DNA from: a virus | Length of the DNA: 64,000 nucleotides | Reading direction: 5' to 3' (one strand) | Virus record (IMG/VR): IMGVR_UViG_3300026518_000006 | Location: 171,594-235,593 of that record | Part shown: positions 1 to 64,000 of the stretch, piece after piece | How positions within the stretch are numbered: position 1 is the first letter of the stretch | Layout of the letters: each line of letters opens with the position of its first letter | Translations under genes and position numbers: made by a program | Notes under the pieces: model-generated | Databases searched by the model: none | Seen by the model: only the letters and a program-made list of their open reading frames with translations | What the model was told of the DNA's origin: nothing

Positions 1-327
1 ACTTATCAAAAAGTGATTCGTGATGGCGATTTTGTAGCAATAAGAGCGTCTATTATTTTATCTCACATTGAAACCTCAAGACAATTCATAATTAACCCTG
101 AATATAAAGGAAATGGAGGGTATATAATGAAACAAACCATAAAGACCATTCTTGATTCAGGAAAAACCTATCAATCTTTTTGGAATAGTAAAGTATTGAC
201 AATACTTAACGGATTTTTCAAGAATATGACAATTACTAAAATAAATAGTAAACTTAATTATATCGTTATATTTGATGGTGAATTAAACCCAAAAGAAACA
301 ATAAAGTATAATAGAAATATTGCATAG
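1..327 (+). CDS. Partial unknown protein, 3' end only
   Basis: The frame is open from the first base and closes with TAG at 325-327, so only the C-terminal 108 residues are visible. A GTG at base 13 could serve as a start, but no ribosome binding site fits and the frame continues leftwards, so I treat it as cut by the window edge. The residues (TYQKVIRDGDFVAIR..., ending KYNRNIA) show no domain I recognise. Its position just before a late promoter and two tail-fibre genes suggests a virion gene, but that is inference. Confidence 0.5.
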   Translation, partial: TYQKVIRDGDFVAIRASIILSHIETSRQFIINPEYKGNGGYIMKQTIKTILDSGKTYQSFWNSKVLTILNGFFKNMTITKINSKLNYIVIFDGELNPKETIKYNRNIA

Positions 328-357
328 CAGTTTCATTATGCCCCTTATGGTTAAATT

Positions 358-365
358 TATAAATA
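358..365 (+). promoter_or_regulatory. T4-type late promoter TATAAATA
   Basis: A perfect TATAAATA lies 25 bases before the ATG of the first tail-fibre gene, followed by AAGGAT as ribosome binding site. It matches the single-box late promoter read by gp55-loaded RNA polymerase; a gp55-like gene is at 47056. Confidence 0.75.
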
Positions 366-390
366 AGATAAATACCATAAGGATTATTGA

Positions 391-2652
391 ATGGCTAACT
401 CAAAAGATACTATACTTAATCTATTTCCTGATAACAATAATAATGAGATTACAGCTTCTAAAATAAGACAATTTGTAAGCTCAATTTTTGATGAGAAAAT
501 AGATATTAATGAAATCCAAAACCGCTTAACATCTACTGACACAGATAAACCACTATCTGCCAATATGGGTAGAGTTTTATCAGAAAGAGATGATAACCTA
601 CAACAACAAATAGACGGCAAAGAAAACTCTTTACCAAACGGAAATGCAGGGGATATTCTAGTATTAGACCCAAATGGGAATAAAGTATGGGAAGCCCCTA
701 CTGTTTATAACGAAACTATCGTATATGATGGACTTGATTCTTCATCTTCTATAGAAGCTTTGTCTGCTAATATGGGTAGAGAACTTGATAATAAAATTCA
801 AATTCAAGCTAATATAAACACAGCCCAAGACACACTCATCTCAGCCCTTGAAAATAGAGCTACTGTTAATGAAGCCGATATTCTTCAAAATAAAACCGAT
901 ATTTCACAAAATGCGTCTGATATAGCTCAGAATAGAACCGATATAAACCAAAATATTATCAGAATTAATGACAACAGAGCTGATATAGTATCAGCTAATC
1001 AACGAATTTCTCAAAACATCACGGACATCACACAAAATGCTTCTGATATTACAGCTTTGAGAAGTAGCTTAGATGCAACCAATATAAATGTTAGCACAAA
1101 TACTTCAAATATTGCTCAAAACACAGCAAATATTTCCCAAAACATAGGAGACATATCAACCCTACAAACACTTGTTGGCTGGGTAAATATTCCGAACCTT
1201 CAAGCACAAGTATCCGCAAATACAGCAGATATCAGTGGTCTACAGGGGATAGTAAGTGGTTACACAGGAATGATTAATGCGAATACATCAGCAATTCAAG
1301 CCAACACAAATGCTATTCAAGTAAATAAAGACGCAATTGTAGTGCTTGATACAAGAGTTACTTCAAATGACAGCGATATAACGAATCTACAAAATGTAGA
1401 CGCTCAACAACAAACGGAGATTGATGATTTAGAAAGTCGTGTTACACAAAATGAAAATGACATAGCCGTAAATGCGACTAATATAACAGCTAATGCAAAT
1501 GCTATATCAATCAACACTAATAATATCAATTCTAATGTCACGAATATAGCCAATAACCGCTCTGATATAGTCAATTTGAGAACAGACCTTGACACACAGG
1601 GTATTAGAATTACAACAAATGAAACGAATATTGCGGATAATGTGGCGGATATCGAAAGCAACAGACTCAATATTCTAAGACTTGGACAAGACCTTGAAAA
1701 TACTGATACTACCGTTGCTCAAATGCAGGTGCAGATTAACAGCAAAGAAGCATTTTTGGGACTCCCACCTGAAGACGGTATGGTGTTAGCTTCGATGACT
1801 AACGGCACAAGAATGTGGGTAGAAAATCAAGGCAGTGGCAGTGGTAATATCACTGTTATTGACCACTTAAATGGTGTTGGTCTTGCAGATGATGCCTTAT
1901 CAGCGAATCAGGGTTACATATTAAACCAAAAGGTAATCTCTAAAGAAGAATATTTGGGACTTCCATATATGGATAATATGGTCTTAACAAGCACATCTTC
2001 AGGGAATAGAATTTGGAAAGACCCAAGAATACTTAAAATTGATTATGGGGTATTCTATGGTGCAGGAAATAGAATTGTTAGCGCAACAATTACACCATCA
2101 GATGCTACATATTTTGAGAGTTCACAACCTGTTCAACTTATAGCGATAGCGACAAGAGCAGGAGGACAAGTTGAGGACATAACAACAAGAGCCGTTTGGA
2201 GTACAAACAACACGGCTATTCTAACGGTTAGTGATACGGGGGTTATTGTTCCTACAGGTACGGCATATGGTACAGCCATAGTCACAGCAGAAATTGATGA
2301 TGGTTCAGGAAGCAATGTTATCGTAGCTACAGCCAATATTACAATAGAACAGGTGCTTATAACTGATTTAACCCTTACCCCTGCTGATGCTGTTGTTGGA
2401 CAAAATGTGACAATCCATTATGTAGCCACCGCTACAAATAATGACGGTTCGACTGAAGATGTTACACAACTTTGTGATTGGTCGATAAATGACCCAAGTA
2501 TAGCGACTATACTAAATGCGTATCCTGATAAAGGAACGGTTATCACTAATAATAGTTTTGTTACAGGCACAGCCCATATTTCAGCGACAATTGATAATGG
2601 GGCAGGCACAGATATTTTAGGCACTACGAGTTTAAGTGTAACAACTTCTTAA
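391..2652 (+). CDS. Long tail-fibre protein with coiled-coil repeats and C-terminal Ig-like domains
   Basis: The protein has 753 residues. Its centre (about 120-420) is a run of short repeats of the type N-x-x-N-I-x-x-N-x-x-D-I, the pattern of trimeric coiled-coil fibre shafts. Two 'LSANMGR'-type segments (about 55 and 125) and two 'EEYLGLP/EAFLGLP' segments (about 455 and 525) look like repeated globular insertions. The last 200 residues contain two bacterial Ig-like (BIG2-like) domains with 'VWSTNNTAILTVSDTG' and 'CDWSINDPSIATI'. It starts at an ATG behind AAGGAT and is transcribed from the late promoter at 358. The likely role is an adhesin or fibre on the virion surface; the exact receptor-binding part is not identifiable. 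Confidence 0.75.
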   Translation: MANSKDTILNLFPDNNNNEITASKIRQFVSSIFDEKIDINEIQNRLTSTDTDKPLSANMGRVLSERDDNLQQQIDGKENSLPNGNAGDILVLDPNGNKVWEAPTVYNETIVYDGLDSSSSIEALSANMGRELDNKIQIQANINTAQDTLISALENRATVNEADILQNKTDISQNASDIAQNRTDINQNIIRINDNRADIVSANQRISQNITDITQNASDITALRSSLDATNINVSTNTSNIAQNTANISQNIGDISTLQTLVGWVNIPNLQAQVSANTADISGLQGIVSGYTGMINANTSAIQANTNAIQVNKDAIVVLDTRVTSNDSDITNLQNVDAQQQTEIDDLESRVTQNENDIAVNATNITANANAISINTNNINSNVTNIANNRSDIVNLRTDLDTQGIRITTNETNIADNVADIESNRLNILRLGQDLENTDTTVAQMQVQINSKEAFLGLPPEDGMVLASMTNGTRMWVENQGSGSGNITVIDHLNGVGLADDALSANQGYILNQKVISKEEYLGLPYMDNMVLTSTSSGNRIWKDPRILKIDYGVFYGAGNRIVSATITPSDATYFESSQPVQLIAIATRAGGQVEDITTRAVWSTNNTAILTVSDTGVIVPTGTAYGTAIVTAEIDDGSGSNVIVATANITIEQVLITDLTLTPADAVVGQNVTIHYVATATNNDGSTEDVTQLCDWSINDPSIATILNAYPDKGTVITNNSFVTGTAHISATIDNGAGTDILGTTSLSVTTS

Positions 2653-2675
2653 TAAATAAATTAAAAGGAAAATAA

Positions 2676-4961
2676 ATGGCTATTCAATTTAAAGGTTCAA
2701 ATATATCAGGTGTAGTTCCTGATATGTCTGAATTAGCAGAAAGAGAAATCGGGATAAACACTGCTGATGGTAAACTCTTCACCAATGACGGCTCAGGCAT
2801 AATTGAAATTGATGCTTCAAAAACAAACACAGGTTTAGAATTAATCAATGGTGTTGTTAGTTGGAGATTAGTTGGTCAAAATGTTGGTCAAAGTATTGGG
2901 GTTAGTGCTATTGAATTATGTACAGATAATCCAAGTACAGGAGCGATTGGAAATTTTTCTATCGCAATAGGAGATAAAGCGACAGCATTAAATACAAGAG
3001 ATATCGCTATTGGTAATGATGTTGCCGTTGGAAGTCCCGATAGTCTTAGTATTGGTTATGATAATGTTGTTGGCTCAACAAATTCATCAGGCAATATAGT
3101 TATTGGTATTCATAACACCGCAACAAATTCGAATCCATCAAACAACAACACTATAATTTATGGCAATAATAATGATATTAGTGGATTTAACTCTATTGCG
3201 GTGGGATATAACAATACAAATGGAAGCTCAACAAATGAAAATAGTGTACTGTTTGGTGTAGGTTTGTCGGGGGGGGATAAGAAAACTGTAATTGGTATGT
3301 ATAATGACACAACAGCTATTCCAAATAGTGTATTTGAAGTTGGTGCGGGAAATCTTGCAGGAACAAAAACAGTATTCGGTATCAATAATGATGGGGTTGC
3401 TATAGTACCTACCGCTACACCTGCAAACATCACTAATGCAGGCGCATATGCAATAGTAACATCAGGATATCTTGCAGACCCCGCTACACTTGGTGTTTCT
3501 AAGGTAAATAATCAAACAGGTGAAGTATTCCTATACACTAATGATGTACCTACTTCGAATGATAAACTTTATATTAGTCAATCGAAACTTGATTTGATAG
3601 ATACAAATGCCTCAAATATCTCAACACTTGATTCAACAAAACAGGATAATATTATATACGGCAACGCAGGTCAAATTATGACCACAAACGGTGCTTCTGA
3701 TGGATATAATTGGATTGATTTCTCTATTCTAAATAATATCGATGTTGTTGACACAATGGGTTCAGCGGGTCAATATATGAGAGTCAACACAGCAGGCACT
3801 CAAATTATATTTGAAGATATGACTGCTACTGTTATCGGACTTGATAAAGTTGAAAATATGTCGCCATTAGAATTGGCTACTTCTGAGTTTCTACCTGATG
3901 GAACCACAAGAAACCCTATAGACCAACGATTTGATGGATTGGATGAAAACAAAATAAATGCTCCGGGAGTTCCTGACACAGACCAAGTTGGGGCGGTTTT
4001 ACAGGTAGAGTCTACAAATGGCGTGGACGCCTATACTACAAGATGGACGGATTTCACATTTTATGAGCTTGGTGATGTTACTCAATATGTCCCGACAACA
4101 GATGACGGCAAATTTTTGAGATTAGCAACTCCTTTGGTAAATGGTAGCCCTGCTGTTGTTTACGATAACATAGACCTCTCATATACAGCTTCTCCTACTG
4201 ATGGTAGTGTAGATATCAATAGCGGTACAAGTGCTGTTATCCCATTAGCTGATGGTACTAATGCGGGGCTTTTGGCACCTGCGGACTTTAATAAACTTAG
4301 CTACATCACTGTGACTGGAAATGTTGATTTAGATAATGTTGTAAGTGATACTTTAAGTTATGGTACAGCGGGGCAGGTATTAGCCACTAATGCTTCGGGT
4401 GATGGGTATGCTTGGGGCACAATTCCGAACACAGATTTATCTTACACTGCTTCGCCTACAGATGGTAAAGTAACAAGTTCAACAGGTACAGATGCTACAT
4501 TGCCTTTAGCTGATAGTACTAATGCAGGACTTTTATCGCCTGTTGGTTTTGATAAGCTTGGGTATATTAGTGTAACACAGGCTGTTGATTTAGATACAAT
4601 GGAAACGGATATAGCCACTAATGCAACCAACATAGCAAACAATACGACAGCAATCAACACAAAAGCGGAAAAGATTACCTACACAAGCCTTACCTCTAAT
4701 GGGATGGCTTCCGCTAATAATTACTATTTTGCTGATACTTCAGGGGGAGCAATTACATTAACCCTACCAAACGGTAATGCAGGTGATGTGGTTTATGTGC
4801 TTGATGTTGCAAACAGTTTTGCTACAAATAACTTAACTGTTGCGGTTCAAACTGGCGACTCAATAATGGGTGTTACAGATGGAACTGTTACACTATCTAC
4901 AGGAAATGAAGAAGCGAAAATGATTTACGCAGGTTCTGATTGGAGAGTAATAGAGTACTAA
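2676..4961 (+). CDS. Tail-fibre protein with YadA-like head repeats
   Basis: The protein has 761 residues and starts MAIQFKGSNISG, a common opening for myovirus fibre proteins ('...ELAEREIGINTADGKLF'). Residues about 90-200 hold repeats of the type S-x-AIG-x (SIAIGDKAT, DIAIGNDVA, SLSIGYDN, SIAVGYNN), the left-handed parallel beta-roll of trimeric autotransporter heads. Two near-identical segments around 495 and 585 ('DLSYTASPTDG...') are an internal duplication. The C-terminus is a beta-rich cap. It follows the first fibre gene by 23 bases with an AAAGGA ribosome binding site, so both are probably one late operon ending at the terminator at 4989. Confidence 0.7.
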   Translation: MAIQFKGSNISGVVPDMSELAEREIGINTADGKLFTNDGSGIIEIDASKTNTGLELINGVVSWRLVGQNVGQSIGVSAIELCTDNPSTGAIGNFSIAIGDKATALNTRDIAIGNDVAVGSPDSLSIGYDNVVGSTNSSGNIVIGIHNTATNSNPSNNNTIIYGNNNDISGFNSIAVGYNNTNGSSTNENSVLFGVGLSGGDKKTVIGMYNDTTAIPNSVFEVGAGNLAGTKTVFGINNDGVAIVPTATPANITNAGAYAIVTSGYLADPATLGVSKVNNQTGEVFLYTNDVPTSNDKLYISQSKLDLIDTNASNISTLDSTKQDNIIYGNAGQIMTTNGASDGYNWIDFSILNNIDVVDTMGSAGQYMRVNTAGTQIIFEDMTATVIGLDKVENMSPLELATSEFLPDGTTRNPIDQRFDGLDENKINAPGVPDTDQVGAVLQVESTNGVDAYTTRWTDFTFYELGDVTQYVPTTDDGKFLRLATPLVNGSPAVVYDNIDLSYTASPTDGSVDINSGTSAVIPLADGTNAGLLAPADFNKLSYITVTGNVDLDNVVSDTLSYGTAGQVLATNASGDGYAWGTIPNTDLSYTASPTDGKVTSSTGTDATLPLADSTNAGLLSPVGFDKLGYISVTQAVDLDTMETDIATNATNIANNTTAINTKAEKITYTSLTSNGMASANNYYFADTSGGAITLTLPNGNAGDVVYVLDVANSFATNNLTVAVQTGDSIMGVTDGTVTLSTGNEEAKMIYAGSDWRVIEY

Positions 4962-4988
4962 CCTCTATTACTTGATAGTAGTTTTGAA

Positions 4989-5015
4989 GATTTTACTTTT
5001 CAAAAAAGTAAAATC
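4989..5015. terminator. Palindromic bidirectional terminator, family copy 1
   Basis: Perfect 12-bp inverted repeat GATTTTACTTTT / AAAAGTAAAATC with a 3-base loop. T-rich on either strand, it sits between convergent genes (ends at 4961 and 5027), so it can stop transcription from both sides. At least eight more copies occur in the window. Confidence 0.7.
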
Positions 5016-5026
5016 TCTCAAAGAGC

Positions 5027-6586
5027 CTACATATCCTCAAAGTTAATTTTTTTGTGATTCTTGAGAGTAGGTGTTACACCATCACCATTTTCTGTAGTAT
5101 TGAGCCACAGAACTTTAGGTTTAAATTTCAACCAATTTTCATCAGTATCCACATCTTCAATATACATATCAGAAATCATAATCAGCACATCGGGCTTCGC
5201 ATTTTTGCTTTCAAGGAACGGCACAATAGCACCCATATATGTACCTCCATACCCTCTTCGTTTAAAGTGCTTATTTTTTTCTCCAAATTCTTCAATGCTT
5301 TTAATTTCTGTATCAATTTGAATAACCTTCAAATCGGTACCGTTAAGTTTAGCTACTTCCAAAATCTCAACAAGACCGTCCAAAATTTGTTCATCACTCA
5401 TAGACCCTGAAGTATCAACTCCAACATAAATTTCGTGTTTATCTTTTGTGACCTTTTTACCTCTTAGGTCAGTTCTTCTTGGAAATCTTCTATCTCTTCG
5501 TTTGATAGTAGGCTCTCTCTTTCCTGTTTTTGAGCTGAGTATTCTTCTCAGTTCTTTTTTCCAAGAAACTTTTGGTTTTCGTCTAAGGATATCCAAAATC
5601 TGCTCAATATCTCCCGGAAGATGACCTCTTTGGGTAGAACTCATAGAATCTTTAACCATTTTTTCTGCAACAGAGCGAGCGAGTTCTTCTGAGTCTTCAT
5701 CACTTTCACACCAAGTAGAATGATTGTCGATTGTATAACTTTTGTCGAGATTTGTTAAGTTAGGGTGTCCGTTAGAAGGCTCCCATTTACCACCATCTTG
5801 TTTTCCTGAGCCACCACAGGATTCACAAGGCTCTTTACCTCCATCTTCATTAGCTTGACTTTGACCATTTTCGTCTTTATTTCCATCTTCTTGACTTTGA
5901 CCATTTTCGTCTTTATTTCCATCTTCTTGACTTTGACCATTTTCGTCTTTATTTCCATCTTCCTTATTTTGACCATTTTCGTCTTTATTTCCATCTTCCT
6001 GATTTTGACCTTGGTTATTCTTGTCTTGTTCTCCTGAGCCACCACAACTTGAACAAGAGCTCTGATTTTTCATAAACTCACTTTTCTCTTTTTCTTGTTG
6101 TTTTTTTTCTTCTAAAAGGAGTTCATAGTATTGTTCAGCGGTAAGGTTTTGGGGGAAATCAAAATCTTCAGGATAAAGGGCTCCACCAACTTTTTTGCCT
6201 GTCACAGGGTCTTTTGTTCCTTGGGGAAGGTTTTTGATAAGTTGATTCATAGCGATATCAGAAGCGTAATTGAACAACTGATGGTCACGCTCACCCTGTC
6301 TGAAAATGTGTCCTGAAATAATATGGCGACTTTCGTGGACAAGAACTGCAATTCTTTCGAGCAAAGACCATTTTTTAAACTCATCCCCAATTGCAAGATT
6401 GTATGAGTTTCCTGAAAATGATACGCCTGCTGTTTTGATTTCGGGAATGAATTTAATGCGACATTTTGCAATAATAAAAGAGTAGAAAGACACATCAAGC
6501 ATCTCAGGGTTAGTCATCATATTCGCCAATGCTTCTTCGAAAGCGTCTCTGTCGGGCTGAATGTTATATTTCTTGTTTTCGGTCAT
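5027..6586 (-). CDS. Metallopeptidase-like plus VWA domain protein
   Basis: The protein has 519 residues. The N-terminal part carries HESRH at about 84-88 in a helix followed by 'NYASDIAMNQLI', the pattern of the putative metallopeptidase domain DUF2201. The C-terminal 130 residues form a von Willebrand A-like domain with DTSGS (MIDAS) near 390, 'YGGTYMG', and 'ISDMYIED'. In bacteria this pair accompanies MoxR-type AAA ATPases; a phage copy might act in virion or protein-complex remodelling, which is inference. Between the domains lie two CxxCGGSG zinc-finger-like motifs flanking 12-residue acidic tandem repeats (NKDENGQSQEDG). The ribosome binding site is inside a long hairpin (6589-6654). 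Confidence 0.7.
   Translation of the reverse strand: MTENKKYNIQPDRDAFEEALANMMTNPEMLDVSFYSFIIAKCRIKFIPEIKTAGVSFSGNSYNLAIGDEFKKWSLLERIAVLVHESRHIISGHIFRQGERDHQLFNYASDIAMNQLIKNLPQGTKDPVTGKKVGGALYPEDFDFPQNLTAEQYYELLLEEKKQQEKEKSEFMKNQSSCSSCGGSGEQDKNNQGQNQEDGNKDENGQNKEDGNKDENGQSQEDGNKDENGQSQEDGNKDENGQSQANEDGGKEPCESCGGSGKQDGGKWEPSNGHPNLTNLDKSYTIDNHSTWCESDEDSEELARSVAEKMVKDSMSSTQRGHLPGDIEQILDILRRKPKVSWKKELRRILSSKTGKREPTIKRRDRRFPRRTDLRGKKVTKDKHEIYVGVDTSGSMSDEQILDGLVEILEVAKLNGTDLKVIQIDTEIKSIEEFGEKNKHFKRRGYGGTYMGAIVPFLESKNAKPDVLIMISDMYIEDVDTDENWLKFKPKVLWLNTTENGDGVTPTLKNHKKINFEDM
5855..6013 (-). repeat. 36-bp tandem repeat inside the VWA gene
   Basis: About four copies of a 36-bp unit encode a 12-residue Asn/Asp/Glu/Gln/Gly-rich repeat. 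Copies are nearly identical at DNA level, so the number probably varies between relatives. It is framed by the two CxxCGGSG motifs. Confidence 0.8.
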
Positions 6587-6588
6587 TT

Positions 6589-6654
6589 TTTTACCTCTCT
6601 TTGGTTTTTATATAAGTAATTATAGTGTATAAAACCTTAAAGAGAGGTAAAAAC
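6589..6654 (-). promoter_or_regulatory. Long hairpin covering the ribosome binding site of the VWA gene
   Basis: Arms of 15 bp (TTTTTACCTCTCTTT and AAAGAGAGGTAAAAA) pair perfectly, and the stem extends inward through GGTTTTTATA against TATAAAACC. On the minus strand the 3' arm contains the AGAGAGG ribosome binding site just before the ATG at 6586, so the folded mRNA would hide it. No U-run follows on that strand, which argues against a terminator. Confidence 0.5.
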
Positions 6655-6679
6655 TCATTTAAATATTATTTAAATGAAG

Positions 6680-7030
6680 TTATGCGAGTGGAATTTCTTC
6701 TTCATTAATATCATCTGTATCGTCAGATTTACACTCTTCATTTTCTTGGATAAAGTCATCAACCACAGTTTCAATAAGACGCTCTATTGTTTGGGTGAGG
6801 TCTGCATTAGGAAACAGCTTTGAAAATAATTCATTAAAATCATCTGCAATTTCAATTGTAATGCCACCTTCTTGTGTAAGTTCTGTATCTTCAGGAATTT
6901 TGATAGGTTCTTCACCATTCATAGCATACTCAGCCATTACCTGTACAAATAAACCCATATCAATGACCTGATTTGTGTCGAGTGGTTTTACTTCTGTTTC
7001 GGGTTGTTTGGTGTTTTTGTCTTTACTCAT
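6680..7030 (-). CDS. Acidic phage protein of unknown function
   Basis: The start is placed at the ATG at 7030 (MSKDKNTKQPETE), preceded by AAAGGACTC; a longer upstream reading lacks a ribosome binding site and would overlap the divergent gene. The product has 116 residues, strongly acidic, with a helical middle ('LPNADLTQTIERLIETVVDDF') and tail DDTDDINEEEIPLA. It precedes the VWA/metallopeptidase gene in the same orientation, so the two may be co-transcribed. I do not recognise a family. Confidence 0.6.
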   Translation of the reverse strand: MSKDKNTKQPETEVKPLDTNQVIDMGLFVQVMAEYAMNGEEPIKIPEDTELTQEGGITIEIADDFNELFSKLFPNADLTQTIERLIETVVDDFIQENEECKSDDTDDINEEEIPLA

Positions 7031-7050
7031 AAGAGTCCTTTTTTTGTTTT

Positions 7051-7058
7051 TATAAATA
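7051..7058 (+). promoter_or_regulatory. T4-type late promoter TATAAATA
   Basis: A perfect late box stands 36 bases before the ATG at 7094, with an AAAGGAAGC ribosome binding site between them. Confidence 0.65.
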
Positions 7059-7093
7059 TAGTAATAATACAATACCAAAATTAAAGGAAGCTT

Positions 7094-7738
7094 ATGGCAA
7101 CTTATAAAACACCCGATTTCGGAAAATATTTTATGGAAAAAATCAACGAAAAACTCAGAGAGGAAAAATCTGATACCATTGATAAAGTTGATGAGGTTGG
7201 TACGAACCAAACAGAGGACATTATAGAGAGTTCTGTTACAGATGATGTTGCTTCAACTTATCAAGAAGGTGATGGTGATGCTACATATGGTGATTTAGTA
7301 GAACTAATCGGAGTCCTTGATGAAGAAGACTACAATGAAATTGCCGATTGTCTACTTGATTTTATGGACGAAAAATACGGTGATTTAGACGATGAAGATA
7401 TGGAATTTGACGATGAAGATATGGAAGAAGCCGTAGACGCTTTTGTTGAAACATTGATTATATCTGAGGAAAACCTTGATAATCTTACTGAAGATGAGCT
7501 TATTGAAATTGCCAAAAGATTTAAAAACTTCAACAAATCCCGTACATTTTTCACAAAAACTGCTTCTAAAATGAAAGTCGATAGACTTAAAAACAGAACA
7601 GTAAATCGTATCAAGAGAATTAAAGGCAGAGTTCAAAGAAAAAGAACTAGATTTGCCCGTAAAAAATACCAAAAATCAAGAAATCAAGCTATAAAGATAG
7701 GTAAGCATATCGTTAAAAAACACAGAGGTTTAAAATAA
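7094..7738 (+). CDS. Late protein with acidic N-terminal and very basic C-terminal half
   Basis: The protein has 214 residues. The first 135 are acidic (for example 'DEKYGDLDDEDMEFDDEDMEE'). The last 60 are Lys/Arg-rich ('RIKRIKGRVQRKRTRFARKKYQ', written here only in part), as in DNA-binding or prohead-core proteins. The late promoter at 7051 supports a virion or capsid-assembly role. Homology to T4 prohead core proteins such as gp67/gp68 cannot be shown by eye. Confidence 0.55.
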   Translation: MATYKTPDFGKYFMEKINEKLREEKSDTIDKVDEVGTNQTEDIIESSVTDDVASTYQEGDGDATYGDLVELIGVLDEEDYNEIADCLLDFMDEKYGDLDDEDMEFDDEDMEEAVDAFVETLIISEENLDNLTEDELIEIAKRFKNFNKSRTFFTKTASKMKVDRLKNRTVNRIKRIKGRVQRKRTRFARKKYQKSRNQAIKIGKHIVKKHRGLK

Positions 7739-7744
7739 CCTCTG

Positions 7745-9364
7745 TTAAGCGATTTCTATGTCATCGAATAAGCCCTCTAGTTCTTTATCGAGGGCTTCAT
7801 CAAGACTTGATTTAGCTTCTTTTTTTGTGGGGTTTGATGGGTTATTTGTCTCAATTGATGTATCATCTCCTACAGTTACATTTGCATTTTGAGATTTACC
7901 ACCAAACACACCTATATCCATATTTGGTATAGGCTGTGTTATATTCTCACCTTTTAAGTCTTCTGCTGTTTTAGGTGTTGTTTTAGGCGTTGTTTTTTGG
8001 TTGCTGTATATAACATTACCTCCATATTTAGACATATTTTCTTCATAATATCTATCTACAAATCTCATTTTGTTATAATCAAAACCCATTTCAACAGGAA
8101 ATGTTTTACCAGTCATACGGTTTTTTTCAAAGTTTACCTTTAATGTGCCTGTTTCTTTCATCTCTTTGGTTTGGAGTAACATAATCATACTATCACTAAA
8201 CATAGAGATACCCGCTGAATCTGATACTGTTTCTTGTCCTGCTTCAACATTCCCGATAGCCTGTCTGTTAAGTTGATGTGCTGTTAAAATAGGAATATAT
8301 AATTTTTGGGCAACTCCTCTTAATTCTGCCGTGACCGACTTCATATACTCATATGATGATGTTCCTGTAGCCATTCTTGATGAACTCAATAACCCCAAAT
8401 AATCAACGAATACAACCATATTTGAAAAGATGTCTTCAGGCGTTACTTCTTTTTCAGGGGTGCTTCTATCTTTTGCCAACTTAACAGCATATTTCTCCAA
8501 GTAGTTTTGAATCTGAATAGGAGACACACTGTATGATGGGTATTCTTTTACCACAAGAGTTCCAAGGTCGTGTTTAATATTGTCGAATATATTTTTTGTA
8601 TTGGTTTTATTCTCGGTATCAAGAGTTGTTATATCCATATTTAAAATATTAGCATATATACGCTTCATCCACTCAGCTTCATCCATCTCAAGAGTAAACA
8701 CAACAACATCTAATTGTTGTGTTAGAAATTGACAAGCAAAAGCACTCAACGAAGCCGATTTTCCAACCCCAGGAGGTGCAAGAAATGTGTGTAAAGTTTT
8801 CGGCAAAAACCCTCTTCCAAGCATAAAATCAAAAGTTCCTATGTTTGGCAAAAATCCTTGTGTATCGTCTTGATAATAGTCCAAGCAATAATCTAAATCT
8901 TCAACTGATGTTCCAAAATCATTATCAAGAGTTACTTTTTGAGCAATTTCAGCTATTGCAAAACTTTCAGCCAATTTCTCATTGTTATTTTCACTCATTG
9001 CTTCCGCACCCAATATGAGTGATTCTGTATGTATTGCTTTACGAATAAAATCCTCAGTCTTTTCCAAAAGTAGCTTTTCGTTTATGTGGGTGTCGGAATT
9101 TTTTATTTTTTTGAGGGCTTCTACTTCTACTGCTTGAGTTGATTTAGGGTCATCTTTAATCATAACCACCAAATCTTTAAATGTTGGCTTATCTCCTGTT
9201 TGAGTGTAAAAGTTCTTCATCTTTTCAAAGAGAGCACTATTTCCCACATCACTAAAAAATCGTGGCTTCATTAAAGGGACTACACTACCAAAATAAGACC
9301 CATCATTTAATAATTTGTGTAAAATCTCTTCTTCAAACAATCCCCGTGCGTTTATATCTTCCAT
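7745..9364 (-). CDS. DnaB-family replicative helicase (T4 gp41-like)
   Basis: The protein has 539 residues, a normal length for phage DnaB-type helicases. Residues 1-140 resemble the DnaB N-terminal domain. The RecA-like core has Walker A 'APPGVGKS' near 196-203, 'FTLEMDEAEWMKR' (motif H1a), Walker B 'VVFVDYLGLL' near 315, and 'ILTAHQLNRQA' (motif H3). It would unwind DNA 5' to 3' ahead of the replisome and bind primase. The C-terminal 80 residues are low-complexity and acidic. The probable clamp-loader A subunit starts just upstream in the same operon. Confidence 0.9.
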   Translation of the reverse strand: MEDINARGLFEEEILHKLLNDGSYFGSVVPLMKPRFFSDVGNSALFEKMKNFYTQTGDKPTFKDLVVMIKDDPKSTQAVEVEALKKIKNSDTHINEKLLLEKTEDFIRKAIHTESLILGAEAMSENNNEKLAESFAIAEIAQKVTLDNDFGTSVEDLDYCLDYYQDDTQGFLPNIGTFDFMLGRGFLPKTLHTFLAPPGVGKSASLSAFACQFLTQQLDVVVFTLEMDEAEWMKRIYANILNMDITTLDTENKTNTKNIFDNIKHDLGTLVVKEYPSYSVSPIQIQNYLEKYAVKLAKDRSTPEKEVTPEDIFSNMVVFVDYLGLLSSSRMATGTSSYEYMKSVTAELRGVAQKLYIPILTAHQLNRQAIGNVEAGQETVSDSAGISMFSDSMIMLLQTKEMKETGTLKVNFEKNRMTGKTFPVEMGFDYNKMRFVDRYYEENMSKYGGNVIYSNQKTTPKTTPKTAEDLKGENITQPIPNMDIGVFGGKSQNANVTVGDDTSIETNNPSNPTKKEAKSSLDEALDKELEGLFDDIEIA

Positions 9365-9379
9365 AATATTCCTTTTATT

Positions 9380-9754
9380 TTAATCATAAAGAGTTTTGAA
9401 CTCTTCAATTTGTGGGTCTTTCATAAGCTCAAGATATTCTATTGCCGTTTCTATATTAATATTATAATATCTGCTTATATTTTCTAATAGTTTATTGTTC
9501 AACTTTTCTTTTTTCTGAGGTTGAATAAATTTTATCTTGCCCTTGAGTAGCTGTTTGGCAATATCATACTGAATGTTCAATGGAATTTCATTATAATATC
9601 TATTAATAATATTCCCTACAAATACCGACTGTGGATTATTACTCAAATATCTACAAAAGAAAAAAGAATTTATACTCATCTTTTCTTCATATGTTGGTTG
9701 ATAATCACTAAGAATAGATGTCATAATCTTGTATGGGTTTGGTTTTTTTGCCAT
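9380..9754 (-). CDS. Probable clamp-loader A subunit (T4 gp62-like)
   Basis: Product of about 124 residues. The pattern 'NSFFFCRYLSNNPQ', 'NIINRYYNEIPLNIQYDIAKQLL' and a C-terminal 'ISRYYNINIETAIEYLELM' resembles the phage clamp-loader A subunit family, where a small helical protein completes the gp44/62 loader. An AAGGA stands six bases before the ATG at 9754; a GTG one codon earlier is possible. It is separated from the gp44-like gene (49321) but lies beside the helicase. Assignment is by pattern only. Confidence 0.5.
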   Translation of the reverse strand: MAKKPNPYKIMTSILSDYQPTYEEKMSINSFFFCRYLSNNPQSVFVGNIINRYYNEIPLNIQYDIAKQLLKGKIKFIQPQKKEKLNNKLLENISRYYNINIETAIEYLELMKDPQIEEFKTLYD

Positions 9755-9807
9755 CACATTCCTTTTTTAAAATTAATGTATTTTACTATCTTAAAATCAA
9801 GATAACC

Positions 9808-10144
9808 TTAAAAGGTTTCTTCAATAAATATCACATCTGTATATATAGTATTATTTGGAAATTTCATAACTATCAGATTGTTTTTATCAAAATTCCCAAT
9901 ATAGTTATCTACTTCTTCCCCATATATAAGGTAGTTTTGTTCTTAATTTAAGTTCATTTTCAATATCTTTATATTCTATTTTCTTCACTTTACAAAATCC
10001 TTTTCTGAAATATGTTTGAGCGAGTTTTGATTCGGGCGAAGTGCCTATAAACGCCTCTTCTTTAGTTTTAATACTTATGGCTCTAATTAAATAGTAATTA
10101 TTAGTCATATATGGACTTTCCATAAGCTTTAACGCACATATCAT
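9808..10144 (-). pseudogene. Unknown small protein, apparent frameshift near 9925
   Basis: The intact reading begins MICALKLMESPYMTNNYY and stops early at '...LPYIWGRSR'. One frame over, the next codons give 'YGEEVDNYIGNFDKNNLIVM' and continue in good coding sequence to a stop at 9808. A single-base change in the TATATATGGGG stretch would join the two into about 111 residues. It may be a sequencing error or genuine decay. The gene overlaps its upstream neighbour by 4 bases. Confidence 0.5.
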
Positions 10145-10377
10145 ATTAAAAACTCCGCATTTTCATTTTTAAAATTTTCCAACCTCTCTTTAAGTATCTC
10201 CAACATTTTATTTTCATAACTCCACTGTTTTTTTGCTTGGTTTAACCTTTCTTCATCAGAAGTATATCTCATTATGCTATCATAATATTCCAATGCACTA
10301 TATGTCTGATTTATAGAATTTTCTATATCAGCTAAAGTCTTGTTAAAATCTGCTTTAGTGAGTGGTCTTGTACTCAT
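10141..10377 (-). CDS. Small helical protein with variant C-terminal tag (AEFLI)
   Basis: The product has 78 residues, mostly charged helix ('LADIENSINQTYSALEYYDSIM'), likely a short coiled coil. It ends NENAEFLI, a loose version of the shared C-terminal signature found on many small proteins here. It is the third gene of a run of minus-strand small genes with 4-base or short spacings. Confidence 0.55.
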   Translation of the reverse strand: MSTRPLTKADFNKTLADIENSINQTYSALEYYDSIMRYTSDEERLNQAKKQWSYENKMLEILKERLENFKNENAEFLI

Positions 10378-10390
10378 TTTAATCCCTTTA

Positions 10391-10738
10391 TTATACCCAA
10401 TATTCAGGAAACTTTTTTATGTGTGCTTTTATTTCCCTTTTTATTTGTTCGGGAACTTTGGCGTTTTTGTTTGCTGTTATAATATTATGGTAATATTTAA
10501 ACAAATCCACTTTATTAGTGTATAAATTTTCCATATCAGTATTAAAAGTCATATAAAATATCTTTTCAGAGCGTCTATTTAAATCCCTAAAGCCATATCT
10601 ATATGAATATGGTTTAGGGTAAGTACTAATATTCTCAATATCTTCGACTATATATATTCTATATCCAACTTTAGTTTGAGAACTTCGTATAGCATATATT
10701 TTTTGCCCAAGCTCCAATTTTTCATCGGCTTTTATCAT
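10391..10738 (-). CDS. Small protein with SH3-like start and C-terminal tag FPEYWV
   Basis: The product has 115 residues. The start 'ELGQKIYAIRSSQTKVGYRIYIVEDIE' is beta-rich and resembles SH3-like barrels. The last residues are KKFPEYWV, a clear member of the C-terminal tag set. The ribosome binding site is AAGGATTTG. Function unknown. Confidence 0.6.
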   Translation of the reverse strand: MIKADEKLELGQKIYAIRSSQTKVGYRIYIVEDIENISTYPKPYSYRYGFRDLNRRSEKIFYMTFNTDMENLYTNKVDLFKYYHNIITANKNAKVPEQIKREIKAHIKKFPEYWV

Positions 10739-10747
10739 AACAAATCC

Positions 10748-11020
10748 TTATACAAATAATTCAGGAAATATCTCTTGATATCTCATACAACTCTCTTCTA
10801 AAAATTTTAGGTTCGATGGATTTTCTGTGAGTGTAAATCCAAAAACCTTGTATGCAATATACTCTTCCAAAACATCTAAAAATAAACTTTGGGATATAGT
10901 TAATTTTTTAGAGTGTGACAGCATACCTTCACTTATGTATTGCTCTACCTGCTTTTTAACTTCAGGGTCATAACAAAACTCATCTCCAAGAGGGTCATTC
11001 ATTTCGTTTTGATAATCCAT
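10748..11020 (-). CDS. Small protein with C-terminal tag FPELFV
   Basis: The product has 90 residues with helical content ('SQSLFLDVLEEYIAYKVFG') and ends EIFPELFV. It directly abuts the upstream gene, suggesting translational coupling. No domain recognised. Confidence 0.6.
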   Translation of the reverse strand: MDYQNEMNDPLGDEFCYDPEVKKQVEQYISEGMLSHSKKLTISQSLFLDVLEEYIAYKVFGFTLTENPSNLKFLEESCMRYQEIFPELFV

Positions 11021-11593
11021 TTATTCGAGTCCAAGATAAGATAGTCTTTCCTCTGCATCAATGAGCTTAATGTAATCTTCTTGAGATAACTTATAGTCAT
11101 TCAAAGTGGAAATTAACTTTCTCTTTTCCTCTTCAGATTTACCAACAACATTTATTTCGTCTAATTTCCTACAAAAATAATTGTAATCTTTTGACAACTT
11201 TGAAGTAATATTTTTAAGCTTGTTATATTCGGCTATAACCGCTCTCCCTGTCATTGGGTTATCTTCTATTTTTAAAAACAGTCTAATGTTAATATCTCCT
11301 GTTCTATCGAAATCATTACTATAATCTATATAGTATTTTCCTAAGAAGTACTCTCTACTTTCTTGAGAGATATCATCAAAATCATACCAATTGTAATACA
11401 TTTCACCATCAGCTTCATCATATCCTTCATCAACAATATTTCTAATATCTCTATAATCACCGTGGTTATTTGAAAACCCAAAATCAGTGAGAATATTAAA
11501 AAAATGCCCCTTATGACCATAGTGTAGGTCTGCCAAAAACTCAATAACTGCTTTAAAATCCTCTTGCTTGGTTAAATCATATGTTCCTACCAT
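11021..11593 (-). CDS. Unknown phage protein
   Basis: The product has 190 residues, rich in Asp, Tyr and Phe ('EMYYNWYDFDDISQESREYF'), with a helical C-terminal half ending LSYLGLE. It lacks the C-terminal tag of its neighbours. A GGAGAT ribosome binding site precedes the ATG. I see no family signature. Confidence 0.6.
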   Translation of the reverse strand: MVGTYDLTKQEDFKAVIEFLADLHYGHKGHFFNILTDFGFSNNHGDYRDIRNIVDEGYDEADGEMYYNWYDFDDISQESREYFLGKYYIDYSNDFDRTGDINIRLFLKIEDNPMTGRAVIAEYNKLKNITSKLSKDYNYFCRKLDEINVVGKSEEEKRKLISTLNDYKLSQEDYIKLIDAEERLSYLGLE

Positions 11594-11605
11594 AATACAT
11601 CTCCT

Positions 11606-11824
11606 TTATTCATCTATATAATCTGCATCGTGTCCGTGTCTTCGCATATCCCGCACTACTTTTCTGTGAAAGTTTGGGTCTGTTGAAGTACAACCAAAAT
11701 TGATTGTGTTTCCATTTTCATCACGCCACAAATCACCGTGTTTAGCGTGCCTTACCTTTTTATACCCGTGTTTAGTGGATAGTGCCTCTAATTTTTTGAT
11801 GGCTGTTGAGAGTTTCAAATGCAA
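11606..11824 (-). CDS. HicA-like small RNA-binding-fold protein
   Basis: The 72 residues follow the HicA/YcfA pattern: a first helix 'IKKLEALSTKHGYKKVR', a His-Gly-Asp strand 'AKHGDLWRDENGNTINFG', then a second helix with HRKVVRDMRRHG. HicA toxins are mRNA interferases using a His in this strand. No HicB partner is adjacent (the 96-residue gene downstream on the same strand is not HicB-like), so it may be a solitary derivative rather than a toxin. Confidence 0.45.
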   Translation of the reverse strand: MHLKLSTAIKKLEALSTKHGYKKVRHAKHGDLWRDENGNTINFGCTSTDPNFHRKVVRDMRRHGHDADYIDE

Positions 11825-11917
11825 CCCTTTTGTGGTAATATAATAGTATAGTGTAAAATTATTTAAAATAAACTTAAATTATAGAGGGGATGTTGGGATT
11901 GGGAAAAGCCGATTGGC

Positions 11918-12208
11918 TTAACCCAAGATAATTTCTTGTTTTGGTACTTCAATACCTGAGATTTGTTGTAGATAGCCCTGAAGAAGGTCGTTATTTTCAG
12001 CTTCAACAGAACATAAAATATGTTCGTTTTTCAGCTCTAATTCAGGCACATTTTGACCGATATGTGCTTCCAAGAATGGAGTTAAAAGGAATGGATTTCC
12101 ATTACCACCTTGGATGCTGTACGGTTTTTTAATAACAATGCCACTATTGGTCTGCTCTGTGTCGCCTATTAAGATTACATTGTTTGTTAAAACAGTGATT
12201 TTATTCAT
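11918..12208 (-). CDS. Conserved-looking phage protein, beta-rich
   Basis: The product has 96 residues: 'VILIGDTEQTNSGIVIKKPY', 'GGNGNPFLLTPFLEAHIGQ', 'HILCSVEAENNDLLQGYLQQ'. This pattern, a small beta-barrel start and a Gln-rich helix, resembles an unnamed family common in T4-like marine phages, which I recall but cannot verify. It overlaps the 95-residue gene by one base. Confidence 0.6.
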   Translation of the reverse strand: MNKITVLTNNVILIGDTEQTNSGIVIKKPYSIQGGNGNPFLLTPFLEAHIGQNVPELELKNEHILCSVEAENNDLLQGYLQQISGIEVPKQEIILG

Positions 12209-12495
12209 TATCTTATAGCTTTTTCTTCTTTTTCTTCTTTTTCTTCTTCATACTCAGGAGTAACTTCAGTAAATGTGCCTGTTCTTGACAACAGAAAATT
12301 AACAAGATACTGTACAGCATAAGTTAAATCCCGTATTTCAAGTTTTTTTGCTCCAATTTTATCATTGATTTCAATGGCTTGAGTAAAAGCATTTTTACTT
12401 TCTTCGTCAAGTGAATTAAATAAATATTGTTTATTATCAATATTTACAATTTTTTGTTCTGCTTCTTGCTCAGTTTGTGGATTTGGTAGTGTCAT
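12208..12495 (-). CDS. Conserved phage protein with acidic KEE-repeat tail
   Basis: The product has 95 residues. A helical centre ('LDEESKNAFTQAIEINDKIG', 'LTYAVQYLVNFLLSRTG') is followed by a tail of EEKEEKEEK encoded by repeated TTC/TTT triplets on the plus strand. It is paired with the downstream gene by a one-base overlap. Function unknown; probably expressed divergently from the thymidylate-synthase operon. Confidence 0.55.
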   Translation of the reverse strand: MTLPNPQTEQEAEQKIVNIDNKQYLFNSLDEESKNAFTQAIEINDKIGAKKLEIRDLTYAVQYLVNFLLSRTGTFTEVTPEYEEEKEEKEEKAIR

Positions 12496-12630
12496 AACTT
12501 TCCTTTTATTTTATTTTATTTTATTTTATACCATTATCTTTAATATAAACTTAAATCATATTTTAAAACATAATAGTTTAAGTTATAATTAAATCCTTTA
12601 AGGTAAAATAGCAGATAAAAAAGGATGTAA

Positions 12631-13437
12631 GTGATAGAGAAAAGTGAAAAACAATATCTCGATATTATGAGAGATATTCTTGATAATGGTGAGATAAAAG
12701 ACACTAGAAACGGCAGAACCAAATCTATATTTGGCGCACAAATTCGTGTCACAGAGTTAAAAGAGGGTAGATTCCCCCTTATGACTTCACGAAAAAACTT
12801 CTATAAAGGCATTGCGGGTGAGTGGAGTGCTTTCCTAAATCAACCAAAAACAATCGAAGACTTCAGAAGCAGAGGGTGTAATTATTGGGATTTATGGGGT
12901 AATGAAGATGGGTCTATAAACATTGATTATGGCAACGCTTGGTCGGCTTTTGATGGTGATGAAAACTATAATCAAATTGAGTATGTGTTAAATCTGTTGA
13001 AAAATGACCCGAATTCAAGACGAATTATTTTTACAGGTTGGAACCCAAAGAACATTATAGATGATACTTTAAATTTACCTTGCTGTCATCATACATATCA
13101 ATTTGTAGTTTCTGAGGGAAAATACCTAAATTTAAAATGGATTCAAAGAAGTGTTGATTGGGCGTTAGGCAACAATTTAACCTTAGCTTCACTGATGTTA
13201 TTGAGTTTTGCACGGGCTTCAGGTTATGAAGTTGGGGAAATTCTAATGGATTATACAGATGTACACATTTACGAAGAACATTGGGAAAATGCTCGAAAAC
13301 AAATTGAAGCCGAAACATTTAGATTTCCAACTTTCGCCGATACTATATCTAACGATATTTATGCTTTTAATAAAGATATGATAAATCTTCAAAACTATCA
13401 ATATAGTGATAGTATCAAATATACACTAAAGGCTTAA
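12631..13437 (+). CDS. Thymidylate synthase / pyrimidine hydroxymethylase family protein
   Basis: The 268 residues match the length of ThyA. Hallmarks: 'FPLMTSRKNFYKGIAGEWSAFL', catalytic Cys at about 152 in 'LPCCHHTYQF', 'WIQRSVD', and 'TDVHIYEEH'. In thymidylate synthase the segment after QRS-D reads LGLPFNIAS, whose Asn selects dUMP; here it is 'LGNNLTLAS', with Thr (about 184) at that place. T4 dCMP hydroxymethylase has Asp there. The enzyme could therefore make dTMP or a hydroxymethylated pyrimidine. The start is a GTG behind AAAAGGATG. MazG-type and dNMP-kinase genes follow in the same operon. Confidence 0.8.
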   Translation: MIEKSEKQYLDIMRDILDNGEIKDTRNGRTKSIFGAQIRVTELKEGRFPLMTSRKNFYKGIAGEWSAFLNQPKTIEDFRSRGCNYWDLWGNEDGSINIDYGNAWSAFDGDENYNQIEYVLNLLKNDPNSRRIIFTGWNPKNIIDDTLNLPCCHHTYQFVVSEGKYLNLKWIQRSVDWALGNNLTLASLMLLSFARASGYEVGEILMDYTDVHIYEEHWENARKQIEAETFRFPTFADTISNDIYAFNKDMINLQNYQYSDSIKYTLKA

Positions 13438-13438
13438 A

Positions 13439-13816
13439 ATGATTGTAGGAATGTTACTTATAGACCAAGACGATATATATGTTAGAGAGGATGGCTCTTT
13501 ACCAAAAAGACCCGCTTTTGATAAAGGCTTATTATTGGGTGTTGCTACTAATCAAGTTGGTATTTGTAGTGATAACACAAAAAAGGATTTTCCCCCATCA
13601 CTATTAAAGGTTATGAAAGATATAACAAATTCAGACAAAGGTGATTTGGCAATGAGTCCTGACAAGATAGATAAAAATGCCCATCTATTAATAATTAGTA
13701 GAAGTAGCGACAGTGGACTTGGGGGTAAGAAATTTCGTTTTGATAAATTCAAACGATTAGTATCTATGTATAGCCTTGAAATTTGGGTTAGAGATTATGA
13801 GAAGGAGATAAAATGA
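13439..13816 (+). CDS. Unknown protein, possibly a diverged dihydrofolate-reductase-like fold
   Basis: The product has 125 residues starting 'MIVGMLLIDQDDIYVREDGSLP', which loosely recalls the DHFR opening with its DG-x-LP loop, followed by 'PAFDKGLLLGVATNQVGICS'. It lies one base after the ThyA-like gene, where phages often keep frd. It is shorter than DHFR (about 160) and lacks other motifs, so the resemblance is weak. Confidence 0.45.
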   Translation: MIVGMLLIDQDDIYVREDGSLPKRPAFDKGLLLGVATNQVGICSDNTKKDFPPSLLKVMKDITNSDKGDLAMSPDKIDKNAHLLIISRSSDSGLGGKKFRFDKFKRLVSMYSLEIWVRDYEKEIK

Positions 13817-14037
13817 CACCACCTATAAATGCCCCTGAAGATAAGAATATCGAGTATGATGATTTAAGCTCTGATGGGAAAATGATTGTAAGTATTTTTG
13901 AAGAGAGTAGAAAAATAGACACATATATGAGCCAATCAGAATATGGTAGATTTATTAAACATATGTCGTTTTCAGAGCGTGAAAAACTAATTACAGAAAT
14001 GTTATTTAAAATAAAACTTGAAAAGGAAAGTAGATGA
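13813..14037 (+). CDS. Small unknown protein in nucleotide operon
   Basis: The product has 74 residues, helical, charged ('MSQSEYGRFIKHMSFSEREK'). It overlaps both neighbours by 4 bases, so it is translationally coupled within the nucleotide-metabolism operon. No family recognised. Confidence 0.55.
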   Translation: MTPPINAPEDKNIEYDDLSSDGKMIVSIFEESRKIDTYMSQSEYGRFIKHMSFSEREKLITEMLFKIKLEKESR

Positions 14038-14594
14038 ATTTTACAACAAAAGAACTTGAAGAACTAACAGAAATGTGGCTTAGAGATAGAAAGATTACAA
14101 TCAATGGGGTCACTAATAGCCAAATTATTAAATTTTTAGAAGAATTTGGGGAAACTGCGTTAGGTATTTTACAAAAAGATAGTAATGAAATTAAAGATGG
14201 TTTAGGGGATATGGCTGTTGTTATGACTGCTATTACAGGGCTTATTATCCGTGATACTCCTGAATTGTCTAAAAATGGTGTGCCGAACATTTTAGATGTA
14301 TATATAGAAAAAGACTATAGAAACCACTCTATTGAAACACCCGAAAGACAAGTGTTAAAGCTCATTGTATCGCTTGGAAAGACTTGTGGGTATATTGCAC
14401 GGGGTAAGAACGAAGAAGCCTTTAAAATGCTTTCTGAGAACTTTGACAATATTGCACTGTTGGCTATCGCAAACGGATTTGATATTAATGAGAGTTGGAA
14501 TATTGCTTATAATGAAATAAAAGACCGAAAGGGATTTTTAAACGAAGATGGGATTTTTATCAAACAGTCTGATATTGATGAAGGAAAAGCATAA
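14034..14594 (+). CDS. MazG-like nucleotide pyrophosphohydrolase
   Basis: The product has 186 residues. An EExxE-type helix 'IIKFLEEFGETALGILQKD' followed by 'GLGDMAVVMTAITGL' gives the E-E-x-x-E...E-x-x-D metal-binding pattern of all-alpha NTP pyrophosphatases (MazG/dUTPase group). A second partly similar segment, 'QVLKLIVSLGKTCGYIARGK', suggests a tandem helical domain. Next to a pyrimidine-modifying enzyme and a dNMP kinase it may hydrolyse dCTP or dUTP to keep the pool for modified nucleotides, which is inference. Confidence 0.65.
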   Translation: MNFTTKELEELTEMWLRDRKITINGVTNSQIIKFLEEFGETALGILQKDSNEIKDGLGDMAVVMTAITGLIIRDTPELSKNGVPNILDVYIEKDYRNHSIETPERQVLKLIVSLGKTCGYIARGKNEEAFKMLSENFDNIALLAIANGFDINESWNIAYNEIKDRKGFLNEDGIFIKQSDIDEGKA

Positions 14595-15208
14595 TGGAAA
14601 AGACTATCATTTTAATCAACGGAAAAAAACGAAGTGGTAAAGATTTTAGTGCGGATATACTGCAAGATAAGTTGAGTAGTTTAGGAGGAGCAGATAAGAT
14701 TTCTTTTGCTACTCCACTTAAACAAATTATAGCTGATACATTCAATATACCTATGGAAGACTTAGAAACCTTTAAAAATGATGTGAATGGTTATGGTATT
14801 GAGTGTAAAGCCTACCCGAACAATCAGCCTGAAGTGACATTTTTATACACAAATTTCAGAACTATTTTGCAAAGATTTGGTACAGAAGGTATGAAGCCTG
14901 TGTTCGGGAAAAGTGTTTGGGCGGATATCACCTATAAGAACTCCATTGAAAGTGACAGTAAATATATCATTATACCTGATTTTAGATTTTATGTAGAACA
15001 CGATGTTTTTTATAAACCATTTAAAGAGGGGAAAATAAAGCTTGTCACCCTAAAAATAGAAAACAGTGATGTGGAGGTTGATGATGCTCACGCTTCTGAA
15101 AAAGAACTTGATGATTTCCACTTTGATTATATTATAGATAATACAGGATATACAGAGCATCTGCCTGAGTATTTGGACAGCTTTATAGATACCCATTTAA
15201 AAGATTAA
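14594..15208 (+). CDS. Deoxynucleoside monophosphate kinase (T4 gp1-like)
   Basis: The product has 204 residues. The P-loop is 'INGKKRSGKDFSADIL' near residues 8-23, the atypical form used by T4 gp1, followed by 'FATPLKQIIADTFNI', 'ILQRFGTEGMKPVFGKSVWAD' and 'YIIIPDFRF'. gp1 phosphorylates dTMP, dGMP and hydroxymethyl-dCMP. It starts on the last base of the MazG-like gene. Its presence with a ThyA-family enzyme fits synthesis of ordinary or modified pyrimidine nucleotides. Confidence 0.8.
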   Translation: MEKTIILINGKKRSGKDFSADILQDKLSSLGGADKISFATPLKQIIADTFNIPMEDLETFKNDVNGYGIECKAYPNNQPEVTFLYTNFRTILQRFGTEGMKPVFGKSVWADITYKNSIESDSKYIIIPDFRFYVEHDVFYKPFKEGKIKLVTLKIENSDVEVDDAHASEKELDDFHFDYIIDNTGYTEHLPEYLDSFIDTHLKD

Positions 15209-15219
15209 TTTTTAATTTT

Positions 15220-15227
15220 TATAAATA
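15220..15227 (+). promoter_or_regulatory. T4-type late promoter TATAAATA
   Basis: A perfect late box lies 28 bases before the GTG start of the ferritin-like gene, with AAGGGGA as ribosome binding site. The sequence around it matches the box at 358 (ATTT-TATAAATAA..., then CCATAAGG or CCTTATAAGG). Confidence 0.75.
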
Positions 15228-15254
15228 ACATAATAACCTTATAAGGGGACTACA

Positions 15255-15740
15255 GTGGGTATCAAGTACCAATTAAAATTAAATGAAATGCTTGGAAAAT
15301 TATTGACTAATGAGATTTCAGCAAGTTCAATGTATGTTGAGGCTTCAGGATATATAACGGATATTACTCTTTCAAAAGAAATTTTGACACACGCTGAAGA
15401 AGAATTTGGTCATTTTCAAAAACTTATGAAATTTTGTATTAATCACGGACTAAAAACAAATTATGATTTTGACAGAACTGTGATTAAGAAAGTTCCAAAG
15501 AATAAAAAGCAGATAATCAAGTTGATTCAAAATCTTGAGCAACAAGCAATACAAGATTATAAAGAGGCTACTATTTTTGCAAGACAAAATAATGATATCG
15601 AAGCTGAAGCATTATTTACTGAAATAATGAATGATGAGATAGAGCACTTTGATGATTTAGCACAAGAAACAGGTCAAACAAGAAGATTGGGCGAAGGTTT
15701 TAAAAACTTTAAAGCTCAATTTGAAAAGATTGAGGACTAA
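15255..15740 (+). CDS. Ferritin-like diiron protein, late expressed
   Basis: The product has 161 residues in a four-helix pattern. Candidate iron ligands are Glu20 in 'LLTNEISASSMYVEA', the E-E-E-x-x-H of 'HAEEEFGHFQKLM' (about 48-53), Glu in 'EQQAIQDYKEA', and 'MNDEIEHFDDLA' with E-x-x-H. This is the bacterioferritin/Dps-like arrangement. The late promoter and own terminator (15733) make it a single-gene late unit, so it may be packaged in or used to build the virion. Iron content is inferred. Confidence 0.75.
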   Translation: MGIKYQLKLNEMLGKLLTNEISASSMYVEASGYITDITLSKEILTHAEEEFGHFQKLMKFCINHGLKTNYDFDRTVIKKVPKNKKQIIKLIQNLEQQAIQDYKEATIFARQNNDIEAEALFTEIMNDEIEHFDDLAQETGQTRRLGEGFKNFKAQFEKIED

Positions 15741-15766
15741 TCAATTACCTTCGGTTAGTCCTTTTT
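15733..15766 (+). terminator. Intrinsic terminator after the ferritin-like gene
   Basis: AGGACTAA and TTAGTCCT form an 8-bp stem around a smaller ACC-TTC-GGT hairpin, followed by TTTT. The first arm overlaps the stop codon. Confidence 0.7.
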
Positions 15767-15778
15767 AGTACTTAATTA

Positions 15779-15937
15779 TTAGTCGTAGTGCTCAACCTTT
15801 TTCATCTTCTTTCTGTTGTATCTCTTTTTGTTTTGTGTGTTTCGGATAGTCCCTATCTGACACTCACCACGAATACCTGCTAAAATATTCAAATCCCTTG
15901 GTTTAACAGTCTTTTTATTTTTCTTTTTCTTAGCCAT
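15779..15937 (-). CDS. Very basic 52-residue protein
   Basis: Starts MAKKKKNKKTVKPRD at the ATG at 15937 (AAAGGATTGAAA leader). More than a third of residues are Lys or Arg; one Cys. It is preceded by both a late box (15955) and an early sigma-70 promoter (15968), so it could be made at both stages. Probably nucleic-acid binding; no family recognised. Confidence 0.55.
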   Translation of the reverse strand: MAKKKKNKKTVKPRDLNILAGIRGECQIGTIRNTQNKKRYNRKKMKKVEHYD

Positions 15938-15954
15938 TTTCAATCCTTTTATAA

Positions 15955-15962
15955 TATTTATA
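15955..15962 (-). promoter_or_regulatory. T4-type late promoter (minus strand)
   Basis: TATTTATA on the plus strand reads TATAAATA on the minus strand, 18 bases before the ATG at 15937. It is nested just downstream of the early promoter at 15968. Confidence 0.55.
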
Positions 15963-15967
15963 AGACT

Positions 15968-15996
15968 ATTATACAATAATCTTTGAAAGAAGTCAA
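15968..15996 (-). promoter_or_regulatory. Early sigma-70 promoter, family copy 1
   Basis: On the minus strand: TTGACT, 17 bases, TATAAT. The perfect boxes and the shared spacer (...AAAGATTATTG) recur at eight other sites. It follows the palindromic terminator at 16038. Confidence 0.85.
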
Positions 15997-16037
15997 GGAT
16001 TTTTGTGTATTTTTTGAGTATTTTGAGGACTTTTAAA

Positions 16038-16064
16038 GATTTTACTTTTTTAAAAAGTAAAATC
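16038..16064. terminator. Palindromic terminator, family copy 2
   Basis: GATTTTACTTTTT / AAAAAGTAAAATC self-complementary 27-mer, ending the minus-strand unit that starts further right and lying directly before the early promoter at 15968. Confidence 0.7.
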
Positions 16065-16085
16065 TCTTGAAGAGGTGAGAAAAGG

Positions 16086-16457
16086 TTATATCCCGCACTC
16101 AGGGTAACGCTCATATATACTTAGTAGTTTTTCATTTAGGGTATCGACACTTTTTTGTAGGCTTTCGTTTTCTTTCTGTAGAGATTCTATTATGTCTTGA
16201 GAATATTCCACCTCTCCATTTAAATCTTTAATTTCATTGATAGCCACATCTATCTGAAGTTCAAATTCTTTAATTTCTTCATTTGTTTTTTCGATAATAG
16301 AACAAAGTGGACATTCCATACCGTATCCGATAATGGGGTTATGTCTATTGGCAAAATCACCAACACACACCCACAAAAATTCTTCATCTTCCACGATAGA
16401 ATGTAGGTACTCCTCTATCTCTTTGATGTTTGAAGTCAAGTTATATTTGGCTACCAT
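16086..16457 (-). CDS. Coiled-coil protein with CPLC motif and variant C-terminal tag
   Basis: The product has 123 residues. An N-terminal part with 'WVCVGDFANRH' and 'MECPLCSII' could bind a metal. Residues 60-115 form a long heptad coiled coil ('EYSQDIIESLQKENESLQKS'). It ends ERYPECGI, a relaxed version of the PE-type tag. It follows the 80-residue gene without a gap. Confidence 0.6.
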   Translation of the reverse strand: MVAKYNLTSNIKEIEEYLHSIVEDEEFLWVCVGDFANRHNPIIGYGMECPLCSIIEKTNEEIKEFELQIDVAINEIKDLNGEVEYSQDIIESLQKENESLQKSVDTLNEKLLSIYERYPECGI

Positions 16458-16700
16458 TTAATTTATTTCCATCACAATGTTTTGAGGTTCGCTATAGAAT
16501 ACTGCTTTGAATACCTTGATGTTCTTTTTTATTGTGGGGTAGTTCAGCATATATTTAAATACCTCATCTTTAGTAAACAACATTGCTTCTTTAAGGTTTT
16601 CTGTGGTGTCAAAACCACCTGTCGAATCATCAATTGTTTTAAAGAATTTCCCTTCATACTCAATATAAAATAGAATATCTTTGATGTCTGTTTTTCTCAT
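16458..16700 (-). CDS. Small unknown protein
   Basis: The product has 80 residues, mixed alpha/beta ('ILFYIEYEGKFFKTIDDSTG'). Located between the SprT-like gene and the coiled-coil gene in one minus-strand operon. No family recognised. Confidence 0.55.
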   Translation of the reverse strand: MRKTDIKDILFYIEYEGKFFKTIDDSTGGFDTTENLKEAMLFTKDEVFKYMLNYPTIKKNIKVFKAVFYSEPQNIVMEIN

Positions 16701-16709
16701 AATAACTCC

Positions 16710-17267
16710 TTATACAGTTACAGTTTTATAGTACTCTAAGATTCGCCCGCAATCACCACATCTATATTGTGCTTTTTTCTTTTGTACTTTGTTGTGTCTA
16801 ATTGTTGATAGATGCTTCATAGCTTCACAGTCGCATTCATAGAGGTGGATTTGTTTTTTCTTTTGTACTTGTTTTGTTATTGTAGCTCTTTTTAATGCTT
16901 CAGAATTGTTAAATGCTGTAGTGGTTGATTTTCCGTTAGTTCCCAAAATTCTACAAACAGCTTTGAACTCTTTTCCGTGTGGTTGTACTCTTCGATGATT
17001 GTCATATCCTGTAGGAAACCTTTTGTTCACAATAATGTGAGCCAATTCGTGAAGCACAACTTCTTTAATGTAAAGGTCGGCATTTTCTTCAAGCAGAAGA
17101 GGGTTCAGTCTCATAGTGATTTTGTTGTTATACACTACTTTTCCCAAAGCATTTTGAGTTGAAAGGTCATATTTTACATCAAATTCACCAATATCGACAT
17201 CATAAATAAGGTTTGCTCTGTTTCTAACATACTTGATGGCTTCTTGTACTTTGTTTTTGTAATCCAT
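16710..17267 (-). CDS. SprT-like zinc metalloprotease
   Basis: The product has 185 residues. HELAH at about 73-77 sits in 'VLHELAHIIVNKRFP', with a further His in 'RRVQPHGKEFKAVCRILG', as in the SprT/Spartan protease fold. The C-terminus is a zinc ribbon with 'CDCEAMKHLS' and 'YRCGDCGRIL'. Spartan proteins cut DNA-bound proteins; phage copies may process DNA-protein crosslinks or host proteins. The gene is in the early minus-strand operon starting at the promoter at 17624. Confidence 0.8.
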   Translation of the reverse strand: MDYKNKVQEAIKYVRNRANLIYDVDIGEFDVKYDLSTQNALGKVVYNNKITMRLNPLLLEENADLYIKEVVLHELAHIIVNKRFPTGYDNHRRVQPHGKEFKAVCRILGTNGKSTTTAFNNSEALKRATITKQVQKKKQIHLYECDCEAMKHLSTIRHNKVQKKKAQYRCGDCGRILEYYKTVTV

Positions 17268-17276
17268 TACTTTTCC

Positions 17277-17594
17277 TTAATCAATTTGTATAATTGGGCT
17301 CATTATAGCCTCTTCACGCTCGACATCAATATCATAATCACATTCACCCGACAAAATTTCTTCTTTATTAATAGAAACTCTCCATTTTTTACTTTCAACT
17401 TCAACTTCCATAATGTCATCAGAATCTTTATCAATATAAATGGCATAAGTAACGATTGGAATATTGGTATTCAAGTCAACTGAAACTGTGCCGAAATCGA
17501 TATTGTCGATGTCTTCTAAAGTTTCTCTGTCAAACCCGTATTCAACAAGAGCTTCCAAAGCCTCTTTTGGTAACTGTGGTATTTGTTGTTTCAT
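17277..17594 (-). CDS. Acidic early protein, unknown
   Basis: The ATG at 17594 follows the standard early leader (AAAGGATTGAAA); an in-frame TTG two codons earlier is part of that leader. The product has 105 residues, acidic, with 'EALVEYGFDRETLEDIDNID'. First gene behind the promoter at 17624. Family not recognised. Confidence 0.6.
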   Translation of the reverse strand: MKQQIPQLPKEALEALVEYGFDRETLEDIDNIDFGTVSVDLNTNIPIVTYAIYIDKDSDDIMEVEVESKKWRVSINKEEILSGECDYDIDVEREEAIMSPIIQID

Positions 17595-17623
17595 TTTCAA
17601 TCCTTTATCTCTTTTTATACCCT

Positions 17624-17652
17624 ATTATACAATAATCTTTAGAAGAAGTCAA
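17624..17652 (-). promoter_or_regulatory. Early sigma-70 promoter, family copy 2
   Basis: Minus-strand TTGACT-N17-TATAAT, 30 bases before the ATG at 17594. No GATTTTACTTTT palindrome stands upstream here; instead a short direct repeat AGTACTTAAATAA occurs at the end of the preceding gene. Confidence 0.85.
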
Positions 17653-17690
17653 GTGGTTTTGAGAGATTTTTGTGTACTTAAATAAAGTAC

Positions 17691-18299
17691 TTAAATAAAA
17701 TACTGAGGAAAGTGTTCTTTACCGAACTCAATATATTTTTGTTTAATGTCTTTGTCTAACTCTACATTAGGGTAATAATATTTGTTTTCAAATGAAGTTA
17801 TTTGGTTATTATAACAATAGAATTTGCCCTCAATATCAGGACAGTATTTAAATGAAGTTATTTGATTATCACTACAATTAATATCACCTTTAATATCAGG
17901 ACAGTATTTAAATGAGGTTATCTCGTTATAACTACAATAAAAATAACCACCAATATCAGGACAATACTTGAATGAGGTTATTTTGTTTCCCCTACAATTA
18001 AAATCCCCCTTAATATCAGGACAATACTCAAAGGAAGTTATTTGATTTCCACTACAATAAAAATCACCCTTAATATCAGGACAAAACTTAAATGAGGTTA
18101 TCTCGTTATAGACACAACTAAAGTCACCCTTAACATCAGGACAGTATTCAAATGAAGTTATTTTGTTATAACTACAATCAAAATTACCCTCAACTCTTTT
18201 ATAACAACCCTCTAATGAAGTCAATCCTTTTTCAGAGACATCAAGGTCTCCATAATAGACTTCATTTGATTTGTCTCCGTAGAGGTCTTTGAATGTCAT
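17691..18299 (-). CDS. Repeat protein of the 'ITSFxYCPDIKGDFxC' type, with FPQYFI tag
   Basis: The 202 residues are made of seven 20-residue repeats with consensus N-x-ITSF-x-YCPDIKGDF-x-C-S, a leucine-rich-repeat-like solenoid with one conserved Cys pair per turn. It opens with 'LYGDKSNEVYYGDLDVSEKG' and ends HFPQYFI, matching the C-terminal tag set. A shorter paralogue lies at 46094 with nearly the same ends. Similar repeats occur in many phage proteins of unknown function. It has its own early promoter at 18319. Confidence 0.75.
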   Translation of the reverse strand: MTFKDLYGDKSNEVYYGDLDVSEKGLTSLEGCYKRVEGNFDCSYNKITSFEYCPDVKGDFSCVYNEITSFKFCPDIKGDFYCSGNQITSFEYCPDIKGDFNCRGNKITSFKYCPDIGGYFYCSYNEITSFKYCPDIKGDINCSDNQITSFKYCPDIEGKFYCYNNQITSFENKYYYPNVELDKDIKQKYIEFGKEHFPQYFI

Positions 18300-18318
18300 T
18301 TGAGTCCTTTTTTATCTT

Positions 18319-18347
18319 ATTATACAATAATCTTTAGTAGAAGTCAA
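18319..18347 (-). promoter_or_regulatory. Early sigma-70 promoter, family copy 3
   Basis: Minus-strand TTGACT-N17-TATAAT, overlapping the stop of the upstream gene (18344) and 20 bases before the ATG at 18299. No palindromic terminator separates it from the upstream gene. Confidence 0.8.
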
Positions 18348-18796
18348 GGCATAAAAACCTCTATAGCAATCGTAGTGAAATATTTTACTTCATTAAGTGC
18401 TTCTTTTTCAGTAATATCAGCACCTATCCACTTTCCCTTATCATCATACAGTCCATATAAAGCTTTTCTATATGCTTCTTTATCTGTCATTCCTGCAAAA
18501 TCAAAGTAATATTTTCCATTATAGATATTAAAAAAATTAAAAACTTTGTTATAAAAGTCCTTGTTTTTAACAATAGGAACCTGAAAACCTTTTTCTTTTG
18601 CCATTTCAACAGCTACACTTTTATAATGGTTGAGAATTTCAGGGTACAAGTCTTTAAGCCCTTTCAGTAAGAAAAAAATCTCATAAACAGAGCGGTTTTT
18701 AAGTTCTTCTGCTGTTTTCTCAGCAAGCACCTCATCATTATTATCAACTGATTTTTTGATATTCTGATAAAACTTTTTTATTTCTTTTACTGTCAT
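18344..18796 (-). CDS. Unknown early protein
   Basis: The product has 150 residues, helical N-terminal half ('IKKFYQNIKKSVDNNDEVLA') and an aromatic C-terminal half ('FFNIYNGKYYFDFAGMTDKE'). Part of the minus-strand early operon from 19643. No family recognised. Confidence 0.6.
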   Translation of the reverse strand: MTVKEIKKFYQNIKKSVDNNDEVLAEKTAEELKNRSVYEIFFLLKGLKDLYPEILNHYKSVAVEMAKEKGFQVPIVKNKDFYNKVFNFFNIYNGKYYFDFAGMTDKEAYRKALYGLYDDKGKWIGADITEKEALNEVKYFTTIAIEVFMP

Positions 18797-18799
18797 AAT

Positions 18800-18962
18800 T
18801 TACCTTTCTATTTTGACTTTATTGATTGGATATTCATCACCAAACTTTCCTTGAAGTTCATCAGTGTTACACACAACAACTTTGCTTGTACAGTATCTCA
18901 CTTTATAAACATTTCCGCCTACTTTTAGTGTACCTTTTGTTTTATTAAAAAGTTCCTTTCAT
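18800..18962 (-). pseudogene. Short unknown gene with one-base frameshift near its start
   Basis: After an ATG that overlaps the stop of the upstream gene (GTGATGA), the frame closes after five codons. Dropping one A from ATGAAAGG gives MKELFNKTKGTLKVGGNVYK and a continuous 53-residue protein ending KVKIER before the next gene. Either a homopolymer error or a broken gene. Confidence 0.45.
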
Positions 18963-19612
18963 CACTTCTTCCCCATTTTTTCTTCTACTTCTTTATACTT
19001 ATTCTCCACATTAACCAACTCCATCTCTGCTTTAGAAAGCTCATATTCATACTTGTGCATAGAGTTTTTCAAAAGGTTTCTTGTCAATGACAACTCTTCG
19101 CCCATTGTATTCAATAATTCCAACTCAACCTTTGCTTTTTCGACATTTTCCTTTTTGAGCCTAACCACATTCTTTTTAATACTAAGCTCTTTTTCAAAAG
19201 GGTTCTCGTTTTTATTGACTTTCTCAATCAAATCCTTTGTCATTTCACTCACATCAGCTTTACCCTTAATACCATTAAAGCCTGTACTATAATTAGCTCT
19301 TGTGGTTACTTTGTTATATCTCTTTTTCTGATTGATTTTTGCCTCGACTCTTTTTTGGTTGATTAGGTAGAAATCGATATAGATTTCTTGAAGTATCTGT
19401 GAATTCGAAACAAAAGCGTTGTTTTTTGGTTTTCCGTTATCGTCATAATAGTCGTTACAGCCATATATCGAAACTCTATCAACAATAGGACTTGTTTTTT
19501 CGTTATAGTCGCTAATACCAACAATCTCCATAACTTCATCAACTTTTACTTTAAGATTTGGTCTATCTTTAACAAACTCTTTCAAACTTTTTAGGTCAGT
19601 TACTTGTACCAT
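18962..19612 (-). CDS. Coiled-coil early protein
   Basis: The ATG at 19612 follows the standard early leader, and the promoter at 19643 lies upstream; a longer in-frame reading would begin inside the -10 box and is rejected. The product has 216 residues. The C-terminal 100 are highly charged heptads ('KKNVVRLKKENVEKAKVELE'). No known family. Confidence 0.65.
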   Translation of the reverse strand: MVQVTDLKSLKEFVKDRPNLKVKVDEVMEIVGISDYNEKTSPIVDRVSIYGCNDYYDDNGKPKNNAFVSNSQILQEIYIDFYLINQKRVEAKINQKKRYNKVTTRANYSTGFNGIKGKADVSEMTKDLIEKVNKNENPFEKELSIKKNVVRLKKENVEKAKVELELLNTMGEELSLTRNLLKNSMHKYEYELSKAEMELVNVENKYKEVEEKMGKK

Positions 19613-19642
19613 TTTCAATCCTTTTCTCTTTAAATATACTGT

Positions 19643-19671
19643 ATTATACAATAATCTTTAATAGAAGTCAA
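19643..19671 (-). promoter_or_regulatory. Early sigma-70 promoter, family copy 4
   Basis: Minus-strand TTGACT-N17-TATAAT, 31 bases before the ATG at 19612, preceded by the palindromic terminator at 19704. Confidence 0.85.
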
Positions 19672-19703
19672 GTGGTTTTGAGGACTTTTTGATGACTTTT
19701 AAA

Positions 19704-19730
19704 GATTTTACTTTTCAAAAAAGTAAAATC
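19704..19730. terminator. Palindromic terminator, family copy 3
   Basis: Perfect GATTTTACTTTT / AAAAGTAAAATC with loop CAA, directly upstream of the early promoter at 19643 and downstream of the late gene ending at 19761. Confidence 0.7.
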
Positions 19731-19760
19731 TCTTGAAGAGATTAGGAGATAAGAAGACGA

Positions 19761-20057
19761 TTAAAAATCATCTTCTTCTTTAGGAAGTTCTTGACTTGGT
19801 AGAACCTGAAAACCAACGGTGTCTTGTGTGCCATCGCCATTGCTGTCGAATTTTCTAAGGTTTAATTTATAAACATTAGACCCTATCACAATATCATAAG
19901 ATTTCATATTGACTCCATCGCCTGTCATATTTTCAATATGCTTGAAAACAAATTTATCGCCATATTTTCCTTTAAGCCAACCCTCTGCATCTTCAACTGC
20001 TTTAGAAAGATTAAACTCTTCACTTTCTTTTAGTTTCTTGTAATTTTTAAATTTCAT
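19761..20057 (-). CDS. Late protein, unknown
   Basis: I place the start at the ATG at 20057 (MKFKNYKKLKESEEF) with AGGAAAT ahead of it. The opening resembles the 'MKxFKxYLxE' start seen on many T4-like structural or internal proteins. The product has 98 residues with 'DAEGWLKGKYGDKFVFKHIE'. Its late box is at 20083, and it forms a single-gene unit. Confidence 0.6.
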   Translation of the reverse strand: MKFKNYKKLKESEEFNLSKAVEDAEGWLKGKYGDKFVFKHIENMTGDGVNMKSYDIVIGSNVYKLNLRKFDSNGDGTQDTVGFQVLPSQELPKEEDDF

Positions 20058-20082
20058 AATATTTCCTATTATCACTTTTTGC

Positions 20083-20090
20083 TATTTATA
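20083..20090 (-). promoter_or_regulatory. T4-type late promoter (minus strand)
   Basis: TATAAATA on the minus strand, 26 bases before the ATG at 20057, overlapping the end of the aminotransferase gene region. Confidence 0.65.
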
Positions 20091-20714
20091 TTAGAAGCAG
20101 TTTAAGTTTCTTAAATCAGGATAGTCTTTCCAAGAGCCAAATTTTTTTGGTATATTGTGAATCTGATTTAACAACATAATACCTTTAGAGGCTTCATCAG
20201 GACTCATATTCATATGAAACCCACAAATAAGTTCGCTATTTGTGGTCACTTCATCAACAGAATTTAAATATCTACTTCTACCATCATAAGACAGCTTCTT
20301 TAGTACTTCATAAGCATTTTTGTCATCAAGCAGAATAGCCCCGCCTTTGCCTATATTAAGACGCTTTTTCTGATGAAAAGAAAGACACATCATAGACCCA
20401 CCAATATACATATTTTCATCAAAATAAACAGCGCTGTCTATAATGTTGGCAAATACATAATAAAATCTTTCCCATTTATCATTATTAAATGAAACACTAC
20501 CAAAGAAATTCTTAATAGTCATAGGAACGCTCATATATGTGTGGGGTGTAATTTCGATATTCAGTGAGAGGTTTTCATATTTCTGTTTGTACCACAAAGA
20601 AAGAAATATTGCATTAGTACATCTATCTGTTAAGACTATATAAGGGGCACCCGTATATTCTTTTAGACGAGCTTCAAAAATATCTAAAAAGCAGTCGTTG
20701 TTTGTTATCATCAT
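20091..20714 (-). CDS. Short DegT/DnrJ/EryC1-type sugar aminotransferase
   Basis: The product has 207 residues, about half of a full DegT enzyme. The N-terminus 'YTGAPYIVLTDRCTNAIFLSL' and the segment 'MCLSFHQKKRLNIGKGGAIL' fit the family; the latter holds the Lys that binds pyridoxal phosphate. 'DGRSRY' and 'FHMNMSPDEASKGIMLLNQI' also fit. The C-terminal small domain is absent, so it is either a reduced enzyme or a partial gene. It overlaps the PIG-L deacetylase gene by 4 bases, so both probably act on the same amino sugar. Confidence 0.75.
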   Translation of the reverse strand: MMITNNDCFLDIFEARLKEYTGAPYIVLTDRCTNAIFLSLWYKQKYENLSLNIEITPHTYMSVPMTIKNFFGSVSFNNDKWERFYYVFANIIDSAVYFDENMYIGGSMMCLSFHQKKRLNIGKGGAILLDDKNAYEVLKKLSYDGRSRYLNSVDEVTTNSELICGFHMNMSPDEASKGIMLLNQIHNIPKKFGSWKDYPDLRNLNCF

Positions 20715-21343
20715 AAAGTGTTATCCAAAGTTCTAATGACTTCAAAAGATTCGGCATATTTCATTCCGCATTGTAATCCTCTATACTCTGCGTAAATCAA
20801 AATACCGCTAATACTTCTAGGGTCAGGGTATCGGTTTATTTCATCTTTATAGCACTCCATTGCGCTTATTTTTTTATCGATATGGTTGTGTATGTTCACA
20901 AAATGAGTAGGATTAAATGGTGATGGTTGTAAATTAGACCCCATCACTTCATAAGCAAATATTTTTTCTACAAAATATTTATTAGGTCGTGTTGCTACCA
21001 TTGTAGCTTCATACGCAATTTTATGGTCTTGATTTAAGTCATTTTTAGAGTGGGTGTACAGAATATTAGGAGACACAATATCTATAATATCCGCAATAAC
21101 ATCCGCAATTTTTGATTGCGGAACAGTTTCAAAATGTTGAGCTTCAAACTTTCCAAATAGAATGTTATTCCGACAAACACCCAATTCATTCACAGCACTG
21201 TAAATATGATTTAGGTCTGTTATTCTTCCTGTACTCAAATACAAAATAAAAACATCATCTTGGTTTTCGATATGTTTTGCGATAGTTCCACCACACCCAA
21301 GAACTTCGTCATCAGGGTGAGAAGCTATAAATAGAACATTCAT
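20711..21343 (-). CDS. PIG-L/LmbE-family N-acetylglucosamine deacetylase
   Basis: The product has 210 residues. 'FIASHPDDEVLGCGGTIAKH' carries the zinc-binding H-P-D-D-E motif, and 'ILYTHSKNDLNQDHKIAYEA' the second D-x-N-x-D-H motif. Family members remove acetyl or acyl groups from N-acetylated amino sugars. Coupled to the aminotransferase gene downstream; together they point to amino-sugar metabolism for a glycan or a DNA or virion modification. Confidence 0.85.
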   Translation of the reverse strand: MNVLFIASHPDDEVLGCGGTIAKHIENQDDVFILYLSTGRITDLNHIYSAVNELGVCRNNILFGKFEAQHFETVPQSKIADVIADIIDIVSPNILYTHSKNDLNQDHKIAYEATMVATRPNKYFVEKIFAYEVMGSNLQPSPFNPTHFVNIHNHIDKKISAMECYKDEINRYPDPRSISGILIYAEYRGLQCGMKYAESFEVIRTLDNTL

Positions 21344-21435
21344 TTAACCCCCGTTTCGGTAGGTTCATATTCTTCTGATTTACCACAAAGACCAAAAACA
21401 CCACACAAAACATTAACTCTAAACCAAGACCACAT
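21340..21435 (-). CDS. 31-residue protein upstream of the deacetylase
   Basis: An ATG at 21435 (AAAAGGATTATTG ahead) opens MWSWFRVNVLCGVFGLCGKS and closes with a TGA that overlaps the deacetylase ATG (ATGA). The first 18 residues are hydrophobic with two Cys, possibly a membrane peptide. Good ribosome binding site and tight coupling support it. Confidence 0.45.
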   Translation of the reverse strand: MWSWFRVNVLCGVFGLCGKSEEYEPTETGVK

Positions 21436-21459
21436 CAATAATCCTTTTTCTTTTGAAAT

Positions 21460-21660
21460 CTATTCACATTCCTCATCGGTTGGAATTGTACCACCGAGAT
21501 TGGACAACTTTTTCATTGCATCTGCCAATTTTGCTTCTTCTCTTGCGATTTTATCATCAAACATCTTTTTTCGTTTGACTTTTAGTTTGTTGATTTTTCT
21601 TTTAATACCAACAACAACACCTTGTTGTTTGACGATTTTAACACTGTCTACGATACCCAT
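21460..21660 (-). CDS. Small late basic coiled-coil protein
   Basis: The product has 66 residues: 'VGIKRKINKLKVKRKKMFDD' then 'REEAKLADAMKKLSNLGG'. Strongly basic, helical. It has its own late box at 21679, so a virion or assembly role is likely; not recognised. Confidence 0.55.
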   Translation of the reverse strand: MGIVDSVKIVKQQGVVVGIKRKINKLKVKRKKMFDDKIAREEAKLADAMKKLSNLGGTIPTDEECE

Positions 21661-21678
21661 AATTATACCTTTTTGGTA

Positions 21679-21686
21679 TATTTATA
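21679..21686 (-). promoter_or_regulatory. T4-type late promoter (minus strand)
   Basis: TATAAATA on the minus strand, 19 bases before the ATG at 21660. Confidence 0.6.
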
Positions 21687-21688
21687 GG

Positions 21689-22021
21689 TTAATCTCTAAC
21701 ATCTTTCACACGGAGTCCATCAACTCTGTCTTCTGGTACCATTAAGTATTTTTCATCACCCTCGCTTCTAATCATTTCCAAATCAAAAGACGCTTGAGGG
21801 GCAAAAAATACTTGTTGACCAATCTCAAATTTTTTACAGTCAGGTCCTTTGCTTACGATGATGCCTGTGGATGGTCTGTCTGTTACGACTGATGGTTTTG
21901 ACGCTGTTATGATTATCCCTGAAGGGCTCTCTTTTTTTGTCATATCGGGTTTGTTTTTAACCACTAATAAATTGTCTTGTGGAGCAAACTCATACCACTC
22001 TAAATAACCTGTTTCAGTCAT
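21689..22021 (-). CDS. GroES-like co-chaperonin (T4 gp31-like)
   Basis: The product has 110 residues. 'EFAPQDNLLVVKNK' resembles the GroES first strand, 'ESPSGIII' stands where GroES has its mobile-loop hydrophobic tripeptide, and 'STGIIVSKGPDCKKFEIGQQVFFAP' matches the central G-x-V...G...V barrel core. T4 gp31 replaces GroES so that GroEL can fold the large capsid protein. Assigned by pattern. Confidence 0.65.
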   Translation of the reverse strand: MTETGYLEWYEFAPQDNLLVVKNKPDMTKKESPSGIIITASKPSVVTDRPSTGIIVSKGPDCKKFEIGQQVFFAPQASFDLEMIRSEGDEKYLMVPEDRVDGLRVKDVRD

Positions 22022-22088
22022 ATAATTTCCTTTTTATATAATTTGTATAGCAGTATAATAAAAAATGTTTAAATTGGTCTTAAACAAT

Positions 22089-22529
22089 TTATATAAATCT
22101 CTCAGGATTGTCTTTCGAGTTCCAAATATCTCTAAGGTGCCAAAATTCAAGTGCGCTTATATAAGGAGTGCCTGCACTTGTTTTCCCGTACATTATAAGC
22201 TCTGAAGTTTCTTTTAAGTCTTTAAATGGAACATCGAAATATACATCAGTTATTATACCCTCATCATAAATTAAAAACGGCATTTTCGGAACAAAAGCTT
22301 TAGGAATATACTCATCTGTTTCTACCCTAATACCACTCTGCCCTTCAATATTACCGTAGCTTTTATCTATAGCTATATATTTTTCTTCATCCAAAAGGTC
22401 GTTTAATGTCAAAAGCTGAGCCTTATACACTATTCCCTTTTCTTTTACTAATTTCATTAAAGTATTATAGGTGGTTATATCTTGTAAGACAGAACTACCG
22501 TCTAATAAATTAGTAATTGTCTCTAACAT
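22089..22529 (-). CDS. Unknown protein with C-terminal tag NPERFI
   Basis: The product has 146 residues, mixed fold ('SVLQDITTYNTLMKLVKEKG'), ending KDNPERFI, one of the shared C-terminal signatures. It starts within the stop of the 47-residue gene upstream. No family recognised. Confidence 0.6.
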   Translation of the reverse strand: MLETITNLLDGSSVLQDITTYNTLMKLVKEKGIVYKAQLLTLNDLLDEEKYIAIDKSYGNIEGQSGIRVETDEYIPKAFVPKMPFLIYDEGIITDVYFDVPFKDLKETSELIMYGKTSAGTPYISALEFWHLRDIWNSKDNPERFI

Positions 22530-22666
22530 CCCACTAAATCCAAATCATCTTCTATTTTAGTCACATCGTTTCTACCATCAATAGTCCATATAGTATGTTC
22601 TTGTATTTTTAACAACAACTCTTTTAGTTCACTAATTTCATTGGCTTTGTTAATTTTGTTTTCCAT
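22523..22666 (-). CDS. 47-residue helical protein
   Basis: Starts MENKINKANEISELKELLLK at 22666 behind AAAGGATTTTGA and ends DDLDLVGC, overlapping the start of the next gene (ATGTTAG). Short amphipathic helix plus acidic tail. Supported by ribosome binding site and coupling only. Confidence 0.5.
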   Translation of the reverse strand: MENKINKANEISELKELLLKIQEHTIWTIDGRNDVTKIEDDLDLVGC

Positions 22667-22723
22667 TCAAAATCCTTTTGTTTTTTTTTTTTTAATTATA
22701 GTGCAAATAACTTTAAAAGTATA

Positions 22724-22981
22724 TTATATGATGTATTCAGGATATTTTTCTTCAATTACCCTATTTGTAATGCCTCTTTGATTTAATTCTAAGTTGATTA
22801 CAGTCTTTTCTATGTCCCCAATTAATTTACTGTTTCTTCTTTTTAACAACTCTTCTATGGTCATATCACCAATTTTAGTTTCCTCGTTTGTAGTGGTATT
22901 AGTGACTGAAGCCTTAATCACACCTTCTGAAAGTTTATTTAAATCTAAGCCTAAATGGTCTCTATTAACGTTATGGTTCAT
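22724..22981 (-). CDS. Small protein with C-terminal tag YPEYII
   Basis: The product has 85 residues. 'GDMTIEELLKRRNSKLIGDI' is helical; the end is EEKYPEYII. It overlaps the next upstream gene by 4 bases. Function unknown; a clear member of the C-terminal tag set. Confidence 0.65.
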   Translation of the reverse strand: MNHNVNRDHLGLDLNKLSEGVIKASVTNTTTNEETKIGDMTIEELLKRRNSKLIGDIEKTVINLELNQRGITNRVIEEKYPEYII

Positions 22982-23208
22982 ATAAAATACTCCATATATT
23001 TTTCTTTTATTTCTTTTTCATTTAAACCCAATCTTTCTTTTAAGATGTTTAGTGTAGCTGTGTGTTTGATTGTTTTTGGTTTTGCTGTAGCAAAAGCTTT
23101 CAATATTTCGTGCACATCTTCACTATTAAAGCGATTAAATAACGCTCGTAATCTTTTATCATATTTATTGTTATATCCCAAAATTTTTTTCATAAGCCAT
23201 AATAACAT
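22978..23208 (-). CDS. Small protein with C-terminal tag YMEYFI
   Basis: The product has 76 residues, basic and helical ('NKYDKRLRALFNRFNSEDVH'), ending KEKYMEYFI. Coupled by ATGA overlap to the tagged gene downstream, so tagged proteins occur in adjacent pairs. Confidence 0.65.
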   Translation of the reverse strand: MLLWLMKKILGYNNKYDKRLRALFNRFNSEDVHEILKAFATAKPKTIKHTATLNILKERLGLNEKEIKEKYMEYFI

Positions 23209-23244
23209 AAAAATTATTATAAATAGATAAAGATTTTATAAATC

Positions 23245-23252
23245 TATAAATA
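23245..23252 (+). promoter_or_regulatory. T4-type late promoter TATAAATA
   Basis: A perfect late box lies 26 bases before the ATG at 23278; CCTAAAGGAA is the ribosome binding site. Confidence 0.75.
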
Positions 23253-23277
23253 AAATAAAACTCCTAAAGGAATATTA

Positions 23278-23925
23278 ATGCCAGCAAGATTTAAAGTAAG
23301 AAGAGGAAATACCCCACCACCTGTAGAAACAGCCACACAACAAGGACTAATTGATTATGAACTTGGTTATGATACTGCGTCTAATCAACTGTATATCAAT
23401 AATGCAGGAACTGTAATGACACTCGATTCTGCGGATTCCGACACTGTAGGTGGAATAGACCCTTCTTCGTTTGTTAGAAATGACGATGGAGACCAATATA
23501 TTGATGGGAACCTTACACTTAATGGTGAATTAATAGCTATTGCTCAGAAGGCTAGATATGCCGATATTGCTGAATATTATGAAACTGATAAGACTTATTC
23601 AGCAGGGGATGTTGTTATGGTTGGTGTTGAGAGCGAAGCCACTTTAGCCGATGGTTCAAGCCCTATTATGGGGGTATGTTCTACTAATCCCGCTTATCTT
23701 ATGAATATTGACATTGAAGCTGAACACTTTGCTCCTGTTGCCTTAAAGGGTCGTGTTCCTGTAAAAATAACAGGTTCAGCGGAAAGAGGGGATTATATTG
23801 TTGTAGATGTTGATAATATTGGAAAAGGAAAAGCTGTAAAAAGCCTTGATGGAATTGATAGAGAAAGATTGTATATAGGCGTATGTATTACAGCAGGAGA
23901 GGATGTTTGTGAAGTCAAGATTTAA
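23278..23925 (+). CDS. Virion fibre or decoration protein
   Basis: The product has 215 residues. It starts 'MPARFKVRRGNTPPPVETAT', then 'YDTASNQLYINNAG' (fibre N-terminal type), 'DSDTVGGIDPSSFVR' (a repeat common in myovirus fibres) and 'AQKARYADIAEYYETDKTYSAGDVV', 'MGVCSTNPAYLMN' typical of tail-fibre C-terminal domains of marine T4-like phages. A single-gene late unit. Its exact place on the virion cannot be told. Confidence 0.7.
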   Translation: MPARFKVRRGNTPPPVETATQQGLIDYELGYDTASNQLYINNAGTVMTLDSADSDTVGGIDPSSFVRNDDGDQYIDGNLTLNGELIAIAQKARYADIAEYYETDKTYSAGDVVMVGVESEATLADGSSPIMGVCSTNPAYLMNIDIEAEHFAPVALKGRVPVKITGSAERGDYIVVDVDNIGKGKAVKSLDGIDRERLYIGVCITAGEDVCEVKI

Positions 23926-23940
23926 TTCTTGACTTCAAGC

Positions 23941-24219
23941 TTACCATACCTCTACCGTTATTTTTTTGGAGACGAGTTTGTTTCCGAATTTTTCTTTATA
24001 CAGACGATAGGCTATTGAACTACCATTCAGCCTCATAGCGACTTTGCTCACTCTGTCTGTATGAATAATTTCTGTTTTTGCACCAACAGTCTTTTGGAGG
24101 TTAAAGGCACTATCTCTCATATCACAAAAATATACATCCAAATCCACACCCTCTGTATCAACTATTTTCTCGTTTTGGTTTATTACAGGTTTTATTACAG
24201 GTTTTATTACAGGTTTCAT
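23941..24219 (-). CDS. Small early protein with N-terminal KPVI repeats
   Basis: The product has 92 residues. It begins with three KPVI repeats encoded by a 12-bp tandem repeat (24182-24215). The rest ('SKVAMRLNGSSIAYRLYKEK') is unassigned. It overlaps the upstream gene by 4 bases. Confidence 0.55.
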   Translation of the reverse strand: MKPVIKPVIKPVINQNEKIVDTEGVDLDVYFCDMRDSAFNLQKTVGAKTEIIHTDRVSKVAMRLNGSSIAYRLYKEKFGNKLVSKKITVEVW

Positions 24220-24401
24220 CTCTTGTCCTTTATCTCTATTTTGAAGTTTTTGTTGTCAGGAGATAGCATAAGTCCGTAGGTACCATATAGAGATTGAGTG
24301 AGTTTATCTACTTCACACATCGCTTTGTGCTCTTTTCCATTTCTTTCAAAAGTTATATATGCCCTTTGAGACTTTATCTCATTGATGTTTCGTCTTTTCA
24401 T
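24216..24401 (-). CDS. Small early protein, unknown
   Basis: The product has 61 residues, basic ('MKRRNINEIKSQRAYITFER'). First gene behind the early promoter at 24430, with the standard AAAGGATTGAAATG leader. Family unknown. Confidence 0.6.
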   Translation of the reverse strand: MKRRNINEIKSQRAYITFERNGKEHKAMCEVDKLTQSLYGTYGLMLSPDNKNFKIEIKDKR

Positions 24402-24429
24402 TTCAATCCTTTATCTCTTTTTATACCTG

Positions 24430-24458
24430 ATTATACAATAATCTTTAATAGAAGTCAA
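24430..24458 (-). promoter_or_regulatory. Early sigma-70 promoter, family copy 5
   Basis: Minus-strand TTGACT-N17-TATAAT, 29 bases before the ATG at 24401, with the palindromic terminator at 24490 upstream. Confidence 0.85.
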
Positions 24459-24489
24459 GTGTTTTGAGAGATTTTTGAGTAGTTTTGAA

Positions 24490-24516
24490 GATTTTATTTT
24501 TCAAAAAAGTAAAATA
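24490..24516. terminator. Palindromic terminator, family copy 4 (imperfect)
   Basis: GATTTTATTTTTC...AAAAAGTAAAAT, one mismatch relative to the perfect copies, between divergent units. Confidence 0.55.
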
Positions 24517-24610
24517 TTTGAAAGAGGTTTAAAACAAGACAAATTAAGTCTTATTTAAGACAGTATTAATTTTTTATAAGTATAATGCGTAAAATTACAA
24601 AAGGAACACT

Positions 24611-25744
24611 ATGGCTTGTTCATTAGAGGGTGGGTGTGGTAGCTCATCAGAAAGTATTCATATAGATATCAATACTACTAGCATTTGTAATATTGCTTGT
24701 ACTTATTGTTCAGAGGGAAATGAGTGTGGTTTGAGTACTCTATATATGGGGAATACTGAGGTAAAAGTAGAAGACTTGATTAAAAAATTAGGCAAAGACC
24801 CCGCTAAACATAAGACTATAAATTTTTGGGGGGGAGAGCCTTTTGTAAATTTTGATTTCTGCAAAGCTATTATAGACGGTTTTAAAGATGACAAAACATT
24901 TAGTTTCTTTTTTTATACCAATGGGTTGTATATACCAAATTATATCGACCAATTAAAGCGATGGAATGAAGAATTCGGGAAAGAGTTAAACGCTGATGGA
25001 CAAAATAGATTGTATCTTCAAATAAGTTATGATGGGCGACACCTCACAAATACAGTGAGAGTGGATAAAGGCGGTCACGGCACTGCTGATAGAGTTGAAA
25101 AGGCATATAAATTACTAAAAGAAAACAATATAGGAACTTCATTAAAAGCAGTGATTAGCACCGATGGTTTTCCATATCTTTTTGAAAGCTTTAAAGATTT
25201 ATATGAGCTTCAAGGTTTTTATTCACCAACACCTGATTTATGGTCTGATAGAAGTGAAGAAGAGTTCAATACTGATTTAGAAATACTTGGAAAAGAGCTT
25301 GAGAAGATAGCAAAGTATATATACCAAAATGATTTGAGTCCTGAAGTATTTAGTTGGTTTGCTAAATCAAGAGCGATTTGTAGTACAGGTGCGGGTATGC
25401 TTAGTATAGACCTTGATGGTGGCATATACCCTTGTCACGCAGGTATGTATGGTGAAAGCGAAGAGCATAAAATAGGAGAGCTTGAAGATTGGGAACATAT
25501 TAGAGAAAATGTTATGGATGACTTTAAAAAAATTAATACCAATCTTCCATTGGAATGTCAAACTTGTGATGTAAATTATTGTATGAAGTGCCAAATATCA
25601 AACTACGCAAAATCTACAAAAGATACATACGAGGAAAGATTTACAGATTATCAAGCAAATTGGCAGGTTTGCAAAATATTTAAAATGAACGACAAATATA
25701 ATAAAACACTGAGATATGCAATGACACAAAAAGGATTGAGATGA
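24611..25744 (+). CDS. Radical SAM/SPASM enzyme 1
   Basis: The product has 377 residues. The [4Fe-4S]-AdoMet motif is C26-N-I-A-C30-T-Y-C33, followed by 'INFWGGEPFVNFDFCKAI' (GGE motif) near 78. The C-terminal part has Cys in 'YPCHAGMYG' and 'CQTCDVNYCMKCQISNYA', plus a last Cys in 'NWQVCKIF', the spacing of a SPASM domain with auxiliary clusters, as in anSME and peptide-maturing enzymes. First gene of the island. Substrate unknown. A likely sigma-70-like promoter lies in the 70 bases upstream (TATAAGTATAATGC). Confidence 0.9.
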   Translation: MACSLEGGCGSSSESIHIDINTTSICNIACTYCSEGNECGLSTLYMGNTEVKVEDLIKKLGKDPAKHKTINFWGGEPFVNFDFCKAIIDGFKDDKTFSFFFYTNGLYIPNYIDQLKRWNEEFGKELNADGQNRLYLQISYDGRHLTNTVRVDKGGHGTADRVEKAYKLLKENNIGTSLKAVISTDGFPYLFESFKDLYELQGFYSPTPDLWSDRSEEEFNTDLEILGKELEKIAKYIYQNDLSPEVFSWFAKSRAICSTGAGMLSIDLDGGIYPCHAGMYGESEEHKIGELEDWEHIRENVMDDFKKINTNLPLECQTCDVNYCMKCQISNYAKSTKDTYEERFTDYQANWQVCKIFKMNDKYNKTLRYAMTQKGLR

Positions 25745-26364
25745 GTGCCAAACTCACATCTCAAGAGCTCAAAGATAAAGCAAATAAAAACAATCCTGAT
25801 GTGCAAATCATAGGTAAATATATAAATTCCAAAACAAACATCTATGTTATTTGTAAATGTGGCAATACGACATCTGTTAGACCCAGTGAATTATATAAAT
25901 CTTGGCGATGTTTTGAGTGTGGTATAAAAGCAAGAAAATACATAAATGGAAATGGAGGATGGTCAACTAAAAGAAATAAAGAAGCTAAAAACAGAATAAT
26001 TCAAAAACACAAAGAATTATTATCCAAAAAATTGCCACATATTGAGTTGGTAGGAGATTATGAGGACAGTAAAACAAAGACAAATTATATCTGTTTTAAG
26101 GTTGGATTAACTCTTTATAAGTATAATGATGTTACGAAATGTATAAAAAATCGCTTTAGAAAAGAGAATAATAATATACTTCTGTTAGGATATATTATAT
26201 TCAAAAATGGAGCGGAAGGTTATGAGTTGGAGCAAAGAATCTTAAATTCTCATCAAAAATATAACTCGGATATTTTGCAATTTGGTGGTAATTCCGAACT
26301 GTTATCTGAGAATATTATTGCTCTCGATAAATACAAATTCATAAAAACAAAGGAAATTATATGA
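25741..26364 (+). CDS. Homing-endonuclease-like protein (zinc ribbon plus GIY-YIG-like C-terminus)
   Basis: The product has 207 residues. A Cys-rich segment 'YVICKCGNTT' ... 'RCFECGIKAR' is a small zinc ribbon. The C-terminal 'NGAEGYELEQRILNSHQKY' and 'FGGNSELLSENI' match the C-terminus of the 236-residue gene at 34201 ('DGVQAYKLEQAVINELKDK', 'FSGYTEIFNEDFI'), a pattern of phage GIY-YIG-related homing endonucleases, with Glu of LEQ as the probable catalytic residue. It is inserted by ATGA overlaps between two radical SAM genes, the second of which carries the coding gap at 26574. Confidence 0.55.
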   Translation: MSAKLTSQELKDKANKNNPDVQIIGKYINSKTNIYVICKCGNTTSVRPSELYKSWRCFECGIKARKYINGNGGWSTKRNKEAKNRIIQKHKELLSKKLPHIELVGDYEDSKTKTNYICFKVGLTLYKYNDVTKCIKNRFRKENNNILLLGYIIFKNGAEGYELEQRILNSHQKYNSDILQFGGNSELLSENIIALDKYKFIKTKEII

Positions 26365-27660
26365 AAACAAACACAACAAACACAACAAACACACAAAAAT
26401 ATACTGAGCTTCAAGACAATAATATAAAAATGAAGTACAATATGAAAACAAACACAACAAACACAACAACCAAAATTAATACCAAAAAACCAACACAAAA
26501 AAGTAAAGGTAATGGATTTAAAACATTTACACTTGAAGTACAAACAACACAAAAATGCAATTTGGGCTGTCCTCGGCTTTGCCGATAAGTTAATTTTTTA
26601 GTATTTAGAGTAAATACCTTATTGCTATGTAGCAAATAGAGACCTTTTTCTTACACCTGAAGTATTTGATAAAAGTTTCGAAAGAATTATTGATTTAATG
26701 CAGAGAAGTGGCACTACCAATTTGAATATTAGTTTTTTTGGTGGCGAGCCTTTATTAAATTTTGAAGTTATCAAGCATATTACTAAAAGAGTTGAAGCAC
26801 TCCCTATTAGAACAGACTTAGTTTTAATTTCAAATATGACTATGATTACAGAAGAAATTTCAGACTTTTTGTTTGAGCATAATATTGGTGTGTCTTGGTC
26901 TTTCGATGGTATGGGGTCTAATGAAACAAGACCACTTTTGCCTATTTTTGAAAACAAGAATAAAGACGGAAAATTATACAATGGAATTTTAGACCTCTAT
27001 GAAGACAAAAAAGACCTTATTTTAAAGCACACCAACGGCTGTAAAATTATGATTTGGGCAGGAAATATGCACCAAATGAGCGAAAATTTAGACTTCTTTG
27101 TTGATTGGGGTTTAACAGGGCTTGATTACTCATTAGTAAGAGATGATGTGTGGACTAAAGATGATTTGATAGCATTTAGAGGACATCTAAGAGACTTAGC
27201 CGATAAGTATATTCAGTACACAAAAAAAGGTGTCCCTTTACATATAGGTTTTTTTGATTTAGCTATTGGTGATAATGTTATTAACTTTACATTTGGCAAA
27301 AGAGATTTCGGGTGTTTTGCAGGTGTAAATGGTGCAAATATGACACCAACAGGAGAGTTCTACCCTTGTGCTAGATTTGCTACAAAATCACTTATGAAAA
27401 TTGATGATGAGTATGATTTTAATTATTGGGCTGAACAATTTAGACCTGCCAATTATGATAAATGCAAGACTTGTGATATTCAACAAGTTTGTAACGCAGG
27501 ATGTACCTTTAGTCAAGTTAGAAATGACAATAAACCTGTGGATAGTGTTTGTGAGTTGTATCATATGATACAAGAAGAAACGATTAGAATAGTACACGAA
27601 TTAAAAGACAACGAGTTGTTTCAAGAACAGGTTATGTCATTATTTAACAATATGGGGTGA
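26361..27660 (+). CDS. Radical SAM/SPASM enzyme 2, interrupted by a 43-nt coding gap
   Basis: Translation from 26361 gives a Thr/Asn-rich leader with a repeated MKTNTTNTT segment, then 'TLEVQTTQKCNLGCP', and stops at TAA 26586-26588. From the second CCT at 26617 a different frame reads PYCYVANRDLFLTPEVFDK and runs to 27660 through 'LNISFFGGEPLLNFEVI', 'MTPTGEFYPCARF' and a SPASM end 'CKTCDIQQVCNAGC' plus 'SVCELY'. Joining at Pro71 yields C66-NLG-C70-P-Y-C73-Y, a perfect radical SAM motif, and about 417 residues with no other lesion. Both halves are therefore under selection or very recently split. See the separate entry for the gap. It is coupled to the endonuclease gene upstream. Confidence 0.75.
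26571..26619 (+). other. Candidate translational bypass element (take-off CCT, 43-nt gap, landing CCT)
   Basis: Take-off codon CCT at 26571-26573 and landing codon CCT at 26617-26619 are identical and 46 nt apart, so the frame changes by +1. The 43-nt gap opens with hairpin TCGGC-TTT-GCCGA (26573-26585), then the in-frame TAA, then an AT-rich linker, then hairpin GTATTTA-GAG-TAAATAC (26601-26617) that abuts the landing codon. T4 gene 60 has the same logic: matched GGA codons, a stop after take-off, a hairpin and a gap of about 50 nt, next to a homing endonuclease gene. Alternative: a palindromic insertion with a 3-bp duplication that inactivates the gene. Confidence 0.6.
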
Positions 27661-27662
27661 TT

Positions 27663-27848
27663 ATGGTGGGTTATATTTTAGAGTTTATATTTGAGTTATT
27701 GATTGGAATAATTACTATTGTAACAGCGTTGGTTATTATTATATTTGGGTTTGTATTTTTGTCTGTGGCAAATCTATTTGATAAATTATCTGATAAATTA
27801 TCTGATAAATTCTTTAGTAAAATAGAAACAAAAAAGGATAAAAATTGA
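27663..27848 (+). CDS. Small membrane protein
   Basis: About 61 residues. Two hydrophobic stretches 'GYILEFIFELLIGIITIVTA' and 'LVIIIFGFVFLSVANLF' make one hairpin or two membrane spans, followed by a tandem DKLSDKLSDK encoded by a 12-bp DNA repeat, and a Lys-rich tail. It overlaps the radical SAM gene upstream (GTG at 27657 is an alternative start). Confidence 0.6.
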   Translation: MVGYILEFIFELLIGIITIVTALVIIIFGFVFLSVANLFDKLSDKLSDKFFSKIETKKDKN

Positions 27849-28063
27849 GTTGTGAAACTGAACACAAAAACATAGATATAAATGATTTAGAAACAATGTT
27901 ACAAGAAGCCCGTAAAGGCAGAGCCAAAATAGACAAACAATATGTAGATTTTGATGAAAAAGGTCATTTGTTTGAATACAATATAGACTTTAATCAGTTT
28001 TTAGATGATATTAATTATATATTTAAAAAACACAAAGAGCGAAGTAGTGGACAAAAGAAATAA
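27845..28063 (+). CDS. Small acidic protein, possible radical SAM partner
   Basis: The product has 72 residues from a TTG start overlapping the previous stop (TTGA), beginning MSCETEHKNIDINDLETMLQ and ending ERSSGQKK. It lies between two radical SAM genes and overlaps the second. A carrier or substrate role is possible but nothing in the sequence proves it. Confidence 0.5.
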   Translation: MSCETEHKNIDINDLETMLQEARKGRAKIDKQYVDFDEKGHLFEYNIDFNQFLDDINYIFKKHKERSSGQKK

Positions 28064-28877
28064 TATCAGCACTCAAAATACCAACCTTGTGTATTTTACC
28101 ACAGCCTGCAATCTAGGGTGCACATATTGTTTCGAACAACTTGACAATATAAAACCAAAGCACATTCCAATACAAGAGTTGTATAAGATTGCAGACCGAG
28201 TTATAGAAGCTGAAGACCCCAACCTACAAACTCATTTTGTATTATATGGTGGAGAAGCAACACTTCGTTGGAAAGAAGCTGAACTCTTTATGGAATATGC
28301 ACACTCAAAAAAGAACAATGTCACATTTAACCTAATCACAAATGGAATATTGTTTTTAGATGATGAGTTTTTTAAGAATTTCTTTAGTAATAAATATTAT
28401 AATAATGGTATGCTCAGTATTGATATCTCATTTGATGGAGATAAGGGTAATGTTGAGCGTGTGTATAAAGATGGTGGAAGTAGTACTGAAGATGTTATTA
28501 TGGTTTTCAGTAAACTTAAAGTTTATAATCTTCGTTGGAGATTACGATACACAATTCACAAAAAAAACATAGATACTTTTGTTTATGATATTAAGAAATT
28601 GATTAAACATTTCAAACCCGAAAGAGTAATAAAAAATGTAGTATATCACGAACTTGATGAAAACGACCTATCTATGTTGGAGAAAGGCTTTGAGGAACTA
28701 AAGAAGAATTGGGATAACAAAAAAGACACTCCTATTTGTGATTTAGTTTGCGATACTTGTGATGGGTGTTCTATGACATTTGAAAACTATGCTAACCATA
28801 CTCCTGTAGGCACAAGCGTACATCCCAAGCAACAAGCTAAAATATATGATACTCTTGATAAACTAAAATATAAATAA
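28047..28877 (+). CDS. Radical SAM enzyme 3
   Basis: I choose the GTG at 28047, 17 bases inside the previous gene, because earlier in-frame starts lie within that gene's coding part. The motif is C21-NLG-C25-TY-C28-F, with 'FVLYGGEATLRWKEA' next. A C-terminal Cys group 'CDLVCDTCDGCSM' may bind an auxiliary cluster or zinc. About 276 residues. Immediately downstream are late virion genes, among them the Cys-rich fibre at 29271, which is a conceivable substrate. Confidence 0.8.
   Translation: MDKRNNISTQNTNLVYFTTACNLGCTYCFEQLDNIKPKHIPIQELYKIADRVIEAEDPNLQTHFVLYGGEATLRWKEAELFMEYAHSKKNNVTFNLITNGILFLDDEFFKNFFSNKYYNNGMLSIDISFDGDKGNVERVYKDGGSSTEDVIMVFSKLKVYNLRWRLRYTIHKKNIDTFVYDIKKLIKHFKPERVIKNVVYHELDENDLSMLEKGFEELKKNWDNKKDTPICDLVCDTCDGCSMTFENYANHTPVGTSVHPKQQAKIYDTLDKLKYK
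28869..28876 (+). promoter_or_regulatory. T4-type late promoter TATAAATA
   Basis: TATAAATA overlaps the last codons of the radical SAM gene, 16 bases before the ATG at 28892; somewhat close, so tentative. Confidence 0.45.
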
Positions 28878-28891
28878 GAAAAGGAAATTTA

Positions 28892-29266
28892 ATGAGCAAA
28901 AATACAACCAGTACTGAAACTACAAATAATAACGAAGTAGCACCTCCATTTGTTGAAGCAACTGAAGAAATTATTGAAATTTCAAAGGTATATGAAGCAT
29001 ATGGGGTTAGAGAGTTATTTCTTGACATCTTGGGGGTTTTTCTTGAGGTGACAAGAAACCTTGGAGCAGAAGCAAAAGGTATAAGTAGAACTGAAGTTAA
29101 AATGAAAATTTTTGAAAAGATGTTTGACATAAATATTGAAGAAGAAATTGAGAAAAAGGTTCAAGAGTATATTCAAAACAATACCTCAGACGCTGATACC
29201 GCAGATGTAGACGCTGAATTATTGGAAAGTATTCGCTCTAATTTCAATGAATATTTAAAGGATTAG
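28892..29266 (+). CDS. Probable virion protein, unknown
   Basis: The product has 124 residues with a Thr/Asn-rich start and helical rest ('FLDILGVFLEVTRNLGAEAK', 'EEIEKKVQEYIQNN'). Behind a late box and 5 bases before the Cys-rich fibre gene. Family not recognised. Confidence 0.5.
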   Translation: MSKNTTSTETTNNNEVAPPFVEATEEIIEISKVYEAYGVRELFLDILGVFLEVTRNLGAEAKGISRTEVKMKIFEKMFDINIEEEIEKKVQEYIQNNTSDADTADVDAELLESIRSNFNEYLKD

Positions 29267-29270
29267 AATT

Positions 29271-30082
29271 ATGAGTGATTGGCTAAAAAATCCATACGGA
29301 ACCCCAGGAGGAGACGAAAAAACTTATTCTTCTGAAGAATTAGCTCAAATGGGGGTAAATATAGGTGAGTTAATCACCAATGAAAAATTCAATTATTTAT
29401 CAGGGAAAGTTAAAAACGAATCTGCAAGAAGAGGTGTGGGGGTACCTGATTATGAGCGAAATGACGGTGAACTTATCACCGCTGTGGATTACAATGTGAT
29501 AATTGACAGAATTAATAATGTGTTGGATATTCCGAGAAACCCTGATGGAGCAGATTTACCACATTTGTCAAATGTTGCTATTGGAGATTTAATAACCGCT
29601 TTAATTCACAATAATATAAAAAACAAGCTTGTTGATGCAGGAAATCAATGTATGTGTAACTGTAATTACTGTGCTTGTAACTGTAATCAGTGCATCTGTA
29701 ACTGTAATCACGCTTGTGTGTGTAACTGTAATTATTCTGATGAACGACTTAAAACAAATATCGTTTATATAGGTGTTTTTTAATGTTTGGTTGGAATTTT
29801 ATAAAGGCATTAAAGCCCGCCAAATATGAGTACTCAAGTGTGGATGATAATCTTGAAATATCGAAAGATGGTAGAACTCATTTTGGAGTTATGGCGCAAG
29901 ATATTGAAGAATACCTGAAAAGTGTTTCTGATGAAGATTTCGCTATAATAGAAAAAGACGAAAACGGGTATATGATGGTAAATTATACCGAGCTGATTGC
30001 CCCTATGATAGCCACTATCCAACAACTTCAAGAAAGAGTGGAAGAACTAGAAATCCAAGTTTCTAACCACTCTTCAAAATAA
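29271..30082 (+). CDS. Cys-rich tail-fibre protein with split S74-type chaperone domain
   Basis: The first reading (29271-29783) has fibre-like text 'NPDGADLPHLSNVAIGDLIT' and then four heptads C-x-C-N-C-N-x, 12 Cys in 29 residues, before 'YSDERLKTNIVYIGVF' and TAA. The second (29783-30082) continues 'GWNFIKALKPAKYEY', 'HFGVMAQDIEEYLK' and a coiled end 'IQQLQERVEELEIQ'. Together they form a complete peptidase S74 intramolecular chaperone domain, which self-cleaves at the Ser of the SDERLK motif after fibre trimerisation. One T missing from, or a -1 slip on, the T6A run at 29775-29781 joins the two frames. Confidence 0.7.
29649..29735 (+). repeat. Four 21-bp repeats encoding Cys heptads
   Basis: Units TGT-x-TGT-AAC-TGT-AAT-x encode C-x-C-N-C-N-[YQH]; the third unit has one extra Ala codon. 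DNA conservation (repeated TGTAACTGTAAT) indicates recent tandem duplication. Confidence 0.85.
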
Positions 30083-30100
30083 TCACCAACCTCTTTTAAA

Positions 30101-30127
30101 GATTTTACTTTTTTAAAAAGTAAAATA
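30101..30127. terminator. Palindromic terminator, family copy 5
   Basis: ATTTTACTTTTTTAAAAAGTAAAAT core, extended by outer arms CCTCTTT and AAAGAGG, after the fibre gene and before the gene at 30204. Confidence 0.7.
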
Positions 30128-30203
30128 TTTCAAAGAGGTTGTTTCTTCAAAAAAATTTAAGCCTATTTTTATATAATAATTCAATTTAACATAAGGTATT
30201 ATA

Positions 30204-30758
30204 ATGCTATTCGAGATAAAACGAAACGACAACAAAATTTATATTTTAGGTAAAGCTACTTCAAAAAATGAAAGTTCCCTTGAGTTTGATGATAGTTTAG
30301 AGGCTGTAGTAAATGAAAATAGAGAGAAAAATAAGATAGTATATTATGACACTAATCTTGACAAAATTAAAATTGAAGACTCAAAGTATAGAGATATTCC
30401 GGTGACAGACTTTAATCGAGTAAAAGCCCTTAAAAAGGCTAGATTGGATTTAGAAAGTATCGTAAAAGATGTGGATATGATTGACTACATCAGATATATT
30501 GATTGCAATAACGAGCTTAATTCAAAAGGTTATTTTGTGACCGATGAAAATCGTGAGGAGGTTTATCTTGATATTTTAGAAAAAGGTGACGAAAAAGTGA
30601 TTGATATCCTTGAAGAATTTCTGATTACTAAAGATAAACTTACAATTATAAAATCAGCCAAGAAAAGATATGATGAGCTTGAAGAGGAAATTAAAGCGTC
30701 AAGTGAAGAAAATTTGGACACAAAAAAATTAAGTGAATTGTTGAATATAGAGTTCTAA
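30204..30758 (+). CDS. Unknown island protein
   Basis: The product has 184 residues. N-terminal beta strands ('LFEIKRNDNKIYILGKATS'), then charged helices ('EELEEEIKASSEENLDTKKL'). It resembles small phage tail-fibre assembly proteins only in size; no motif. It abuts the next gene. Confidence 0.55.
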   Translation: MLFEIKRNDNKIYILGKATSKNESSLEFDDSLEAVVNENREKNKIVYYDTNLDKIKIEDSKYRDIPVTDFNRVKALKKARLDLESIVKDVDMIDYIRYIDCNNELNSKGYFVTDENREEVYLDILEKGDEKVIDILEEFLITKDKLTIIKSAKKRYDELEEEIKASSEENLDTKKLSELLNIEF

Positions 30759-31561
30759 TGGAACATATAGGAGTATTCTACGATTTAATACCACACAAAA
30801 AAATAAACGGAAGTCTATTTTACGCTTTTGAATATTTTGTATTTTTAAATAAGTTTAAAAAAACTGTATTTTATATTTCTAATATTAGAGATGAGTATAT
30901 TGGTGAATTAAAAGAGGTATTTAAAAATAGATATAATTTCAATAATCATCTACTTGATAGAATAATTGCGATAAAAACTATAAAGCAATATACACTGATA
31001 AACAAAAATATCAAAAAGGCTTTGTTTGTAGATGTCCGTAGTTACGAAAACATCCACGCTTTTTTAAATTGTCCACTAGTGATATACTCAAATGAGGCGC
31101 ACGAAATAACCACCAAAAAACCACACAAAGTATTTGGGTACTATGACTATCAAAATTTCCAAATCAAAGAAAAACTAAAGTTTAATTTTGAGATATATAA
31201 GCCCATATCGAACAAGAAAACAAACACTGCACTTGTAACAAGAGTATTGGGAGCTGAAAATGTTATTCATAAAATAGACATAAAAGAAAACAATATAATA
31301 TATAAACCTAAAGAACACGCTATAGAAAGTGTTTTTGAAAAATTTGACACACTGTATTATTATCACAGCTTCTTGGACACAAATAATCGCCTTATAGTTG
31401 AAAGTTTATATTACAACAAGAATGTTGAAATTATATATACAGGACTCAAAAAAGATAGTGTTTATTATCGTTATAATGATATTATGAATAACGGGGTAGA
31501 CGGGTATCGTCTGACAAAAGATGATTTAATAATTCAGGAAATGCTAAGTGAAAATAGTTAA
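30758..31561 (+). CDS. Glycosyltransferase-like protein A
   Basis: The product has 267 residues. The C-terminus 'FDTLYYYHSFLDTNNRLIVES' with 'YYNKNVEIIYTGLK' and a final 'YRLTKDDLIIQEML' parallels the neighbouring protein at 31548 ('FDTYIYTEVPRHFDCSPRFI', 'YYDKKVIYHNIYY', 'LFLTKDDDLIPII'). The (N/P)-R-x-I-x-E-x-x-Y-Y-x-K-x-V pattern is typical of the donor half of GT-B glycosyltransferases. The two are paralogues in tandem. Exact family uncertain. Confidence 0.55.
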   Translation: MEHIGVFYDLIPHKKINGSLFYAFEYFVFLNKFKKTVFYISNIRDEYIGELKEVFKNRYNFNNHLLDRIIAIKTIKQYTLINKNIKKALFVDVRSYENIHAFLNCPLVIYSNEAHEITTKKPHKVFGYYDYQNFQIKEKLKFNFEIYKPISNKKTNTALVTRVLGAENVIHKIDIKENNIIYKPKEHAIESVFEKFDTLYYYHSFLDTNNRLIVESLYYNKNVEIIYTGLKKDSVYYRYNDIMNNGVDGYRLTKDDLIIQEMLSENS

Positions 31562-32438
31562 ACTTGACGGTGATTTAACTTTGACTTATAGTTGGAGTAA
31601 CAATAATCACGGTATTTGTGGACACACTTTTGAAGTAATTGAGTACTACTTTATACTGAAGGACTTTTTTGATACAAACATTTTATTATGTGAAGATATT
31701 ACACCTGAAATATTTAAATCGGCTATTGAGGACAAATATGATTTCACAAAAGAAGAAATTGCAGATATTTTAAACAATACAAAGTTTATTAATAGACCTA
31801 TATTATTAAAAGGAAAGAATATTTTATTTGTTGATGGTGGAATTATTAACACCAACAACTACACTCTCCTATTTGACAATATTTTTTACTTTGCTTGCGG
31901 GAATAAAGAGGTCAAACATAACAATAAAAACAATGTTTATATTTTACAAGATGATAGAGTATATGAGCCTGTTGTTAAGAATGGCATAAATTATAAAAAG
32001 AAGTTATTATTTGATAGAATGAAGCCTATCAAAAACAATAAAACAGCAAATCTAATCTATGTTACAAAGAATTGCCGTGATATAAATGATGAGGTATTTA
32101 AAGAGCTTGAAAAAACCTACGATGGAAACTTTTTATACTTAGGAAATGAAGAAAAATACACCTCAAATAGATTTAAATTTATGAAAATGCCCGTCCGTAA
32201 CCTTTTTAGTGAGTTTGACACCTACATATATACTGAAGTTCCAAGACACTTTGATTGTAGCCCAAGGTTCATAGCTGAATGCAAATATTATGATAAAAAA
32301 GTAATATACCACAACATCTATTATTTAGAAGAAGATTTAGGATTAAAGTGGAGAAAGTATGATATAGAAAATGACTTTAATTCACTATTCTTAACTAAAG
32401 ACGATGACTTAATACCTATTATAAAGAGTATAATATGA
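31548..32438 (+). CDS. Glycosyltransferase-like protein B
   Basis: The product has 296 residues from a GTG start overlapping the previous gene by 14 bases. 'SWSNNNHGICGHTFEVIEYY' at the start and 'RHFDCSPRFIAECKYYDKKV' near 245 fit a GT-B-like enzyme as in its paralogue at 30758. It overlaps radical SAM gene 4 by 4 bases, so glycosyl transfer and radical chemistry are expressed together. Confidence 0.55.
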   Translation: MKIVKLDGDLTLTYSWSNNNHGICGHTFEVIEYYFILKDFFDTNILLCEDITPEIFKSAIEDKYDFTKEEIADILNNTKFINRPILLKGKNILFVDGGIINTNNYTLLFDNIFYFACGNKEVKHNNKNNVYILQDDRVYEPVVKNGINYKKKLLFDRMKPIKNNKTANLIYVTKNCRDINDEVFKELEKTYDGNFLYLGNEEKYTSNRFKFMKMPVRNLFSEFDTYIYTEVPRHFDCSPRFIAECKYYDKKVIYHNIYYLEEDLGLKWRKYDIENDFNSLFLTKDDDLIPIIKSII

Positions 32439-33061
32439 GTGAATGCAAAAACAAATACTCTATAGCGGTTACTTATGATTGTAATTGGAATTGTGGTTTT
32501 TGTATAGTTGATACTCATCATCAACCAAAAGTAACCTTTGAGGAGCTTAAAGAAAAGATAGATGAAGTAGAGCCCTTTTCGGAAGTATCGCTTAGTGGAG
32601 GAGAACCAGGACTACTTAAACAAAACGAGCTTGAGTATTGCATAAAAACCCTTAAAAACAAAAACTGTAAAATTAATGTTAATACAAACGGAACATTTTT
32701 TGTAAATCATAAAGAGTATTGTGATGATATAGATTTCTTTTATTATCATTGTTCGGAAAATTTGGATATAGATAAAGGTATATTGCTTGATGGGGTTCCG
32801 TTAGATAAAACCGAGTTTATGGTAGTATTGACAGATGAGAACTTTAAACGACTTGATTGGTTTATAGAAAACTATCCAAACATCTTATTTCGGGTAGCCT
32901 CTGCTGATGAAGCGATGGTAGGTGGAAAAAAGGGGACAACATTAAATACAAAAAATGCTATTAAAGTGTGGAAAAAACACAAAGACAAAATAACTAAAGA
33001 TAGTGTTATGTATCTACTTGAGAATTGTGTTAGTGTTAATAATGAATACAAGATAAAATAA
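32435..33061 (+). CDS. Radical SAM enzyme 4, short
   Basis: The product has 208 residues. C16-NWN-C20-GF-C23 and 'EVSLSGGEPGLLKQNE' are intact, but the protein stops before any auxiliary-cluster Cys domain. Resembles the minimal radical SAM core (activase or QueE-like size). Coupled to the glycosyltransferase-like gene upstream. Confidence 0.8.
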   Translation: MSECKNKYSIAVTYDCNWNCGFCIVDTHHQPKVTFEELKEKIDEVEPFSEVSLSGGEPGLLKQNELEYCIKTLKNKNCKINVNTNGTFFVNHKEYCDDIDFFYYHCSENLDIDKGILLDGVPLDKTEFMVVLTDENFKRLDWFIENYPNILFRVASADEAMVGGKKGTTLNTKNAIKVWKKHKDKITKDSVMYLLENCVSVNNEYKIK

Positions 33062-33075
33062 ATTAGAGGTGTAAT

Positions 33076-34131
33076 TTGAGTAAAGTAAAGAGTCAAAGTA
33101 TTTTCAATTCAGCCTCTGTTGGAGGGATTATACCTGATACGACAGAGCCTATTTGCGAAAGAGCTAAATTAGATACAGGCACACATTGTCAAGCAAAGTG
33201 TTTTTTCTGCTATTATATTGATAGACTTGATGAGGTAACGCCTTTTGATGTTATTAGAAAAAGAATAGATTATTTGGTTGAATGCAGGATTAAAGAAGCT
33301 GATTTAAGTGGCGGGGAAAGTTCTATACATAAAGATTGGTTCAAGATACTCGACTATTGTCGAGAAAAAGGACTGAAAATTTCAACACTAAGCAATGGTA
33401 TTAAATTTGCGGATTTTGAGTTTTTAAACCAAAGTAAAGAGCACGGATTAAGTGAAATATTATTTAGCCTGCACGGTTATGATGAAGAAAGTCATAATCA
33501 AATAGTAGGGTCTAAAATAGCATTTAAAAATATCATACAATCAATAAAAAATGCTCATAAATTAGGTATAAAAGTGCGTATAAATTGTACAGTCACAAAC
33601 AAAAATTATACACAAATAGATACAAAATTTGTGGAATTAGTAAGAACACTAATGCCTTTTGAGGTAAATTTTATTACACTAAATTATTGGGATGATGCCA
33701 AAACACAAAAAACGATAGATTATAACCAAATAACCCCTCATATACATAAGGCTATCGATGAGCTTAAAGATTTTGTACCATATATTAATGTGCGTTATAC
33801 CCCTTATTGTTTTATGAAAGGGTATGAGAAATATGTGTGCAACTATTATCAGCATATATATGATATATATGATTGGAATATAGCAGTTTATGACCAAAAT
33901 ATAAGCCCTGATGAATACAAGAAAGACCCACTTAAAGCCTTATATGATAGTGCGAAAAGAAATAGATTAAACTCCTATTACAAAACAAAAGAGTGTTTTA
34001 ACTGTAAATACTACTATATATGTGATGGAATTGAAAATTCTATTCAACAAATAGAATTACATCCTGAAAGTGGAGAGAAAATAAGCAATCCAAACTTTTA
34101 TCGTAAAAACTTTTACAGTTATTCAAAATAA
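33076..34131 (+). CDS. Radical SAM/SPASM-like enzyme 5
   Basis: The product has 351 residues from a TTG start behind AGAGGTGTAA. The motif is C38-QAK-C42-FF-C45, GGE is in 'ADLSGGESSIHKDWF'. C-terminal 'KECFNCKYYYICDGIEN' and an earlier 'YVCNYY' give an incomplete SPASM-like set. Last radical SAM gene before the second endonuclease-like gene. Confidence 0.85.
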   Translation: MSKVKSQSIFNSASVGGIIPDTTEPICERAKLDTGTHCQAKCFFCYYIDRLDEVTPFDVIRKRIDYLVECRIKEADLSGGESSIHKDWFKILDYCREKGLKISTLSNGIKFADFEFLNQSKEHGLSEILFSLHGYDEESHNQIVGSKIAFKNIIQSIKNAHKLGIKVRINCTVTNKNYTQIDTKFVELVRTLMPFEVNFITLNYWDDAKTQKTIDYNQITPHIHKAIDELKDFVPYINVRYTPYCFMKGYEKYVCNYYQHIYDIYDWNIAVYDQNISPDEYKKDPLKALYDSAKRNRLNSYYKTKECFNCKYYYICDGIENSIQQIELHPESGEKISNPNFYRKNFYSYSK

Positions 34132-34200
34132 ACACTATTAAAGATGTAATTAAGTTTGATTAATTAAAATAATTAATCAAAACATAAGGTTAAACACAGT

Positions 34201-34911
34201 ATGAGAATTTTATCAAGAGAAGAAATCATAAAAGTTTGCGAAGAAAAGCACGGAAAGAAATACAACTACAGTCTTGTCAAGGATAGTTTAGGTTCAGACT
34301 CAATCCCTATTATTTGTGATAAACACGGTATTTTTAAACTATCTGTAAATTCCCACAAAAGAGGCGCAAGATGTCCCGTTTGTCATCCTCCTAAACTTTC
34401 TAATGAGGAAGTGATAGAGCAATTCAAAAAAGCCAATAATAACCAATACATATATGACATCACTAATTATACAAGCAATCAGACAAAAGTAGAAGTAATA
34501 TGTAAAAAACACGGAGTTTTTACGACATCCCCTGATAACCACAAAAGAGGCAACGGATGTCCTGATTGTGCGATTGATAAGATATATAAAAACAAACCTA
34601 CTTATCTTTACCATCTTAGTATTAATAATAATGGGAAGACGCAATATAAATTGGGGGTGTGTTTGAAGCGTGATTTTGATACAGTTGAAGAGGCTGTTAA
34701 TTACAGATATAGTTATGAAAAGAAGCATAATGTTGAATTTCATATACTTGATTATAAATTATATGATGATGGGGTACAGGCATATAAACTCGAACAGGCT
34801 GTCATAAATGAATTGAAAGATAAACATATACCTAAAAATGAAAGTATTATGTTTAGCGGATATACTGAAATATTTAATGAGGATTTTATATCGGATTTCA
34901 ATTTATTTTAA
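34201..34911 (+). CDS. Free-standing homing endonuclease-like protein
   Basis: The product has 236 residues. Two tandem zinc-ribbon repeats 'IPIICDKHGIF...HKRGARCPVC' and 'VEVICKKHGVF...HKRGNGCPDC' are the nuclease-associated repeats found in many phage homing endonucleases. The C-terminal 'TYLYHLSINNNGKTQYKLGV' with a later 'YKLEQAVINEL' fits a diverged GIY-YIG nuclease. Own leader and spacing of 70 bases from the radical SAM gene. Its C-terminus matches the gene at 25741. Confidence 0.7.
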   Translation: MRILSREEIIKVCEEKHGKKYNYSLVKDSLGSDSIPIICDKHGIFKLSVNSHKRGARCPVCHPPKLSNEEVIEQFKKANNNQYIYDITNYTSNQTKVEVICKKHGVFTTSPDNHKRGNGCPDCAIDKIYKNKPTYLYHLSINNNGKTQYKLGVCLKRDFDTVEEAVNYRYSYEKKHNVEFHILDYKLYDDGVQAYKLEQAVINELKDKHIPKNESIMFSGYTEIFNEDFISDFNLF

Positions 34912-35032
34912 GGTTGAAATGGTATTATTCATTAATAATTTGTTAATTAATGTTGTATTTTATTAACAGATTACAAATAAAATAAGTCATTCGACTAAAA
35001 AACAAAAAATCCCAAGAGGTAAAGGAATAATT

Positions 35033-35614
35033 ATGAAGCATATTATCGCTTTTTTCGGAATTATGGCAGTTATGGTATCAACAGCAGTTGCAGGTGGGGA
35101 CATCGCACCAGTAGAGCCTGTAGTAGAGCAACCCAAGAACTTTTATGTAGGTGGCGCATTAACAGCTTCGCAAGTATATGACCAAGGTGACTCTCATTGG
35201 TTTAACGACACTGCATCAGCAGAAACAGGATATGGTCTTGGTGTTCAAGCAGGTTATGTATTCTTTAGAACAGGTGATTTTTCTTCGGCTGTAGAGGTTA
35301 GAGCTAACAGAACATTTTGGTCTTTTGCAGATGATGTTGATGGTGAAGTAACCTCTTACGGTGCTTTTGTTAAACCTGAGTATAGCTTTGGTGATTATGG
35401 TGTTTATGGTCTTGTTGGTTATGGTCAAACAAGACTTACAGGTACAGGATTCAAACAAACAGAAAATGGTTTTGCATATGGCGGTGGTGTAGAATATGCA
35501 CTTACTGAGTCATTTGCTGTATTTGTTGATTATGTGGTTAATCCTGAAATCAAAGAAACTCCGAAAGATATCGAAAATGACACTATTTCAATCGGTGTAA
35601 ACTACAAGTTCTAA
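35033..35614 (+). CDS. Outer-membrane beta-barrel protein, host-like
   Basis: The product has 193 residues. A signal peptide 'MKHIIAFFGIMAVMVSTAVA' is followed by GGDIAPVEPVVEQPKNFYVG, then alternating strands ('FSSAVEVRANRTFWSF', 'YGVYGLVGYGQTRLTG') and a C-terminal 'ISIGVNYKF' ending in Phe, the beta-barrel assembly signal. The text is typical of small outer-membrane proteins of Campylobacterota. A phage copy may alter the surface of infected cells, for example to block superinfection. It has its own terminator. Confidence 0.8.
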   Translation: MKHIIAFFGIMAVMVSTAVAGGDIAPVEPVVEQPKNFYVGGALTASQVYDQGDSHWFNDTASAETGYGLGVQAGYVFFRTGDFSSAVEVRANRTFWSFADDVDGEVTSYGAFVKPEYSFGDYGVYGLVGYGQTRLTGTGFKQTENGFAYGGGVEYALTESFAVFVDYVVNPEIKETPKDIENDTISIGVNYKF

Positions 35615-35634
35615 TCCTTAATTAGAGCTATTTG

Positions 35635-35656
35635 AGAACACTCCGAAGAGTGTTCT
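35635..35656 (+). terminator. Terminator after the outer-membrane protein gene
   Basis: AGAACACTC-CGAA-GAGTGTTCT hairpin, perfect 9-bp stem, followed by ATTAATAGTTTG. Weak U-run, so partly readthrough. Confidence 0.6.
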
Positions 35657-35679
35657 ATTAATAGTTTGTAAGGATATAA

Positions 35680-36369
35680 GTGAAAATAACCAATTTTAAA
35701 CTACTTCAATCGGAGCAGATGGACTATTTTGATATCAAGATAAATATCAAGATTTCCTCGCAGATAAATCAATGGACAGAAGAAGATTTTGAAACAGTAT
35801 TGGGCTTTATAGCAAAACAAAAATACAACAAAATTTGGGTTATAATTGAAACTATCGACACAAATCATTGGGAATACTTCATATATGAACTAATAAAGAT
35901 ATTCTATAATAAAGAGCTTTTAGTAGAGTTTCCTAAATTAGATATAGATGATAATAGATTGGAACTTTTTGTGACCCAAATCAACGAAATAAAATCATAC
36001 CAACAAGAGTTTGTGTTTTGTGAAGACAATAGAGTGTCGGATAAATACATAGATGATGAGGGTATATACTACAGAGAAAATGACTCCAAAAAACACCATA
36101 GAAATTTTAAAATAATAACGAAAAACAAAGAAAAGATAATCACAGAAAAAGAAGCCTTAAAACTGCCATTTAAAGATATGAAGTGTCAGAGTGGTGTGAA
36201 AAGTCTTTTTATAGATGAGATGTTAAACGCTTACCATTGTATACAAGATTGCCAGTCTGATACAAACATAATTAACTTGAAAACCAATAAAAGCGATAAT
36301 TTTTTTAAGCCCACTATATGTGAGCATAAACAATGTAAAAGCGGTTTAGATTTTGAGAAGTTTATATGA
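35680..36369 (+). CDS. Degenerate radical SAM-family relative without the AdoMet cluster motif
   Basis: The product has 229 residues from a GTG start behind AAGGATATAA. The C-terminus 'MKCQSGVKSLFIDEMLNAYHCIQDCQSD' (read in parts) with 'ICEHKQCKSGLDF' parallels the C-terminal Cys domain of enzyme 7 ('TCYINELNIDIDGNISNDC', 'KEQCKDCTG'). There is no CxxxCxxC in the N-terminal half. It may be a partner subunit or a dead copy. Overlaps the glycosyltransferase gene by 4 bases. Confidence 0.5.
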   Translation: MKITNFKLLQSEQMDYFDIKINIKISSQINQWTEEDFETVLGFIAKQKYNKIWVIIETIDTNHWEYFIYELIKIFYNKELLVEFPKLDIDDNRLELFVTQINEIKSYQQEFVFCEDNRVSDKYIDDEGIYYRENDSKKHHRNFKIITKNKEKIITEKEALKLPFKDMKCQSGVKSLFIDEMLNAYHCIQDCQSDTNIINLKTNKSDNFFKPTICEHKQCKSGLDFEKFI

Positions 36370-37001
36370 AACTCAGTGTTTTAATACCTACCCATAATAG
36401 ACCAAAAATGTTTAAAAGAGCCCTCAGCAGTATATTGAGTGTGATGGGAAAATATAATGTTGAGATTATTGTAAGATGTGATGACAACAGTGTTACAAAA
36501 AAGGATATACCTGTAGGACATAATATCCACCTCTACCACGCTAAAAAAGACATCAATGGAATGTACAAAGAACTCTATGAAAAGAGCACAGGGGATTATA
36601 TCTATTACTTAGAGGACGATGATTATATTACGCCTTATTTTGAAACAGCATATAAAGAAGTATCAAACGGTTTAGAACTCTTTGTAGGGCTGTATAATAG
36701 TGTTAATAAAGAGACCAATATTTCGCAAATATCCGAATATCGGATAAAACACAACACCTTATATATACCAAGTGATTTTCAATTGAGTCAAATGATTTTT
36801 AAACGAAATTTAATAAAACCAAGTGATTTCCCAACATCATACCATAATGAAAATGATGAGGTGTTATTGAAAACTATTTTAGACAGAGTTAATAAAAAGA
36901 AAGTAAAGTATTCAATGCGATATATATTTAATCAGGACATTGACTATAATAACCTCAGTTTAGATGATATTTTAAAACCAAGAAAGATAAAAAATGGATA
37001 A
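36366..37001 (+). CDS. Family 2 glycosyltransferase (GT-A)
   Basis: The product has 211 residues. 'LSVLIPTHNRPKMFKRALSS' is the nucleotide-binding start, 'IIVRCDDNS' and 'GDYIYYLEDDDYITP' give the D-x-D metal site. Short relative to full GT2 enzymes but has all catalytic landmarks of the N-terminal half. It is coupled to its neighbours on both sides. Confidence 0.85.
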   Translation: MKLSVLIPTHNRPKMFKRALSSILSVMGKYNVEIIVRCDDNSVTKKDIPVGHNIHLYHAKKDINGMYKELYEKSTGDYIYYLEDDDYITPYFETAYKEVSNGLELFVGLYNSVNKETNISQISEYRIKHNTLYIPSDFQLSQMIFKRNLIKPSDFPTSYHNENDEVLLKTILDRVNKKKVKYSMRYIFNQDIDYNNLSLDDILKPRKIKNG

Positions 37002-37893
37002 TTTTGACTATTTTTATGAAGATGTAGTGAATTATAGCAACGACAACACTATTCAATTATTCATAGACATCACTACAGTTTGCAATCTTACCTGTAGCTA
37101 TTGTTTCGCACGAAAAGAAAAGGATTGGGATGAGGTTTTAGAGACAGAAAGAGTGCAGAAAATTATGACACTAATCAAACAAAGTCCTTATAATTTCAAT
37201 GTATTGTTATTCGGAGGAGAACCACTACTTCATAAAGATATAGAAACGATAATCAATATTATTAAAAAGTCAGATAAAGTAAAGAATATTATGGTGCTTT
37301 CAAACGGGACTTTAAGTGACGGATTGTATGATTTCAAAGATGTGTATTATTGCTTGACACTTCACGAACTTACAGATAAACAAATAGATAAGTTTGTGAG
37401 GCATTGTCATAAAATAGAGCCCGATAAATTGAAGATAAATATACCTTTAAATATTTACAACACTTCACTAAAAAGAGCGTACAAAAAACTAATTCAAGAG
37501 GGCTTTAAAGACAAGATATTTTTCAGTGTTATTTATGATGATGATACTAAAAATATAATACCTCTTCCTGAAATAAGAGAACGCCTTGATTATATCGACT
37601 TTACTATAGATGATAATCACTATCTCAACGGAAAGAGAATGAACTATATGGATTATTTAGATTTGCATTTATCACTAAATCCAAAAAGAGATGTAAAGAC
37701 CTGTTATATTAATGAACTAAACATAGATATTGATGGTAATATAAGTAATGATTGTATGGGTATAAATTCCAACATTTATGATGATGTTTTTTTCTTTAAA
37801 CACTTTAAATTAGGGTATAATTGCACAAAAGAACAATGTAAAGATTGTACAGGAACTATCACCTGTGCTAAAGAGTTACAGGAGAGAAAATGA
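36994..37893 (+). CDS. Radical SAM enzyme 6
   Basis: The product has 299 residues. Motif C30-NLT-C34-SY-C37-F, then 'VLLFGGEPLLHKDIETI'. C-terminal Cys: 'TCYINEL', 'ISNDCMGI', 'NCTKEQCKDCTGTITC', a twitch or SPASM-like auxiliary domain. Overlaps the amidinotransferase gene by 4 bases. Confidence 0.85.
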   Translation: MDNFDYFYEDVVNYSNDNTIQLFIDITTVCNLTCSYCFARKEKDWDEVLETERVQKIMTLIKQSPYNFNVLLFGGEPLLHKDIETIINIIKKSDKVKNIMVLSNGTLSDGLYDFKDVYYCLTLHELTDKQIDKFVRHCHKIEPDKLKINIPLNIYNTSLKRAYKKLIQEGFKDKIFFSVIYDDDTKNIIPLPEIRERLDYIDFTIDDNHYLNGKRMNYMDYLDLHLSLNPKRDVKTCYINELNIDIDGNISNDCMGINSNIYDDVFFFKHFKLGYNCTKEQCKDCTGTITCAKELQERK

Positions 37894-38411
37894 CAGAATA
37901 TGATGAGTTAAAGACTGTAGTAGTTGGAAGAGATTTTGACTGCAACTATATTATTGACAAAGAACTAAAATACTCATTAACATTGAAAGGTGATTTTGAT
38001 TATGATAAATTCTATAATGATATTAAAAAGAATTTAAGAGAGCGAAATGAATCACTTGATAAGTTATCAGAAATATTGGAAAGTAAAGGCGTTAAAGTAT
38101 TTAGACCAAAATACAACTCTTATGATGAGATAGTTGATGACTCAGGTAAAGATGTTGCTGATACTCAGAATTTTGATAGCAATGCCCGGGATATTTTTAT
38201 AGTTATCGAGGATAAAGTGATTATTGCGCCTACATTTAACTCAAGAAGAAATAAGTTATATAAACTCTATGAAAATGTGTTTGAGTATTTGTTGGGAAAA
38301 GGGTATAAAATAATTTATCCTCCTGAAACAAACGGAAAGCGTGATTTCGATTATTACCCTATCACAACTCCTGTTGATTTTTTTGTTGAAAAAGCTCACG
38401 ACTATGTTTGA
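37890..38411 (+). CDS. Amidinotransferase, N-terminal half
   Basis: The product has 173 residues. 'EYDELKTVVVGRDFD', 'LDKLSEILESKGVKVFRPKY' and 'SNARDIFIVIEDKVIIAPTFNSRRN' match the first half of the arginine:glycine/inosamine amidinotransferase fold, including the catalytic Asp before ARD. Reading stops at TGA 38409-38411; the rest of the enzyme is in another frame starting at 38404. See the C-terminal half. Confidence 0.75.
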   Translation: MTEYDELKTVVVGRDFDCNYIIDKELKYSLTLKGDFDYDKFYNDIKKNLRERNESLDKLSEILESKGVKVFRPKYNSYDEIVDDSGKDVADTQNFDSNARDIFIVIEDKVIIAPTFNSRRNKLYKLYENVFEYLLGKGYKIIYPPETNGKRDFDYYPITTPVDFFVEKAHDYV

Positions 38412-38931
38412 GACAGCCAATTTAATCAAAACAAAAGATGGAGTTGTGTTTAATATAAGTAATCATAATCATTATAGTGGTTATCTTTGGTTTAAAGAAA
38501 TTGTTGATTGTGATGTTTTTCCTTGTTTTGTTGATTATGGTCATATAGATGGGGGAATGAATATAGTCAATGATGACTTATTACTATTATGTTTTAACTC
38601 AGACCATATATCTGAATCTGAAATATTAAAAAAAATACCAACACCATTTAAAAAATGTGATGTAATAACGGTTGACAAAAATCCTAAATCATATAAAAGA
38701 AAAACCGATGTATTTTTGGCTTCAAAGGGAGGAATGGAAATAAACAGTTTATCAATAAATCCAAACACTATTATAATATCAAAAAATAAATCTTTAAAAA
38801 AGAAGCTTAATGATAGAAATATAGATGTTATCGAAATGTCGTTAAAACACGATAGACTGTTTAATGGAGGTGTGCATTGTGTTACTGTAGACTTAGAAAG
38901 AAGTGATGATGAATCCACACTATCAATTTAA
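38404..38931 (+). CDS. Amidinotransferase, C-terminal half
   Basis: ATG at 38404 overlaps the stop of the N-terminal half (ATGTTTGA). The product has about 175 residues: 'FETANLIKTKDGVVFNISNH', 'DYGHIDGGMNIVNDDLLL' with catalytic His, and 'NGGVHCVTVDLERSDD' with catalytic Cys. These are the second-half motifs of amidinotransferases. 'FETANL' corresponds to the family's 'FDAAD' just after the break, so nothing is missing. Either a two-chain enzyme made by stop-start coupling or a small frameshift of one functional gene. The product would transfer an amidino group from arginine, for example to an amino sugar. Confidence 0.7.
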   Translation: MFETANLIKTKDGVVFNISNHNHYSGYLWFKEIVDCDVFPCFVDYGHIDGGMNIVNDDLLLLCFNSDHISESEILKKIPTPFKKCDVITVDKNPKSYKRKTDVFLASKGGMEINSLSINPNTIIISKNKSLKKKLNDRNIDVIEMSLKHDRLFNGGVHCVTVDLERSDDESTLSI

Positions 38932-39727
38932 CTATTACATCAATACCATTTGCAATCAGTATTGTGATTATTGTTATGCACGAAATGGGTATGAATGGAA
39001 TAAAATAAAACCTTTAAGGACTATCTTGACAGAATTAAGTTGGTTCAAAGAATTTAAGCATAAATCTATTATAACTCTTATTGGAGGAGAGCCTACTTTA
39101 CACCCAAAATTCAATGAAATAGTCACATTTATAGCTGAAAATCTTGACCATTATTTGCATATATATACAAACGGACAATTTAATGTAGATAAAGTGTCTC
39201 ATACACTTAAACATAATGCGCTTTGGACTTTCAGTTATCACGGTAAATATGTGAAAGATGAAAAATTATTTATAAAGAACATCGAGTATTTTATAAACAA
39301 TAATATAGATTTTAATATTACTATTATAGCGCAAAACACGATTTCTGATGAGTTTTTCAATTTTTTGAAAAACAATAATTTAAAAGAAAAGGTATCAGTG
39401 ACATTTATCCACGAATCAAATGATTATACACCAAACGAAACAATTAATTCGATATTCTTCAGTGATTGGTTCAAAAACACCAAAAATATGGTAAGTTTTT
39501 ATGATGATAACTATTTTAAGAAAAATGCAAGATATAAAGGTCGCAAATGCTATTACAATGAGATTGATATATTGGATGGAAAAATACACTCTAATGAATG
39601 TAATATAGATTTTTGTGAGCCATTTACAAAAGAAGCACTGTTGCAATTACCGCCTTTTTCTCCTGTTGTTTGTGATAGAGACTATTGTAAACAAGATTGT
39701 GCTTTTCTGTTCCCAAAGAAGGTATAA
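38906..39727 (+). CDS. Radical SAM enzyme 7
   Basis: About 273 residues; start chosen among GTG/ATG/ATG at 38903-38911. Motif CNQYCDYCYAR near 16-26, 'ITLIGGEPTLHPKFNEI'. C-terminal Cys in 'CYYNEID', 'NECNIDFCEPF', 'VVCDRDYCKQDCAFLF'. It overlaps the amidinotransferase end by about 26 bases. Resembles enzymes 6 and 8 in overall layout. Confidence 0.85.
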   Translation: MMNPHYQFNYYINTICNQYCDYCYARNGYEWNKIKPLRTILTELSWFKEFKHKSIITLIGGEPTLHPKFNEIVTFIAENLDHYLHIYTNGQFNVDKVSHTLKHNALWTFSYHGKYVKDEKLFIKNIEYFINNNIDFNITIIAQNTISDEFFNFLKNNNLKEKVSVTFIHESNDYTPNETINSIFFSDWFKNTKNMVSFYDDNYFKKNARYKGRKCYYNEIDILDGKIHSNECNIDFCEPFTKEALLQLPPFSPVVCDRDYCKQDCAFLFPKKV

Positions 39728-39728
39728 A

Positions 39729-40679
39729 ATGCAAACTTACAATAACAAAGAAATTGTTAAATTTTATAATAGAAATGAAATTAAAGACCATAATTTTTTA
39801 ATATTTGAACTACTTATAATAGAGGTGTGTAATCTACATTGTTCTTATTGTTATATGCGAAATGAAAGCCCCACTTGGGAAAGTATATACCGAAAAGAAA
39901 AAATCACAGCTATTATAGAAAAATTATCGTCTTTAAATAAACCAGTATCAATTTGTTTGAGTGGAGGTGAAGCAACACTCAGCCCACATTTTATGTATTT
40001 TGTAAAATTGATAACTACACATATAAAAAATCCAAACAGTGCTATAAAGAACTTGCATATAAACACAAACTTCAGATTGTCTAAAGAGAAGATAAAAGAA
40101 ATTCAGTCTATAAATCCTAATGTTACATTTCACATATCTTACCACAGCTCTGACGAAACACCACAAGATGAGTTTATAGAAAAGTTATTATTGTTGCCAT
40201 CTGAACATAGAGAGCTAAATATTATGTTGCACCCAAAAAAATCTGAACTTAAAAAAACCGAAAACTTTATCCAAAAATGTATCGAAGCAGGTATAAACTT
40301 TTATGTCAAACCTGTCTATATAAATGGAAAATATAAACCCCAAAAACACGCCCTTGAAATTATTGAGAAGTATTCTCAATATACCACTAAAGAATATATA
40401 ATAGAAAGTAAAGAAGATAAAACACCAATGAATGATTGGGATTTATACCAAAATAATTTGATACCTTTAGATACTTTTGGTTATAACTGCAAATATACTT
40501 TTTTTACTATTGATGGTAATGGGTATATCAAACAGATGTGTAAATTGTTTGATATCAATAATATTTTTGATGATTTTCAATTTTTCTTAGACTATAATAT
40601 AAAAGATGGTATAATATGTCCATTTAAAAATTCTTGCCTATGGGCTTCGTCTTTAGACCACTTAAAAGAGAAGATATGA
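39729..40679 (+). CDS. Radical SAM enzyme 8
   Basis: The ATG at 39729 (MQTYNNKEIVKFYNRN) lies right after the previous stop; earlier in-frame starts would lie within that gene. The product has 316 residues with C34-NLH-C38-SY-C41-Y, 'VSICLSGGEATLSPHF', and C-terminal 'FGYNCKYTFFTIDGNGYIKQMC' (in parts) plus 'IICPFKNSC'. Overlaps the next gene by 4 bases. Confidence 0.85.
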   Translation: MQTYNNKEIVKFYNRNEIKDHNFLIFELLIIEVCNLHCSYCYMRNESPTWESIYRKEKITAIIEKLSSLNKPVSICLSGGEATLSPHFMYFVKLITTHIKNPNSAIKNLHINTNFRLSKEKIKEIQSINPNVTFHISYHSSDETPQDEFIEKLLLLPSEHRELNIMLHPKKSELKKTENFIQKCIEAGINFYVKPVYINGKYKPQKHALEIIEKYSQYTTKEYIIESKEDKTPMNDWDLYQNNLIPLDTFGYNCKYTFFTIDGNGYIKQMCKLFDINNIFDDFQFFLDYNIKDGIICPFKNSCLWASSLDHLKEKI

Positions 40680-41581
40680 CATACAATAATCAACATACAA
40701 CAATAGTGATTCCAATTGAAAACCATAAACAATTATTAGTACAAACTATAATTTTGATAAGAAGTATAAGACAAAATATCCCAAACAGAAGAGTGTTAAT
40801 AATCAATCACAACAATTCCAATATACCCGAATGGTTTATAAAGCTATTGGATGATGAAGAGTTGATAAATATATCTTTGACTAATAACAAATGGTATTAT
40901 AAGAAAGAAGCTTATTTTTTACTTATGCCCGAAACACTAAAATATGTAAATGAAAATTACAACTTAGATGCCTATTTATTTTTAGACCCCGACACTATAA
41001 TCACAGAGTCTTTACCACCCGCCTCAAATAGTGTAGATGTCTTCAAAACACCGATGAATGAGTACACAGACTTATTACTTTATATGTTTTCTATAGAACA
41101 CCCTGTAATAAAAAAGAACTACACACATTTTGACACTTTTTGTATTTATTCTAAAAACAAAGATTTTATTAACGATTGGTATGAAGAATCAGTAAAACTT
41201 TCCAAATTCAAAAGTAAAATTAATGAGCGTTTTCAACATTTTTGTGAGGAGTTGGCTATTACTATATTAATGGATAAATACACTATAACGAGTCAAGTTT
41301 CAAACGCTTTTTTGGACACAGAACCAATTATGTTTAAACCTGTTTATCATTATGATAATCTCAAAAACATATACAACCATCTACCAAAAAAAGACAAAAT
41401 ATTAGTAGATGTTATATTAAAAGGTGAGTATATGGGGGAGGACAAACACTACAGGGTCATAAATAATTTAGATGTTATAAAAAAAGAAATAGAAGATTTT
41501 ATCAAATATGAAAAATCACCAATCTATTATGAAACAATTAGAACACTACGGTACAAAACCCCATATGATTTTATAGATTAG
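40676..41581 (+). CDS. GT-A-type glycosyltransferase-like protein
   Basis: Starts MTYNNQHTTIVIPIENHKQL at the ATG at 40676 overlapping the previous stop (ATGA). The product has 301 residues. 'NYNLDAYLFLDPDTIITESL' carries a D-x-D-type metal site, and 'YTHFDTFCIYSKNKDFINDW' with 'EELAITILMDK' resembles the acceptor half of family 8-like or related sugar transferases. Sugar and acceptor unknown. Confidence 0.55.
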   Translation: MTYNNQHTTIVIPIENHKQLLVQTIILIRSIRQNIPNRRVLIINHNNSNIPEWFIKLLDDEELINISLTNNKWYYKKEAYFLLMPETLKYVNENYNLDAYLFLDPDTIITESLPPASNSVDVFKTPMNEYTDLLLYMFSIEHPVIKKNYTHFDTFCIYSKNKDFINDWYEESVKLSKFKSKINERFQHFCEELAITILMDKYTITSQVSNAFLDTEPIMFKPVYHYDNLKNIYNHLPKKDKILVDVILKGEYMGEDKHYRVINNLDVIKKEIEDFIKYEKSPIYYETIRTLRYKTPYDFID

Positions 41582-41589
41582 GAATAAAA

Positions 41590-42579
41590 ATGAGACAGTA
41601 TGATTTTAATTATATTGATAGCAAAGTAGTTGGGTTTATGATAAATGATATTTGTAATATGGCTTGTACTTATTGTTATCAACAAGCAAACAATTTATGT
41701 GAAGACGACCACAAAAAAAATAGAGCTCTTATTGATAAAGTGCTTGATTATGTTGTGCATCTATCAGAAGTAGATAGACCTCATCAGATAAGCATAGAGG
41801 GAGGGGAGCCATTTTTTGATACACAAACATTAGAATACTTTTTCACACAGGTTGAAAAAAAATTAAAACAATACCCAAATTTTTATTCAAGGATATTAAT
41901 TGTAACAAACGGGACTAAAAGAGATAATATAAAATACATTATAGATAAATTTGATTTTAGTGCTTTCAATGTCACAATGGAAGTATCATTACATTATACG
42001 CAAATGTCAAATACAGCACTAAAAAAATTCACATCTAATGTTGTGGAATTTAAAAAATATATTGAGTATGTTAGAGTATTGGCACCATTAAGCCTAAAAA
42101 AGCTCCCAAAATACCTAAATATTATATTGAAAGTGTTAGATTTGCACGATGTATATTATTTTTTTGCACCAATTGTAGGATTAAATGAAATTAATGAGAT
42201 ATATGATATGAGTGGTTTTCCTTTTAAGGGTGAGGTAGATGTTTTAATAAATGGGGAAACAAAGAATATCAATGCAATATACGACAAATCACTAACAACT
42301 GACGGTATGGTGTGTGAAAATAATCAGTGCTTCTTTTTTTATAATACAGGGGATATAAAAATGTTTTCCTGTATTAATAATAGAGAAACAAAAAATATCT
42401 TCAAAGATAGTTTTGATGATATTTTTCAAATGGATAAACGAACAATATGTACTCTTGATTATTGTATGGACTGTAATTTGAATACAAAATATGAGATGTC
42501 TGAGTTAGACCCAAACAATAAAGACGATGCTGACTTAATAAAATATTACATAGAGCAACGAAATAATACATCTTTCTAA
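41590..42579 (+). CDS. Radical SAM enzyme 9
   Basis: The product has 329 residues. C22-NMA-C26-TY-C29-YQQ, 'QISIEGGEPFFDTQTLEY', and C-terminal 'VCENNQCFFFYN', 'MFSCINN', 'TICTLDYCMDCNLN', an auxiliary-cluster pattern. Last of the series; followed by a 64-base gap with inverted repeat TGCCATAAA...TTTATGGCA before the transketolase gene. Confidence 0.85.
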   Translation: MRQYDFNYIDSKVVGFMINDICNMACTYCYQQANNLCEDDHKKNRALIDKVLDYVVHLSEVDRPHQISIEGGEPFFDTQTLEYFFTQVEKKLKQYPNFYSRILIVTNGTKRDNIKYIIDKFDFSAFNVTMEVSLHYTQMSNTALKKFTSNVVEFKKYIEYVRVLAPLSLKKLPKYLNIILKVLDLHDVYYFFAPIVGLNEINEIYDMSGFPFKGEVDVLINGETKNINAIYDKSLTTDGMVCENNQCFFFYNTGDIKMFSCINNRETKNIFKDSFDDIFQMDKRTICTLDYCMDCNLNTKYEMSELDPNNKDDADLIKYYIEQRNNTSF

Positions 42580-42643
42580 TTCCTAAACATTGCCATAAAA
42601 CTATTAAAAGTATTTTTAAAGGTAATTTATGGCATAATAAAGT

Positions 42644-43339
42644 ATGAGTTTAGAAACAAAAGAATTATTAAAATACTCTTATAAAAATAAGTTGGCACAT
42701 ATACCGAGTGCGCTTTCAATGGCTCCCTATATCAATGCTGTATTTAATACAAGAGTAACAAAAGATGATATTATAGTTATAGGTAAACCATTTGGGTCAC
42801 AGGCATATTATCTGACTTGGAAGAAGTTGGGTTGGATAGATGACATTGAATCATTAAGTGTAGGTGTAAAACACGATGAAATTGATTTTGTGGACTACTC
42901 TGAAGAAACTATTGGTAACGCATTGGGTGTAGCCATAGGATTGGCATTAGCTAACCCGAATAAATTGGTCTATGTAAACCTCAGCGATGGTGCTCTACAG
43001 ATGGGAAATACCCTTGAAGCCATTCAATTTATAGGACATAATAATATAAAAAATATTTTTGTAACCGTTGATATGAACAATTATCAGGTTACGGGTAAAA
43101 CTACTGATATAATTGATGTTGCACCTGTGATGAAGTTGTGTGAAGAATATTCTTGGCAAGTTGGTGGGGTTACAGGGTTTTATAAAGATATTTTAGAAAC
43201 TTATTTTAAATCAATGACATTTATAGGCAAACCTAAAATTGTCTTTATATCAACAATAAAAGGCTATGAGGTTCCATCTATGACTAAAGACCCTGTTAAG
43301 TGGCACTATAAGAAATTAGAGCCTGAAGATATGGTTTAG
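42644..43339 (+). CDS. Transketolase-like protein, ThDP-binding (PP) half
   Basis: The product has 231 residues. 'HIPSALSMAPYINAVFN' is the opening of the PP domain and 'VNLSDGALQMGNTLEAIQFI' ending in 'DMNNYQVTGKT' is the thiamine-diphosphate motif (GDG...NN, here SDG). Two-subunit transketolase- or DXS-like enzymes have this as a separate chain. The partner half is at 44477, with four small genes in between. The pair could make a ketose or branched building block for the glycan pathway of the island. Confidence 0.8.
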   Translation: MSLETKELLKYSYKNKLAHIPSALSMAPYINAVFNTRVTKDDIIVIGKPFGSQAYYLTWKKLGWIDDIESLSVGVKHDEIDFVDYSEETIGNALGVAIGLALANPNKLVYVNLSDGALQMGNTLEAIQFIGHNNIKNIFVTVDMNNYQVTGKTTDIIDVAPVMKLCEEYSWQVGGVTGFYKDILETYFKSMTFIGKPKIVFISTIKGYEVPSMTKDPVKWHYKKLEPEDMV

Positions 43340-43348
43340 GAGAAAATT

Positions 43349-43612
43349 GTGAAGATAGAGCCAAATGATTTAGTGCAATACAAAATAGAAGACCACAGTG
43401 ACAGCAGTCTAAAATATGGTGTTATTGAACATATATCGTAGCGCAAAGATACAAATAATGATATGCTATCAGGCACAATTGCTTTATGGAAAATAAAAAA
43501 TAAAGGCTGTATTAAACAAATGTATCTACTTTCACATTTTAAAGTTATTGAAAATTTTGGTAAAATAACCCCCGCTGAATTCAAAAAACAATACCCTGAG
43601 AGGTTTATATGA
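43349..43612 (+). pseudogene. Small tagged protein (YPERFI) interrupted by in-frame TAG
   Basis: From GTG at 43349 (AGGAGAAAATT ahead) the reading is MKIEPNDLVQYKIEDHSDSS ... IEHIS, TAG at 43439-43441, then in the same frame RKDTNNDMLSGTIALWKIKN ... KKQYPERFI, TGA overlapping the next ATG. The 87 residues form an SH3-like small protein with the C-terminal tag. One point change explains it; suppression cannot be excluded. Confidence 0.6.
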
Positions 43613-43869
43613 GATTATACAAGAACAAAAAACTAATGGTTGCCGTAGATGACAATCTGCAAAGTTGGACGAAAATAACCGACAACCCAAACAGCATATT
43701 CAACAATAGTGATAAATACACTCCAAAAGGATATGTGATAAAGATAAAAAAAGACTTTTGTATTTGCAGAGTAGGTTTTGAAACAACTCCTGTTATGGAA
43801 TTATACTATGTTGGTGTTTTTTACAATGAAGATGATTTAAAGAAACTTATACCTGAGAATTTTGTTTAA
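43609..43869 (+). CDS. Small protein with C-terminal tag IPENFV
   Basis: The product has 86 residues, beta-rich ('MRLYKNKKLMVAVDDNLQSW'), ending KKLIPENFV. Overlaps the interrupted gene by 4 bases. Similar in layout to the next gene (both start with a short strand, then 'L...DDLR/DNLQ'). Confidence 0.65.
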   Translation: MRLYKNKKLMVAVDDNLQSWTKITDNPNSIFNNSDKYTPKGYVIKIKKDFCICRVGFETTPVMELYYVGVFYNEDDLKKLIPENFV

Positions 43870-43871
43870 TT

Positions 43872-44141
43872 ATGAGAATATATATTAATAACCAAAAAGA
43901 AACTCCCTTAATGGTGGGCTTGACAGACGACCTTAGACATCATTCAACTGTATCAACTAAAACCAAAGATTTATTTATCACTTTAAAAAAGGTGTATTTA
44001 AAAGATGTTTCAGAAAAATATTGTTATTATACCTCTAAGTATTCTTACAGTGAGATGGGAGGTACTATAAAATTCAAGTACATAGGTCAGGTTGAAAAAG
44101 AGGAAGATGTAATGAGTCTTATAGCGGAGTATTTTATATGA
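43872..44141 (+). CDS. Small protein with C-terminal tag IAEYFI
   Basis: The product has 89 residues. 'MRIYINNQKETPLMVGLTDDL' parallels the previous gene, and 'KFKYIGQVEKEEDVMSLIAEYFI' (in parts) its end, so the two are paralogues. The last residues are LIAEYFI. Overlaps the next gene by 4 bases. Confidence 0.65.
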   Translation: MRIYINNQKETPLMVGLTDDLRHHSTVSTKTKDLFITLKKVYLKDVSEKYCYYTSKYSYSEMGGTIKFKYIGQVEKEEDVMSLIAEYFI

Positions 44142-44410
44142 CTAAAGAACTCGTGGTTGGCGAATATTGTGTATATGACTATGAGGGTGTTGTGATATTA
44201 ACCAAAATAGAAAAGAATAAAGAATATTTTGGTGGAATTCAAGCTGTGGATATATTTAAAGTTAATAAAGGAGCTGAAAATCCACACATAGACATAATGA
44301 CATCTCCTTGGGAAATTGCGAAGGTCATCACATCAAATGGAATAGATGTACTGGGCGTTTTTAAGAATAAAGAGGAAATGTTGAAAGAATTTGGAGAATA
44401 TTTTATATAA
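44138..44410 (+). CDS. Small protein with C-terminal tag FGEYFI
   Basis: The product has 90 residues, start 'MTKELVVGEYCVYDYEGVVI' SH3-like, end 'MLKEFGEYFI'. Fourth gene of the tagged cassette inserted between the two transketolase halves. Confidence 0.65.
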   Translation: MTKELVVGEYCVYDYEGVVILTKIEKNKEYFGGIQAVDIFKVNKGAENPHIDIMTSPWEIAKVITSNGIDVLGVFKNKEEMLKEFGEYFI

Positions 44411-44476
44411 AATATATGAGTTTTATAATATCAAAATAGAGGGCGGTTAATTAGCCTATATTTTAAAAGGACTAAA

Positions 44477-44956
44477 ATGAGAGCGACTTTAGATAAGTTT
44501 TTAAGACGAGTTAAAAATGAAGATATTTGGTTTCTTCACGCTGATATGTGGGGGTTTGACACATCAAAATACCCTAATTCTTTGAATTGTGGTATACAAG
44601 AGCCTACAATGGTTAATATAGCTTCAGGGTTAGCCTCACAAGGAAAAAAGGTTATAATCTACGGGGTAGCGGGTTTTGTGTTGTATAAAGCATACGAACA
44701 AATAAAATTTAATGTTAAAGGTTGGGCTGAAAACTACGGAAGTATTATTTTTGTAAATGCAGGTCATAATGGGTGTTATTCTGTTGCGGGAAGAGGACAC
44801 TTGGTTGAAGATGACTACAAGCTTTGTGATGCTTTAGATTTAGAGCTCTCTACCCCTATGTGTAGAAAGGAATTTTTGAGAGAAGTAAAATTGGGGTTAA
44901 AAGAAAATGGAGCAAAATTTATAAGATTAGGGTGGGATGATGAAAAGTGGCAATGA
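44477..44956 (+). CDS. Transketolase-like protein, pyrimidine-binding half
   Basis: The product has 159 residues. 'FDTSKYPNSLNCGIQEPTMV' with Glu after GIQ, 'NIASGLASQGKKVIIYGVAG' and 'YKAYEQIKFNVKGW' match the transketolase Pyr domain, whose Glu activates thiamine diphosphate. The C-terminal regulatory domain of full transketolases is absent. With the PP half at 42644 it makes a minimal two-chain enzyme. It overlaps the epimerase gene by 20 bases. Confidence 0.8.
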   Translation: MRATLDKFLRRVKNEDIWFLHADMWGFDTSKYPNSLNCGIQEPTMVNIASGLASQGKKVIIYGVAGFVLYKAYEQIKFNVKGWAENYGSIIFVNAGHNGCYSVAGRGHLVEDDYKLCDALDLELSTPMCRKEFLREVKLGLKENGAKFIRLGWDDEKWQ

Positions 44957-45761
44957 TTTATATGTGGTTTTTGGTGGAACAGGTGTAATAGGAAAAAGTC
45001 TTATAAAAAGATTGGTGTCCGAAAATAAAAAAGTGGTGAATATAAGCCGTGTAAACAAAAATGAGCAAGCTAATAAAAACTATCAGTTAGATTTGGGCAC
45101 CGCTTCTTATGATGATATTATGCGGTTGTATACGAAAATCAGAAATGATTTTTCGGAATATGTTATAAAAGGTACTTTTTATTTAGCAACTTACTCCACT
45201 TCAGAGAAGATGAGCAAAAAGCAATTAGAAAATGAACCTAATGTTGTTGACAATATTATTGGATTATTTGGTGAGCCGTTTTTATATATGAGCTCTTACG
45301 CTGTTATGGATGATACAAAATTTAAAAGTGGTGATGTTAAGATAAATTATAGAAGAGCTAAAACAAATACCGAAAAAGTTATAACTAATTTTTCTGAATT
45401 AGAGGTTTATGCTTTGCGTGTTCCTGCTGTTTATGGTGGCTCTGATAATCATAGAGCAGTCTATAAAATAGCGGAAAGATTAAAAAATAATAAAGATGTG
45501 TGTATTCACGACAATAAGATATTGTTTGTTTATCTTAAAGAAGTTGTAGATGAAATTATGTCGATTTACTCAAAAGATGGGTTGTTTCCCAACTCTTATG
45601 AAGATTTTGATTTAGATAATGTGTTTGTTCTTGAAAAACAAGAATTGCCGTTGTTGAATATTGTGTTCAATCTAAAGACTGTCTTTAAAAGTTCATCTGA
45701 TATAATTATAGATATATCAGATGAAGAGGACGCATTTATCAGAACAATACTCAACGATTGA
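44937..45761 (+). CDS. NAD-dependent nucleotide-sugar epimerase/dehydratase family protein
   Basis: The product has 274 residues. 'VVFGGTGVIGKSLIKRL' is the Rossmann GxxGxxG, 'LYMSSYAVMDD' the catalytic Ser strand and 'NYRRAKTNTEK' the Y-x-x-x-K pair; 'ALRVPAVYGGSDNH' is typical of extended SDR sugar enzymes. It closes the plus-strand island, convergent with the gene ending at 45751. Confidence 0.85.
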   Translation: MMKSGNDLYVVFGGTGVIGKSLIKRLVSENKKVVNISRVNKNEQANKNYQLDLGTASYDDIMRLYTKIRNDFSEYVIKGTFYLATYSTSEKMSKKQLENEPNVVDNIIGLFGEPFLYMSSYAVMDDTKFKSGDVKINYRRAKTNTEKVITNFSELEVYALRVPAVYGGSDNHRAVYKIAERLKNNKDVCIHDNKILFVYLKEVVDEIMSIYSKDGLFPNSYEDFDLDNVFVLEKQELPLLNIVFNLKTVFKSSSDIIIDISDEEDAFIRTILND

Positions 45762-45954
45762 GTGGAATATTTTTGTTATCTGAACAGATATCATAAACTC
45801 CATCTTTTTCAACTAAAGCATAAGCTCCATTTGAAGTAAGTACTTTATATCTTACTTCATCTACCATTACTATAAAGCTTTTGTCGAGTTTTGCTGTGTT
45901 TACAAACATCTCAACTAAATCTTCAAACTGCTTTTTTGCTTGGTTAAAAGTCAT
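45751..45954 (-). CDS. Small early protein, unknown
   Basis: The ATG at 45954 follows the standard early leader; a longer upstream reading would begin in the promoter and is rejected. The product has 67 residues ('MTFNQAKKQFEDLVEMFVNT', ending NIPLNR). Its stop overlaps the end of the epimerase gene by 11 bases. Confidence 0.6.
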   Translation of the reverse strand: MTFNQAKKQFEDLVEMFVNTAKLDKSFIVMVDEVRYKVLTSNGAYALVEKDGVYDICSDNKNIPLNR

Positions 45955-45985
45955 TTTCAATCCTTTATCTCTTTTAAGGTACCTA

Positions 45986-46014
45986 ATTATACAATAATCT
46001 TTAGAAGAAGTCAA
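45986..46014 (-). promoter_or_regulatory. Early sigma-70 promoter, family copy 6
   Basis: Minus-strand TTGACT-N17-TATAAT, 32 bases before the ATG at 45954, downstream of the palindromic terminator at 46057. Confidence 0.85.
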
Positions 46015-46056
46015 GTAGTTTTAGAGGTTTTTGAGTATTTTTTGAGGACTTTTGAA

Positions 46057-46083
46057 GATTTTACTTTTTGAAAAAGTAAAATC
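46057..46083. terminator. Palindromic terminator, family copy 6
   Basis: GATTTTACTTTTT-G-AAAAAGTAAAATC, perfect 13-bp arms, after the repeat-protein gene and before the early promoter at 45986. Confidence 0.75.
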
Positions 46084-46093
46084 TCTTGAAGAG

Positions 46094-46642
46094 CTATATG
46101 AAATACTGAGGAAAGTGTTCGTTACCGAACTCAATATATTTTTGTTTAATGTCTTTGTCTAACTCTACATTAGGATAGTAATACTCGTTTTCAAATGAAG
46201 TTATTTGGTTATTATAACAATAGAATTTGCCCTTAACATCAGGACAGTATTTAAATGAAGTTATCTGATTATAACTACAATTAATATCACCTTTAATATC
46301 AGGACAAAACTCGAATGAAGTTATTTGATTTCCACTACAATTAATATCACCCTTAATATCAGGACAAAACTCGAATGAAGTTATCTGATTTCCACTACAA
46401 TCAAAATTGTCCTTAATATCAGGACAATACTCAAATGAGGTTATCTCGTTATAGGCACAATTAAAGTCACCCTTAATATCAGGACAGTACTTAAATGAGG
46501 TTATTTTGTTATAACTACAATCAAAATTACCCTCAACTCTTTTATAACAACCCTCTAATGAAGTTAATCCTTTATCAGAGATATTAAGGTCTCCATTATA
46601 GACTTCATTTGATTTGTCTCCATAGAGGTCTTTGAATGTCAT
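46094..46642 (-). CDS. Repeat protein, paralogue of 17691, with FPQYFI tag
   Basis: The product has 182 residues with six 20-residue ITSF-x-(Y/F)CPDIKGD-x-NCS repeats, one fewer than the copy at 17691. N-terminal 45 residues and the end 'IEFGNEHFPQYFI' are almost identical between copies, while inner repeats are shuffled, which suggests duplication followed by unequal exchange. Function unknown. Confidence 0.75.
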   Translation of the reverse strand: MTFKDLYGDKSNEVYNGDLNISDKGLTSLEGCYKRVEGNFDCSYNKITSFKYCPDIKGDFNCAYNEITSFEYCPDIKDNFDCSGNQITSFEFCPDIKGDINCSGNQITSFEFCPDIKGDINCSYNQITSFKYCPDVKGKFYCYNNQITSFENEYYYPNVELDKDIKQKYIEFGNEHFPQYFI

Positions 46643-46651
46643 AAATACTCC

Positions 46652-46885
46652 TTATAAATAATCATCAAAAATTTCTACTTTAAAACCACAATCATCCATT
46701 AATGAGTTACAAACAATGACATTCTCCTTAAATATATCTTTTATTTTTAACAAATTTTCCAATCTATCTAACTCTATTGTGTAATACACTATTTCAGTTC
46801 CTGATGGTGCTTTGTGTTTTCGTTTTGTTACGGACAAATTTTTAAAATCCGTACTATTACTTACTCTTGAAATTTCTGCTCTCAT
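46652..46885 (-). CDS. Small protein, unknown
   Basis: The ATG at 46885 (MRAEISRVSNSTDFKNLSVT) follows AAAAGGATTTAATT. The product has 77 residues and ends EIFDDYL, a distant echo of the C-terminal tag. First gene of a two-gene minus-strand unit. The longer reading upstream is rejected for lack of a ribosome binding site. Confidence 0.55.
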   Translation of the reverse strand: MRAEISRVSNSTDFKNLSVTKRKHKAPSGTEIVYYTIELDRLENLLKIKDIFKENVIVCNSLMDDCGFKVEIFDDYL

Positions 46886-47055
46886 AATTAAATCCTTTTT
46901 AATTTGATGTATTTTAACATAATAATCTTTAAAACAAAATTTGTTGTAAACCCACATAACAAAAAATACCTTAAAATAAGATAAATTGGATAACTTTTTG
47001 TAATATTAATACCAAATTTAAAATTAAATTAAGCTTAATATCATAAAATAAAATT

Positions 47056-47946
47056 ATGAAAAATAAGAACGATAACAATAATCAAATTGAATTGCCTAGT
47101 GATATTGAAGAGATGTCGGGAATAGAAATAGACGACCCATCAGTATTACAGACAATTAAAGGAACCACCAAAACAGTTTCCCACTATCTTAGTGAGCCGA
47201 CATTAAATTCTGAATTAATTCTTCGCAATAATCGTCTAAAACTAGAGAAGGATAAAAGCTTATATAATGACGAACATTTAGAAAAATTGCTTGAATTAAG
47301 AGCAGAATATGAAAGATTAGACCAAGATACATCATCAGGACTTCAAAAAATCAAAAGAGAGATACGAAATGAAATTCGTGATTTAAGCTCCAAAACTTAT
47401 GTGTATAGAGATGATAATATTTTTGGGGCAATGGTACTTCAAATTATGAATAATATCGCAACAAGACCTAACTTTAGCGGTTATTCGTATCTTAATGAAA
47501 TGAAGTCGTTAGCCACAGAACATATTTTAAAATACACTTGGAAATTTGACTCTTATAAACAAAGTAAAATCACAGGTCAATATATCTCGGCATTTACATA
47601 CATCAGTACAATTATATTTAATGCTTTTGTGGCGACCATCAATAAACAAAACAAAGAAGCTGAGAAAATAAAACAAGATTTCCTAGAAACACAAAAACTC
47701 TTCCACAGAGAACCGAACCAAAGTACCTATCAAAAAGACCACAGTGAATTTGAAAAAACGGTTAAGATAGTGAATATTCCTAAAAAACTAATCAATGAAA
47801 TCGAAAAAATACCACTTGATGCTGAAGATATTATGGTAAAAATTCCTGAAGACTATGTAATTGAAATGAAAGAATATATTATGATTACGCAATATAGTAA
47901 TAAGAATAACATAAATCTGAGTATTACTAGAATTAAAGAGGACTAA
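47056..47946 (+). CDS. Late sigma factor (T4 gp55-like)
   Basis: The product has 296 residues, longer than T4 gp55 (185). The central block 'VLQIMNNIATRPNFSGYSYL' with 'NEMKSLATEHILKYTWKFDSYK' and 'AFTYISTIIFNAFVATINKQ' matches the region-2-like core of gp55, which recognises TATAAATA as a sliding-clamp-dependent sigma. The window contains at least nine such boxes. The N-terminal 60 and C-terminal 90 residues are additional and unassigned. Followed without a gap by endonuclease VII, as in T4-type gene neighbourhoods. Confidence 0.75.
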   Translation: MKNKNDNNNQIELPSDIEEMSGIEIDDPSVLQTIKGTTKTVSHYLSEPTLNSELILRNNRLKLEKDKSLYNDEHLEKLLELRAEYERLDQDTSSGLQKIKREIRNEIRDLSSKTYVYRDDNIFGAMVLQIMNNIATRPNFSGYSYLNEMKSLATEHILKYTWKFDSYKQSKITGQYISAFTYISTIIFNAFVATINKQNKEAEKIKQDFLETQKLFHREPNQSTYQKDHSEFEKTVKIVNIPKKLINEIEKIPLDAEDIMVKIPEDYVIEMKEYIMITQYSNKNNINLSITRIKED

Positions 47947-48425
47947 TGCCGACACAACTTGAGCACAAAGATATAAAAGCTTTGAGACTTGAAATTCTTG
48001 AAGAACAGGACGGTATTTGTCCTCTTTGTGGAACCCCAATTGATATCGAGGATGCGGTACTTGACCACGACCATTCAACAACATTAATAAGAGGGGTGTT
48101 GCACAGTTGTTGCAACTCTATAGAGGGCAATCTAAAACACAAGTTTAAACGGGGAGGTGGAGAAAAATATACTGACTTCTTGAGTTATATAAAAAATTTG
48201 TGTGTATATCTTGAAAAAGAGCAATACCCGCTGATACATCCTATTGAAAAACCAAAAGAACCAAAGCTTATGAAGAGTAGCTATAATGAATTAATCCGCA
48301 CATTAAAAAAGAACAAGTACAAGTATAAAATACCACCATATCCGAAATCCAAAAAAATAACAAAACCACTTTTGAGGTTATATGAACAATTCAACATAAC
48401 ACCAAAATTCTACAAAGGAAAATGA
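47946..48425 (+). CDS. Recombination endonuclease VII (T4 gp49-like)
   Basis: The product has 159 residues. Zinc-binding Cys pairs are 'GICPLCGTP' (25, 28) and 'HSCCNSIEGN' (55, 56); the catalytic His-metal site is 'VLDHDHSTTLIRGVLH' (40-53) with Asn62 in EGN. The enzyme resolves Holliday junctions and branched DNA before packaging. Starts one base inside the gp55-like stop. Confidence 0.9.
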   Translation: MPTQLEHKDIKALRLEILEEQDGICPLCGTPIDIEDAVLDHDHSTTLIRGVLHSCCNSIEGNLKHKFKRGGGEKYTDFLSYIKNLCVYLEKEQYPLIHPIEKPKEPKLMKSSYNELIRTLKKNKYKYKIPPYPKSKKITKPLLRLYEQFNITPKFYKGK

Positions 48426-48667
48426 TGAACAACAGTATAGTCGATTTAATCAATAAGATATGGGAAATGAATGGCGATAGTTTAGCGGATAAGATATTAG
48501 ACTATTGTGAAACATTTGGAGAAGATGAAAGAGAAGTTGGGGAATTGTTAGCACAAAGTCCTGATTTTAAGAAAATTCTTTATAAAGACTGCTTAAAAAA
48601 TAATATAATCAAAGATGATGATTTAAAAGCACACTTGAGTCGTACAGAAAAAATTGAGCCTTGGTAA
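48425..48667 (+). CDS. Small acidic protein, unknown
   Basis: About 80 residues, helical ('DLINKIWEMNGDSLADKILD'), ending TEKIEPW. Two ATGs in a row; the second has the better distance to AAGGAAA. Coupled to the endonuclease VII gene. Confidence 0.55.
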   Translation: MNNSIVDLINKIWEMNGDSLADKILDYCETFGEDEREVGELLAQSPDFKKILYKDCLKNNIIKDDDLKAHLSRTEKIEPW

Positions 48668-48740
48668 TTTCTGTTTTAATAATCCTTTAATGGTTAAAAT
48701 GGTAAAATATTTTTTAATTTAACCTAAAAAAGGAAAATAT

Positions 48741-49256
48741 GTGATTACATACAGACAACAAGTGAAGATAATTTACAATATTTTTAAGTCATTTGAAACA
48801 GGAGAGATTAAAGACCACTTTATGCCAAATGACTATAACCAATTCACAAAATTTTTGTACAATCATTCCAAATTTGAGAGTATGACTATACCATATTTCA
48901 AACTAATTCTGATATACACAAATTATTATTTTTCAACAACAAGTATTAAAGACCTATTAGAGACAATCAGCGACTTTACCAAGTCTGATTTGATAGGCGT
49001 AAAACAATTAAAAGAAGATGTGAAATCATACAACTATATTATAAGAACAGACCTATCTAAAATAGAGGAGAGTACTTTAAACTATTTCACGCTTTTACAG
49101 AGAAAAGAAATACACCCTTTCACTTTTGCTTGGTATTACAAAAGACACCCTGAAGAATTGGAAAGTTTTGGTAGACACGAAAAACGAATAATTGAAAAAT
49201 ATTACAAAAGAGCAAGAGTTCTGACAGACTATTTCAAATTGGATAGTGACGATTGA
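48741..49256 (+). CDS. Unknown protein before the clamp loader
   Basis: The product has 171 residues from a GTG start behind AAAAAGGAAAATAT. Helical, Tyr/Phe-rich ('FTFAWYYKRHPEELESFGRH' read near the end). Position before gp44-like gene suggests a replication or transcription role; in T4 relatives gp33 or regA-like genes lie near here, but no motif supports either. Confidence 0.55.
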   Translation: MITYRQQVKIIYNIFKSFETGEIKDHFMPNDYNQFTKFLYNHSKFESMTIPYFKLILIYTNYYFSTTSIKDLLETISDFTKSDLIGVKQLKEDVKSYNYIIRTDLSKIEESTLNYFTLLQRKEIHPFTFAWYYKRHPEELESFGRHEKRIIEKYYKRARVLTDYFKLDSDD

Positions 49257-49320
49257 TATTGTTTAAGGATAATATCAGAAAGTTACAATATAATTCAAAA
49301 TTAAACAAAGGTGAAATACA

Positions 49321-50277
49321 ATGGCTTCAAAACCGAATATTACTATAAATGAACGAGAGACAATCTTTATTGAGAGATTTAGACCTAAAACCATAGACGA
49401 CATTATTCTACCAAAAAATATCAAAGATGATATACGGAAGTGGAAAGAAGAAGGGCAGATACCAAATCTCCTACTTGTATCAAAAAAAGCAGGTTTAGGA
49501 AAAACATCTTTAGCCCACACTATTATTAATGAGTTGCAAGCCGAAGCTAAGTTTATCAACGCTTCATTAGAAAGTAATATCGACACCCTCAGAAGCAAAA
49601 TCAAAGGCTTTGTATCTACTGAAAGTTTCAACGGAAAACCTAAAATTGTGGTTCTTGACGAAGCAGATTTTCTTAACCCAAATAGCACACAGCCTGCTTT
49701 AAGAGCTTTTATAGAAGAGTTCAGCCAAAGTGCCCGCTTTATCCTCACTGCTAATTATATAGACAAAATTATTGAACCTCTTCAAGATAGACTTATGGAT
49801 TATAACTTTGATGACATCTTTAATGACCATAAAGAACTGGTCAAGGACATTTATGTTAGATGTTCTGCTATTTTAGAGGAACAAAATATCGAATTTAAAA
49901 AGGAAGATTTAGTATATTTAATTAAGCATTTTTATCCAAGTACAAGAAGTATTGTAAAAAAACTTGAACAGTTTTCATATAGTGGGAAACTTGTAATTAA
50001 CAAAGACCGTCTTGACAGCGATACTATCATTGATACTGTTATTGACACTATCAAAACTTCAGACTTCGATAGAATGCGGAAAACGATTATAAACATAAGC
50101 GACCCTGCTATGTTGTTCACTGAGTTTTATGATAGATTAGATGAGTTCCCTATCGAAAAGCGTCCACCTATCCTTATGTGTATCGCAAAATATCAAAGTT
50201 GGGACGGAGTAGTGAGAGATAGAGTAGTAAATACCGCCTCTATGTGTACTGAACTTATGGGTATTATAAGAGATTGA
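49321..50277 (+). CDS. Clamp-loader large subunit (T4 gp44-like AAA+ ATPase)
   Basis: The product has 318 residues. 'FIERFRPKTIDDIILPK' start, Walker A 'SKKAGLGKTSLA' at about 54-65, Walker B 'IVVLDEADFL' near 118, sensor 1 'FILTANYIDKI', and 'FYPSTRSIVKKLEQF' as sensor 2 region. It loads the sliding clamp for replication and late transcription. The Walker A lacks the usual first Gly (K-K-A-G-L-G-K). Followed two bases later by the ABC/GNAT gene. Confidence 0.9.
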   Translation: MASKPNITINERETIFIERFRPKTIDDIILPKNIKDDIRKWKEEGQIPNLLLVSKKAGLGKTSLAHTIINELQAEAKFINASLESNIDTLRSKIKGFVSTESFNGKPKIVVLDEADFLNPNSTQPALRAFIEEFSQSARFILTANYIDKIIEPLQDRLMDYNFDDIFNDHKELVKDIYVRCSAILEEQNIEFKKEDLVYLIKHFYPSTRSIVKKLEQFSYSGKLVINKDRLDSDTIIDTVIDTIKTSDFDRMRKTIINISDPAMLFTEFYDRLDEFPIEKRPPILMCIAKYQSWDGVVRDRVVNTASMCTELMGIIRD

Positions 50278-50278
50278 T

Positions 50279-51505
50279 ATGAGTTTAGATAAATTAATAT
50301 CGAGGTTAAATAACGATACTTTGAGTAAACTTTCTAAAGAGAAGTTGAAAGAGATTAGAGCAAAATTATCATCAATACAAGACGATAGAGTAAAAGAAAT
50401 CATTAAAAAAATCAACATCATAATAGATGATAAAAACTTAATCAGTATTGTGGAGACCGATGAAATCACTGATAGAATTGCATTTGATTTTGATATAGAT
50501 TTTAGTGGAATAAATGTTTTTGAAAAAAAGAAAAAATATACCCATAACCAAGAATTTAACATAGGTTTAATAATTGGTACTTCAGGGTGCGGAAAAACCA
50601 CACTACTAAAAGACTATGGTGATTTGGAAGAATTTAAATTTGATAATTCAAAGGCAATAGCTTCACATTTTGATAGTTATGAGCAAGCAAAAAAAGCATT
50701 TTTCGGAGTAGGACTAAATTCAATACCTGTATGGTTGAAGCCATATAATGTTTTGAGTAATGGGGAGAAGTACAGAGCTCTAATGGCTAAAAAATTAAAA
50801 GATGCTGCTGTTTTTGATGAATTCACATCAATAGTGGATAGACCAACCGCTAAATCGATGTGTTTAAGTATAGGAGAATATATCAGAAAAGAAGATTTTA
50901 AAAATGTAGTTTTTGCTACACCTCATAAAGATATTATAGAGTGGTTACAGCCTGATTGGGTTTATGATTTAGACACTAATGAAATAACTATAAAGGAAAA
51001 TCTTCGGCAACGACCAAAAATTGAGCTCAAATTCAGAGACGGAGAAAAACACCTGTGGGGATTATTTTCCAAGCATCACTATATAAGTGCTTCTTTGAAC
51101 AAATCGTGCAGATTTTTTACTGCATATTGGGATGATGTGTTAGTCGGTATGAGTGCTGTTTTATCATTTCCTTCAGGAACCATAAAAAATGCTTCAAGAG
51201 AACATAGAGTTGTTGTGCTTCCTGAATATCAAGGAATGGGGTTCGGCAAAGCTATATCAGATGCTATTGCACAATTATATATTGATAATAATAGACGGTT
51301 TTTTTCAAAAACAGCACATCCAAAATTAGGTGAGCATAGACAAAATTCTAATATATGGAAGCCGACTTCAAAAAATAAAGTTAAAAGAACCCCTAAAGAA
51401 GCAAGTAACGATACATATTGGGCTGTGATTGTAAACAAAGCTTCATATTCCCACGAGTTTATAGGAACATACCCAATAACATATTTAAAAGACTTCACCC
51501 TTTAA
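50279..51505 (+). CDS. ABC-type ATPase fused to GNAT acetyltransferase domain
   Basis: The product has 408 residues. Walker A 'IIGTSGCGKTTLL' at about 98-110, ABC signature 'VLSNGEKYRALMAKKL' near 160 and Walker B 'AAVFDEFTSIVDRP' near 178 form a single ABC ATPase with no membrane part. Residues 250-400 are a GNAT-like domain with 'VVVLPEYQGMGFGKAISDA' as acetyl-CoA loop. The fusion matches the COG2401 type. The GNAT part is also reminiscent of Mom-like DNA-modifying enzymes, which is speculative. N-terminal 80 residues are helical. Confidence 0.75.
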   Translation: MSLDKLISRLNNDTLSKLSKEKLKEIRAKLSSIQDDRVKEIIKKINIIIDDKNLISIVETDEITDRIAFDFDIDFSGINVFEKKKKYTHNQEFNIGLIIGTSGCGKTTLLKDYGDLEEFKFDNSKAIASHFDSYEQAKKAFFGVGLNSIPVWLKPYNVLSNGEKYRALMAKKLKDAAVFDEFTSIVDRPTAKSMCLSIGEYIRKEDFKNVVFATPHKDIIEWLQPDWVYDLDTNEITIKENLRQRPKIELKFRDGEKHLWGLFSKHHYISASLNKSCRFFTAYWDDVLVGMSAVLSFPSGTIKNASREHRVVVLPEYQGMGFGKAISDAIAQLYIDNNRRFFSKTAHPKLGEHRQNSNIWKPTSKNKVKRTPKEASNDTYWAVIVNKASYSHEFIGTYPITYLKDFTL

Positions 51506-51560
51506 TATTTTATTAAGATTTTTTATGGCATAGTGTTACAACCAATATAAAAGGACTTAT

Positions 51561-51872
51561 ATGGACACAGAAAAAAAAGAATTCGGTTTGTGGTGGCTGT
51601 GGACGCTACTTCTTATTGTAGTCACCATTATTGTAATGGGTGTTACAGGAACACTTGGAAAATGGTTTAACACCTACTCTGAGAGAGTTATTTTTGAGAA
51701 CAGTTATCAAAAACAGGCAAGTCTAAAGGAGAGAATTTCTACTCTTGAAGCACAAAAGACCCTACTGCAATCAAAAATTGCTACAGCGGATGTCGATGAG
51801 CTTCAAAACTTGCTACGACAAATTGATATGTTGACTATTCAAATCAACTCAGCTAAAGCACAGATTAAATAA
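51561..51872 (+). CDS. Membrane-anchored coiled-coil protein
   Basis: The product has 103 residues: an N-terminal membrane span 'WLWTLLLIVVTIIVMGVTG', then a heptad coiled coil ('LKERISTLEAQKTLLQSKIA'). Size and layout resemble spanin-like or lysis-accessory proteins, but a lipoprotein partner follows two genes later (52121), so an inner-membrane spanin role is possible only as inference. Confidence 0.6.
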   Translation: MDTEKKEFGLWWLWTLLLIVVTIIVMGVTGTLGKWFNTYSERVIFENSYQKQASLKERISTLEAQKTLLQSKIATADVDELQNLLRQIDMLTIQINSAKAQIK

Positions 51873-51885
51873 AACAAAAGGATAA

Positions 51886-52128
51886 ATGATGTCAAAGAAA
51901 AATAAAAAAGTTGTACTAAAAGCAAGTGTCGATGAGGAAATGGTTCATACAGAACTTAACGGAACCTTTTCAGATATACAGGTAACTACAACAGGGATGC
52001 TGTATGAGTGGGCTAAACAAATAGCTAAAGTGACTGACCCTTTAACAGCGTCCATTGTACTTCAAGAAATTGTTGTGGATATTTCAAAGCGTCTTCTTAA
52101 TGGAGAAGAGGAGAGTGAAAATGCGTAA
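51886..52128 (+). CDS. Small unknown protein
   Basis: The product has 80 residues ('KKVVLKASVDEEMVHTELNG', ends GEEESENA). Located between the membrane protein and the lipoprotein, overlapping the latter by 8 bases. No family recognised. Confidence 0.55.
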   Translation: MMSKKNKKVVLKASVDEEMVHTELNGTFSDIQVTTTGMLYEWAKQIAKVTDPLTASIVLQEIVVDISKRLLNGEEESENA

Positions 52129-52660
52129 TGTTATTATACTTTTAGGTGTTTTTGGATTTTTCTTTGCGGGATGTCAAATGCAAGAAAACCCAACCTCCAA
52201 AGAAAAAAAGATGGTGAACCAACAACAACTTCAATACTCTAAAGCACAGCCAATTCCTACTTATGATTGGTCACTTGAAAGAGACCTTGTTATTAAACTT
52301 TATAATCTAAGAAACCAAAAAGTAAGCACGCATAGTGTATGGAGAAGCGATTATGGTATGATTGAGGGGGATTGCACATCAATGGGTTTTGGCATACCCT
52401 ATGACACTTCTTTAACAAACCCATTAAAAGGAGAATATCTTCATAATGGTGCAAGTGCTACTGTAGGACAAGCAGAGCCAAATGGTGTATTCGCTTCGCA
52501 AAATACAAGCGCAACTTGGGTTATGTGTGTAGGTGATAACGGAGCCCTTGAGCCTCATTATGTTGAATCAAAAGTAACAGTATATCCGTATGAGGTTAAA
52601 GTTGATTATGAGAAAAATCGTGTTTATCGTATCGGTAAACAATCAGCTACTTTGAAGTAA
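52121..52660 (+). CDS. Lipoprotein
   Basis: Start chosen at the ATG at 52121 (MRNVIILLGVFGFFFAGCQ), which gives a lipoprotein signal with lipobox F-A-G-C. An upstream in-frame start would bury the signal. The mature part of about 160 residues has no known domain ('YDWSLERDLVIKLYNLRNQK'). Probably attached to the host inner or outer membrane; superinfection exclusion or lysis are options. Confidence 0.75.
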   Translation: MRNVIILLGVFGFFFAGCQMQENPTSKEKKMVNQQQLQYSKAQPIPTYDWSLERDLVIKLYNLRNQKVSTHSVWRSDYGMIEGDCTSMGFGIPYDTSLTNPLKGEYLHNGASATVGQAEPNGVFASQNTSATWVMCVGDNGALEPHYVESKVTVYPYEVKVDYEKNRVYRIGKQSATLK

Positions 52661-52664
52661 TACT

Positions 52665-52970
52665 ATGAAGCTAATTCGTGATGGTTATGTAGGGGTAATC
52701 CCTGATGACCAACTTGACACTACTATAAAAAGTTCCGAAGAAAAACTTAACCTTATTCTTGACAAAATCAAAGAAGAGGCTACTGAGTATCTTGAAAGTC
52801 ATCAGAGAGACCCGAATGAGCTTGCTGATTTATTACAAGTCATTATTGATTGGGGTAATATGAATGGACACTCTTTTGATTTAGTAAATAATTTAAGAAA
52901 AGAAAAGTACAATAAACTTGGTGGATTTAGAAACTTTGTGGTCTTGAAAGAAGAAAATCAAAACCCATAG
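52665..52970 (+). CDS. MazG-like NTP pyrophosphohydrolase, small
   Basis: The product has 101 residues. 'MKLIRDGYVGVIPDDQL' then 'LILDKIKEEATEYLESHQRDPNELADLLQVIIDWG' (read in two parts) gives E-E-x-x-E and E-x-x-D metal motifs; 'KYNKLGGFRNFVVLKEE' is the usual end of this house-cleaning family. Second MazG-type gene in the window. Confidence 0.75.
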   Translation: MKLIRDGYVGVIPDDQLDTTIKSSEEKLNLILDKIKEEATEYLESHQRDPNELADLLQVIIDWGNMNGHSFDLVNNLRKEKYNKLGGFRNFVVLKEENQNP

Positions 52971-53023
52971 TTAAACCTAAAATTAAGATATGTACTCCAC
53001 AAATTTAATATCGCTCTTCAAGA

Positions 53024-53049
53024 GATTTTACTTTTTAAAAAGTAAAATC
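53024..53049. terminator. Palindromic terminator, family copy 7
   Basis: GATTTTACTTTTT / AAAAAGTAAAATC with no loop bases between the arms; 43 bases before the next early promoter. Confidence 0.7.
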
Positions 53050-53091
53050 TTCAAAAATCCTCAAAAAATACACAAAAATCTCTAAAACTAC

Positions 53092-53120
53092 TTGACTTCT
53101 TCTAAATATTATTGTATAAT
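53092..53120 (+). promoter_or_regulatory. Early sigma-70 promoter, family copy 7
   Basis: TTGACT-N17-TATAAT followed by TAGG and the leader AAAAGGGTTGAAAATG of the gene at 53151. Confidence 0.85.
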
Positions 53121-53150
53121 TAGGTATATTAAAAGGGAAAAGGGTTGAAA

Positions 53151-53360
53151 ATGAAAATTGAAATTAAAGAGCTCGTTCTTAATGACAAAAGAGTAAAACT
53201 CCAAAAAAGAGGAGTTTTTATAAATGATTCTCAGGTCGCAGTAGTAACAACAAATAAAAATATGAGCACAACGATTAAAACGGATAACCGAACAATCGAA
53301 GCTATGTGGTTGATGAGTGAGCCCCAAATCATCTGTGAGGTACTTGACCTCATTAGATGA
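53151..53360 (+). CDS. Small early protein, unknown
   Basis: The ATG at 53151 follows the standard early leader; an in-frame TTG two codons before is leader sequence. The product has 69 residues, basic ('LVLNDKRVKLQKRGVFINDS'). Its end abuts the stop of the convergent gene at 53361. Confidence 0.6.
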   Translation: MKIEIKELVLNDKRVKLQKRGVFINDSQVAVVTTNKNMSTTIKTDNRTIEAMWLMSEPQIICEVLDLIR

Positions 53361-53936
53361 TTAGTCTACTAAGATAAACTCATTAAATTCAGAAAGCTCA
53401 GTCGCCATTTCTTCAGTAATACCAAGTGATTTTAAGGCTTCTACAACCATTTTTGGGTTTTTATCATAGTCTTTGTTTGTAGAAAAGGCATCCCAGCCTT
53501 TTCTTCTATCTTTCTTAATAAAGGTGATTATTTTTATAGTTCTAAATCTTTGGTCATAATTTATAGCTAATAAATCATACTTTCCCTTTTTATTTCTAAA
53601 CGCCACCATTGTTTTTCCAGGCTTAAAGTTCGGCTTTTTTATAATCTTTTTGATTACTTTTGTAATATATTCGTTATCCATATAATAATCTCTCTGATGA
53701 CTTTGACCATCTCTTACTTCTTTCATATGTCTTGATTTTACAACCAAAATACCATCTATATTTGCAACAAAAAGGTCATCTTCACCTGTATCAATTTCTT
53801 TTGCGTGCGCTGTAGCCTTGTGCATTTCACGGTCATCTTTGCCTTGGTCTCTTGCTCTTTTGACAATTCTAATGCCTCTAATTGCTTCGAATAATGGTGC
53901 AAACTCATTATAAATGATTTCCTTTTTAAAATCCAT
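53361..53936 (-). CDS. Late protein, unknown
   Basis: The product has 191 residues: 'FKKEIIYNEFAPLFEAIRGI', then a basic centre ('KVIKKIIKKPNFKPGKTMVA') and 'FIKKDRRKGWDAFSTNKDYD'. Its late box is at 53962, making a single-gene late unit embedded in early genes. Possibly a virion internal protein. No family recognised. Confidence 0.6.
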   Translation of the reverse strand: MDFKKEIIYNEFAPLFEAIRGIRIVKRARDQGKDDREMHKATAHAKEIDTGEDDLFVANIDGILVVKSRHMKEVRDGQSHQRDYYMDNEYITKVIKKIIKKPNFKPGKTMVAFRNKKGKYDLLAINYDQRFRTIKIITFIKKDRRKGWDAFSTNKDYDKNPKMVVEALKSLGITEEMATELSEFNEFILVD

Positions 53937-53961
53937 TTCAATTCCTTAATTTTTATTAATC

Positions 53962-53969
53962 TATTTATA
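53962..53969 (-). promoter_or_regulatory. T4-type late promoter (minus strand)
   Basis: TATAAATA on the minus strand, 26 bases before the ATG at 53936, with AAGGAATTGAA as ribosome binding site. Confidence 0.7.
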
Positions 53970-54019
53970 AGCGGGAATAGACTATAATTGTTTATAAAAT
54001 ATTTAAAAGAGGTTTATAA

Positions 54020-54262
54020 ATGGTGTATGATAAAATATATAATGACTATATAGGTGTTGATTTCGTAAAGAAAATTATTGGTGAAGAGGTAGATATTGAG
54101 CTACTTACTCCAAAACAATTGAAAGCCATTTATAAAACGACAATAAAGATATTGCAAAACTATGATAAAACAAAAGAATACCTTGAACCTGAAGCTACAA
54201 AATTTGAAGTTGAAGCCCTCAATAGATTTATAGAGGAAAATTGGAGTGAAGCACTTATTTAA
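54020..54262 (+). CDS. Small protein with loose C-terminal tag WSEALI
   Basis: The product has 80 residues, helical ('LLTPKQLKAIYKTTIKILQN'), ends ENWSEALI. First of a dense plus-strand run of small genes. Confidence 0.6.
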   Translation: MVYDKIYNDYIGVDFVKKIIGEEVDIELLTPKQLKAIYKTTIKILQNYDKTKEYLEPEATKFEVEALNRFIEENWSEALI

Positions 54263-54274
54263 AAGGATAACAAT

Positions 54275-54535
54275 ATGTGGTTGGAAGAAATAAGAAAAAT
54301 ACCGCTTAAATCAACAGATAAAACTTTCGTTATATATGACATAAAAACAGGATATGCAGTTCCTATTTTAGAAGAGGTTAAAGATATAAAAACTCAATAT
54401 AAAGAGATTTTAAAATTCTTGAAATTTCCTGTTGTGTCTCCTGATGCTGATTCTGAGAATATAACGAAACTAAAAGAAGACGCAAAAGAAATAAAAGAGT
54501 TGATAGAGCGGTATTATGCTGAACATTTAATATAA
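54275..54535 (+). CDS. Small protein with loose C-terminal tag YAEHLI
   Basis: The product has 86 residues; beta start ('TFVIYDIKTGYAVPILEEVK') then helix, ending RYYAEHLI. Same operon as the previous gene. Confidence 0.6.
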   Translation: MWLEEIRKIPLKSTDKTFVIYDIKTGYAVPILEEVKDIKTQYKEILKFLKFPVVSPDADSENITKLKEDAKEIKELIERYYAEHLI

Positions 54536-54545
54536 GGATGACAAG

Positions 54546-55337
54546 ATGAATACAGGAAAATCTTTTTGTGTAGTGTGTGAACGATTGGTTAATAGTGTCG
54601 AAACTGAATGTACAAGATGTAAAAATCCTACTGTTTATATTGGACAAATACCACGATTTCCGAAACACCCCAAAAAATCGGATTATGAATTTATGGCTAA
54701 TGCTGTGATGAGAGCTTTAAAATACAACAGAAAACGCTATAATAAAACAAATGATGGCTTTTTAGATAAAATTAACAACTTTTTATCGAAATATTCTTCT
54801 ATTTATGACAAAAAAGTAATTGACTCTATAATAAATCCTGAAGAGAAGGAGCCACAGGTGTCTCTTTGTGATTTCGACTCAACACACTTTGACAAAGAAA
54901 GTCCTGATGTGTTCTACATTTTTAAATTTCTTGATAGGTATGCTGTTAAGGAGATAAATATAAACAAAACCTATTACACTTCTAATATTTCTATTATAAC
55001 AAAGCTTATTGATGCAACAACACTAACTGGATTATTCACGATTAAAGAGAGTGAATTACAAAATATCGAATGGTTTAAAACCACAAAGACGAACTATCTA
55101 TCTAAAACAAAACGAATGAGTAACACTGTTGTTTTGGGTTCATTTATGAACAGAGAAGGTGATGATGTATTGAATGTCTATTTTGAAGATAAATTGTTGT
55201 CTAAAATTTTGGCTTCTGAAATGAAATTATTTGTGTTAAAATACCAAAACTTTTTTAACACAGAAATAGTTAGGCAAGCTTTGGAGGCTCCTGATTATCA
55301 TACGATAAGTAGACACTTCCCCGAAATAATGGTATAA
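54546..55337 (+). CDS. Zinc-ribbon protein with C-terminal tag FPEIMV
   Basis: The product has 263 residues. A zinc ribbon at the N-terminus has 'FCVVCERLVNSVETECTRCK' (two CxxC pairs). The rest is unassigned; it ends SRHFPEIMV, in line with the tag set although this protein is much longer than most tagged ones. Confidence 0.6.
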   Translation: MNTGKSFCVVCERLVNSVETECTRCKNPTVYIGQIPRFPKHPKKSDYEFMANAVMRALKYNRKRYNKTNDGFLDKINNFLSKYSSIYDKKVIDSIINPEEKEPQVSLCDFDSTHFDKESPDVFYIFKFLDRYAVKEININKTYYTSNISIITKLIDATTLTGLFTIKESELQNIEWFKTTKTNYLSKTKRMSNTVVLGSFMNREGDDVLNVYFEDKLLSKILASEMKLFVLKYQNFFNTEIVRQALEAPDYHTISRHFPEIMV

Positions 55338-55347
55338 AGGATTTTTT

Positions 55348-55875
55348 ATGGAACTCATACACATTTTTGGTATATTAACAACAACATTTTTGAACTATAA
55401 TGGATTTTTTAAAACAGTAATAATTTTAGTGTTGTTGTTTATGGCTCTTTGGGCTAATGATGAAGAAGTTGGTGGCGAAATAGTGGGGTATATTGGCATA
55501 TGGGCGGGGGTAGGTGCTATATTATATTCTCAAATTAGTATTGAAGAAGCGGTTATGGGTTTCTTACAATATTTTATTTTGGGGTTTGTTTGGAGTGTAT
55601 TTATGTATTCAAGGGTTGTAAAACACTTAGTTATAAAAGACAAATTAAGCAAATATGAAAAAGTAAAATCGCTTGATTACTACACTAAACAGATTACAGT
55701 GGATAGAATTATAGTTTGGATATTGATGTTTCCATTGTCGATTTTAAATTTTCTGTTTGAAAGAAGTTTGAGCGGTCTTGTAGCCACATTAAAAAAGACT
55801 AAAAATATATACAAATATTGGGCAAAACATTACTACGAAAAAATAGGAAAATCGAAACCAAATTATAAAGATTAA
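55348..55875 (+). CDS. Multi-span membrane protein
   Basis: The product has 175 residues with four hydrophobic segments ('TVIILVLLFMALWAND', 'IVGYIGIWAGVGAILYS', 'FLQYFILGFVWSVFMYS', 'IIVWILMFPLSILNFLF') and a Lys-rich cytoplasmic tail. No family recognised; does not look like a holin in length. Confidence 0.65.
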   Translation: MELIHIFGILTTTFLNYNGFFKTVIILVLLFMALWANDEEVGGEIVGYIGIWAGVGAILYSQISIEEAVMGFLQYFILGFVWSVFMYSRVVKHLVIKDKLSKYEKVKSLDYYTKQITVDRIIVWILMFPLSILNFLFERSLSGLVATLKKTKNIYKYWAKHYYEKIGKSKPNYKD

Positions 55876-55932
55876 GCTCTTACTAATATTTTCAATGCTA
55901 TAATTTAACATAAAGACAGAAAGGATTGAAAA

Positions 55933-56184
55933 ATGGAAAATCGAGAATACAACAAAAAATATAGCCGTGCATTGATTGCCATCACCAATATCAAAACCGC
56001 TATGATGAATGCCAAGATAGATATTAATTTTTTGGGTAGAAAAGACATCGATGGAAGTATGTACTCCAAAACAAAACTTCAAGAAGATTTTGAAAAAATT
56101 GAGCAGGCTTTTGAAAAAGAGTACAAATATCTTCTTGAACTAACAAAAGAACTTCAAAACAACACAAAATGCACTAAGGATTGA
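55933..56184 (+). CDS. Small helical early protein
   Basis: The product has 83 residues behind the leader AGAAAGGATTGAAAAATG and a plausible -10 box (CTATAAT at about 55898). C-terminal helix 'FEKIEQAFEKEYKYLLELTK'. Function unknown. Confidence 0.6.
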   Translation: MENREYNKKYSRALIAITNIKTAMMNAKIDINFLGRKDIDGSMYSKTKLQEDFEKIEQAFEKEYKYLLELTKELQNNTKCTKD

Positions 56185-56186
56185 AA

Positions 56187-56540
56187 ATGAAAATTGAAAC
56201 AGAGCTTAAAGACCTTTACAAAAACAACATAAAAAATAGCGTTTTAATCGCTATGTATATAGTGATGGTTGTGGGCTCCTTTTTTGGAGATGTAGAAATA
56301 CCAAAAACAAATGCAGGTGTTATCTACATAACCACGATGTTTATAGCATTTATGTTGTCAGGTATGTATATAGCGGGAGTTATTGTAGATTTTATTAAAG
56401 TGAGAGAATGGAATAAAGATGTTGCTGATGCCATTAATGGGAAAGAAAATCTTTTAAAACAAGTGTTTGATTTTCATAAAAATATTAAGGCAACTAAAAA
56501 GAAGTACTCTGATTATTTTACCAACAAAAAGGACGATTAA
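56187..56540 (+). CDS. Small membrane protein with two spans
   Basis: The ATG at 56187 follows AAGGATTGAAA. The product has about 117 residues with spans 'SVLIAMYIVMVVGSFFGDV' and 'VIYITTMFIAFMLSGMYIAG' and a basic C-terminal helix. Overlaps the next gene by one base. Confidence 0.6.
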   Translation: MKIETELKDLYKNNIKNSVLIAMYIVMVVGSFFGDVEIPKTNAGVIYITTMFIAFMLSGMYIAGVIVDFIKVREWNKDVADAINGKENLLKQVFDFHKNIKATKKKYSDYFTNKKDD

Positions 56541-56812
56541 TGCCTATTAAACAAGGTGATATTTATTATATGGATATAGGCGATAAGTCTTTTATTGGTG
56601 TAGTAGAAGAGGTTGATTTAGAGGGTGATGGTGCTTCATCGGTATATGTACTTTATTCCTTGAGCACAAATGAAGAGCGATATTTTCCATATATAATCGA
56701 TAACAAAAATCTAAAAGAAAAAATATCAAATATAAAAGTAAAAAGAGTAAAAAATAGAGTGGAGTATTACAAGCCTATACTTATTAACTTATTTCCTGAA
56801 AGGTATGTGTGA
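56540..56812 (+). CDS. SH3-like small protein with C-terminal tag FPERYV
   Basis: The product has 90 residues. 'KQGDIYYMDIGDKSFIGVVE' is an SH3-like start similar to the genes at 43349 and 44138; it ends NLFPERYV. The stop overlaps the next ATG by one base. Confidence 0.65.
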   Translation: MPIKQGDIYYMDIGDKSFIGVVEEVDLEGDGASSVYVLYSLSTNEERYFPYIIDNKNLKEKISNIKVKRVKNRVEYYKPILINLFPERYV

Positions 56813-57126
56813 TGAAAGTTAACAAACCGAATAAGGTGTTGGAATTAGGTTTAGACACACTAGAAAAAGTCACTGGGTATATAGTATTTGTGGAAGATTA
56901 CAAAAAAAATTTTGATAGAATTGACATTCTCAACAAATACATCGATAATAAAGAGCTCTCTATTGAAGATATTAGGTGGGCTACTAATGAAATAAGAGCT
57001 ATTCTACAAAATGAATGTGTTTGTGAACAGGCAGGAGAACCCAAATACAATATGATGTACCATAAACAAAACTACAAATCTCTTTTGGAAAAGATTTGTG
57101 AAAAATACCCTCAATTTATGGTGTAA
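56812..57126 (+). CDS. Small protein with C-terminal tag YPQFMV
   Basis: ATG at 56812 overlaps the previous TGA. About 104 residues, helical ('DKVLELGLDTLEKVTGYIVF' style start), ending CEKYPQFMV, a Gln-for-Glu form of the tag. Confidence 0.6.
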   Translation: MKVNKPNKVLELGLDTLEKVTGYIVFVEDYKKNFDRIDILNKYIDNKELSIEDIRWATNEIRAILQNECVCEQAGEPKYNMMYHKQNYKSLLEKICEKYPQFMV

Positions 57127-57129
57127 AAA

Positions 57130-57414
57130 ATGAAACATATTCCTTTAATTGTTTGGTGTAATGATATTTACGATTTGGAAGAAGTCGAGGGGTATCTTGG
57201 AGTTTATTTTTGTGAAGATGGTTTTCATAAAGATATCCACTATCCCTGTATTTATTATTATGACGAAAGGGAAGAATATTACGATTTACTTGAAACTTCT
57301 ACTATTTCTATAAAAGAATTAAAAGAAATTTTTTACAGAAAACAAAAGGAAAATTCACTTATACCGATGAAGCCATCTGATATTATAAAAGATTTTCCTG
57401 AATATTTAGTCTAA
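57130..57414 (+). CDS. Small protein with C-terminal tag FPEYLV
   Basis: The product has 94 residues: acidic, Tyr-rich ('YYYDEREEYYDLLETSTISI'), ending IKDFPEYLV. Part of the tagged operon. Confidence 0.65.
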   Translation: MKHIPLIVWCNDIYDLEEVEGYLGVYFCEDGFHKDIHYPCIYYYDEREEYYDLLETSTISIKELKEIFYRKQKENSLIPMKPSDIIKDFPEYLV

Positions 57415-57424
57415 AGGAAACAGT

Positions 57425-57758
57425 GTGAGTACTCGATATATTAAAGTTGTGAGAAAAAAGGCTACCCTGAGTTCAGATTTGTCGCAAGAAAACCAAAAGG
57501 TGTTGTATATCTGTCTTACTCGACAAACCAAAAAAGAATTGAACAAAAAATTTACGAAAAAATTTACTCCGATATGTATGAGAAAGAAGAAGAGCTCTCG
57601 AAGAAATATGAGCCAAAAGAGCAGGAAATCGAGAAAAAATATACGCTCTCCATAGGGAGTTGGATAAACTTAGAGATGAATACAACAATGAATTAGAAGA
57701 CATAATGAATAAAATCGTGTCGGAATTCAAAGAAAATAACCCACAATATTTTATTTAG
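57425..57758 (+). pseudogene. Tagged coiled-coil protein with two single-base frameshifts (NPQYFI)
   Basis: Three successive frames give one sensible protein: MSTRYIKVVRKK, then GYPEFRFVARKPKGVVYLSY and a coiled coil to 'EKKYEPKEQEIEKK' style text, then 'YALHRELDKLRDEYNNELED' to the end FKENNPQYFI. Each join needs one extra A in a run of six (near 57463 and 57635). The tag at the very end supports the repaired reading. A homopolymer undercall is the simplest cause. Confidence 0.55.
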
Positions 57759-57774
57759 TTGTATCTCTTCAAAA

Positions 57775-57801
57775 GATTTTACTTTTTTAAAAAGTAAAAT
57801 C
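57775..57801. terminator. Palindromic terminator, family copy 8
   Basis: GATTTTACTTTTTTAAAAAGTAAAATC after the tagged operon and 30 bases before the next early promoter. Confidence 0.75.
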
Positions 57802-57830
57802 TTTTGAAGTACCCGAAAAGTACAAAACAC

Positions 57831-57859
57831 TTGACTTCTACTAAAGATTATTGTATAAT
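57831..57859 (+). promoter_or_regulatory. Early sigma-70 promoter, family copy 8
   Basis: TTGACT-N17-TATAAT followed by TAGGTATCTTAAAAG and the AAAAGGATTGAAAAATG leader. Confidence 0.85.
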
Positions 57860-57890
57860 TAGGTATCTTAAAAGAGAAAAGGATTGAAAA

Positions 57891-58262
57891 ATGGAAGTAA
57901 AAGTCAAACAAATTGATTTCGGCTTCAATGGTGTTTGTGATGAACATCAAGAACTTAGAAGAGATGTCTCCTGTTATAGAGGAGAAAAGTTGGCAAAGAT
58001 TGTTCTTAAAAACAAAGACAAACTGAAAACTGTTGCTTCTTATCAGGCAGGTGGGAGACTGTCTGAATGCCTTGAGGAGGCATTTCGTTTGACGAATAGT
58101 GTTGATAGAGCTTGGTATGAAAATCCTGAGATTTCAGTTTCAGAGTATGCGAAAGGCGGATGTCGTTCAACTTCTGTTGGTGATGTAATAGAGATTGCGG
58201 GTGTTCAGTATATGGTAGATGGATATGGCTTTATCTGCCTTGATGATGTGGAGGGTGATTAA
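57891..58262 (+). CDS. Early protein with 'GGxRSTSVGDVI' domain
   Basis: The product has 123 residues. The C-terminal 'KGGCRSTSVGDVIEIAGVQY' and 'VDGYGFICLDD' match a small domain I recall from many plasmid and phage proteins, function unknown. N-terminal part is a short Cys-containing beta region. First gene behind the promoter at 57831. Confidence 0.6.
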   Translation: MEVKVKQIDFGFNGVCDEHQELRRDVSCYRGEKLAKIVLKNKDKLKTVASYQAGGRLSECLEEAFRLTNSVDRAWYENPEISVSEYAKGGCRSTSVGDVIEIAGVQYMVDGYGFICLDDVEGD

Positions 58263-58263
58263 A

Positions 58264-58500
58264 ATGGTTTCAAATTATTTAAACAAAACAGATGCTGATA
58301 TTATGTTGGATTGGTTGAAATCCTTTTATGCCGATGAGGTTATAACAACAGTATCTTTAAAAAACAAAGAACTACAAGTGACTTTTAAAGATGGTTATGC
58401 TAAAATATTTCAAGATGAAATTCAATCTGACAAAACAAGTATGAAAAATTACTATATCCATAGGTGTGGGGATAAAGTAATTATTACAAAAGGATATTAA
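58264..58500 (+). CDS. Small early protein, unknown
   Basis: The ATG at 58264 (MVSNYLNKTDADIMLDWLKS) lies just after the previous stop and is preferred to an upstream start inside that gene. The product has 78 residues; ends VIITKGY. Confidence 0.55.
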   Translation: MVSNYLNKTDADIMLDWLKSFYADEVITTVSLKNKELQVTFKDGYAKIFQDEIQSDKTSMKNYYIHRCGDKVIITKGY

Positions 58501-59154
58501 ATGTGCGAAAAAATCAAACAATCTTGTTCAGAGTGGTCTGAACTTTTTAATGCTTAGAAAATCGGAAAACAACTCTTAAAAAAGGTATCTAAAAGACCTA
58601 CAAACTTTAAAGTACAGTTGACTCCCCACAACAAAAAAGAAGTTTTTAAAAAAATGTTAGGTATGTTTTCAGACACTGATATAAAAGTCGTTATGAATAA
58701 CTCGACAACTACCAACAAAAAGCTGACTAATAAAGGTAAATACGGATGGGCATACTTTTTCTCATCAAACTGCCAAACCTCCGATTATTTTTATGTTGGG
58801 TGGTCTTATGATTATAATAACAAAGATGTATTTGGTAAAAATTACTATGAGGAAAAATGGACATTCGAAATCTCACACCTTATAGATGGTGACTTCTATG
58901 TTGAAAAAGAATTAACCTTGGATTGTATTATGAATGGTTCCACTCCTGATGATTGGATTATCAAACCAAATACTCCTGTCTTGGAATATCAGTGGCTTTA
59001 CACAGTTCCTACAGACGATTTGTATTACCTGACGGAAGAGCGTTTTGCCACAAAAGAAGAAGCTAAAAGAAAGATGAAGTGTTATGCAGAAGGTATAAAA
59101 ATAATCAAGCGTATTAAGCGGACTGTGAAAACAAGAGAGGTAAAAGAATGTTAG
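58501..59154 (+). pseudogene. Unknown early protein interrupted by in-frame TAG
   Basis: An ATG at 58501 right after the previous TAA opens MCEKIKQSCSEWSELFNA; TAG follows at 58555-58557; the same frame continues KIGKQLLKKVSKRPTNFKVQ and runs to 59154. A TTG at 58618 could restart translation (178 residues) but has no good ribosome binding site. The long part has 'WAYFFSSNCQTSDYFYVGWS' and a basic end. One base change or readthrough explains it. Confidence 0.55.
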
Positions 59155-59945
59155 ACCATAAAAAATTAGATGAATTCAGCGGGTTTACCAATGCTACTAT
59201 GAATTTAGAAAATCCTAAGCTGTCTTTTGAAAACTTAAAACTAAATGATTTTACTATATTGGTTGGGGAAAATTCATCAGGTAAATCTTTCGCACAAAAA
59301 ATTATTTGGGCTAATACTTTTGCGCTCAATAGCTTTATAAATGATTATATCCAAAAAACATCGTTGTTTAGCGAAACTTCCAAAGAGGAATTTTTAGAGT
59401 TTTTGTTGAGTAATACTTTTGATGACTTTGATTTTACTGGCAAAATTCGTTTCTATGCTCAAGACAAAATTCTTGATGTGCCTTATTATATTCTTGAGTA
59501 TAAACTTTCTAATGGAAAAATATCAGATTTATTTATCGACTTTCCTACTAATGTTAAATCTGCTACCAAACCAATTTATATGAGCAAACAAACAAGACAA
59601 TTTGAATTTATCACACAATACCTTAATACAAAAAGTATTATGGGAATTGGCTTAAACACAGAAGAAGAGATTAAAGAGATTTGCGAGTTGTACAAACTTT
59701 ATGATGTATTGGCGATGGAGGAATTGGTTCATAAATTCCCATTAGTCGGCAAACTTTTAAATAGCCCACTTATTCCAAAAGAAATTATGGGAGATTTTGA
59801 TGTAAAGACCATATACTATAATAAGGACAGAAAAGCTATTTGTTACACAGATAGTTCAGATAAAGAGAGAAATATAACCACATTAGGTGATGGGCACCAA
59901 GCTATGTTGATTATGCTCTTGGGTTTAGTTCCCGATGAGGTTTAA
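59148..59945 (+). CDS. P-loop ATPase-like protein lacking a visible Walker B
   Basis: The product has 265 residues. 'DFTILVGENSSGKSFAQKII' is a Walker A of the SMC/OLD/AAA_15 type. The protein ends 'NITTLGDGHQAMLIMLLGLV' plus PDEV: the signature-like region is present but the Walker B Asp-Glu and D-loop expected about 20 residues later are missing. It may be a shortened ATPase, a regulatory relic, or truncated. Overlaps the previous gene by 7 bases. Confidence 0.6.
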   Translation: MLDHKKLDEFSGFTNATMNLENPKLSFENLKLNDFTILVGENSSGKSFAQKIIWANTFALNSFINDYIQKTSLFSETSKEEFLEFLLSNTFDDFDFTGKIRFYAQDKILDVPYYILEYKLSNGKISDLFIDFPTNVKSATKPIYMSKQTRQFEFITQYLNTKSIMGIGLNTEEEIKEICELYKLYDVLAMEELVHKFPLVGKLLNSPLIPKEIMGDFDVKTIYYNKDRKAICYTDSSDKERNITTLGDGHQAMLIMLLGLVPDEV

Positions 59946-60009
59946 TCTTTATCTTAAATTATAGTGATATAATACACTAATACAACTAATACACAAAAAG
60001 GAAAATATT

Positions 60010-60264
60010 ATGGTGACTTATATTGGTAGTGAGAAGTATGAAATTGAGCTTGGTGATACAAAATGTATCGTGACATCTCAAAATATTGAAGAGTTTTTAT
60101 TTGACCTGAAAAGTATCGTAGAACTTGATGAAAATATCAGCTTTAATATTATAGATGATGAGGATATGAAAGATACCCTTGAAAGTGAGTACAATTTAGG
60201 GTATGAAGACGCAAAAAAACACTATAATAGAGTTAGTGATATTGTTGATGATATGTGTGGATAA
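60010..60264 (+). CDS. Small acidic protein, unknown
   Basis: The product has 84 residues, acidic ('DLKSIVELDENISFNIIDDE'), ending DIVDDMCG. AAAAAGGAAAATATT is the ribosome binding site and a TATAAT lies about 40 bases before it. Confidence 0.6.
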   Translation: MVTYIGSEKYEIELGDTKCIVTSQNIEEFLFDLKSIVELDENISFNIIDDEDMKDTLESEYNLGYEDAKKHYNRVSDIVDDMCG

Positions 60265-60277
60265 TACTTCTTCAAGA

Positions 60278-60304
60278 GATTTTACTTTTTTGAAAAGTAA
60301 AATC
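60278..60304. terminator. Palindromic terminator, family copy 9
   Basis: GATTTTACTTTTTTGAAAAGTAAAATC, arms 12 bp, 40 bases before the early promoter at 60344. Confidence 0.7.
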
Positions 60305-60343
60305 TTCAAAAGTTCTAAAAATCCTAAAAATCTCATAAAGTAC

Positions 60344-60372
60344 TTGACTTCTTTCAAGGATTATTGTATAAT
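60344..60372 (+). promoter_or_regulatory. Early sigma-70 promoter, family copy 9
   Basis: TTGACT-N17-TATAAT followed by AGGGT and a GGACTTGAAATG leader; drives the broken gene and DNA ligase. Confidence 0.85.
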
Positions 60373-60398
60373 AGGGTAAAATAACTAAAGGACTTGAA

Positions 60399-60659
60399 AT
60401 GAGAAGTTATACTGAAGATTTGGAATTTATTAAAAAAACCAAGACAACCCTGAAATGACTAATGAAGTTCGGAAAGCTGTGCGAAATTTAACAACTATAG
60501 ACTTGAATACCTGTTATGAGGTTCCAAAGTCTATTGTCAGGTATGTTATACAAAACCATTTTGACCAACTTTACACACTTTATGGGAATTCAAAAAAAAA
60601 AACTTGATGAAACTTTGTTAAAATTTTGTAAAAATTATATGGCTAAAGGAATAGTGTGA
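60399..60659 (+). pseudogene. Small early gene with two homopolymer frameshifts
   Basis: MRSYTEDLEFIKK is followed, one frame over, by 'NPEMTNEVRKAVRNLTTIDL' to 'FDQLYTLYGNSKKK', then after the A11 run another frame gives LDETLLKFCKNYMAKGIV and TGA overlapping the ligase GTG. Needs one more A in the first run (near 60432) and one fewer (or two more) in the second (60592-60602). About 86 residues when repaired. Confidence 0.5.
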
Positions 60660-61993
60660 AAACAATAAAAGATATACTTGATGAACTGAACCTTGAAAAT
60701 GGTTCAAACTACAAAATGGAAGTACTGAAGAAACACAAAGACAGCAAACTTCTTCAAAGAGTGCTCAAAATGACCTATGATAAAGTCACATACACTTATG
60801 GTATTACAATGAAAAATATCACTTACACTCCTGAAAGTATGCGTGATATAAATGTGAACCTTGAAGACGCTCTTGATGTTCTTGATGAATTTTTTGTTAG
60901 TCGTGAATGGACAGGAAATAAAGCAATTCAAGCCCTTACAAATCTTTTAAGTAAACTTTCCAAAGACGATGCCGAAGTGCTTGAAAAGGTAATCAATCGT
61001 GACCTTAGAATCAATATGGGTAGAAGTAATATTAACAAAGTGTTTAAAAACCTTATTGTGAAGCCACCTTATATGAGATGTGGTTTGTACTCTGATAAAA
61101 CAGCCAAAAAAATTGACTTCACTAATGGTGCATATATTCAATTGAAAGCTGATGGTATGTTCCAAGCTGTAACAGTTGAAAATGGTAATGTAACATTTAC
61201 AGCAAGAAGTGGTGAAGAAAGAGAATTACCACATCTTGAGCAATATTTTAAAACTTTCAAAGACGGTGTTTACATTGGAGAACTTCTTGTACACGGTGTT
61301 GATAACCGTTCCATAAGCAACGGTATTATTAACTCAGATGATGAAGAAGCAAAAAAAGAAGTTTATATTCAACTTTGGGATTACATTACACTTGATGAGT
61401 ACAGTCGTCCAAAAGATAAAAAGAATAAAACTTTTTATGTAGACCGCTTTAAACAACTACTTGAAAATATTAAAGAGGTTCCTGATACTTTTATTAATAT
61501 TGTTCCAACTGCTGAAGTTTTCAATATTTCAGATGCTCTTCAAAAAGTACAAGAATGGATGGCACAAGGTTTCGAAGGTGGTATTCTTAAAGACAAAAAC
61601 AACATCTTTATTGACCACACTTCACCAACACAACTTAAACTAAAACTTGAACTTGATGCTGATGTTCGTATTACTGGATTTATCGAGGGCAAAAAAGGTA
61701 CCAAAAGAGAGCAGACATTTGGTGCGATGACATTTGAGACTGATGATGGAAAAATTAAAGGGTCTTGTTCAGGGTTTACAGATGCACAACTTGAAGATTT
61801 TAATTCAAGACGCAACGAGTTGATAGGCAAGGTTATTACAGTTGAGTTTAATGACATTACAAAGGGCAGAGATAATGAGTACTATGCTTTAAGCCACCCA
61901 CGATTTATTGAAATTAGAAATGATAAAAATGAGACAGATACACTTGAAAGAGTTCAAGAAATGAAAAATATGGCACTAGGTTTGAAGTCTTAA
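60656..61993 (+). CDS. ATP-dependent DNA ligase (T4 gp30-like)
   Basis: The product has 445 residues from a GTG start. Active-site Lys at about 164 in 'QLKADGMFQAV', motif III 'KDGVYIGELLVHG', motif IV 'QGFEGGILKDKN', motif V 'PTQLKLKLELDADVRITGF'. The C-terminal OB domain has 'GKVITVEFNDITKGRDNEYY'. It seals nicks in replication and recombination. Expressed early from 60344. Confidence 0.93.
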   Translation: MKTIKDILDELNLENGSNYKMEVLKKHKDSKLLQRVLKMTYDKVTYTYGITMKNITYTPESMRDINVNLEDALDVLDEFFVSREWTGNKAIQALTNLLSKLSKDDAEVLEKVINRDLRINMGRSNINKVFKNLIVKPPYMRCGLYSDKTAKKIDFTNGAYIQLKADGMFQAVTVENGNVTFTARSGEERELPHLEQYFKTFKDGVYIGELLVHGVDNRSISNGIINSDDEEAKKEVYIQLWDYITLDEYSRPKDKKNKTFYVDRFKQLLENIKEVPDTFINIVPTAEVFNISDALQKVQEWMAQGFEGGILKDKNNIFIDHTSPTQLKLKLELDADVRITGFIEGKKGTKREQTFGAMTFETDDGKIKGSCSGFTDAQLEDFNSRRNELIGKVITVEFNDITKGRDNEYYALSHPRFIEIRNDKNETDTLERVQEMKNMALGLKS

Positions 61994-62015
61994 ACCTATA
62001 TTTCAAAGGATGATT

Positions 62016-62284
62016 ATGATAACTTTAGTAATGGAAGAAACGGAAGGTTTACAAAAGCCTATAGAGTTAAAAATTAATGATAGAGTATTCAAATACCACT
62101 ATAATAATGAAACTCCTGATGAGAGTTTTTTAAACTACTTGAAAGCTATATCAATTACAAAATAAAAGTGGAATTTAAGAGTAAAAGTGGTACTATAACT
62201 AAAGTTGGTGTTATTAGAGATGTTAAACCTACAAAACAAGGGGTTTTTGGTATTGTATTGGACGATATGTTATTGCTTGCATAA
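62016..62284 (+). pseudogene. Small protein with one-base frameshift near 62118
   Basis: MITLVMEETEGLQKPIELKI ... TPDES continues, if the T6 run is T7, as FFKLLESYINYKIKVEFKSK to 'GIVLDDMLLLA' and TAA at 62282. As written the first frame stops after 49 codons. The repaired protein has about 89 residues. Not recognised. Confidence 0.5.
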
Positions 62285-62294
62285 GGGGTAAATT

Positions 62295-62675
62295 TTGGTA
62301 TATTCACAAAGAGCAACTGTAAAAGATTATACTACTATTGTTAAAGATGCTGAATATGATAAGTATTATAAAGACCCGAAAGATGTCTTAATCTTAACAA
62401 AAGAAACAATAAAAAATAAGTATTTTTTAACAAAAATTGATGGTAAACTATTTGGATTCAAAGATGAGTTTGAATATGAATTATATTCAGAGGGTGTTTC
62501 AAATATCGAGTTTATTCCGCCTGATTTAATGGGCAGAAGAGTACAAGTGTTTGAAACTACAAAAGATAAAATTAGGTTAAAGAGTAAACACTACAGATTT
62601 GAATATGCCTATATAGGCTTATGGGTGGTAGAGCGTCTTTTAAAACCTGAAAAAGACCCTGAATATTTTATATAG
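62295..62675 (+). CDS. Small protein with C-terminal tag DPEYFI
   Basis: TTG start behind AAGGGGTAA. The product has 126 residues, beta/alpha mix ('RRVQVFETTKDKIRLKSKHY'), ending EKDPEYFI. First of four consecutive tagged genes. Confidence 0.6.
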   Translation: MVYSQRATVKDYTTIVKDAEYDKYYKDPKDVLILTKETIKNKYFLTKIDGKLFGFKDEFEYELYSEGVSNIEFIPPDLMGRRVQVFETTKDKIRLKSKHYRFEYAYIGLWVVERLLKPEKDPEYFI

Positions 62676-62682
62676 GATTGAT

Positions 62683-63068
62683 ATGAAAAAGTTCACTAAA
62701 GATAAGTTTGTTATTGTTTTTAAATCAGATGATTACGATAATACCCTAATACTACACAATTCATATTTTGATGATATTGCAGATGATTTCATTCCTATTG
62801 AACCATCCGATAAGAACTCAAAACTATCACCATTTGCAAGTTCTCCAATAGGATATTTTAATAGTATAGAAGAGGCTAAGGCATATATTTACTCTAAGAG
62901 GTTTATGAAGTTGGAGAATTATATAAAAAGGATTATTAATAACGATGAACATCAAGGTTTATCTCCAAGATATATTAAGGCGGTAGTAGAATCTTATATA
63001 GGAGAAAGAAATAAACTCAAAGAAGTTATTAAGAAACACCAAAAAAATTTCCTGAGTACTATATATGA
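62683..63068 (+). pseudogene. Tagged protein (FPEYYI) with frameshift at an A7 run
   Basis: As written the frame ends ...QKNFLSTIYENA at 63078. With one more A in the run at 63041-63047 the end becomes KKFPEYYI followed by TGA that overlaps the next ATG (ATGA), exactly like the neighbouring tagged genes. The repaired reading is preferred. About 127 residues; 'FVIVFKSDDYDNTLILHNSY' start, 'IEEAKAYIYSKRFMKLENYI' middle. Confidence 0.6.
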
Positions 63069-63310
63069 AAATGCTTAAAAATAACGATGTATATATCTAT
63101 CTACCAAAATTGTTAAGTAAAGAGTTTGTTGAGTTTCTTTATCGTGTAGATAAAGAAAAAGAAAAAACTGTAGTTTTATCTATACTTGCATATGGCAAGG
63201 GAAGATACCAATTTTTTGGGAATTGGACGGAAACAAATAAAGAAGATTTTTTTGAGCATTATATGAAATATGATAAAGCTGTTGAACTATACCCTGAATA
63301 TTTTGTGTGA
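63065..63310 (+). CDS. Small protein with C-terminal tag YPEYFV
   Basis: The product has 81 residues, start MKMLKNNDVYIYLPKLLSKE, end ELYPEYFV. Coupled to the previous gene by ATGA if that gene is read in its repaired frame. Confidence 0.65.
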   Translation: MKMLKNNDVYIYLPKLLSKEFVEFLYRVDKEKEKTVVLSILAYGKGRYQFFGNWTETNKEDFFEHYMKYDKAVELYPEYFV

Positions 63311-63315
63311 ATTAG

Positions 63316-63702
63316 ATGTGTAAAGTAAAAAATACTAAAGAAGTTGATGTTTTTGAATTGATTAGAAATGGTGACTACAAAACACCTATCGGTAAATTTA
63401 TCTATATTATTGATGCAAACAGCCCCATAATAACAAAACATATGATTGTTGATGTTAAGCTTCCTAATGTAAAATACCACCAATACGGGGTTATTCATTA
63501 CGACTCAGGAAATGGCGCAATCCATTCTTATATAATGGGAAGAATAAATGGGTCTATAAAAAATAGGTTTCACTCTAATATAATAAAAGTAGTCAAGGCA
63601 CTTATGAATAGACACAACTTAACTAAAACACAAATCACAGATGAGTACACAAAAGCTGTACTTAAAAGTGTTGCTGAAGAAATTCCCGAATATTTTGTAT
63701 AG
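63316..63702 (+). CDS. Small protein with C-terminal tag IPEYFV
   Basis: The product has 128 residues ('GDYKTPIGKFIYIIDANSPI', 'IIKVVKALMNRHNLTKTQIT'), ending EEIPEYFV. Same operon. Confidence 0.65.
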   Translation: MCKVKNTKEVDVFELIRNGDYKTPIGKFIYIIDANSPIITKHMIVDVKLPNVKYHQYGVIHYDSGNGAIHSYIMGRINGSIKNRFHSNIIKVVKALMNRHNLTKTQITDEYTKAVLKSVAEEIPEYFV

Positions 63703-63705
63703 GAT

Positions 63706-63984
63706 ATGTTTATGGAGATATATAAAAATGACTTATTTGTATTAAAAGGTAGAAGAGGAGCCTTTTTATTGTATATTGTTGATATTAAAACCGAAAACTA
63801 TGCAAATAAAAGCAAAGTGATGTGTGAATATTATGAAATAGATTCAAATACTTACACTAAAGAGTCGAAGCCTCTATATTTAATATCACAAAGATTAAAA
63901 CATTTTATGTTTTTAGAAAATATTGAGGTTCCTGATACAGAAATTATGAATTTGAGAGATAGATATTTAGAGTATTTTATTTAA
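63706..63984 (+). CDS. Small protein with C-terminal tag YLEYFI
   Basis: The product has 92 residues ('MEIYKNDLFVLKGRRGAFLL' start, resembling the SH3-like tagged proteins), ending DRYLEYFI. ATG at 63706 or 63712. Last complete gene of the window; 16 bases remain after it. Confidence 0.65.
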   Translation: MFMEIYKNDLFVLKGRRGAFLLYIVDIKTENYANKSKVMCEYYEIDSNTYTKESKPLYLISQRLKHFMFLENIEVPDTEIMNLRDRYLEYFI

Positions 63985-64000
63985 AGTTTAAAGATAATAT

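Follow-up and report, generated by a model that had tools for sequence, protein, structure and literature searches.

Our data confirm that a short C-terminal tag closes many of the proteins encoded by this T4-like phage and that this tag is more extensive than first noted. A motif search of this genome and its relatives against controls, as proposed in a preliminary description of this DNA, places P[EQ]..[IV]-stop far above expectation. On the whole 235.6-kb contig, the motif ends 50 of the 409 selected non-overlapping ORFs, where 0.18 would be expected from its internal rate in the same proteins, and the tags are spread over the entire contig, beyond the window (the 64,000-nucleotide stretch analysed here). 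A 6-residue profile, itself partly built from these tags, gives 52 endings at a threshold of 10 against 0.02 expected, and an unbiased motif search reached 1e-70 at the C-terminus versus 1e-5 at a control position. Very probably, the tag serves as a recognition peptide: some 15 C-terminal residues in which a short amphipathic helix leads into [FYH]-P-[EQ]-x-[FL]-[IV]-COOH.

Tagged genes of the window

All of the 22 hexapeptides named in the preliminary description were found in the window directly 5' of a stop codon and on the expected strand, and the three looser endings are also present. The tagged genes are:

10141..10377, minus strand: 78 aa, looser ending NAEFLI
10391..10738, minus strand: 115 aa, tag FPEYWV
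10748..11020, minus strand: 90 aa, tag FPELFV
16086..16457, minus strand: 123 aa with coiled coil, tag YPECGI
17691..18299, minus strand: 202 aa LRR-like solenoid (multicopy family), tag FPQYFI
22089..22529, minus strand: 146 aa, tag NPERFI
22724..22981, minus strand: 85 aa, tag YPEYII
22978..23208, minus strand: 76 aa, tag YMEYFI
43463..43612, plus strand: gene interrupted upstream by an in-frame stop, open part only, tag YPERFI
43609..43869, plus strand: 86 aa, tag IPENFV
43872..44141, plus strand: 89 aa, tag IAEYFI
44138..44410, plus strand: 90 aa, tag FGEYFI; G022 homologue tagged too (NPEYFI)
46094..46642, minus strand: 182 aa solenoid paralogue, tag FPQYFI
54020..54262, plus strand: 80 aa, looser ending WSEALI
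54275..54535, plus strand: 86 aa, looser ending YAEHLI
54546..55337, plus strand: 263 aa, Cys-rich N-terminus (CVVCERLV...CTRC) without Pfam match, tag FPEIMV
56540..56812, plus strand: 90 aa, tag FPERYV
56809..57126, plus strand: 105 aa, tag YPQFMV
57130..57414, plus strand: 94 aa, tag FPEYLV; G022 homologue tagged too (FPEYFV)
57425..57758, plus strand: frame-broken gene, tag NPQYFI at 57738
62295..62675, plus strand: 126 aa, tag DPEYFI; G022 homologue tagged too (EPEYFV)
62683..63068, plus strand: frame-broken gene, tag FPEYYI at 63048
63065..63310, plus strand: 81 aa, tag YPEYFV
63316..63702, plus strand: 128 aa, tag IPEYFV
63706..63984, plus strand: 92 aa, tag YLEYFI

Some of the genes had to be redrawn around their endings, three of the 22 named endings belonging to genes with a broken frame. 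The YPERFI ending stands, but the frame read from 43349 holds an in-frame stop and its open part begins at 43463; NPQYFI and FPEYYI are likewise present, but in a frame other than that of the starts named for them, both genes being broken in the contig. The gene ending in YPQFMV starts at 56809 instead of 56812.

Occurrence in relatives and dialects

The tag closes 40 of 150 genes in G022 and 31 of 279 in G001, which are sister contigs of this one (G000), as well as 66 of 357 and 69 of 343 genes in the cultured Vibrio phages Va1 and phiKT1024 (66-75 tags each); the fragments G025 and G039 also carry tags. It is absent from T4, KVP40, Aeh1, S-PM2, CP220, CP39 and CP21, the T4-like Vibrio phage KVP40 giving 1/385, which is approximately the chance level. 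The untagged T4-like phages have the same replication core as the tagged ones. By near-identity, the cultured Vibrio phages phiTY18 and Pv27 carry the tag as well.

Between the orthologues of Va1 and phiKT1024, 65 of 69 tags are retained, and in the pairs where both members are tagged the identity at positions -1, -2, -4 and -5 (the last residue being -1) is 97, 94, 100 and 98%, respectively, and about 82% elsewhere. Homologues that are 20-47% identical and tagged in each phage keep the tag in that phage's own dialect. These dialects change in concert: position -4 is Q, Y or H and never E in G001, position -1 is V in 29 of the 40 tags of G022, and it is I in 69 of 75 tags of Va1.

Bodies of the tagged proteins

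The preliminary description held that homology over the whole protein does not explain the common ending, and this is borne out on a larger set, since 330 tagged proteins, clustered with the last 16 residues cut off, fall into 215 body clusters. It is thus extremely improbable that the tagged proteins form one divergent family with the ending belonging to its fold. Several bodies resemble small beta-barrels by eye, and an AlphaFold model of the protein at 44138-44410 puts the tag, with low confidence, in a C-terminal helix (the structure models of two contig proteins have pLDDT of 54 and 38); against this, an LRR-like solenoid and coiled coils are found among the clusters, with hardly any Pfam or PHROG family in common. 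Searches of the tagged proteins with Pfam, PHROG and PADLOC left nearly all of them as ORFans, with scattered weak matches, and the solenoid protein, scanned against genomes, matched only a Flavobacterium relative.

Selection on the peptide or on the DNA

The last residue is I or V in nearly all tags and a conserved amphipathic helix precedes this C-terminal hook; of the last five residues, the third from the end carries the lowest information (L 24, E 15 and Y 12 in Va1). Such an ending could also be spelled by the DNA itself, if an embedded Shine-Dalgarno/ATGA junction or a promoter upstream element happened to read as PE.FI-stop. In support, approximately 40% of the Vibrio-phage tags overlap the next start as ATGA, giving GAG as a ribosome site, and in G001 a promoter-like element starts 2 nt past many tag stops. 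Against it, codon use separates the two levels: in Va1, the Glu codon is GAG in 27 of 30 tags that share an ATGA with the next start, and GAA in 24 of 29 tags whose next gene lies at least 10 nt away, the codons alone differing and the residues holding. Since GAG is used where the codon doubles as the ribosome site of the next gene and GAA elsewhere, for the same residues, selection acts at the peptide level and not on the DNA. Moreover, only 3 ATGA overlaps occur among the tags of this contig, and the invariant Pro is a poorer choice for a ribosome site than a Lys codon would be. The codon test largely rules out a DNA-level origin of the tag, to which we give next to no probability. An excess of CCT in this contig weakly suggests a common recent DNA origin of the tags. 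The G001 element TTTAAG-N11-TATAAT would give a clue to the host if it were a Campylobacter sigma-70 promoter, but this reading was dropped because its spacing is unlike the published consensus, which has a spacer of 15-19 bp (PMC3824568).

A probable early gene class

The T4-type late promoter TATAAATA lies within 120 bp upstream of none of the 208 tagged genes versus 147 of the 973 untagged ones, T4's own proteins bearing a capsid-targeting sequence (CTS) also being without one at this distance. No tag is found on the core polymerase, clamp loader, sigma, ligase or primase. Judged from sequence, the tagged genes look like an early accessory class made mostly of ORFans.

The internal proteins of T4 bear a CTS (T4 review, PMC3012670), and the tag could be its C-terminal counterpart, loading proteins into the head for injection; the logic would be alike, with variable small bodies and a conserved terminal address. 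This packaging role is very improbable because the tagged genes lack a late promoter and the T4-type N-terminal CTS-like starts of the tagged phages belong to different proteins that carry no tag, the three of this contig all following late promoters. In addition, none of the 41 genes of the phiKT1024 structural block is tagged.

Candidate receptor of the tag

Two genes of the contig encode a candidate receptor:

5027..6586 of the window, minus strand: 519 aa protein with a DUF2201_N putative metallopeptidase and a VWA-like (DUF2201) domain by Pfam, candidate receptor part
162243-163349 of the contig (outside the window), minus strand: MoxR AAA+ partner of the DUF2201 protein

A MoxR AAA_5 ATPase and its VWA partner are encoded in this contig, G001, Va1 and phiKT1024. 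The MoxR subfamily, which also occurs in G018/G021 and in G037 (one strong tag), was found in no untagged T4-like genome tested; on the tagged fragments G022, G025 and G039, MoxR/DUF2201 was not found. The MoxR/DUF2201 genes are flanked by tagged genes more than random large genes are (8 tagged neighbours, p ~5e-5, a post hoc value for early genes that cluster anyway). In G001, they are the only two untagged genes of at least 300 aa with tagged genes on both sides, and G028 has just two tagged genes, both directly adjoining DUF2201; in this contig, the tagged genes are not beside it. DUF2201 is also present in G023, G024 and G026, which have 0-1 tag. As a general predictor of the tag, the pair was rejected: the distant phages AD45, phiTE, SBP1 and AR9 carry MoxR+DUF2201-type pairs and the motif search gave no C-terminal motif in them, and G026 combines DUF2201 with a single tag. 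A ClpP-like protease and an MreB-like protein were also discarded as receptors, both being found in the untagged CP220 and so not specific. By phylogeny and gene neighbourhood alone, the phage MoxR/DUF2201 pair is a candidate reader of the tag.

We tentatively propose that the tag is a recognition peptide on early accessory proteins with one shared reader, for which MoxR/DUF2201 is the candidate. A T4-like phage lineage would add the tag to accessory proteins of the early class, most of them ORFans; during infection, a common factor in the cell would bind these proteins via their free C-terminus (we infer a single trans-acting receptor); and the candidate MoxR-type AAA+ ATPase, together with its VWA/putative-metallopeptidase partner DUF2201, would remodel or remove them. 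A host receptor would give an identical sequence signature. It is also possible, if speculative, that this forms a phage-wide address system, with a dialect-specific peptide on up to about a quarter of the genes read by the phage MoxR/DUF2201 machine. Newly captured genes would then join the programme merely by gaining a tag, the codons of which could double as the ribosome site of the next gene, and the tagged genes would nearly all be early accessory ones.

Two other fates of the tagged proteins could be considered: (i) docking on another hub, such as the host RNA polymerase, ribosome, membrane, replisome or a phage scaffold, with no unfolding or proteolysis; and (ii) removal later in the infection, the tag being recognised as a C-degron by an AAA+ or tail-specific protease of the host. 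Docking, which we regard as doubtful, fits an amphipathic helix with a C-terminal hook and a class of early accessory ORFans expected to act on host machinery, and the tag is missing from untagged T4-like phages despite the common replication core; however, the replication and transcription proteins listed above are untagged, and no hub gene specific to the tagged phages was found besides MoxR/DUF2201 and a handful of genes for lysis, tail, nucleotide metabolism or unknown functions. A C-degron, which we consider unlikely, would agree with the free hydrophobic C-terminus (I/V), the conserved positions -2, -4 and -5 and a gene class that looks exclusively early, but the end is unlike the LAA of ssrA, the dialect varies from phage to phage and KVP40 has no tag. 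As KVP40 is a Vibrio phage, a general Vibrio protease alone does not require the tag.

The recognition signal on non-homologous proteins suggested in the preliminary description is well supported by the 215 clusters and the frequency far above chance, and neither of the two outcomes that would have refuted it, a single homologous family or a chance-level motif, was borne out. Among the receptors listed there, a packaging receptor is disfavoured and a canonical PDZ domain does not fit, a protease, a chaperone or another docking factor being the remaining candidates.

Phage early genes are mostly ORFans without a functional handle. A common label would imply that a single factor deals with 50-75 early proteins in each phage, and identifying this factor would set all of the tagged proteins in one pathway. 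Since cultured Vibrio phages (Va1, phiKT1024 and the near-identical phiTY18 and Pv27) carry the tag, the question is testable now. The tag also provides a sequence rule by which metagenomic relatives of these phages can be searched for early accessory proteins.

Comparison with known systems

Like the T4 CTS, the tag marks small and rapidly changing accessory proteins of a T4-like phage with a conserved terminal address, but the CTS is N-terminal and serves the scaffold core, whereas the tag is C-terminal and borne by genes without late promoters. The cargo-loading peptides of encapsulins are C-terminal, common to unrelated cargo and bound by one receptor, the HK97-fold shell; the principle is the same, the sequence is different and the candidate reader here is not a capsid. 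PDZ ligands, including the DegS/Tsp substrates, have a free hydrophobic C-terminal residue and their usual specificity position is -2 (S/T or hydrophobic). The tag shares the hydrophobic last residue (I/V) and the free carboxylate, but in PDZ numbering it is conserved at 0, -1, -3 and -4, and varies at -2, which is often charged; because none of the other last five residues varies as much as this one, the tag is a misfit for a canonical PDZ ligand. The ssrA tag has an LAA-type end and is added by tmRNA. With it and other bacterial C-degrons the tag has in common a short C-terminal recognition peptide and a possible AAA+ reader, whereas it is gene-encoded, ends in I/V and has its own dialect in each phage. 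According to Pfam and tblastn, the candidate receptor is of the same class as the MoxR AAA+/VWA pairs RavA-ViaA and NorQ-NorD, from which it differs by the DUF2201_N putative metallopeptidase domain of the phage partner. No mention of a C-terminal tag was found in the literature on known MoxR/VWA pairs, nor any earlier description of this tag in the literature searched. Matching none of the families tested, the tag resembles, by analogy of principle, a terminal sorting peptide.

Reality of the tag and its occurrence

The preliminary description of the tag named 22 hexapeptide endings, and each of them was found immediately 5' of a stop codon. Three sit in genes that are broken within the T4-like contig G000 (a virus record of 235,593 bases, whose positions 171,594-235,593 form the window); these breaks may reflect sequencing error or true decay.

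Broken tagged genes (window)
43349-43612, in-frame stop
57425-57758, frame shifted
62683-63068, frame shifted

The motif is also commoner than chance: P[EQ]..[IV] endings close 50 of the 409 non-overlapping ORFs of the whole G000 contig, against 0.18 predicted from the internal rate of the motif. When every two- and three-position pattern within the last six residues was searched together with a control position, values of 1e-70, 1e-28 and 1e-43 were obtained for G000 and its sister contigs G001 and G022, and of 1e-113 for Va1 and 1e-103 for phiKT1024, both cultured Vibrio phages, whereas T4, KVP40, Aeh1, CP220, CP39, AD45, phiTE, SBP1 and AR9 gave 1e-4 to 1e-7, roughly the level of the control position. 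Three small genes downstream of a MoxR gene (G000 contig 161265, 161574 and 161898, minus strand) end in LTPYLI (the first) and IQPYII (the other two), which may be another variant of the tag; they were left out of the tag totals.

A scan of the entire IMG/VR for FP[EQ]YFI followed by a TAA stop returned just 19 stretches, leading to G001 and to the related contigs G017 and G011 (several tags apiece), and capsid-protein searches added G018, G021, G022, G025 and G039. Va1 and phiKT1024 carry 66-75 tags per genome; in T4, KVP40, Aeh1, S-PM2, CP21, CP220 and CP39 tags were not above control. G000 itself is a myovirus contig of 31% GC encoding a DnaB-like helicase, a clamp loader, a ligase and a gp23-type capsid protein, for which phiKT1024, Va1 and Campylobacter phages are the nearest isolated relatives (41-44% identity). 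G001 (183 kb) has about 125 genes in common with it. Two further phages are close to phiKT1024: phiTY18 at 97% identity (93% to Va1; PMC9633966) and Pv27 at 98% (PMC12063606). A gene block with G001 homologues contains radical SAM proteins (window 24611-27660 and 41590-42579); two proteins were matched, and 41590-42579 is similar in look, with homologues in G001 and CP220.

Anatomy, dialects and selection on the peptide

In an ungapped alignment of the final 15 residues, positions near -15 and -12 are acidic, -13 and -10 are hydrophobic and -9 is K/R; closer to the stop, -6 is aromatic or His, -5 is P, -4 is E (Q), -3 varies, -2 is F/L and -1, the last residue, is I/V. The dialect differs by phage, being PEYFV in G022, PE[LEY]FI in the Vibrio phages and P[QYH][YH]FI in G001, where E never occurs at -4. 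Since a single co-evolving reader would be expected to yield such a shift in concert over dozens of genes, we infer that one trans-acting reader recognises the tag.

Between Va1 and phiKT1024 the tag is retained in 65 of the 69 cases with an orthologue; in both-tagged pairs, identity at -1, -2, -4 and -5 is 94-100% against about 82% for the remainder, figures biased upward by the required motif match in both. In Va1 tags whose stop contains the next start (ATGA), the Glu codon is GAG, a ribosome site, in 27 of 30, and where the next gene lies at least 10 nt away it is GAA (24 of 29), while P, E, F and I are unchanged between the two classes. The tag DNA thus has a dual role, yet the residues are independent of it, and selection acts on the peptide. 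In G001 (L032-L041), 47 TTTAAG-N11-TATAAT elements were seen, of a geometry unlike the Campylobacter consensus; about half begin 2 nt past a gene's stop codon, so that the last codons of the tag run into the upstream flank of the promoter-like element.

The bodies of the tagged proteins

Homology over the whole protein does not explain the tag, in agreement with the preliminary description: after the final 16 residues were cut off, 330 tagged proteins grouped into 215 clusters, of which 137 had a single member. Pfam and PHROG searches of the tagged proteins gave next to no matches. In G000, homologues in related phages exist for 7 of 54 tagged proteins outside the solenoid family, compared with 122 of 306 untagged proteins (p 9e-5); the tagged genes are accessory. 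Where homologues exist (20-47% identity), they are almost always tagged also, each in its own dialect, as in 8 of 8 pairs in G022 and in the solenoid, 18691, 25007, 160367 and 151046 families. Two core proteins, 101884 and 214237, break this rule, and their loosely matching endings are probably due to chance. Taken together, our data show that the tag is real and under selection: a C-terminal peptide, with a dialect for each phage, shared by unrelated accessory proteins across a lineage of T4-like phages.

The solenoid family is LRR-like and multicopy, with a variable number of repeats of about 20 aa (CPDIKGDFYCS..NQITSFEY); it is almost always tagged and has one relative, in Flavobacterium.

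Solenoid family copies
17691-18299 (window)
46094-46642 (window)
roughly five others in G000
roughly eight in G001

Gene arrangement and timing

Tag-bearing genes lack late promoters. The T4 late promoter TATAAATA was found at most 120 bp upstream of 0 of 208 tagged and 147 of 973 untagged genes in G000, G001, G022 and phiKT1024; when Va1 took the place of G022, it preceded 0 of 246 tagged and 160 of 1142 untagged genes (Fisher p 6e-15, a value affected by the close relation of Va1 to phiKT1024; 3e-7 with G000 and G001 alone). None of the 41 genes of the phiKT1024 structural block is tagged. The absence of late promoters suggests that the tagged genes belong to the early or middle class. Tagged genes adjoin one another about 3 times more often than expected.

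A leader comprising a promoter and a ribosome site, CTTCTATTAAAGATTATTGTATAATTAGGTATAAAAAGAGATAAAGGATTGAAAATG, is repeated before many small genes, both tagged and untagged, with 25 matches on the G000 contig, almost all genuine copies; translated in frame it gives repeated 'KDYCIIRYLKRE' peptides.

Leader CTTCTATTAAAGATTATTGTATAATTAGGTATAAAAAGAGATAAAGGATTGAAAATG (window)
~15984, 17640, 18335, 19659, 24446, 46002, 53104, 57843, 60356

Candidate readers

Screening for G000 genes common to the Vibrio phages and missing from CP220, CP39, T4 and KVP40 gave two suitable genes.

162243-163349 (G000 contig), MoxR-type AAA_5 ATPase
5027-6586 (window), DUF2201 putative metallopeptidase/VWA protein

The second is called 'HNH endonuclease' by PHROG (phrog_1314) and several public records, a label that Pfam does not support for this family.

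Over G000, G001 and Va1, 8 neighbours of this pair are tagged (one with the variant ending IQPYII), exceeding random large genes (p ~5e-5, post hoc). In G001 the two are the sole untagged genes of at least 300 aa that have a tagged gene on either side; they adjoin tagged genes in G021 too, and in G028 the only 2 tagged genes of 71 both directly adjoin DUF2201. Against this, G023, G024 and G026 have DUF2201 with 0-1 tags, and several tagged fragments have neither gene. More distant phages with the pair gave no C-terminal motif in the pattern search. On this genomic context MoxR/DUF2201 is a candidate reader, by which tagged proteins would be remodelled or removed; alternatively, the tag may be read by a host protease or may dock the proteins elsewhere. 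In the Vibrio phages, a SohB/SppA-like peptidase by sequence reading (Va1 4525; phiKT1024 104807-105718; annotated 'protease') has tagged genes on each side and is another possible partner.

Comparison with the T4 packaging signal

Among the internal proteins of T4, which are small and diverse, only the targeting sequence (CTS) is conserved (PMC3012670). They were therefore a natural model for the tag, a conserved terminal sequence that is likewise found on diverse small proteins. In the tag phages, however, T4-like N-terminal starts (MNFRAYLLEGG, MSFKSYINES, MKFKQFLAES) sit on separate proteins that lack the tag. Three such CTS-like starts were found in G000, all behind late promoters. A T4-type packaging signal is therefore an unlikely identity for the tag. 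The same scan placed no late promoter in the 120 bp before the genes of T4's own CTS proteins, so the promoter argument does not decide the matter by itself. Most simply, the tag is a second, separate address beside the CTS.

Follow-up and report, generated by a model that had tools for sequence, protein, structure and literature searches.

Radical SAM genes in two adjoining modules

The window, a 64,000-nucleotide stretch of a viral record (IMGVR_UViG_3300026518_000006, positions 171,594 to 235,593), holds an unusual concentration of radical SAM (rSAM) genes. Within 18 kb of this 235-kb phage record, we identified eight intact rSAM genes, an interrupted ninth, and a tenth lacking the CxxxCxxC motif. 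The eight (24611, 28005, 32435, 33076, 36994, 38903, 39615/39729, and 41590) exceed the curated PF04055 cut-off and are the only PF04055 matches in all 235,593 bases, lying within ~17 kb. The pieces of the ninth and the gene at 35680, as they stand, do not combine a PF04055 match over cut-off with CxxxCxxC. The initial annotation, made from the sequence alone, had claimed nine rSAM genes and a degenerate relative, and the cluster is largely borne out: eight are intact, while the ninth (26361) consists of two ORFs in different frames, and the degenerate relative (35680-36369) aligns with rSAM genes of three related regions (L008, L015, L018) and of phage CPt10, with no Pfam, NCBIfam, or PHROG match. 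The rSAM density in the window is far above chance, judged against S74-fibre virus records, of which 3/36 have any PF04055 match. SPASM-like domains, attributed to most of the nine, are confirmed for two: TIGR04085 (cut-off 27 bits) is exceeded by rSAM-A at 24611 (31.2 bits) and the 26698 piece of rSAM-B (35.3 bits), with none for rSAM-C and the remaining window rSAM genes among the matches listed (NCBIfam, best 25 families for most proteins). PF13186 matches 24611 only, below cut-off.

This unit, previously read as one pathway, divides in two, module 1 (24611-30758) and module 2 (30758-45761). The genes of module 1 are as follows.

24611..25744, +, rSAM-A, SPASM-type, first cassette enzyme (PF04055 5.2e-11; TIGR04085 above cut-off; nearest PDB sequence 5wgg)
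25741..26364, +, HNH-endonuclease-like gene, lying between rSAM-A and rSAM-B (phrog_559 1.7e-11)
26361..27660, +, rSAM-B, interrupted, ORFs 26361-26588 and 26698-27660 (PapB-like below cut-off)
27845..28063, +, x1, small conserved protein, 72 aa (alignment of 18)
28005..28877, +, rSAM-C (PF04055 2.5e-14; nearest PDB sequence 5wgg)
28892..29266, +, x2, small conserved protein, encoded after rSAM-C and before the fibre, recurring at the equivalent site in related regions
29271..29783, +, fibre protein, four C-x-C-N-C-N-Y-type units (12 Cys) then SDERLK (phrog_26958 5.4e-12)
29783..30082, +, S74 intramolecular-chaperone domain, separate ORF, TAATG overlap (PF13884 2.7e-06, 28 bits, cut-off 22)
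30204..30758, +, conserved protein, encoded after the fibre gene (phrog_25260; neighbour in related regions)

The rSAM and SPASM cysteines of family A and the C-terminal four-cysteine cluster of rSAM-C are invariant (alignments of 19 each). The HNH-like gene is missing at that site in relatives, where A adjoins B (L196, L212, L019). Gene B carries ~46 extra nucleotides within 26571-26619, in the stretch encoding CxxxCxxC, such that the ORF stops and continues in another frame; family B is intact in relatives, at 57-60% identity in L019, L196, and L212. Translational bypass, as in T4 gene 60, which lies beside an endonuclease gene, is unsupported here (RNA folding no better than shuffles, z -0.07), and a plain insertion is the simpler reading. 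With gene B interrupted in this phage, the cassette pathway may therefore be impaired here. A role for x1 as a RiPP recognition element is likewise unsupported (low-confidence two-helix model, pTM 0.31).

Each fibre repeat unit spans seven residues, three of them cysteines, and the family of the fibre protein, phrog_26958, is that of CPT_0180 from phage CP220. The PF13884 domain lies C-terminal to the fibre as a separate ORF. Because three related regions (L049, L051, L055) likewise encode S74 downstream, in a separate ORF that has its own start, a programmed frameshift fusing the two is unneeded. S74 chaperones of endosialidases cleave themselves at an SD site. The tip comparisons, including that of the four-unit class, used regular expressions requiring 12 cysteines, so that invariance of the 12 is by construction; their only informative part is that TGT and TGC are mixed at all 12 positions (28 nucleotide versions).

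Module 2 comprises the following genes.

30758..31561, +, glycosyltransferase-like by the initial annotation's call (phrog_14526 6.5e-06; no family model with an assigned function)
31548..32438, +, GT-B-like glycosyltransferase, part of the conserved sugar-island core (phrog_24441; structure model)
32435..33061, +, short rSAM, own clade with a CPt10 member (PF04055 2.8e-10; tree)
33076..34131, +, rSAM kept in firehammerviruses (CPT_0157) and 19 IMG/VR loci (phrog_27238 2.8e-99; tree)
35680..36369, +, degenerate rSAM relative without CxxxCxxC (alignment with L015, L008, L018, and CPt10 rSAM genes)
36366..37001, +, GT2 glycosyltransferase (PF00535 2.2e-10)
36994..37893, +, rSAM, variable island (PF04055 3e-14; 43% to an L009 gene, colinear block)
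37890..38931, +, amidinotransferase-like, two frames (both halves phrog_25854; relatives in L001, L002, L019, L021)
38903..39727, +, rSAM, variable island (PF04055 8.1e-13; tree)
39729..40679, +, rSAM, variable island (PF04055 7.3e-13 on the longer ORF starting at 39615; tree)
40676..41581, +, glycosyltransferase-like by the initial annotation's call (38% to an L009 gene; no Pfam/PHROG match)
41590..42579, +, rSAM, variable island (PF04055 5.1e-08; tree)
42644..43339, +, transketolase N-terminal (TPP) half (PF00456 4.4e-08)
44477..44956, +, transketolase pyrimidine-binding half, weak (PF02779 0.0027, below cut-off; 52-56% to genes of L010, L012, L015, L016)
44937..45761, +, NAD-dependent epimerase/dehydratase (PF01370 9.5e-09)

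Among the four glycosyltransferases proposed earlier, 36366 is a GT2 by Pfam and 31548 is GT-B-like by its model (pLDDT 92.5; Z 16.1 to PimA, 2gej, over 257 residues, rmsd 3.5), with no Pfam match and no significant hit by Foldseek alone (best E 7e-3); 30758 and 40676 match no family of known function. The amidinotransferase holds up as a gene split over two frames, and the transketolase pair and epimerase are real genes that lie at 42644-45761, beyond the interval first assigned to the island. A sugar/surface reading fits the six later rSAM genes (32435, 33076, 36994, 38903, 39729, 41590) with their glycosyltransferases, amidinotransferase, split transketolase, and epimerase. Relatives of module 2 in other phages add what are presumably DegT-, PIG-L-, and epimerase-like genes. 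We regard module 2 as an exchangeable island, probably yielding a sugar or surface product. The initial annotation had proposed a modified glycan, glycopeptide, or virion surface; we take the right answer to be among these three, and the cassette of three enzymes with a cysteine-repeat fibre was missed.

Co-occurrence of rSAM-A, -B, and -C with the cysteine repeat

The key fact beyond the initial annotation is the pairing of rSAM-A, -B, and -C with a cysteine-repeat fibre. Searching IMG/VR with a DNA pattern encoding CNCNxCxCNCN, which takes no account of rSAM, yielded 47 records, of which 42 carry PF04055, versus 3/36 S74-fibre virus records chosen without regard to the repeat (Fisher p 2e-14; the 36 are those with contigs of at least 18 kb, of 80 control loci among the matches listed). 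For contigs of 18-45 kb, the counts are 9/10 and 1/28, respectively. Two matches (L026, L060) arose by chance, leaving rSAM in 41/45, and in the four repeat records without it, the repeat gene lies at or near a contig end. The 45 records with a repeat ORF include many near-copies; clustered at 80% identity of the repeat gene, 28/29 clusters have rSAM. Of 37 scanned regions, 36 contain the repeat ORF, accompanied on its own strand by A in 33, B in 34, and C in 29, as labelled by profiles built on those very loci. Family A lies at most 5 kb from the repeat gene, on the same strand, in 33/36 regions; in one region (L213), B alone lies near the repeat.

The association also holds in the reverse direction. 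Among the best 80 of 146 relatives of A, divided afterwards into 40 close and 40 distant where identity drops from 34% to 27%, the repeat is nearby in 35/40 close relatives versus 0/80 S74 control loci listed; it was not found near the A relatives in L267/L268 and is absent near 27/40 distant ones. The two GTDB contigs that encode an A relative each carry a repeat as well. A, together with B and C, co-occurs specifically, and in both directions, with the cysteine repeat, in a conserved order and with intact Fe-S ligands in A and C.

A FastTree phylogeny of 151 rSAM domains (thinned from 231 at 70% identity) places A, B, and C in one clade (support 0.91), within which A pairs with CP220 CPT_0184 (1.0) and C with a CPt10 member (0.99). 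Pairwise distances of the three are correlated across 24 loci (r 0.93-0.97). Genes 36994, 38903, 39729, and 41590 fall in another 52-leaf grouping without a support value, and 33076 and 32435 each in a separate clade. A single expanded family of nine, raised in the initial annotation as a question for phylogeny, is rejected by this tree. Nor are the nine a set of unrelated families with no shared neighbours, the outcome that was to count against the earlier interpretation, because their neighbours are strongly shared in relatives.

A second architecture was observed in siphophage-type loci, where fibres ending in CNCNCNC lie beside rSAM (11/40 distant loci); one such fibre (L302) has T7-tail and collagen domains. 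In Achromobacter phage JWF, a fibre with CNCDCNCNC followed by a Hint domain lies two genes before rSAM. These pairings are similar to that in the window.

Possible maturation of fibre tips

We propose, at a probability of roughly two in three, that module 1 is a fibre-tip maturation cassette in which A, B, and C modify fibre cysteines, probably stapling them through thioethers, adjoined by the sugar/surface island of module 2. Specifically, the three enzymes, aided by x1 and x2, would modify the cysteine-repeat end of fibre 29271, most likely by joining Cys sulphur to a carbon of a nearby residue, as with PapB-/SCIFF-type maturases. The adjoining S74 chaperone would assist fibre trimerisation, and the stapled cysteines, at or near the C-terminus, could form a hardened tip on the virion. 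Several observations count against stapling: A, B, and C fall below every curated peptide-maturase cut-off, the repeat was not found in L267/L268 and is missing in the 27/40 distant relatives, C lies ~77 kb from the repeat in CP220, L213 has only B, gene B is interrupted in the window, and the x1 model is of low confidence.

The glycosyltransferases, transketolase halves, epimerase, and amidinotransferase around the later rSAM genes, with further sugar-type genes in related loci, would also suit an island that, with A-C taking part, produces a single modified glycan or sugar nucleotide and adjoins a fibre only because tail fibres are insertion hot spots. We consider this unlikely, given that A-C accompany the repeat in regions lacking glycan genes (L196, L199, L212, L221, CPCNCNF class), that repeat-free S74 fibres seldom have rSAM, and that the fibre/rSAM pairing recurs in siphophage-type tail modules. 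It is also improbable that the repeats bind metal or form disulphides in the fibre trimer, with A-C delivering or inserting a cofactor or acting elsewhere. The repeat is dominated by cysteines and CxC runs are good metal ligands, much as HxH motifs of T4 gp37 bind iron, but plain metal binding could do without dedicated enzymes, whereas A-C show tight linkage to the repeat and resemble peptide maturases more than cluster-assembly proteins. Finally, Timms et al. (2010) suggested a role in anaerobic metabolism and a host fitness benefit for the rSAM genes of CP220 and CPt10 (11 and 12) (PMC2853527, in the part available). That precedent would allow the nine to be metabolic helpers gained in bulk, a very remote prospect, as the conserved cassette order, the co-inheritance, and the recurrent fibre partner are unlike a random set.

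On the stapling reading, we lean, with less assurance, towards a broader one, in which at least three kinds of phage (large aquatic phages together with firehammerviruses; siphophage-type phages whose fibres carry T7-tail/collagen domains; and phage JWF of Achromobacter) build fibre tips in a RiPP-like manner. There, rSAM enzymes would staple Cys arrays into cross-linked rods, with S74 or Hint helping to form or expose them; maturation of a virion protein through radical chemistry would have evolved more than once. If true, this would give a function to a share of phage rSAM genes, puzzling since CP220, add a new class of rSAM substrate, long fibre proteins in place of short peptides, and predict unusually tough, chemically cross-linked phage tips. 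Why such phages hold ten or more rSAM genes becomes testable, as firehammerviruses and JWF are cultured isolates. A full-text literature search, with most subscription journals outside its reach, found no paper that, by title or abstract opening, ties rSAM enzymes to a phage fibre.

Comparison with known systems

An exchangeable cluster of rSAM and glycine amidinotransferase genes, comparable to that in the window, is already known from firehammerviruses CP220 and CPt10 (PMC2853527, in the part available), a precedent absent from the initial annotation; the accessible text does not tie the 21-bp repeat gene to rSAM genes. Both records have 11 PF04055 matches. Relatives of 33076 (48%), A (29%), and C (26%) occur there as well, and CPT_0180, found in 15 firehammervirus records, bears CNCNYCT repeats. 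CP220 has A 2.2 kb from the repeat gene and C ~77 kb away, whereas the window has a compact A-B-x1-C-x2-fibre order and a larger sugar island. Megablast against the phage collection found no DNA-level match to the island (protein identity for 33076, 48%), tblastn among phages none to the window's first structural gene, and the GTDB scan no relative of its OmpA-like gene.

S74 (endosialidase-type) and T4 gp37-type fibres share with the window an S74 chaperone end and ligand-like tip repeats; unlike the window, S74-fibre records found independently of the repeat lack rSAM in 33/36. The CXXX-repeat (TIGR04115) and Cys-every-fifth (NF038107) systems likewise have regular Cys spacing in their presumed targets and show partial sequence similarity, with A below both cut-offs (67.3 bits against 350, and 55 against 600); the window repeat differs in its seven-residue period, with three cysteines per unit, and in belonging to a phage fibre. 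The PapB ranthipeptide maturase family (NF047865, cut-off 340 bits) is the best NCBIfam match for A (80.7), the B piece (106.7), and C (67.8), all below cut-off, as are the B genes of L194 (127) and L019 (130). By sequence, the closest PDB entry to A and to C, 5wgg, is CteB, a SCIFF thioether maturase. PapB and SCIFF maturases share with A and B a SPASM-type architecture and, with the window, a cysteine-rich putative substrate encoded next door; the window differs in that its candidate substrate is a long fibre protein rather than a short peptide, accompanied by three enzymes rather than one.

Co-occurrence of the cysteine repeat and the radical SAM genes

Gene-order comparison of loci related to the 33076 gene revealed that SPASM-type radical SAM (rSAM) genes adjoin a fibre-like protein with cysteine repeats, which are units of the C-x-C-N-C-N-Y type. 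In the window, this cassette comprises the following:

24611: rSAM gene A
26361-27660: rSAM gene B, in two ORFs
27845: small protein x1
28005: rSAM gene C
28892: small protein x2
29271: cysteine-repeat fibre gene
29783: S74 chaperone ORF

Searching IMG/VR with a DNA pattern that encodes CNCNxCxCNCN picked out 47 records, among them two chance matches without a repeat ORF (L026 and L060), and PF04055 matches were present in 42 of the 47, with up to 16 per record. As a control, a pattern for S74 fibres found at least 80 loci; of those listed, the 36 in contigs of at least 18 kb included three records with any PF04055 match and two over the cut-off. Among the control loci listed, the difference held within contig size classes, with rSAM genes in 9/10 repeat records versus 1/28 S74 controls at 18-45 kb, and in 24/25 versus 2/8 at 45-120 kb. 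Grouped by repeat gene, 28 of 29 clusters had rSAM. The five records without rSAM were the chance match L026 and four (L041, L042, L043 and L064) in which the repeat gene lies at a contig end or within ~1.6 kb of one.

The converse search used an alignment of 19 A proteins against IMG/VR, from which the best 80 of 146 relatives were kept and afterwards divided into 40 close and 40 distant ones at a drop from 34% to 27% identity. The repeat was within the fetched stretch for 35 of the 40 close relatives in this best-80 set. Of the others, L250 and L252 end inside the cassette, L269 closely duplicates L236 but lacks part of the fibre gene, and L267 and L268 had no repeat in the fetched stretch. 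In 13 of the 40 distant relatives of the same set, a different run, CNCNCNC, stands at a protein end; where both features could be placed by ORF (11 loci), the run was at most 12 residues from the C-terminus in all 11, and the rSAM gene was within 2.5 kb in 10. Neither run nor repeat occurred in the 80 S74 control loci among those listed. Further, a pattern-limited scan of GTDB genomes with the family A query gave two contigs, both with the repeat, and family A therefore appears to be nearly phage-bound within the reach of that scan.

Gene order and fibre architectures

Order was examined in 37 regions of up to 20 kb, 36 of which had a repeat ORF, with A found in 33, B in 34, C in 29, and x1 in 25. 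A, B, and C shared a strand with a repeat gene in every case, at median distances of 2.7, 1.6, and 0.4 kb, respectively. The commonest order was A-B-x1-C-x2-repeat gene; in a second class (L197, L200, L211, L215 and L217) the repeat gene leads, followed by A-B-..-x1-C, and in a third, B-..-A precedes it. In the 35 regions L192-L226, the ends of 40 repeat ORFs were inspected: 8 stop no more than 6 residues from the last CxC, 22 continue into SDxxLK, and the remaining 10 end within 22 residues or continue into an S74-type SD site. Behind a single A-B-x1-C cassette, L201 and L204 carry several tandem cysteine-repeat fibre-like genes. The S74 chaperone is repeatedly a separate ORF (L049, L051, L055, and 29783 in the window), with the upstream ORF ending ~12-15 residues past the SD site.

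Other architectures were also seen. In siphophage-type tail modules (L277, L279, L288, L293, L297, L302 and L309), CNCNCNC-type runs close the fibre-like proteins, and one or two rSAM genes lie no more than ~1 kb away; the L302 fibre has T7-tail and collagen domains. In Achromobacter phage JWF, the tail-fibre-like gp028 (L315 4712-6163) carries NCNCDCNCNC immediately before an intein-like Hint domain (PF05203), fused straight after the cysteine run, and the rSAM gene gp030 lies two genes on.

The enzymes and the window's own island

The data show that the genes for A, B, and C are linked to the repeat gene, and we infer, as the most likely reading, that the enzymes are maturases of the fibre's cysteine tip; their substrate, their chemistry, and the tip's place on the virion are part of that inference. 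In alignments of 19 proteins each, the three cluster cysteines are invariant in families A and C, together with the SPASM cysteines in A and a C-terminal four-cysteine cluster in C. The top NCBIfam model for all three enzymes is PapB, scoring below its cut-off, and the nearest PDB sequence to both A (7e-20) and C (9e-17) is 5wgg, the entry for CteB, a SCIFF thioether maturase. The three enzymes co-evolve (r 0.93-0.97 over 24 loci), with none of 2000 permutations as high.

The window is the final 64 kb of a 235,593-base IMG/VR virus record. Nine rSAM genes had been proposed for 24611-42579; eight exceed the PF04055 cut-off, all within that interval and none elsewhere in the whole record, but the ninth, B at 26361, is interrupted. 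A stop codon closes its first ORF soon after the start of the CxxxCxxC-coding stretch, and the remainder runs on in another frame, unlike the intact copies of relatives; because of this interruption the window phage represents its own system poorly. About 46 additional nucleotides lie within the B coding sequence (26571-26619), where the RNA fold was nothing unusual; an HNH-like gene (25741-26364) stands a short way upstream, and relatives lack one there. The insertion resembles an endonuclease-associated one.

The remaining genes (30758-45761) most likely form a sugar or surface island, in line with the initial annotation. The degenerate rSAM relative that this annotation described, gene 35680, can be aligned to rSAM genes from other phages but lacks CxxxCxxC. 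Of the four annotated glycosyltransferase-like genes, 36366 (by Pfam) and 31548 (by a high-confidence model that matched GT-B structures) held up, but the other two were not confirmed; the transketolase halves and the epimerase are genuine but are located past the end of the proposed interval. The amidinotransferase-like gene (37890-38931) occupies two frames, changing near 38400, and its halves share one frame, by coordinates, in relatives L001, L002, L019, and L021. The island also holds an outer-membrane beta-barrel gene (35033-35614; PF13505, 2e-19), for which a GTDB scan turned up no relative.

Comparison with the firehammerviruses

The rSAM cluster as such is already known, given the precedent of Campylobacter phages CP220 and CPt10 and the counterparts of the 33076 protein in 15 Campylobacter phage records (47-49% identity). 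Timms et al. report 11 rSAM genes in CP220 and 12 in CPt10, which differ in a 10-12-gene cluster where a glycine amidinotransferase gene accompanies five rSAM genes (PMC2853527); we found 11 PF04055 matches in each record. An IMG/VR search added 19 loci, with 2-12 rSAM matches in the record of each. In CP220, CPT_0154 (L020 18747-19172; 141 residues, 27 cysteines with CxxC-type spacing) lies ~0.8 kb upstream of the rSAM gene CPT_0157. Campylobacter firehammerviruses have the repeat protein as well as relatives of both A and C. CP220 gene CPT_0180, mentioned in the accessible part of that paper only for a 21-bp repeat (PMC2853527), encodes the CNCNYCT unit of these fibre-like repeat proteins and lies 2.2 kb from a family A rSAM gene.

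Follow-up and report, generated by a model that had tools for sequence, protein, structure and literature searches.

Can a radical SAM gene that is broken off inside its own catalytic motif still give rise to a complete enzyme? The gene in question, which we term radSAM2 (26361-27660), lies in what we call the window, the whole 64,000-base stretch of DNA analysed here (approximately 32% G+C), which forms the final part (171594-235593) of a virus record of 235,593 bases. Enzymes of the radical SAM superfamily (Pfam PF04055) bind an iron-sulfur cluster through the motif CxxxCxxC. Read conventionally from 26361, radSAM2 ends within this motif (C66 and C70 before the break, C73 beyond it), as the sequence-only reading that preceded this work had claimed. 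Our answer, to which we assign a probability of roughly 0.57 and which is inferred from sequence alone in the absence of RNA or protein data, is that radSAM2 is expressed as one radical SAM enzyme via programmed translational bypassing.

Tail-fibre genes are present in the window, and homologues of radSAM2 were found in 27 phage records, 15 of which are Campylobacter phages of the CP220 kind. The source is therefore a large phage of approximately 236 kb that is akin to the T4-like Campylobacter phages (CP220-type). Radical SAM genes are densely clustered between 24600 and 40700 of the window, together with glycosyltransferase-like and amidinotransferase genes, and this cluster resembles that of Campylobacter phage CP220. 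One tail-fibre gene (29271-30082) has a -1 break, with a TAATG overlap, at a T6 run (29776-29781), and this break splits its Peptidase_S74 chaperone domain. The genes and gene parts at the locus are as follows:

24611-25744, plus strand: radSAM1, encoding a radical SAM protein of 377 aa (Pfam PF04055, 5.2e-11)
25741-26364, plus strand: homing-endonuclease-like gene of 207 aa, its ends overlapping both neighbours (PHROG 559 and 681)
26350-26354, plus strand: Shine-Dalgarno-like AAGGA for the start at 26361 (anti-SD pairing -4.7 kcal/mol)
26361-26588, plus strand: upstream ORF of radSAM2, with cysteines 1 and 2 of CxxxCxxC (alignment to the homologues L004 and L003)
26361-26516, plus strand: N-terminal extension of radSAM2, residues 1-52, with a repeated MKTNTTNTTNT segment (homologue comparison)
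26617-27660, plus strand: downstream ORF of radSAM2, with cysteine 3 and the rest of the enzyme (PHROG 1802 radical SAM, 5.7e-32)

The sequence-only reading had asked for an alignment to uninterrupted homologues, and this was run. A profile search of viral contigs returned 59 loci. The sequence could be followed across the cysteine motif in 51 of these homologues (35 distinct sequences), none of which is interrupted. The nearest, L004 and L003, read CNLGCPYCYVAN and CSMRCPYCYETF at this point, with no gap. When the sequence of the window is joined from the CCT codon at 26571 to the identical codon at 26617 it gives CNLGCPYCYVAN, with 12/12 residues identical to L004. Since the homologues are uninterrupted and the joined product matches L004 exactly, radSAM2 in the window carries an insert of 46 nt, which is not a multiple of three and falls between cysteines 2 and 3 of CxxxCxxC. 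That the gene is interrupted in this way is shown directly by the comparison, as is the exact match of the product. The upstream ORF has 75 aa if read conventionally and 71 aa up to the proposed take-off codon, and 346 codons follow the landing codon (59% identity to L003 and 53% to L004). The joined product of 71 + 346 = 417 aa contains CNLGCPYCY, exactly the motif of the homologues, which bears out the earlier claim that a hop would restore this motif and an enzyme of about 417 residues. A T4-type bypass calls for two ORFs in different frames that, once joined, encode the product of an uninterrupted homologue, and radSAM2 passes this test.

The reading frames leave few routes to such a product. 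The upstream frame is closed by the TAA at 26586, and the downstream frame is closed by a TAG at 26599 and a TAA at 26611; no single frameshift can therefore join the two halves of radSAM2. Production of the full enzyme requires a skip from no later than 26585 to no earlier than 26614, either in the RNA or in translation, and this much follows directly from the closed frames. It is unlikely that the halves work as two separate polypeptides because the break divides the cysteine motif: lying between cysteines 2 and 3, it leaves separate halves unable to provide the cluster site, a point in favour of bypassing. The elements in and around the insert are listed below in order of position; any role in bypassing is inferred for each of them.

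26472-26507, plus strand: Lys-rich leader KINTKKPTQKSK, candidate nascent-peptide signal 22-33 residues before the take-off Pro (composition)
26571-26573, plus strand: proposed take-off codon CCT (Pro71), the same as the landing codon
26573-26585, plus strand: take-off hairpin TCGGC-TTT-GCCGA (-6.4 kcal/mol)
26574-26576, plus strand: CGG, the A-site codon while CCT is in the P site, and the rarest sense codon of the phage (33/55,939)
26574-26616, plus strand: gap of 43 nt proposed to be bypassed, missing in all homologues, unique, and with stops in both relevant frames
26586-26588, plus strand: in-frame TAA that ends the unhopped peptide (sequence)
26601-26617, plus strand: landing-side hairpin GTATTTA-GAG-TAAATAC (-2.8 kcal/mol, weak)
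26608-26610, plus strand: GAG precisely 6 nt ahead of the landing codon, a minimal SD-like site at the position it has in T4 gene 60 (sequence)
26617-26619, plus strand: proposed landing codon CCT, with decoding resuming at TAT 26620 and yielding CNLGCPYCYVAN as in L004
26622-26635, plus strand: small post-landing hairpin UUGCU-AUGU-AGCAA, at the site of the 3' stem-loop of T4 (fold)

The two CCT codons, at 26571 and 26617, serve as the matched codons of the T4-type comparison; they lie 46 nt apart with 43 nt between them, and the direct repeat bounding the insert is exactly 3 nt. The take-off hairpin takes in only the final T of the take-off CCT, as its own first base, whereas a T4-type take-off stem-loop includes the take-off codon; the landing-side hairpin runs up to and includes the first C of the landing CCT. 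The positions given in the sequence-only reading for the CCT codons were confirmed, as were the hairpins, the in-frame TAA and the 43-nt gap. Its parallel with T4 required correction in two respects. The TAA at 26586 is the fifth codon after take-off, so that the test of a stop directly after the take-off codon is not met, CGG being found there instead; and no 5' stem-loop was found upstream of take-off, where 26545-26573 folds at only -0.3 kcal/mol. The parallel is extended by two features that the earlier reading did not include, namely the position of the GAG relative to the landing codon, six nt ahead of it, and the Lys-rich leader.

In two null models, in which the gap was replaced by shuffled gaps or by random genomic 43-mers, both hairpins of this length within 2 nt of both junctions were obtained in 3/20,000 and 2/20,000 trials (approximately 0.0001-0.00015). 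The thresholds were set at the observed values, so that the figure is somewhat post hoc and somewhat favourable. The 67-nt region as a whole shows no unusual folding (z = -0.28), and the evidence therefore rests on the placement of the hairpins and not on total stability. With respect to the CGG codon, the only phage tRNA-Arg that we found has the anticodon ACG; it is possible that the rarity of the A-site codon merely follows from the GC-rich hairpin. GAG occurs at a frequency of 0.011 per position (approximately 1%) and its SD pairing is weak (-2.4). The hairpin at 26622-26635 is represented by a near-identical TTGTTATGTAGCAA in the uninterrupted L004 and may only reflect protein coding. The KINTKKPTQKSK leader contains five K/R and no acidic residue, and is new relative to the homologues. 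Among 12-mers of the phage, 2% have at least five K/R and 0.7% have a net charge of at least +5; against the bypass reading, Lys-rich stretches are common in an AT-rich phage. Each of the 35 distinct homologues begins at FT.E... or a little ahead of it, without an N-terminal extension of the radSAM2 kind. The start of radSAM2 (26361-26470) carries a ACAAACACAACAAACAC-type leader repeat, and a stretch similar to this repeat is located on the minus strand at 22018-22048 of the window, close to where another gene begins.

In most of the closer relatives radSAM1 lies directly before radSAM2, with a spacing of -13 to +51 nt; in the window the 207-aa gene lies between the two, with an ATGA overlap with each. 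The claim that a homing-endonuclease-like gene lies directly upstream held (25741-26364), on the strength of remote homology only: the 207-aa protein matches PHROG 559 (HNH endonuclease, 1.7e-11) and PHROG 681 (endonuclease, 2.9e-9), and has no Pfam match. It is 24% identical to a protein encoded at 34201-34911 of the window, which contains a treble-clef zinc finger (Pfam DUF4379), and from the motifs of the 207-aa protein we infer that its C-terminal half is GIY-YIG-like and possibly degenerate. This gene was not found between radSAM1 and radSAM2 in any relative checked; that position is occupied by another radical SAM gene in L031 and by a 72-aa ORF in L050, with no endonuclease. A search of eight relative records gave no match to the gene, although such an empty answer is weak evidence, and no relatives of the 207-aa protein were confirmed in viral contigs or phage records. 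The co-occurrence of the insert with the endonuclease-like gene is an observed result, and the cassette test, that an endonuclease gene be adjacent and present only with the insert, is met by remote homology. That radSAM2 is the target of the endonuclease is an inference.

Endonuclease-like genes are also found elsewhere in this genome. The gene at 34201-34911 is a second one of the same kind, treble-clef/GIY-YIG-like and situated amid radical SAM genes; no relatives of its 236-aa product were confirmed in viral contigs. The large terminase gene (genome positions 141359-146483, minus strand, L011-L012) is in several pieces, and ORFs for GIY-YIG-like and HNH-like endonucleases interrupt what appear to be split inteins, an arrangement resembling 'fractured genes'. 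The third break in the terminase gene, at approximately 142480, has about 225 extra nt and a TAATG overlap without a clear intein. Adjoining the terminase pieces is an ORF that combines zinc-ribbon repeats with a nuclease end of Vsr/EDxHD-like type (genome positions 140500-141327, minus strand).

The insert itself appears to be unique. No copy was found elsewhere in the genome, in viral contigs (searched with the exact 43-nt gap), in phage records or in plasmids, and its absence elsewhere in these collections is an observed result. It is carried by one genome only, with no second strain from which its retention could be judged. An IS200/IS605-type or other small repeated element was rejected on the grounds that there are no further copies and that the genome encodes no Y1 transposase. 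Likewise, a group I or group II intron was rejected, since no Rfam intron or other RNA family matched between 24000 and 29000 of the window at E values up to 1. The take-off and landing DNA patterns gave 3 and 16 matches in viral contigs, none of them in a radical SAM context, and we read these as chance. A census of frame breaks against CP220 and two closer viral records (three reference genomes, 196 reference ORFs with matches) revealed no other bypass sites; the only breaks were those of the split terminase gene and a frameshift at a homopolymer in the amidinotransferase gene. The amidinotransferase gene (37890-38931), a homologue of the pentein family, has a +1 frame break close to two homopolymers, T7 (38378-38384) and A5. 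It is a continuous single gene in CP220, and the break in the window could represent a sequencing error, phase variation or frameshifting.

If the downstream ORF were no longer translated, signs of decay might be sought in its sequence. The window keeps 48/49 of the positions conserved in at least 95% of the other sequences, as intact homologues do, and in a maximum-likelihood tree its root-to-tip length is 0.93, compared with 1.03-1.08 for the sisters L048, L049 and L050. Pairwise identity to L048/L049 is 57-59% for radSAM2 versus 67% for radSAM1, which alone suggested a deficit. However, radSAM1 of the window is the sister of L048+L049, whereas radSAM2 falls outside L048+L049+L050, and the lower identity of radSAM2 is at least partly due to this different position in the tree. 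It is possible that radSAM2 has had a different history from radSAM1, as co-conversion by an endonuclease would give, although this is a hint only, without branch support values. The lack of decay in the downstream ORF is a direct result of these comparisons, but neither the tree nor the conservation data exclude a very recent inactivation.

The mechanism that we propose is inferred at every step. The ribosome would translate the 71-codon upstream ORF and pause with peptidyl-tRNA-Pro on the CCU at 26571, the setting of the pause being provided by the rare CGG and the GC-rich hairpin at the A site. It would then release the mRNA and slide across 43 nt, until the landing-side hairpin and the SD-like GAG halted it. 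Re-pairing on the identical CCU at 26617 and resumption at UAU would give CNLGCPYCY and the enzyme of 417 aa. The insert and the upstream homing-endonuclease-like gene may together form one mobile cassette, in which the insert would confer on the gene immunity to the endonuclease, and bypassing would render the insert harmless. As an inference from sequence the T4-gene-60-like bypass claimed by the earlier reading is supported and has survived every test run, while bypassing itself remains unproven, with no protein or RNA data.

The main rival, which remains possible, is that radSAM2 is a recently killed gene: a small hairpin-ended element, or filler from repair at an endonuclease cut, would have entered radSAM2 and inactivated it, duplicating 3 nt on insertion; nothing would skip the insert, and decay would not yet have begun. 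The 3-nt duplication and the terminal hairpins would suit a very small inserted element as well; with its many other radical SAM genes the phage might tolerate the loss; and the genome is rich in endonuclease genes. Against this, the insert has no counterpart elsewhere in the genome or in viral contigs, phages and plasmids, and the genome encodes no Y1 transposase; the 346 codons are open, with 48/49 conserved positions kept and no increase in rate; and the T4-like details, the GAG at -6 and the codon-phased repeat, would require coincidence.

It is very unlikely that the 46 nt are instead excised from the mRNA as a very small intron. The exact restoration of the frame suits splicing as well as it suits bypassing, but there is no Rfam match (24000-29000, E up to 1), and 46 nt is far too short for any known self-splicing intron. 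An artefact of assembly or sequencing, in which the actual phage either lacks the insert or has it only as a minor variant, is also very unlikely. The locus is represented by a single metagenomic record, and the window contains two homopolymer frame breaks (29776-29781 and 38378-38384) that are perhaps sequencing errors; however, 46 nt of unique sequence with ordered features is unlike a homopolymer error, and the census yielded two frame breaks only. Finally, a programmed frameshift, or two cooperating separate polypeptides, has some precedent in the other split or frameshifted genes of this genome (terminase, amidinotransferase) but is largely refuted by the sequence and all but excluded, given the stops in both frames, a break inside the three-cysteine motif, and a first downstream ATG (26698) that lies 24 residues past the motif.

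Programmed bypassing, the reading that we favour, would if correct make radSAM2 a rare second case in phages. For decades long bypassing in phages and bacteria has been well established for T4 gene 60 only, the Streptomyces phage Hau3 terminase and Prevotella loescheii plaA remaining unproven (PMC5009743), and which of its signals are general is consequently unknown. In the literature searched we found no report of the radSAM2 gene or of a second endonuclease-linked bypass. If our reading is correct, radSAM2 would belong to a second homing-endonuclease-linked bypass cassette in phages, and would support the view that bypassing arises as the price a gene pays for being immune to a mobile endonuclease. 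A bolder reading, which we consider as likely to be wrong as right, is that the phage cassette of homing endonuclease and bypass has had an independent second origin, here with Pro CCU as take-off and landing codon, a rare codon occupying the A site where T4 has its stop, and a hairpin at each end of the gap, within the catalytic iron-sulfur motif of a radical SAM enzyme. If so, bypassing evolves repeatedly, letting mobile endonucleases protect their target genes.

Comparison with the proposed cases of Hau3 and plaA (a 29-nt hop) is limited to the suggestion of bypassing in a phage or bacterium (PMC5009743). The gap in Hau3 is much shorter and centred on UUA, plaA has had no follow-up, and no adjacent endonuclease gene is described for either (PMC5009743). 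The 81 byp elements of Magnusiomyces capitatus mitochondria resemble radSAM2 in being short inserted blocks that are skipped in translation, with a rare or unused codon at the A site (PMC5009743). In contrast to the single phage copy in radSAM2, these are present in many mitochondrial copies and are reportedly independent of mRNA context.

The closest likeness is to T4 gene 60, for which the facts are taken from PMC3014915, PMC5009743 and PMC11194080. Both are phage genes with a short out-of-frame insert between matched codons, a take-off hairpin and a stop in the gap. GAG lies 6 nt 5' of the landing codon in each, so that this test is met (PMC3014915, PMC5009743), and a basic segment of the nascent peptide, in radSAM2 only a candidate signal, precedes take-off by approximately 20-33 residues, the essential KKYK of T4 being about 30 residues from the P site (PMC5009743). 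Sliding in T4 is processive up to 56 nt (PMC11194080), and a gap of 43 nt is therefore feasible. As in the mobA-linked gene 60, an endonuclease gene is situated just upstream and both it and the insert are missing from the uninterrupted genes of relatives; protection against the endonuclease is the role proposed for the insert in T4 (PMC5009743). The differences are equally clear. The radSAM2 codons are CCU/Pro and those of T4 are GGA/Gly, the gap is 43 nt compared with 47-50 nt, and the sequences are unrelated; the host gene encodes a radical SAM enzyme and not a topoisomerase, and the endonuclease-like gene sits between two genes without splitting either. A hairpin is located at the landing junction of radSAM2, which lacks two features important in T4, a stop codon adjoining the take-off codon and a 5' stem-loop. 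As these last two features are missing, we regard radSAM2 as a bypassing variant, which if functional would operate in the manner of gene 60, and not as a homolog of T4 gene 60; neither the two genes nor their inserts are related. If bypassing is confirmed, a case that keeps the matched codons, the take-off hairpin, GAG at -6, the basic leader and the endonuclease neighbour, and lacks the adjacent stop and the 5' stem-loop, would separate the essential features of gene 60 from the accidental ones.
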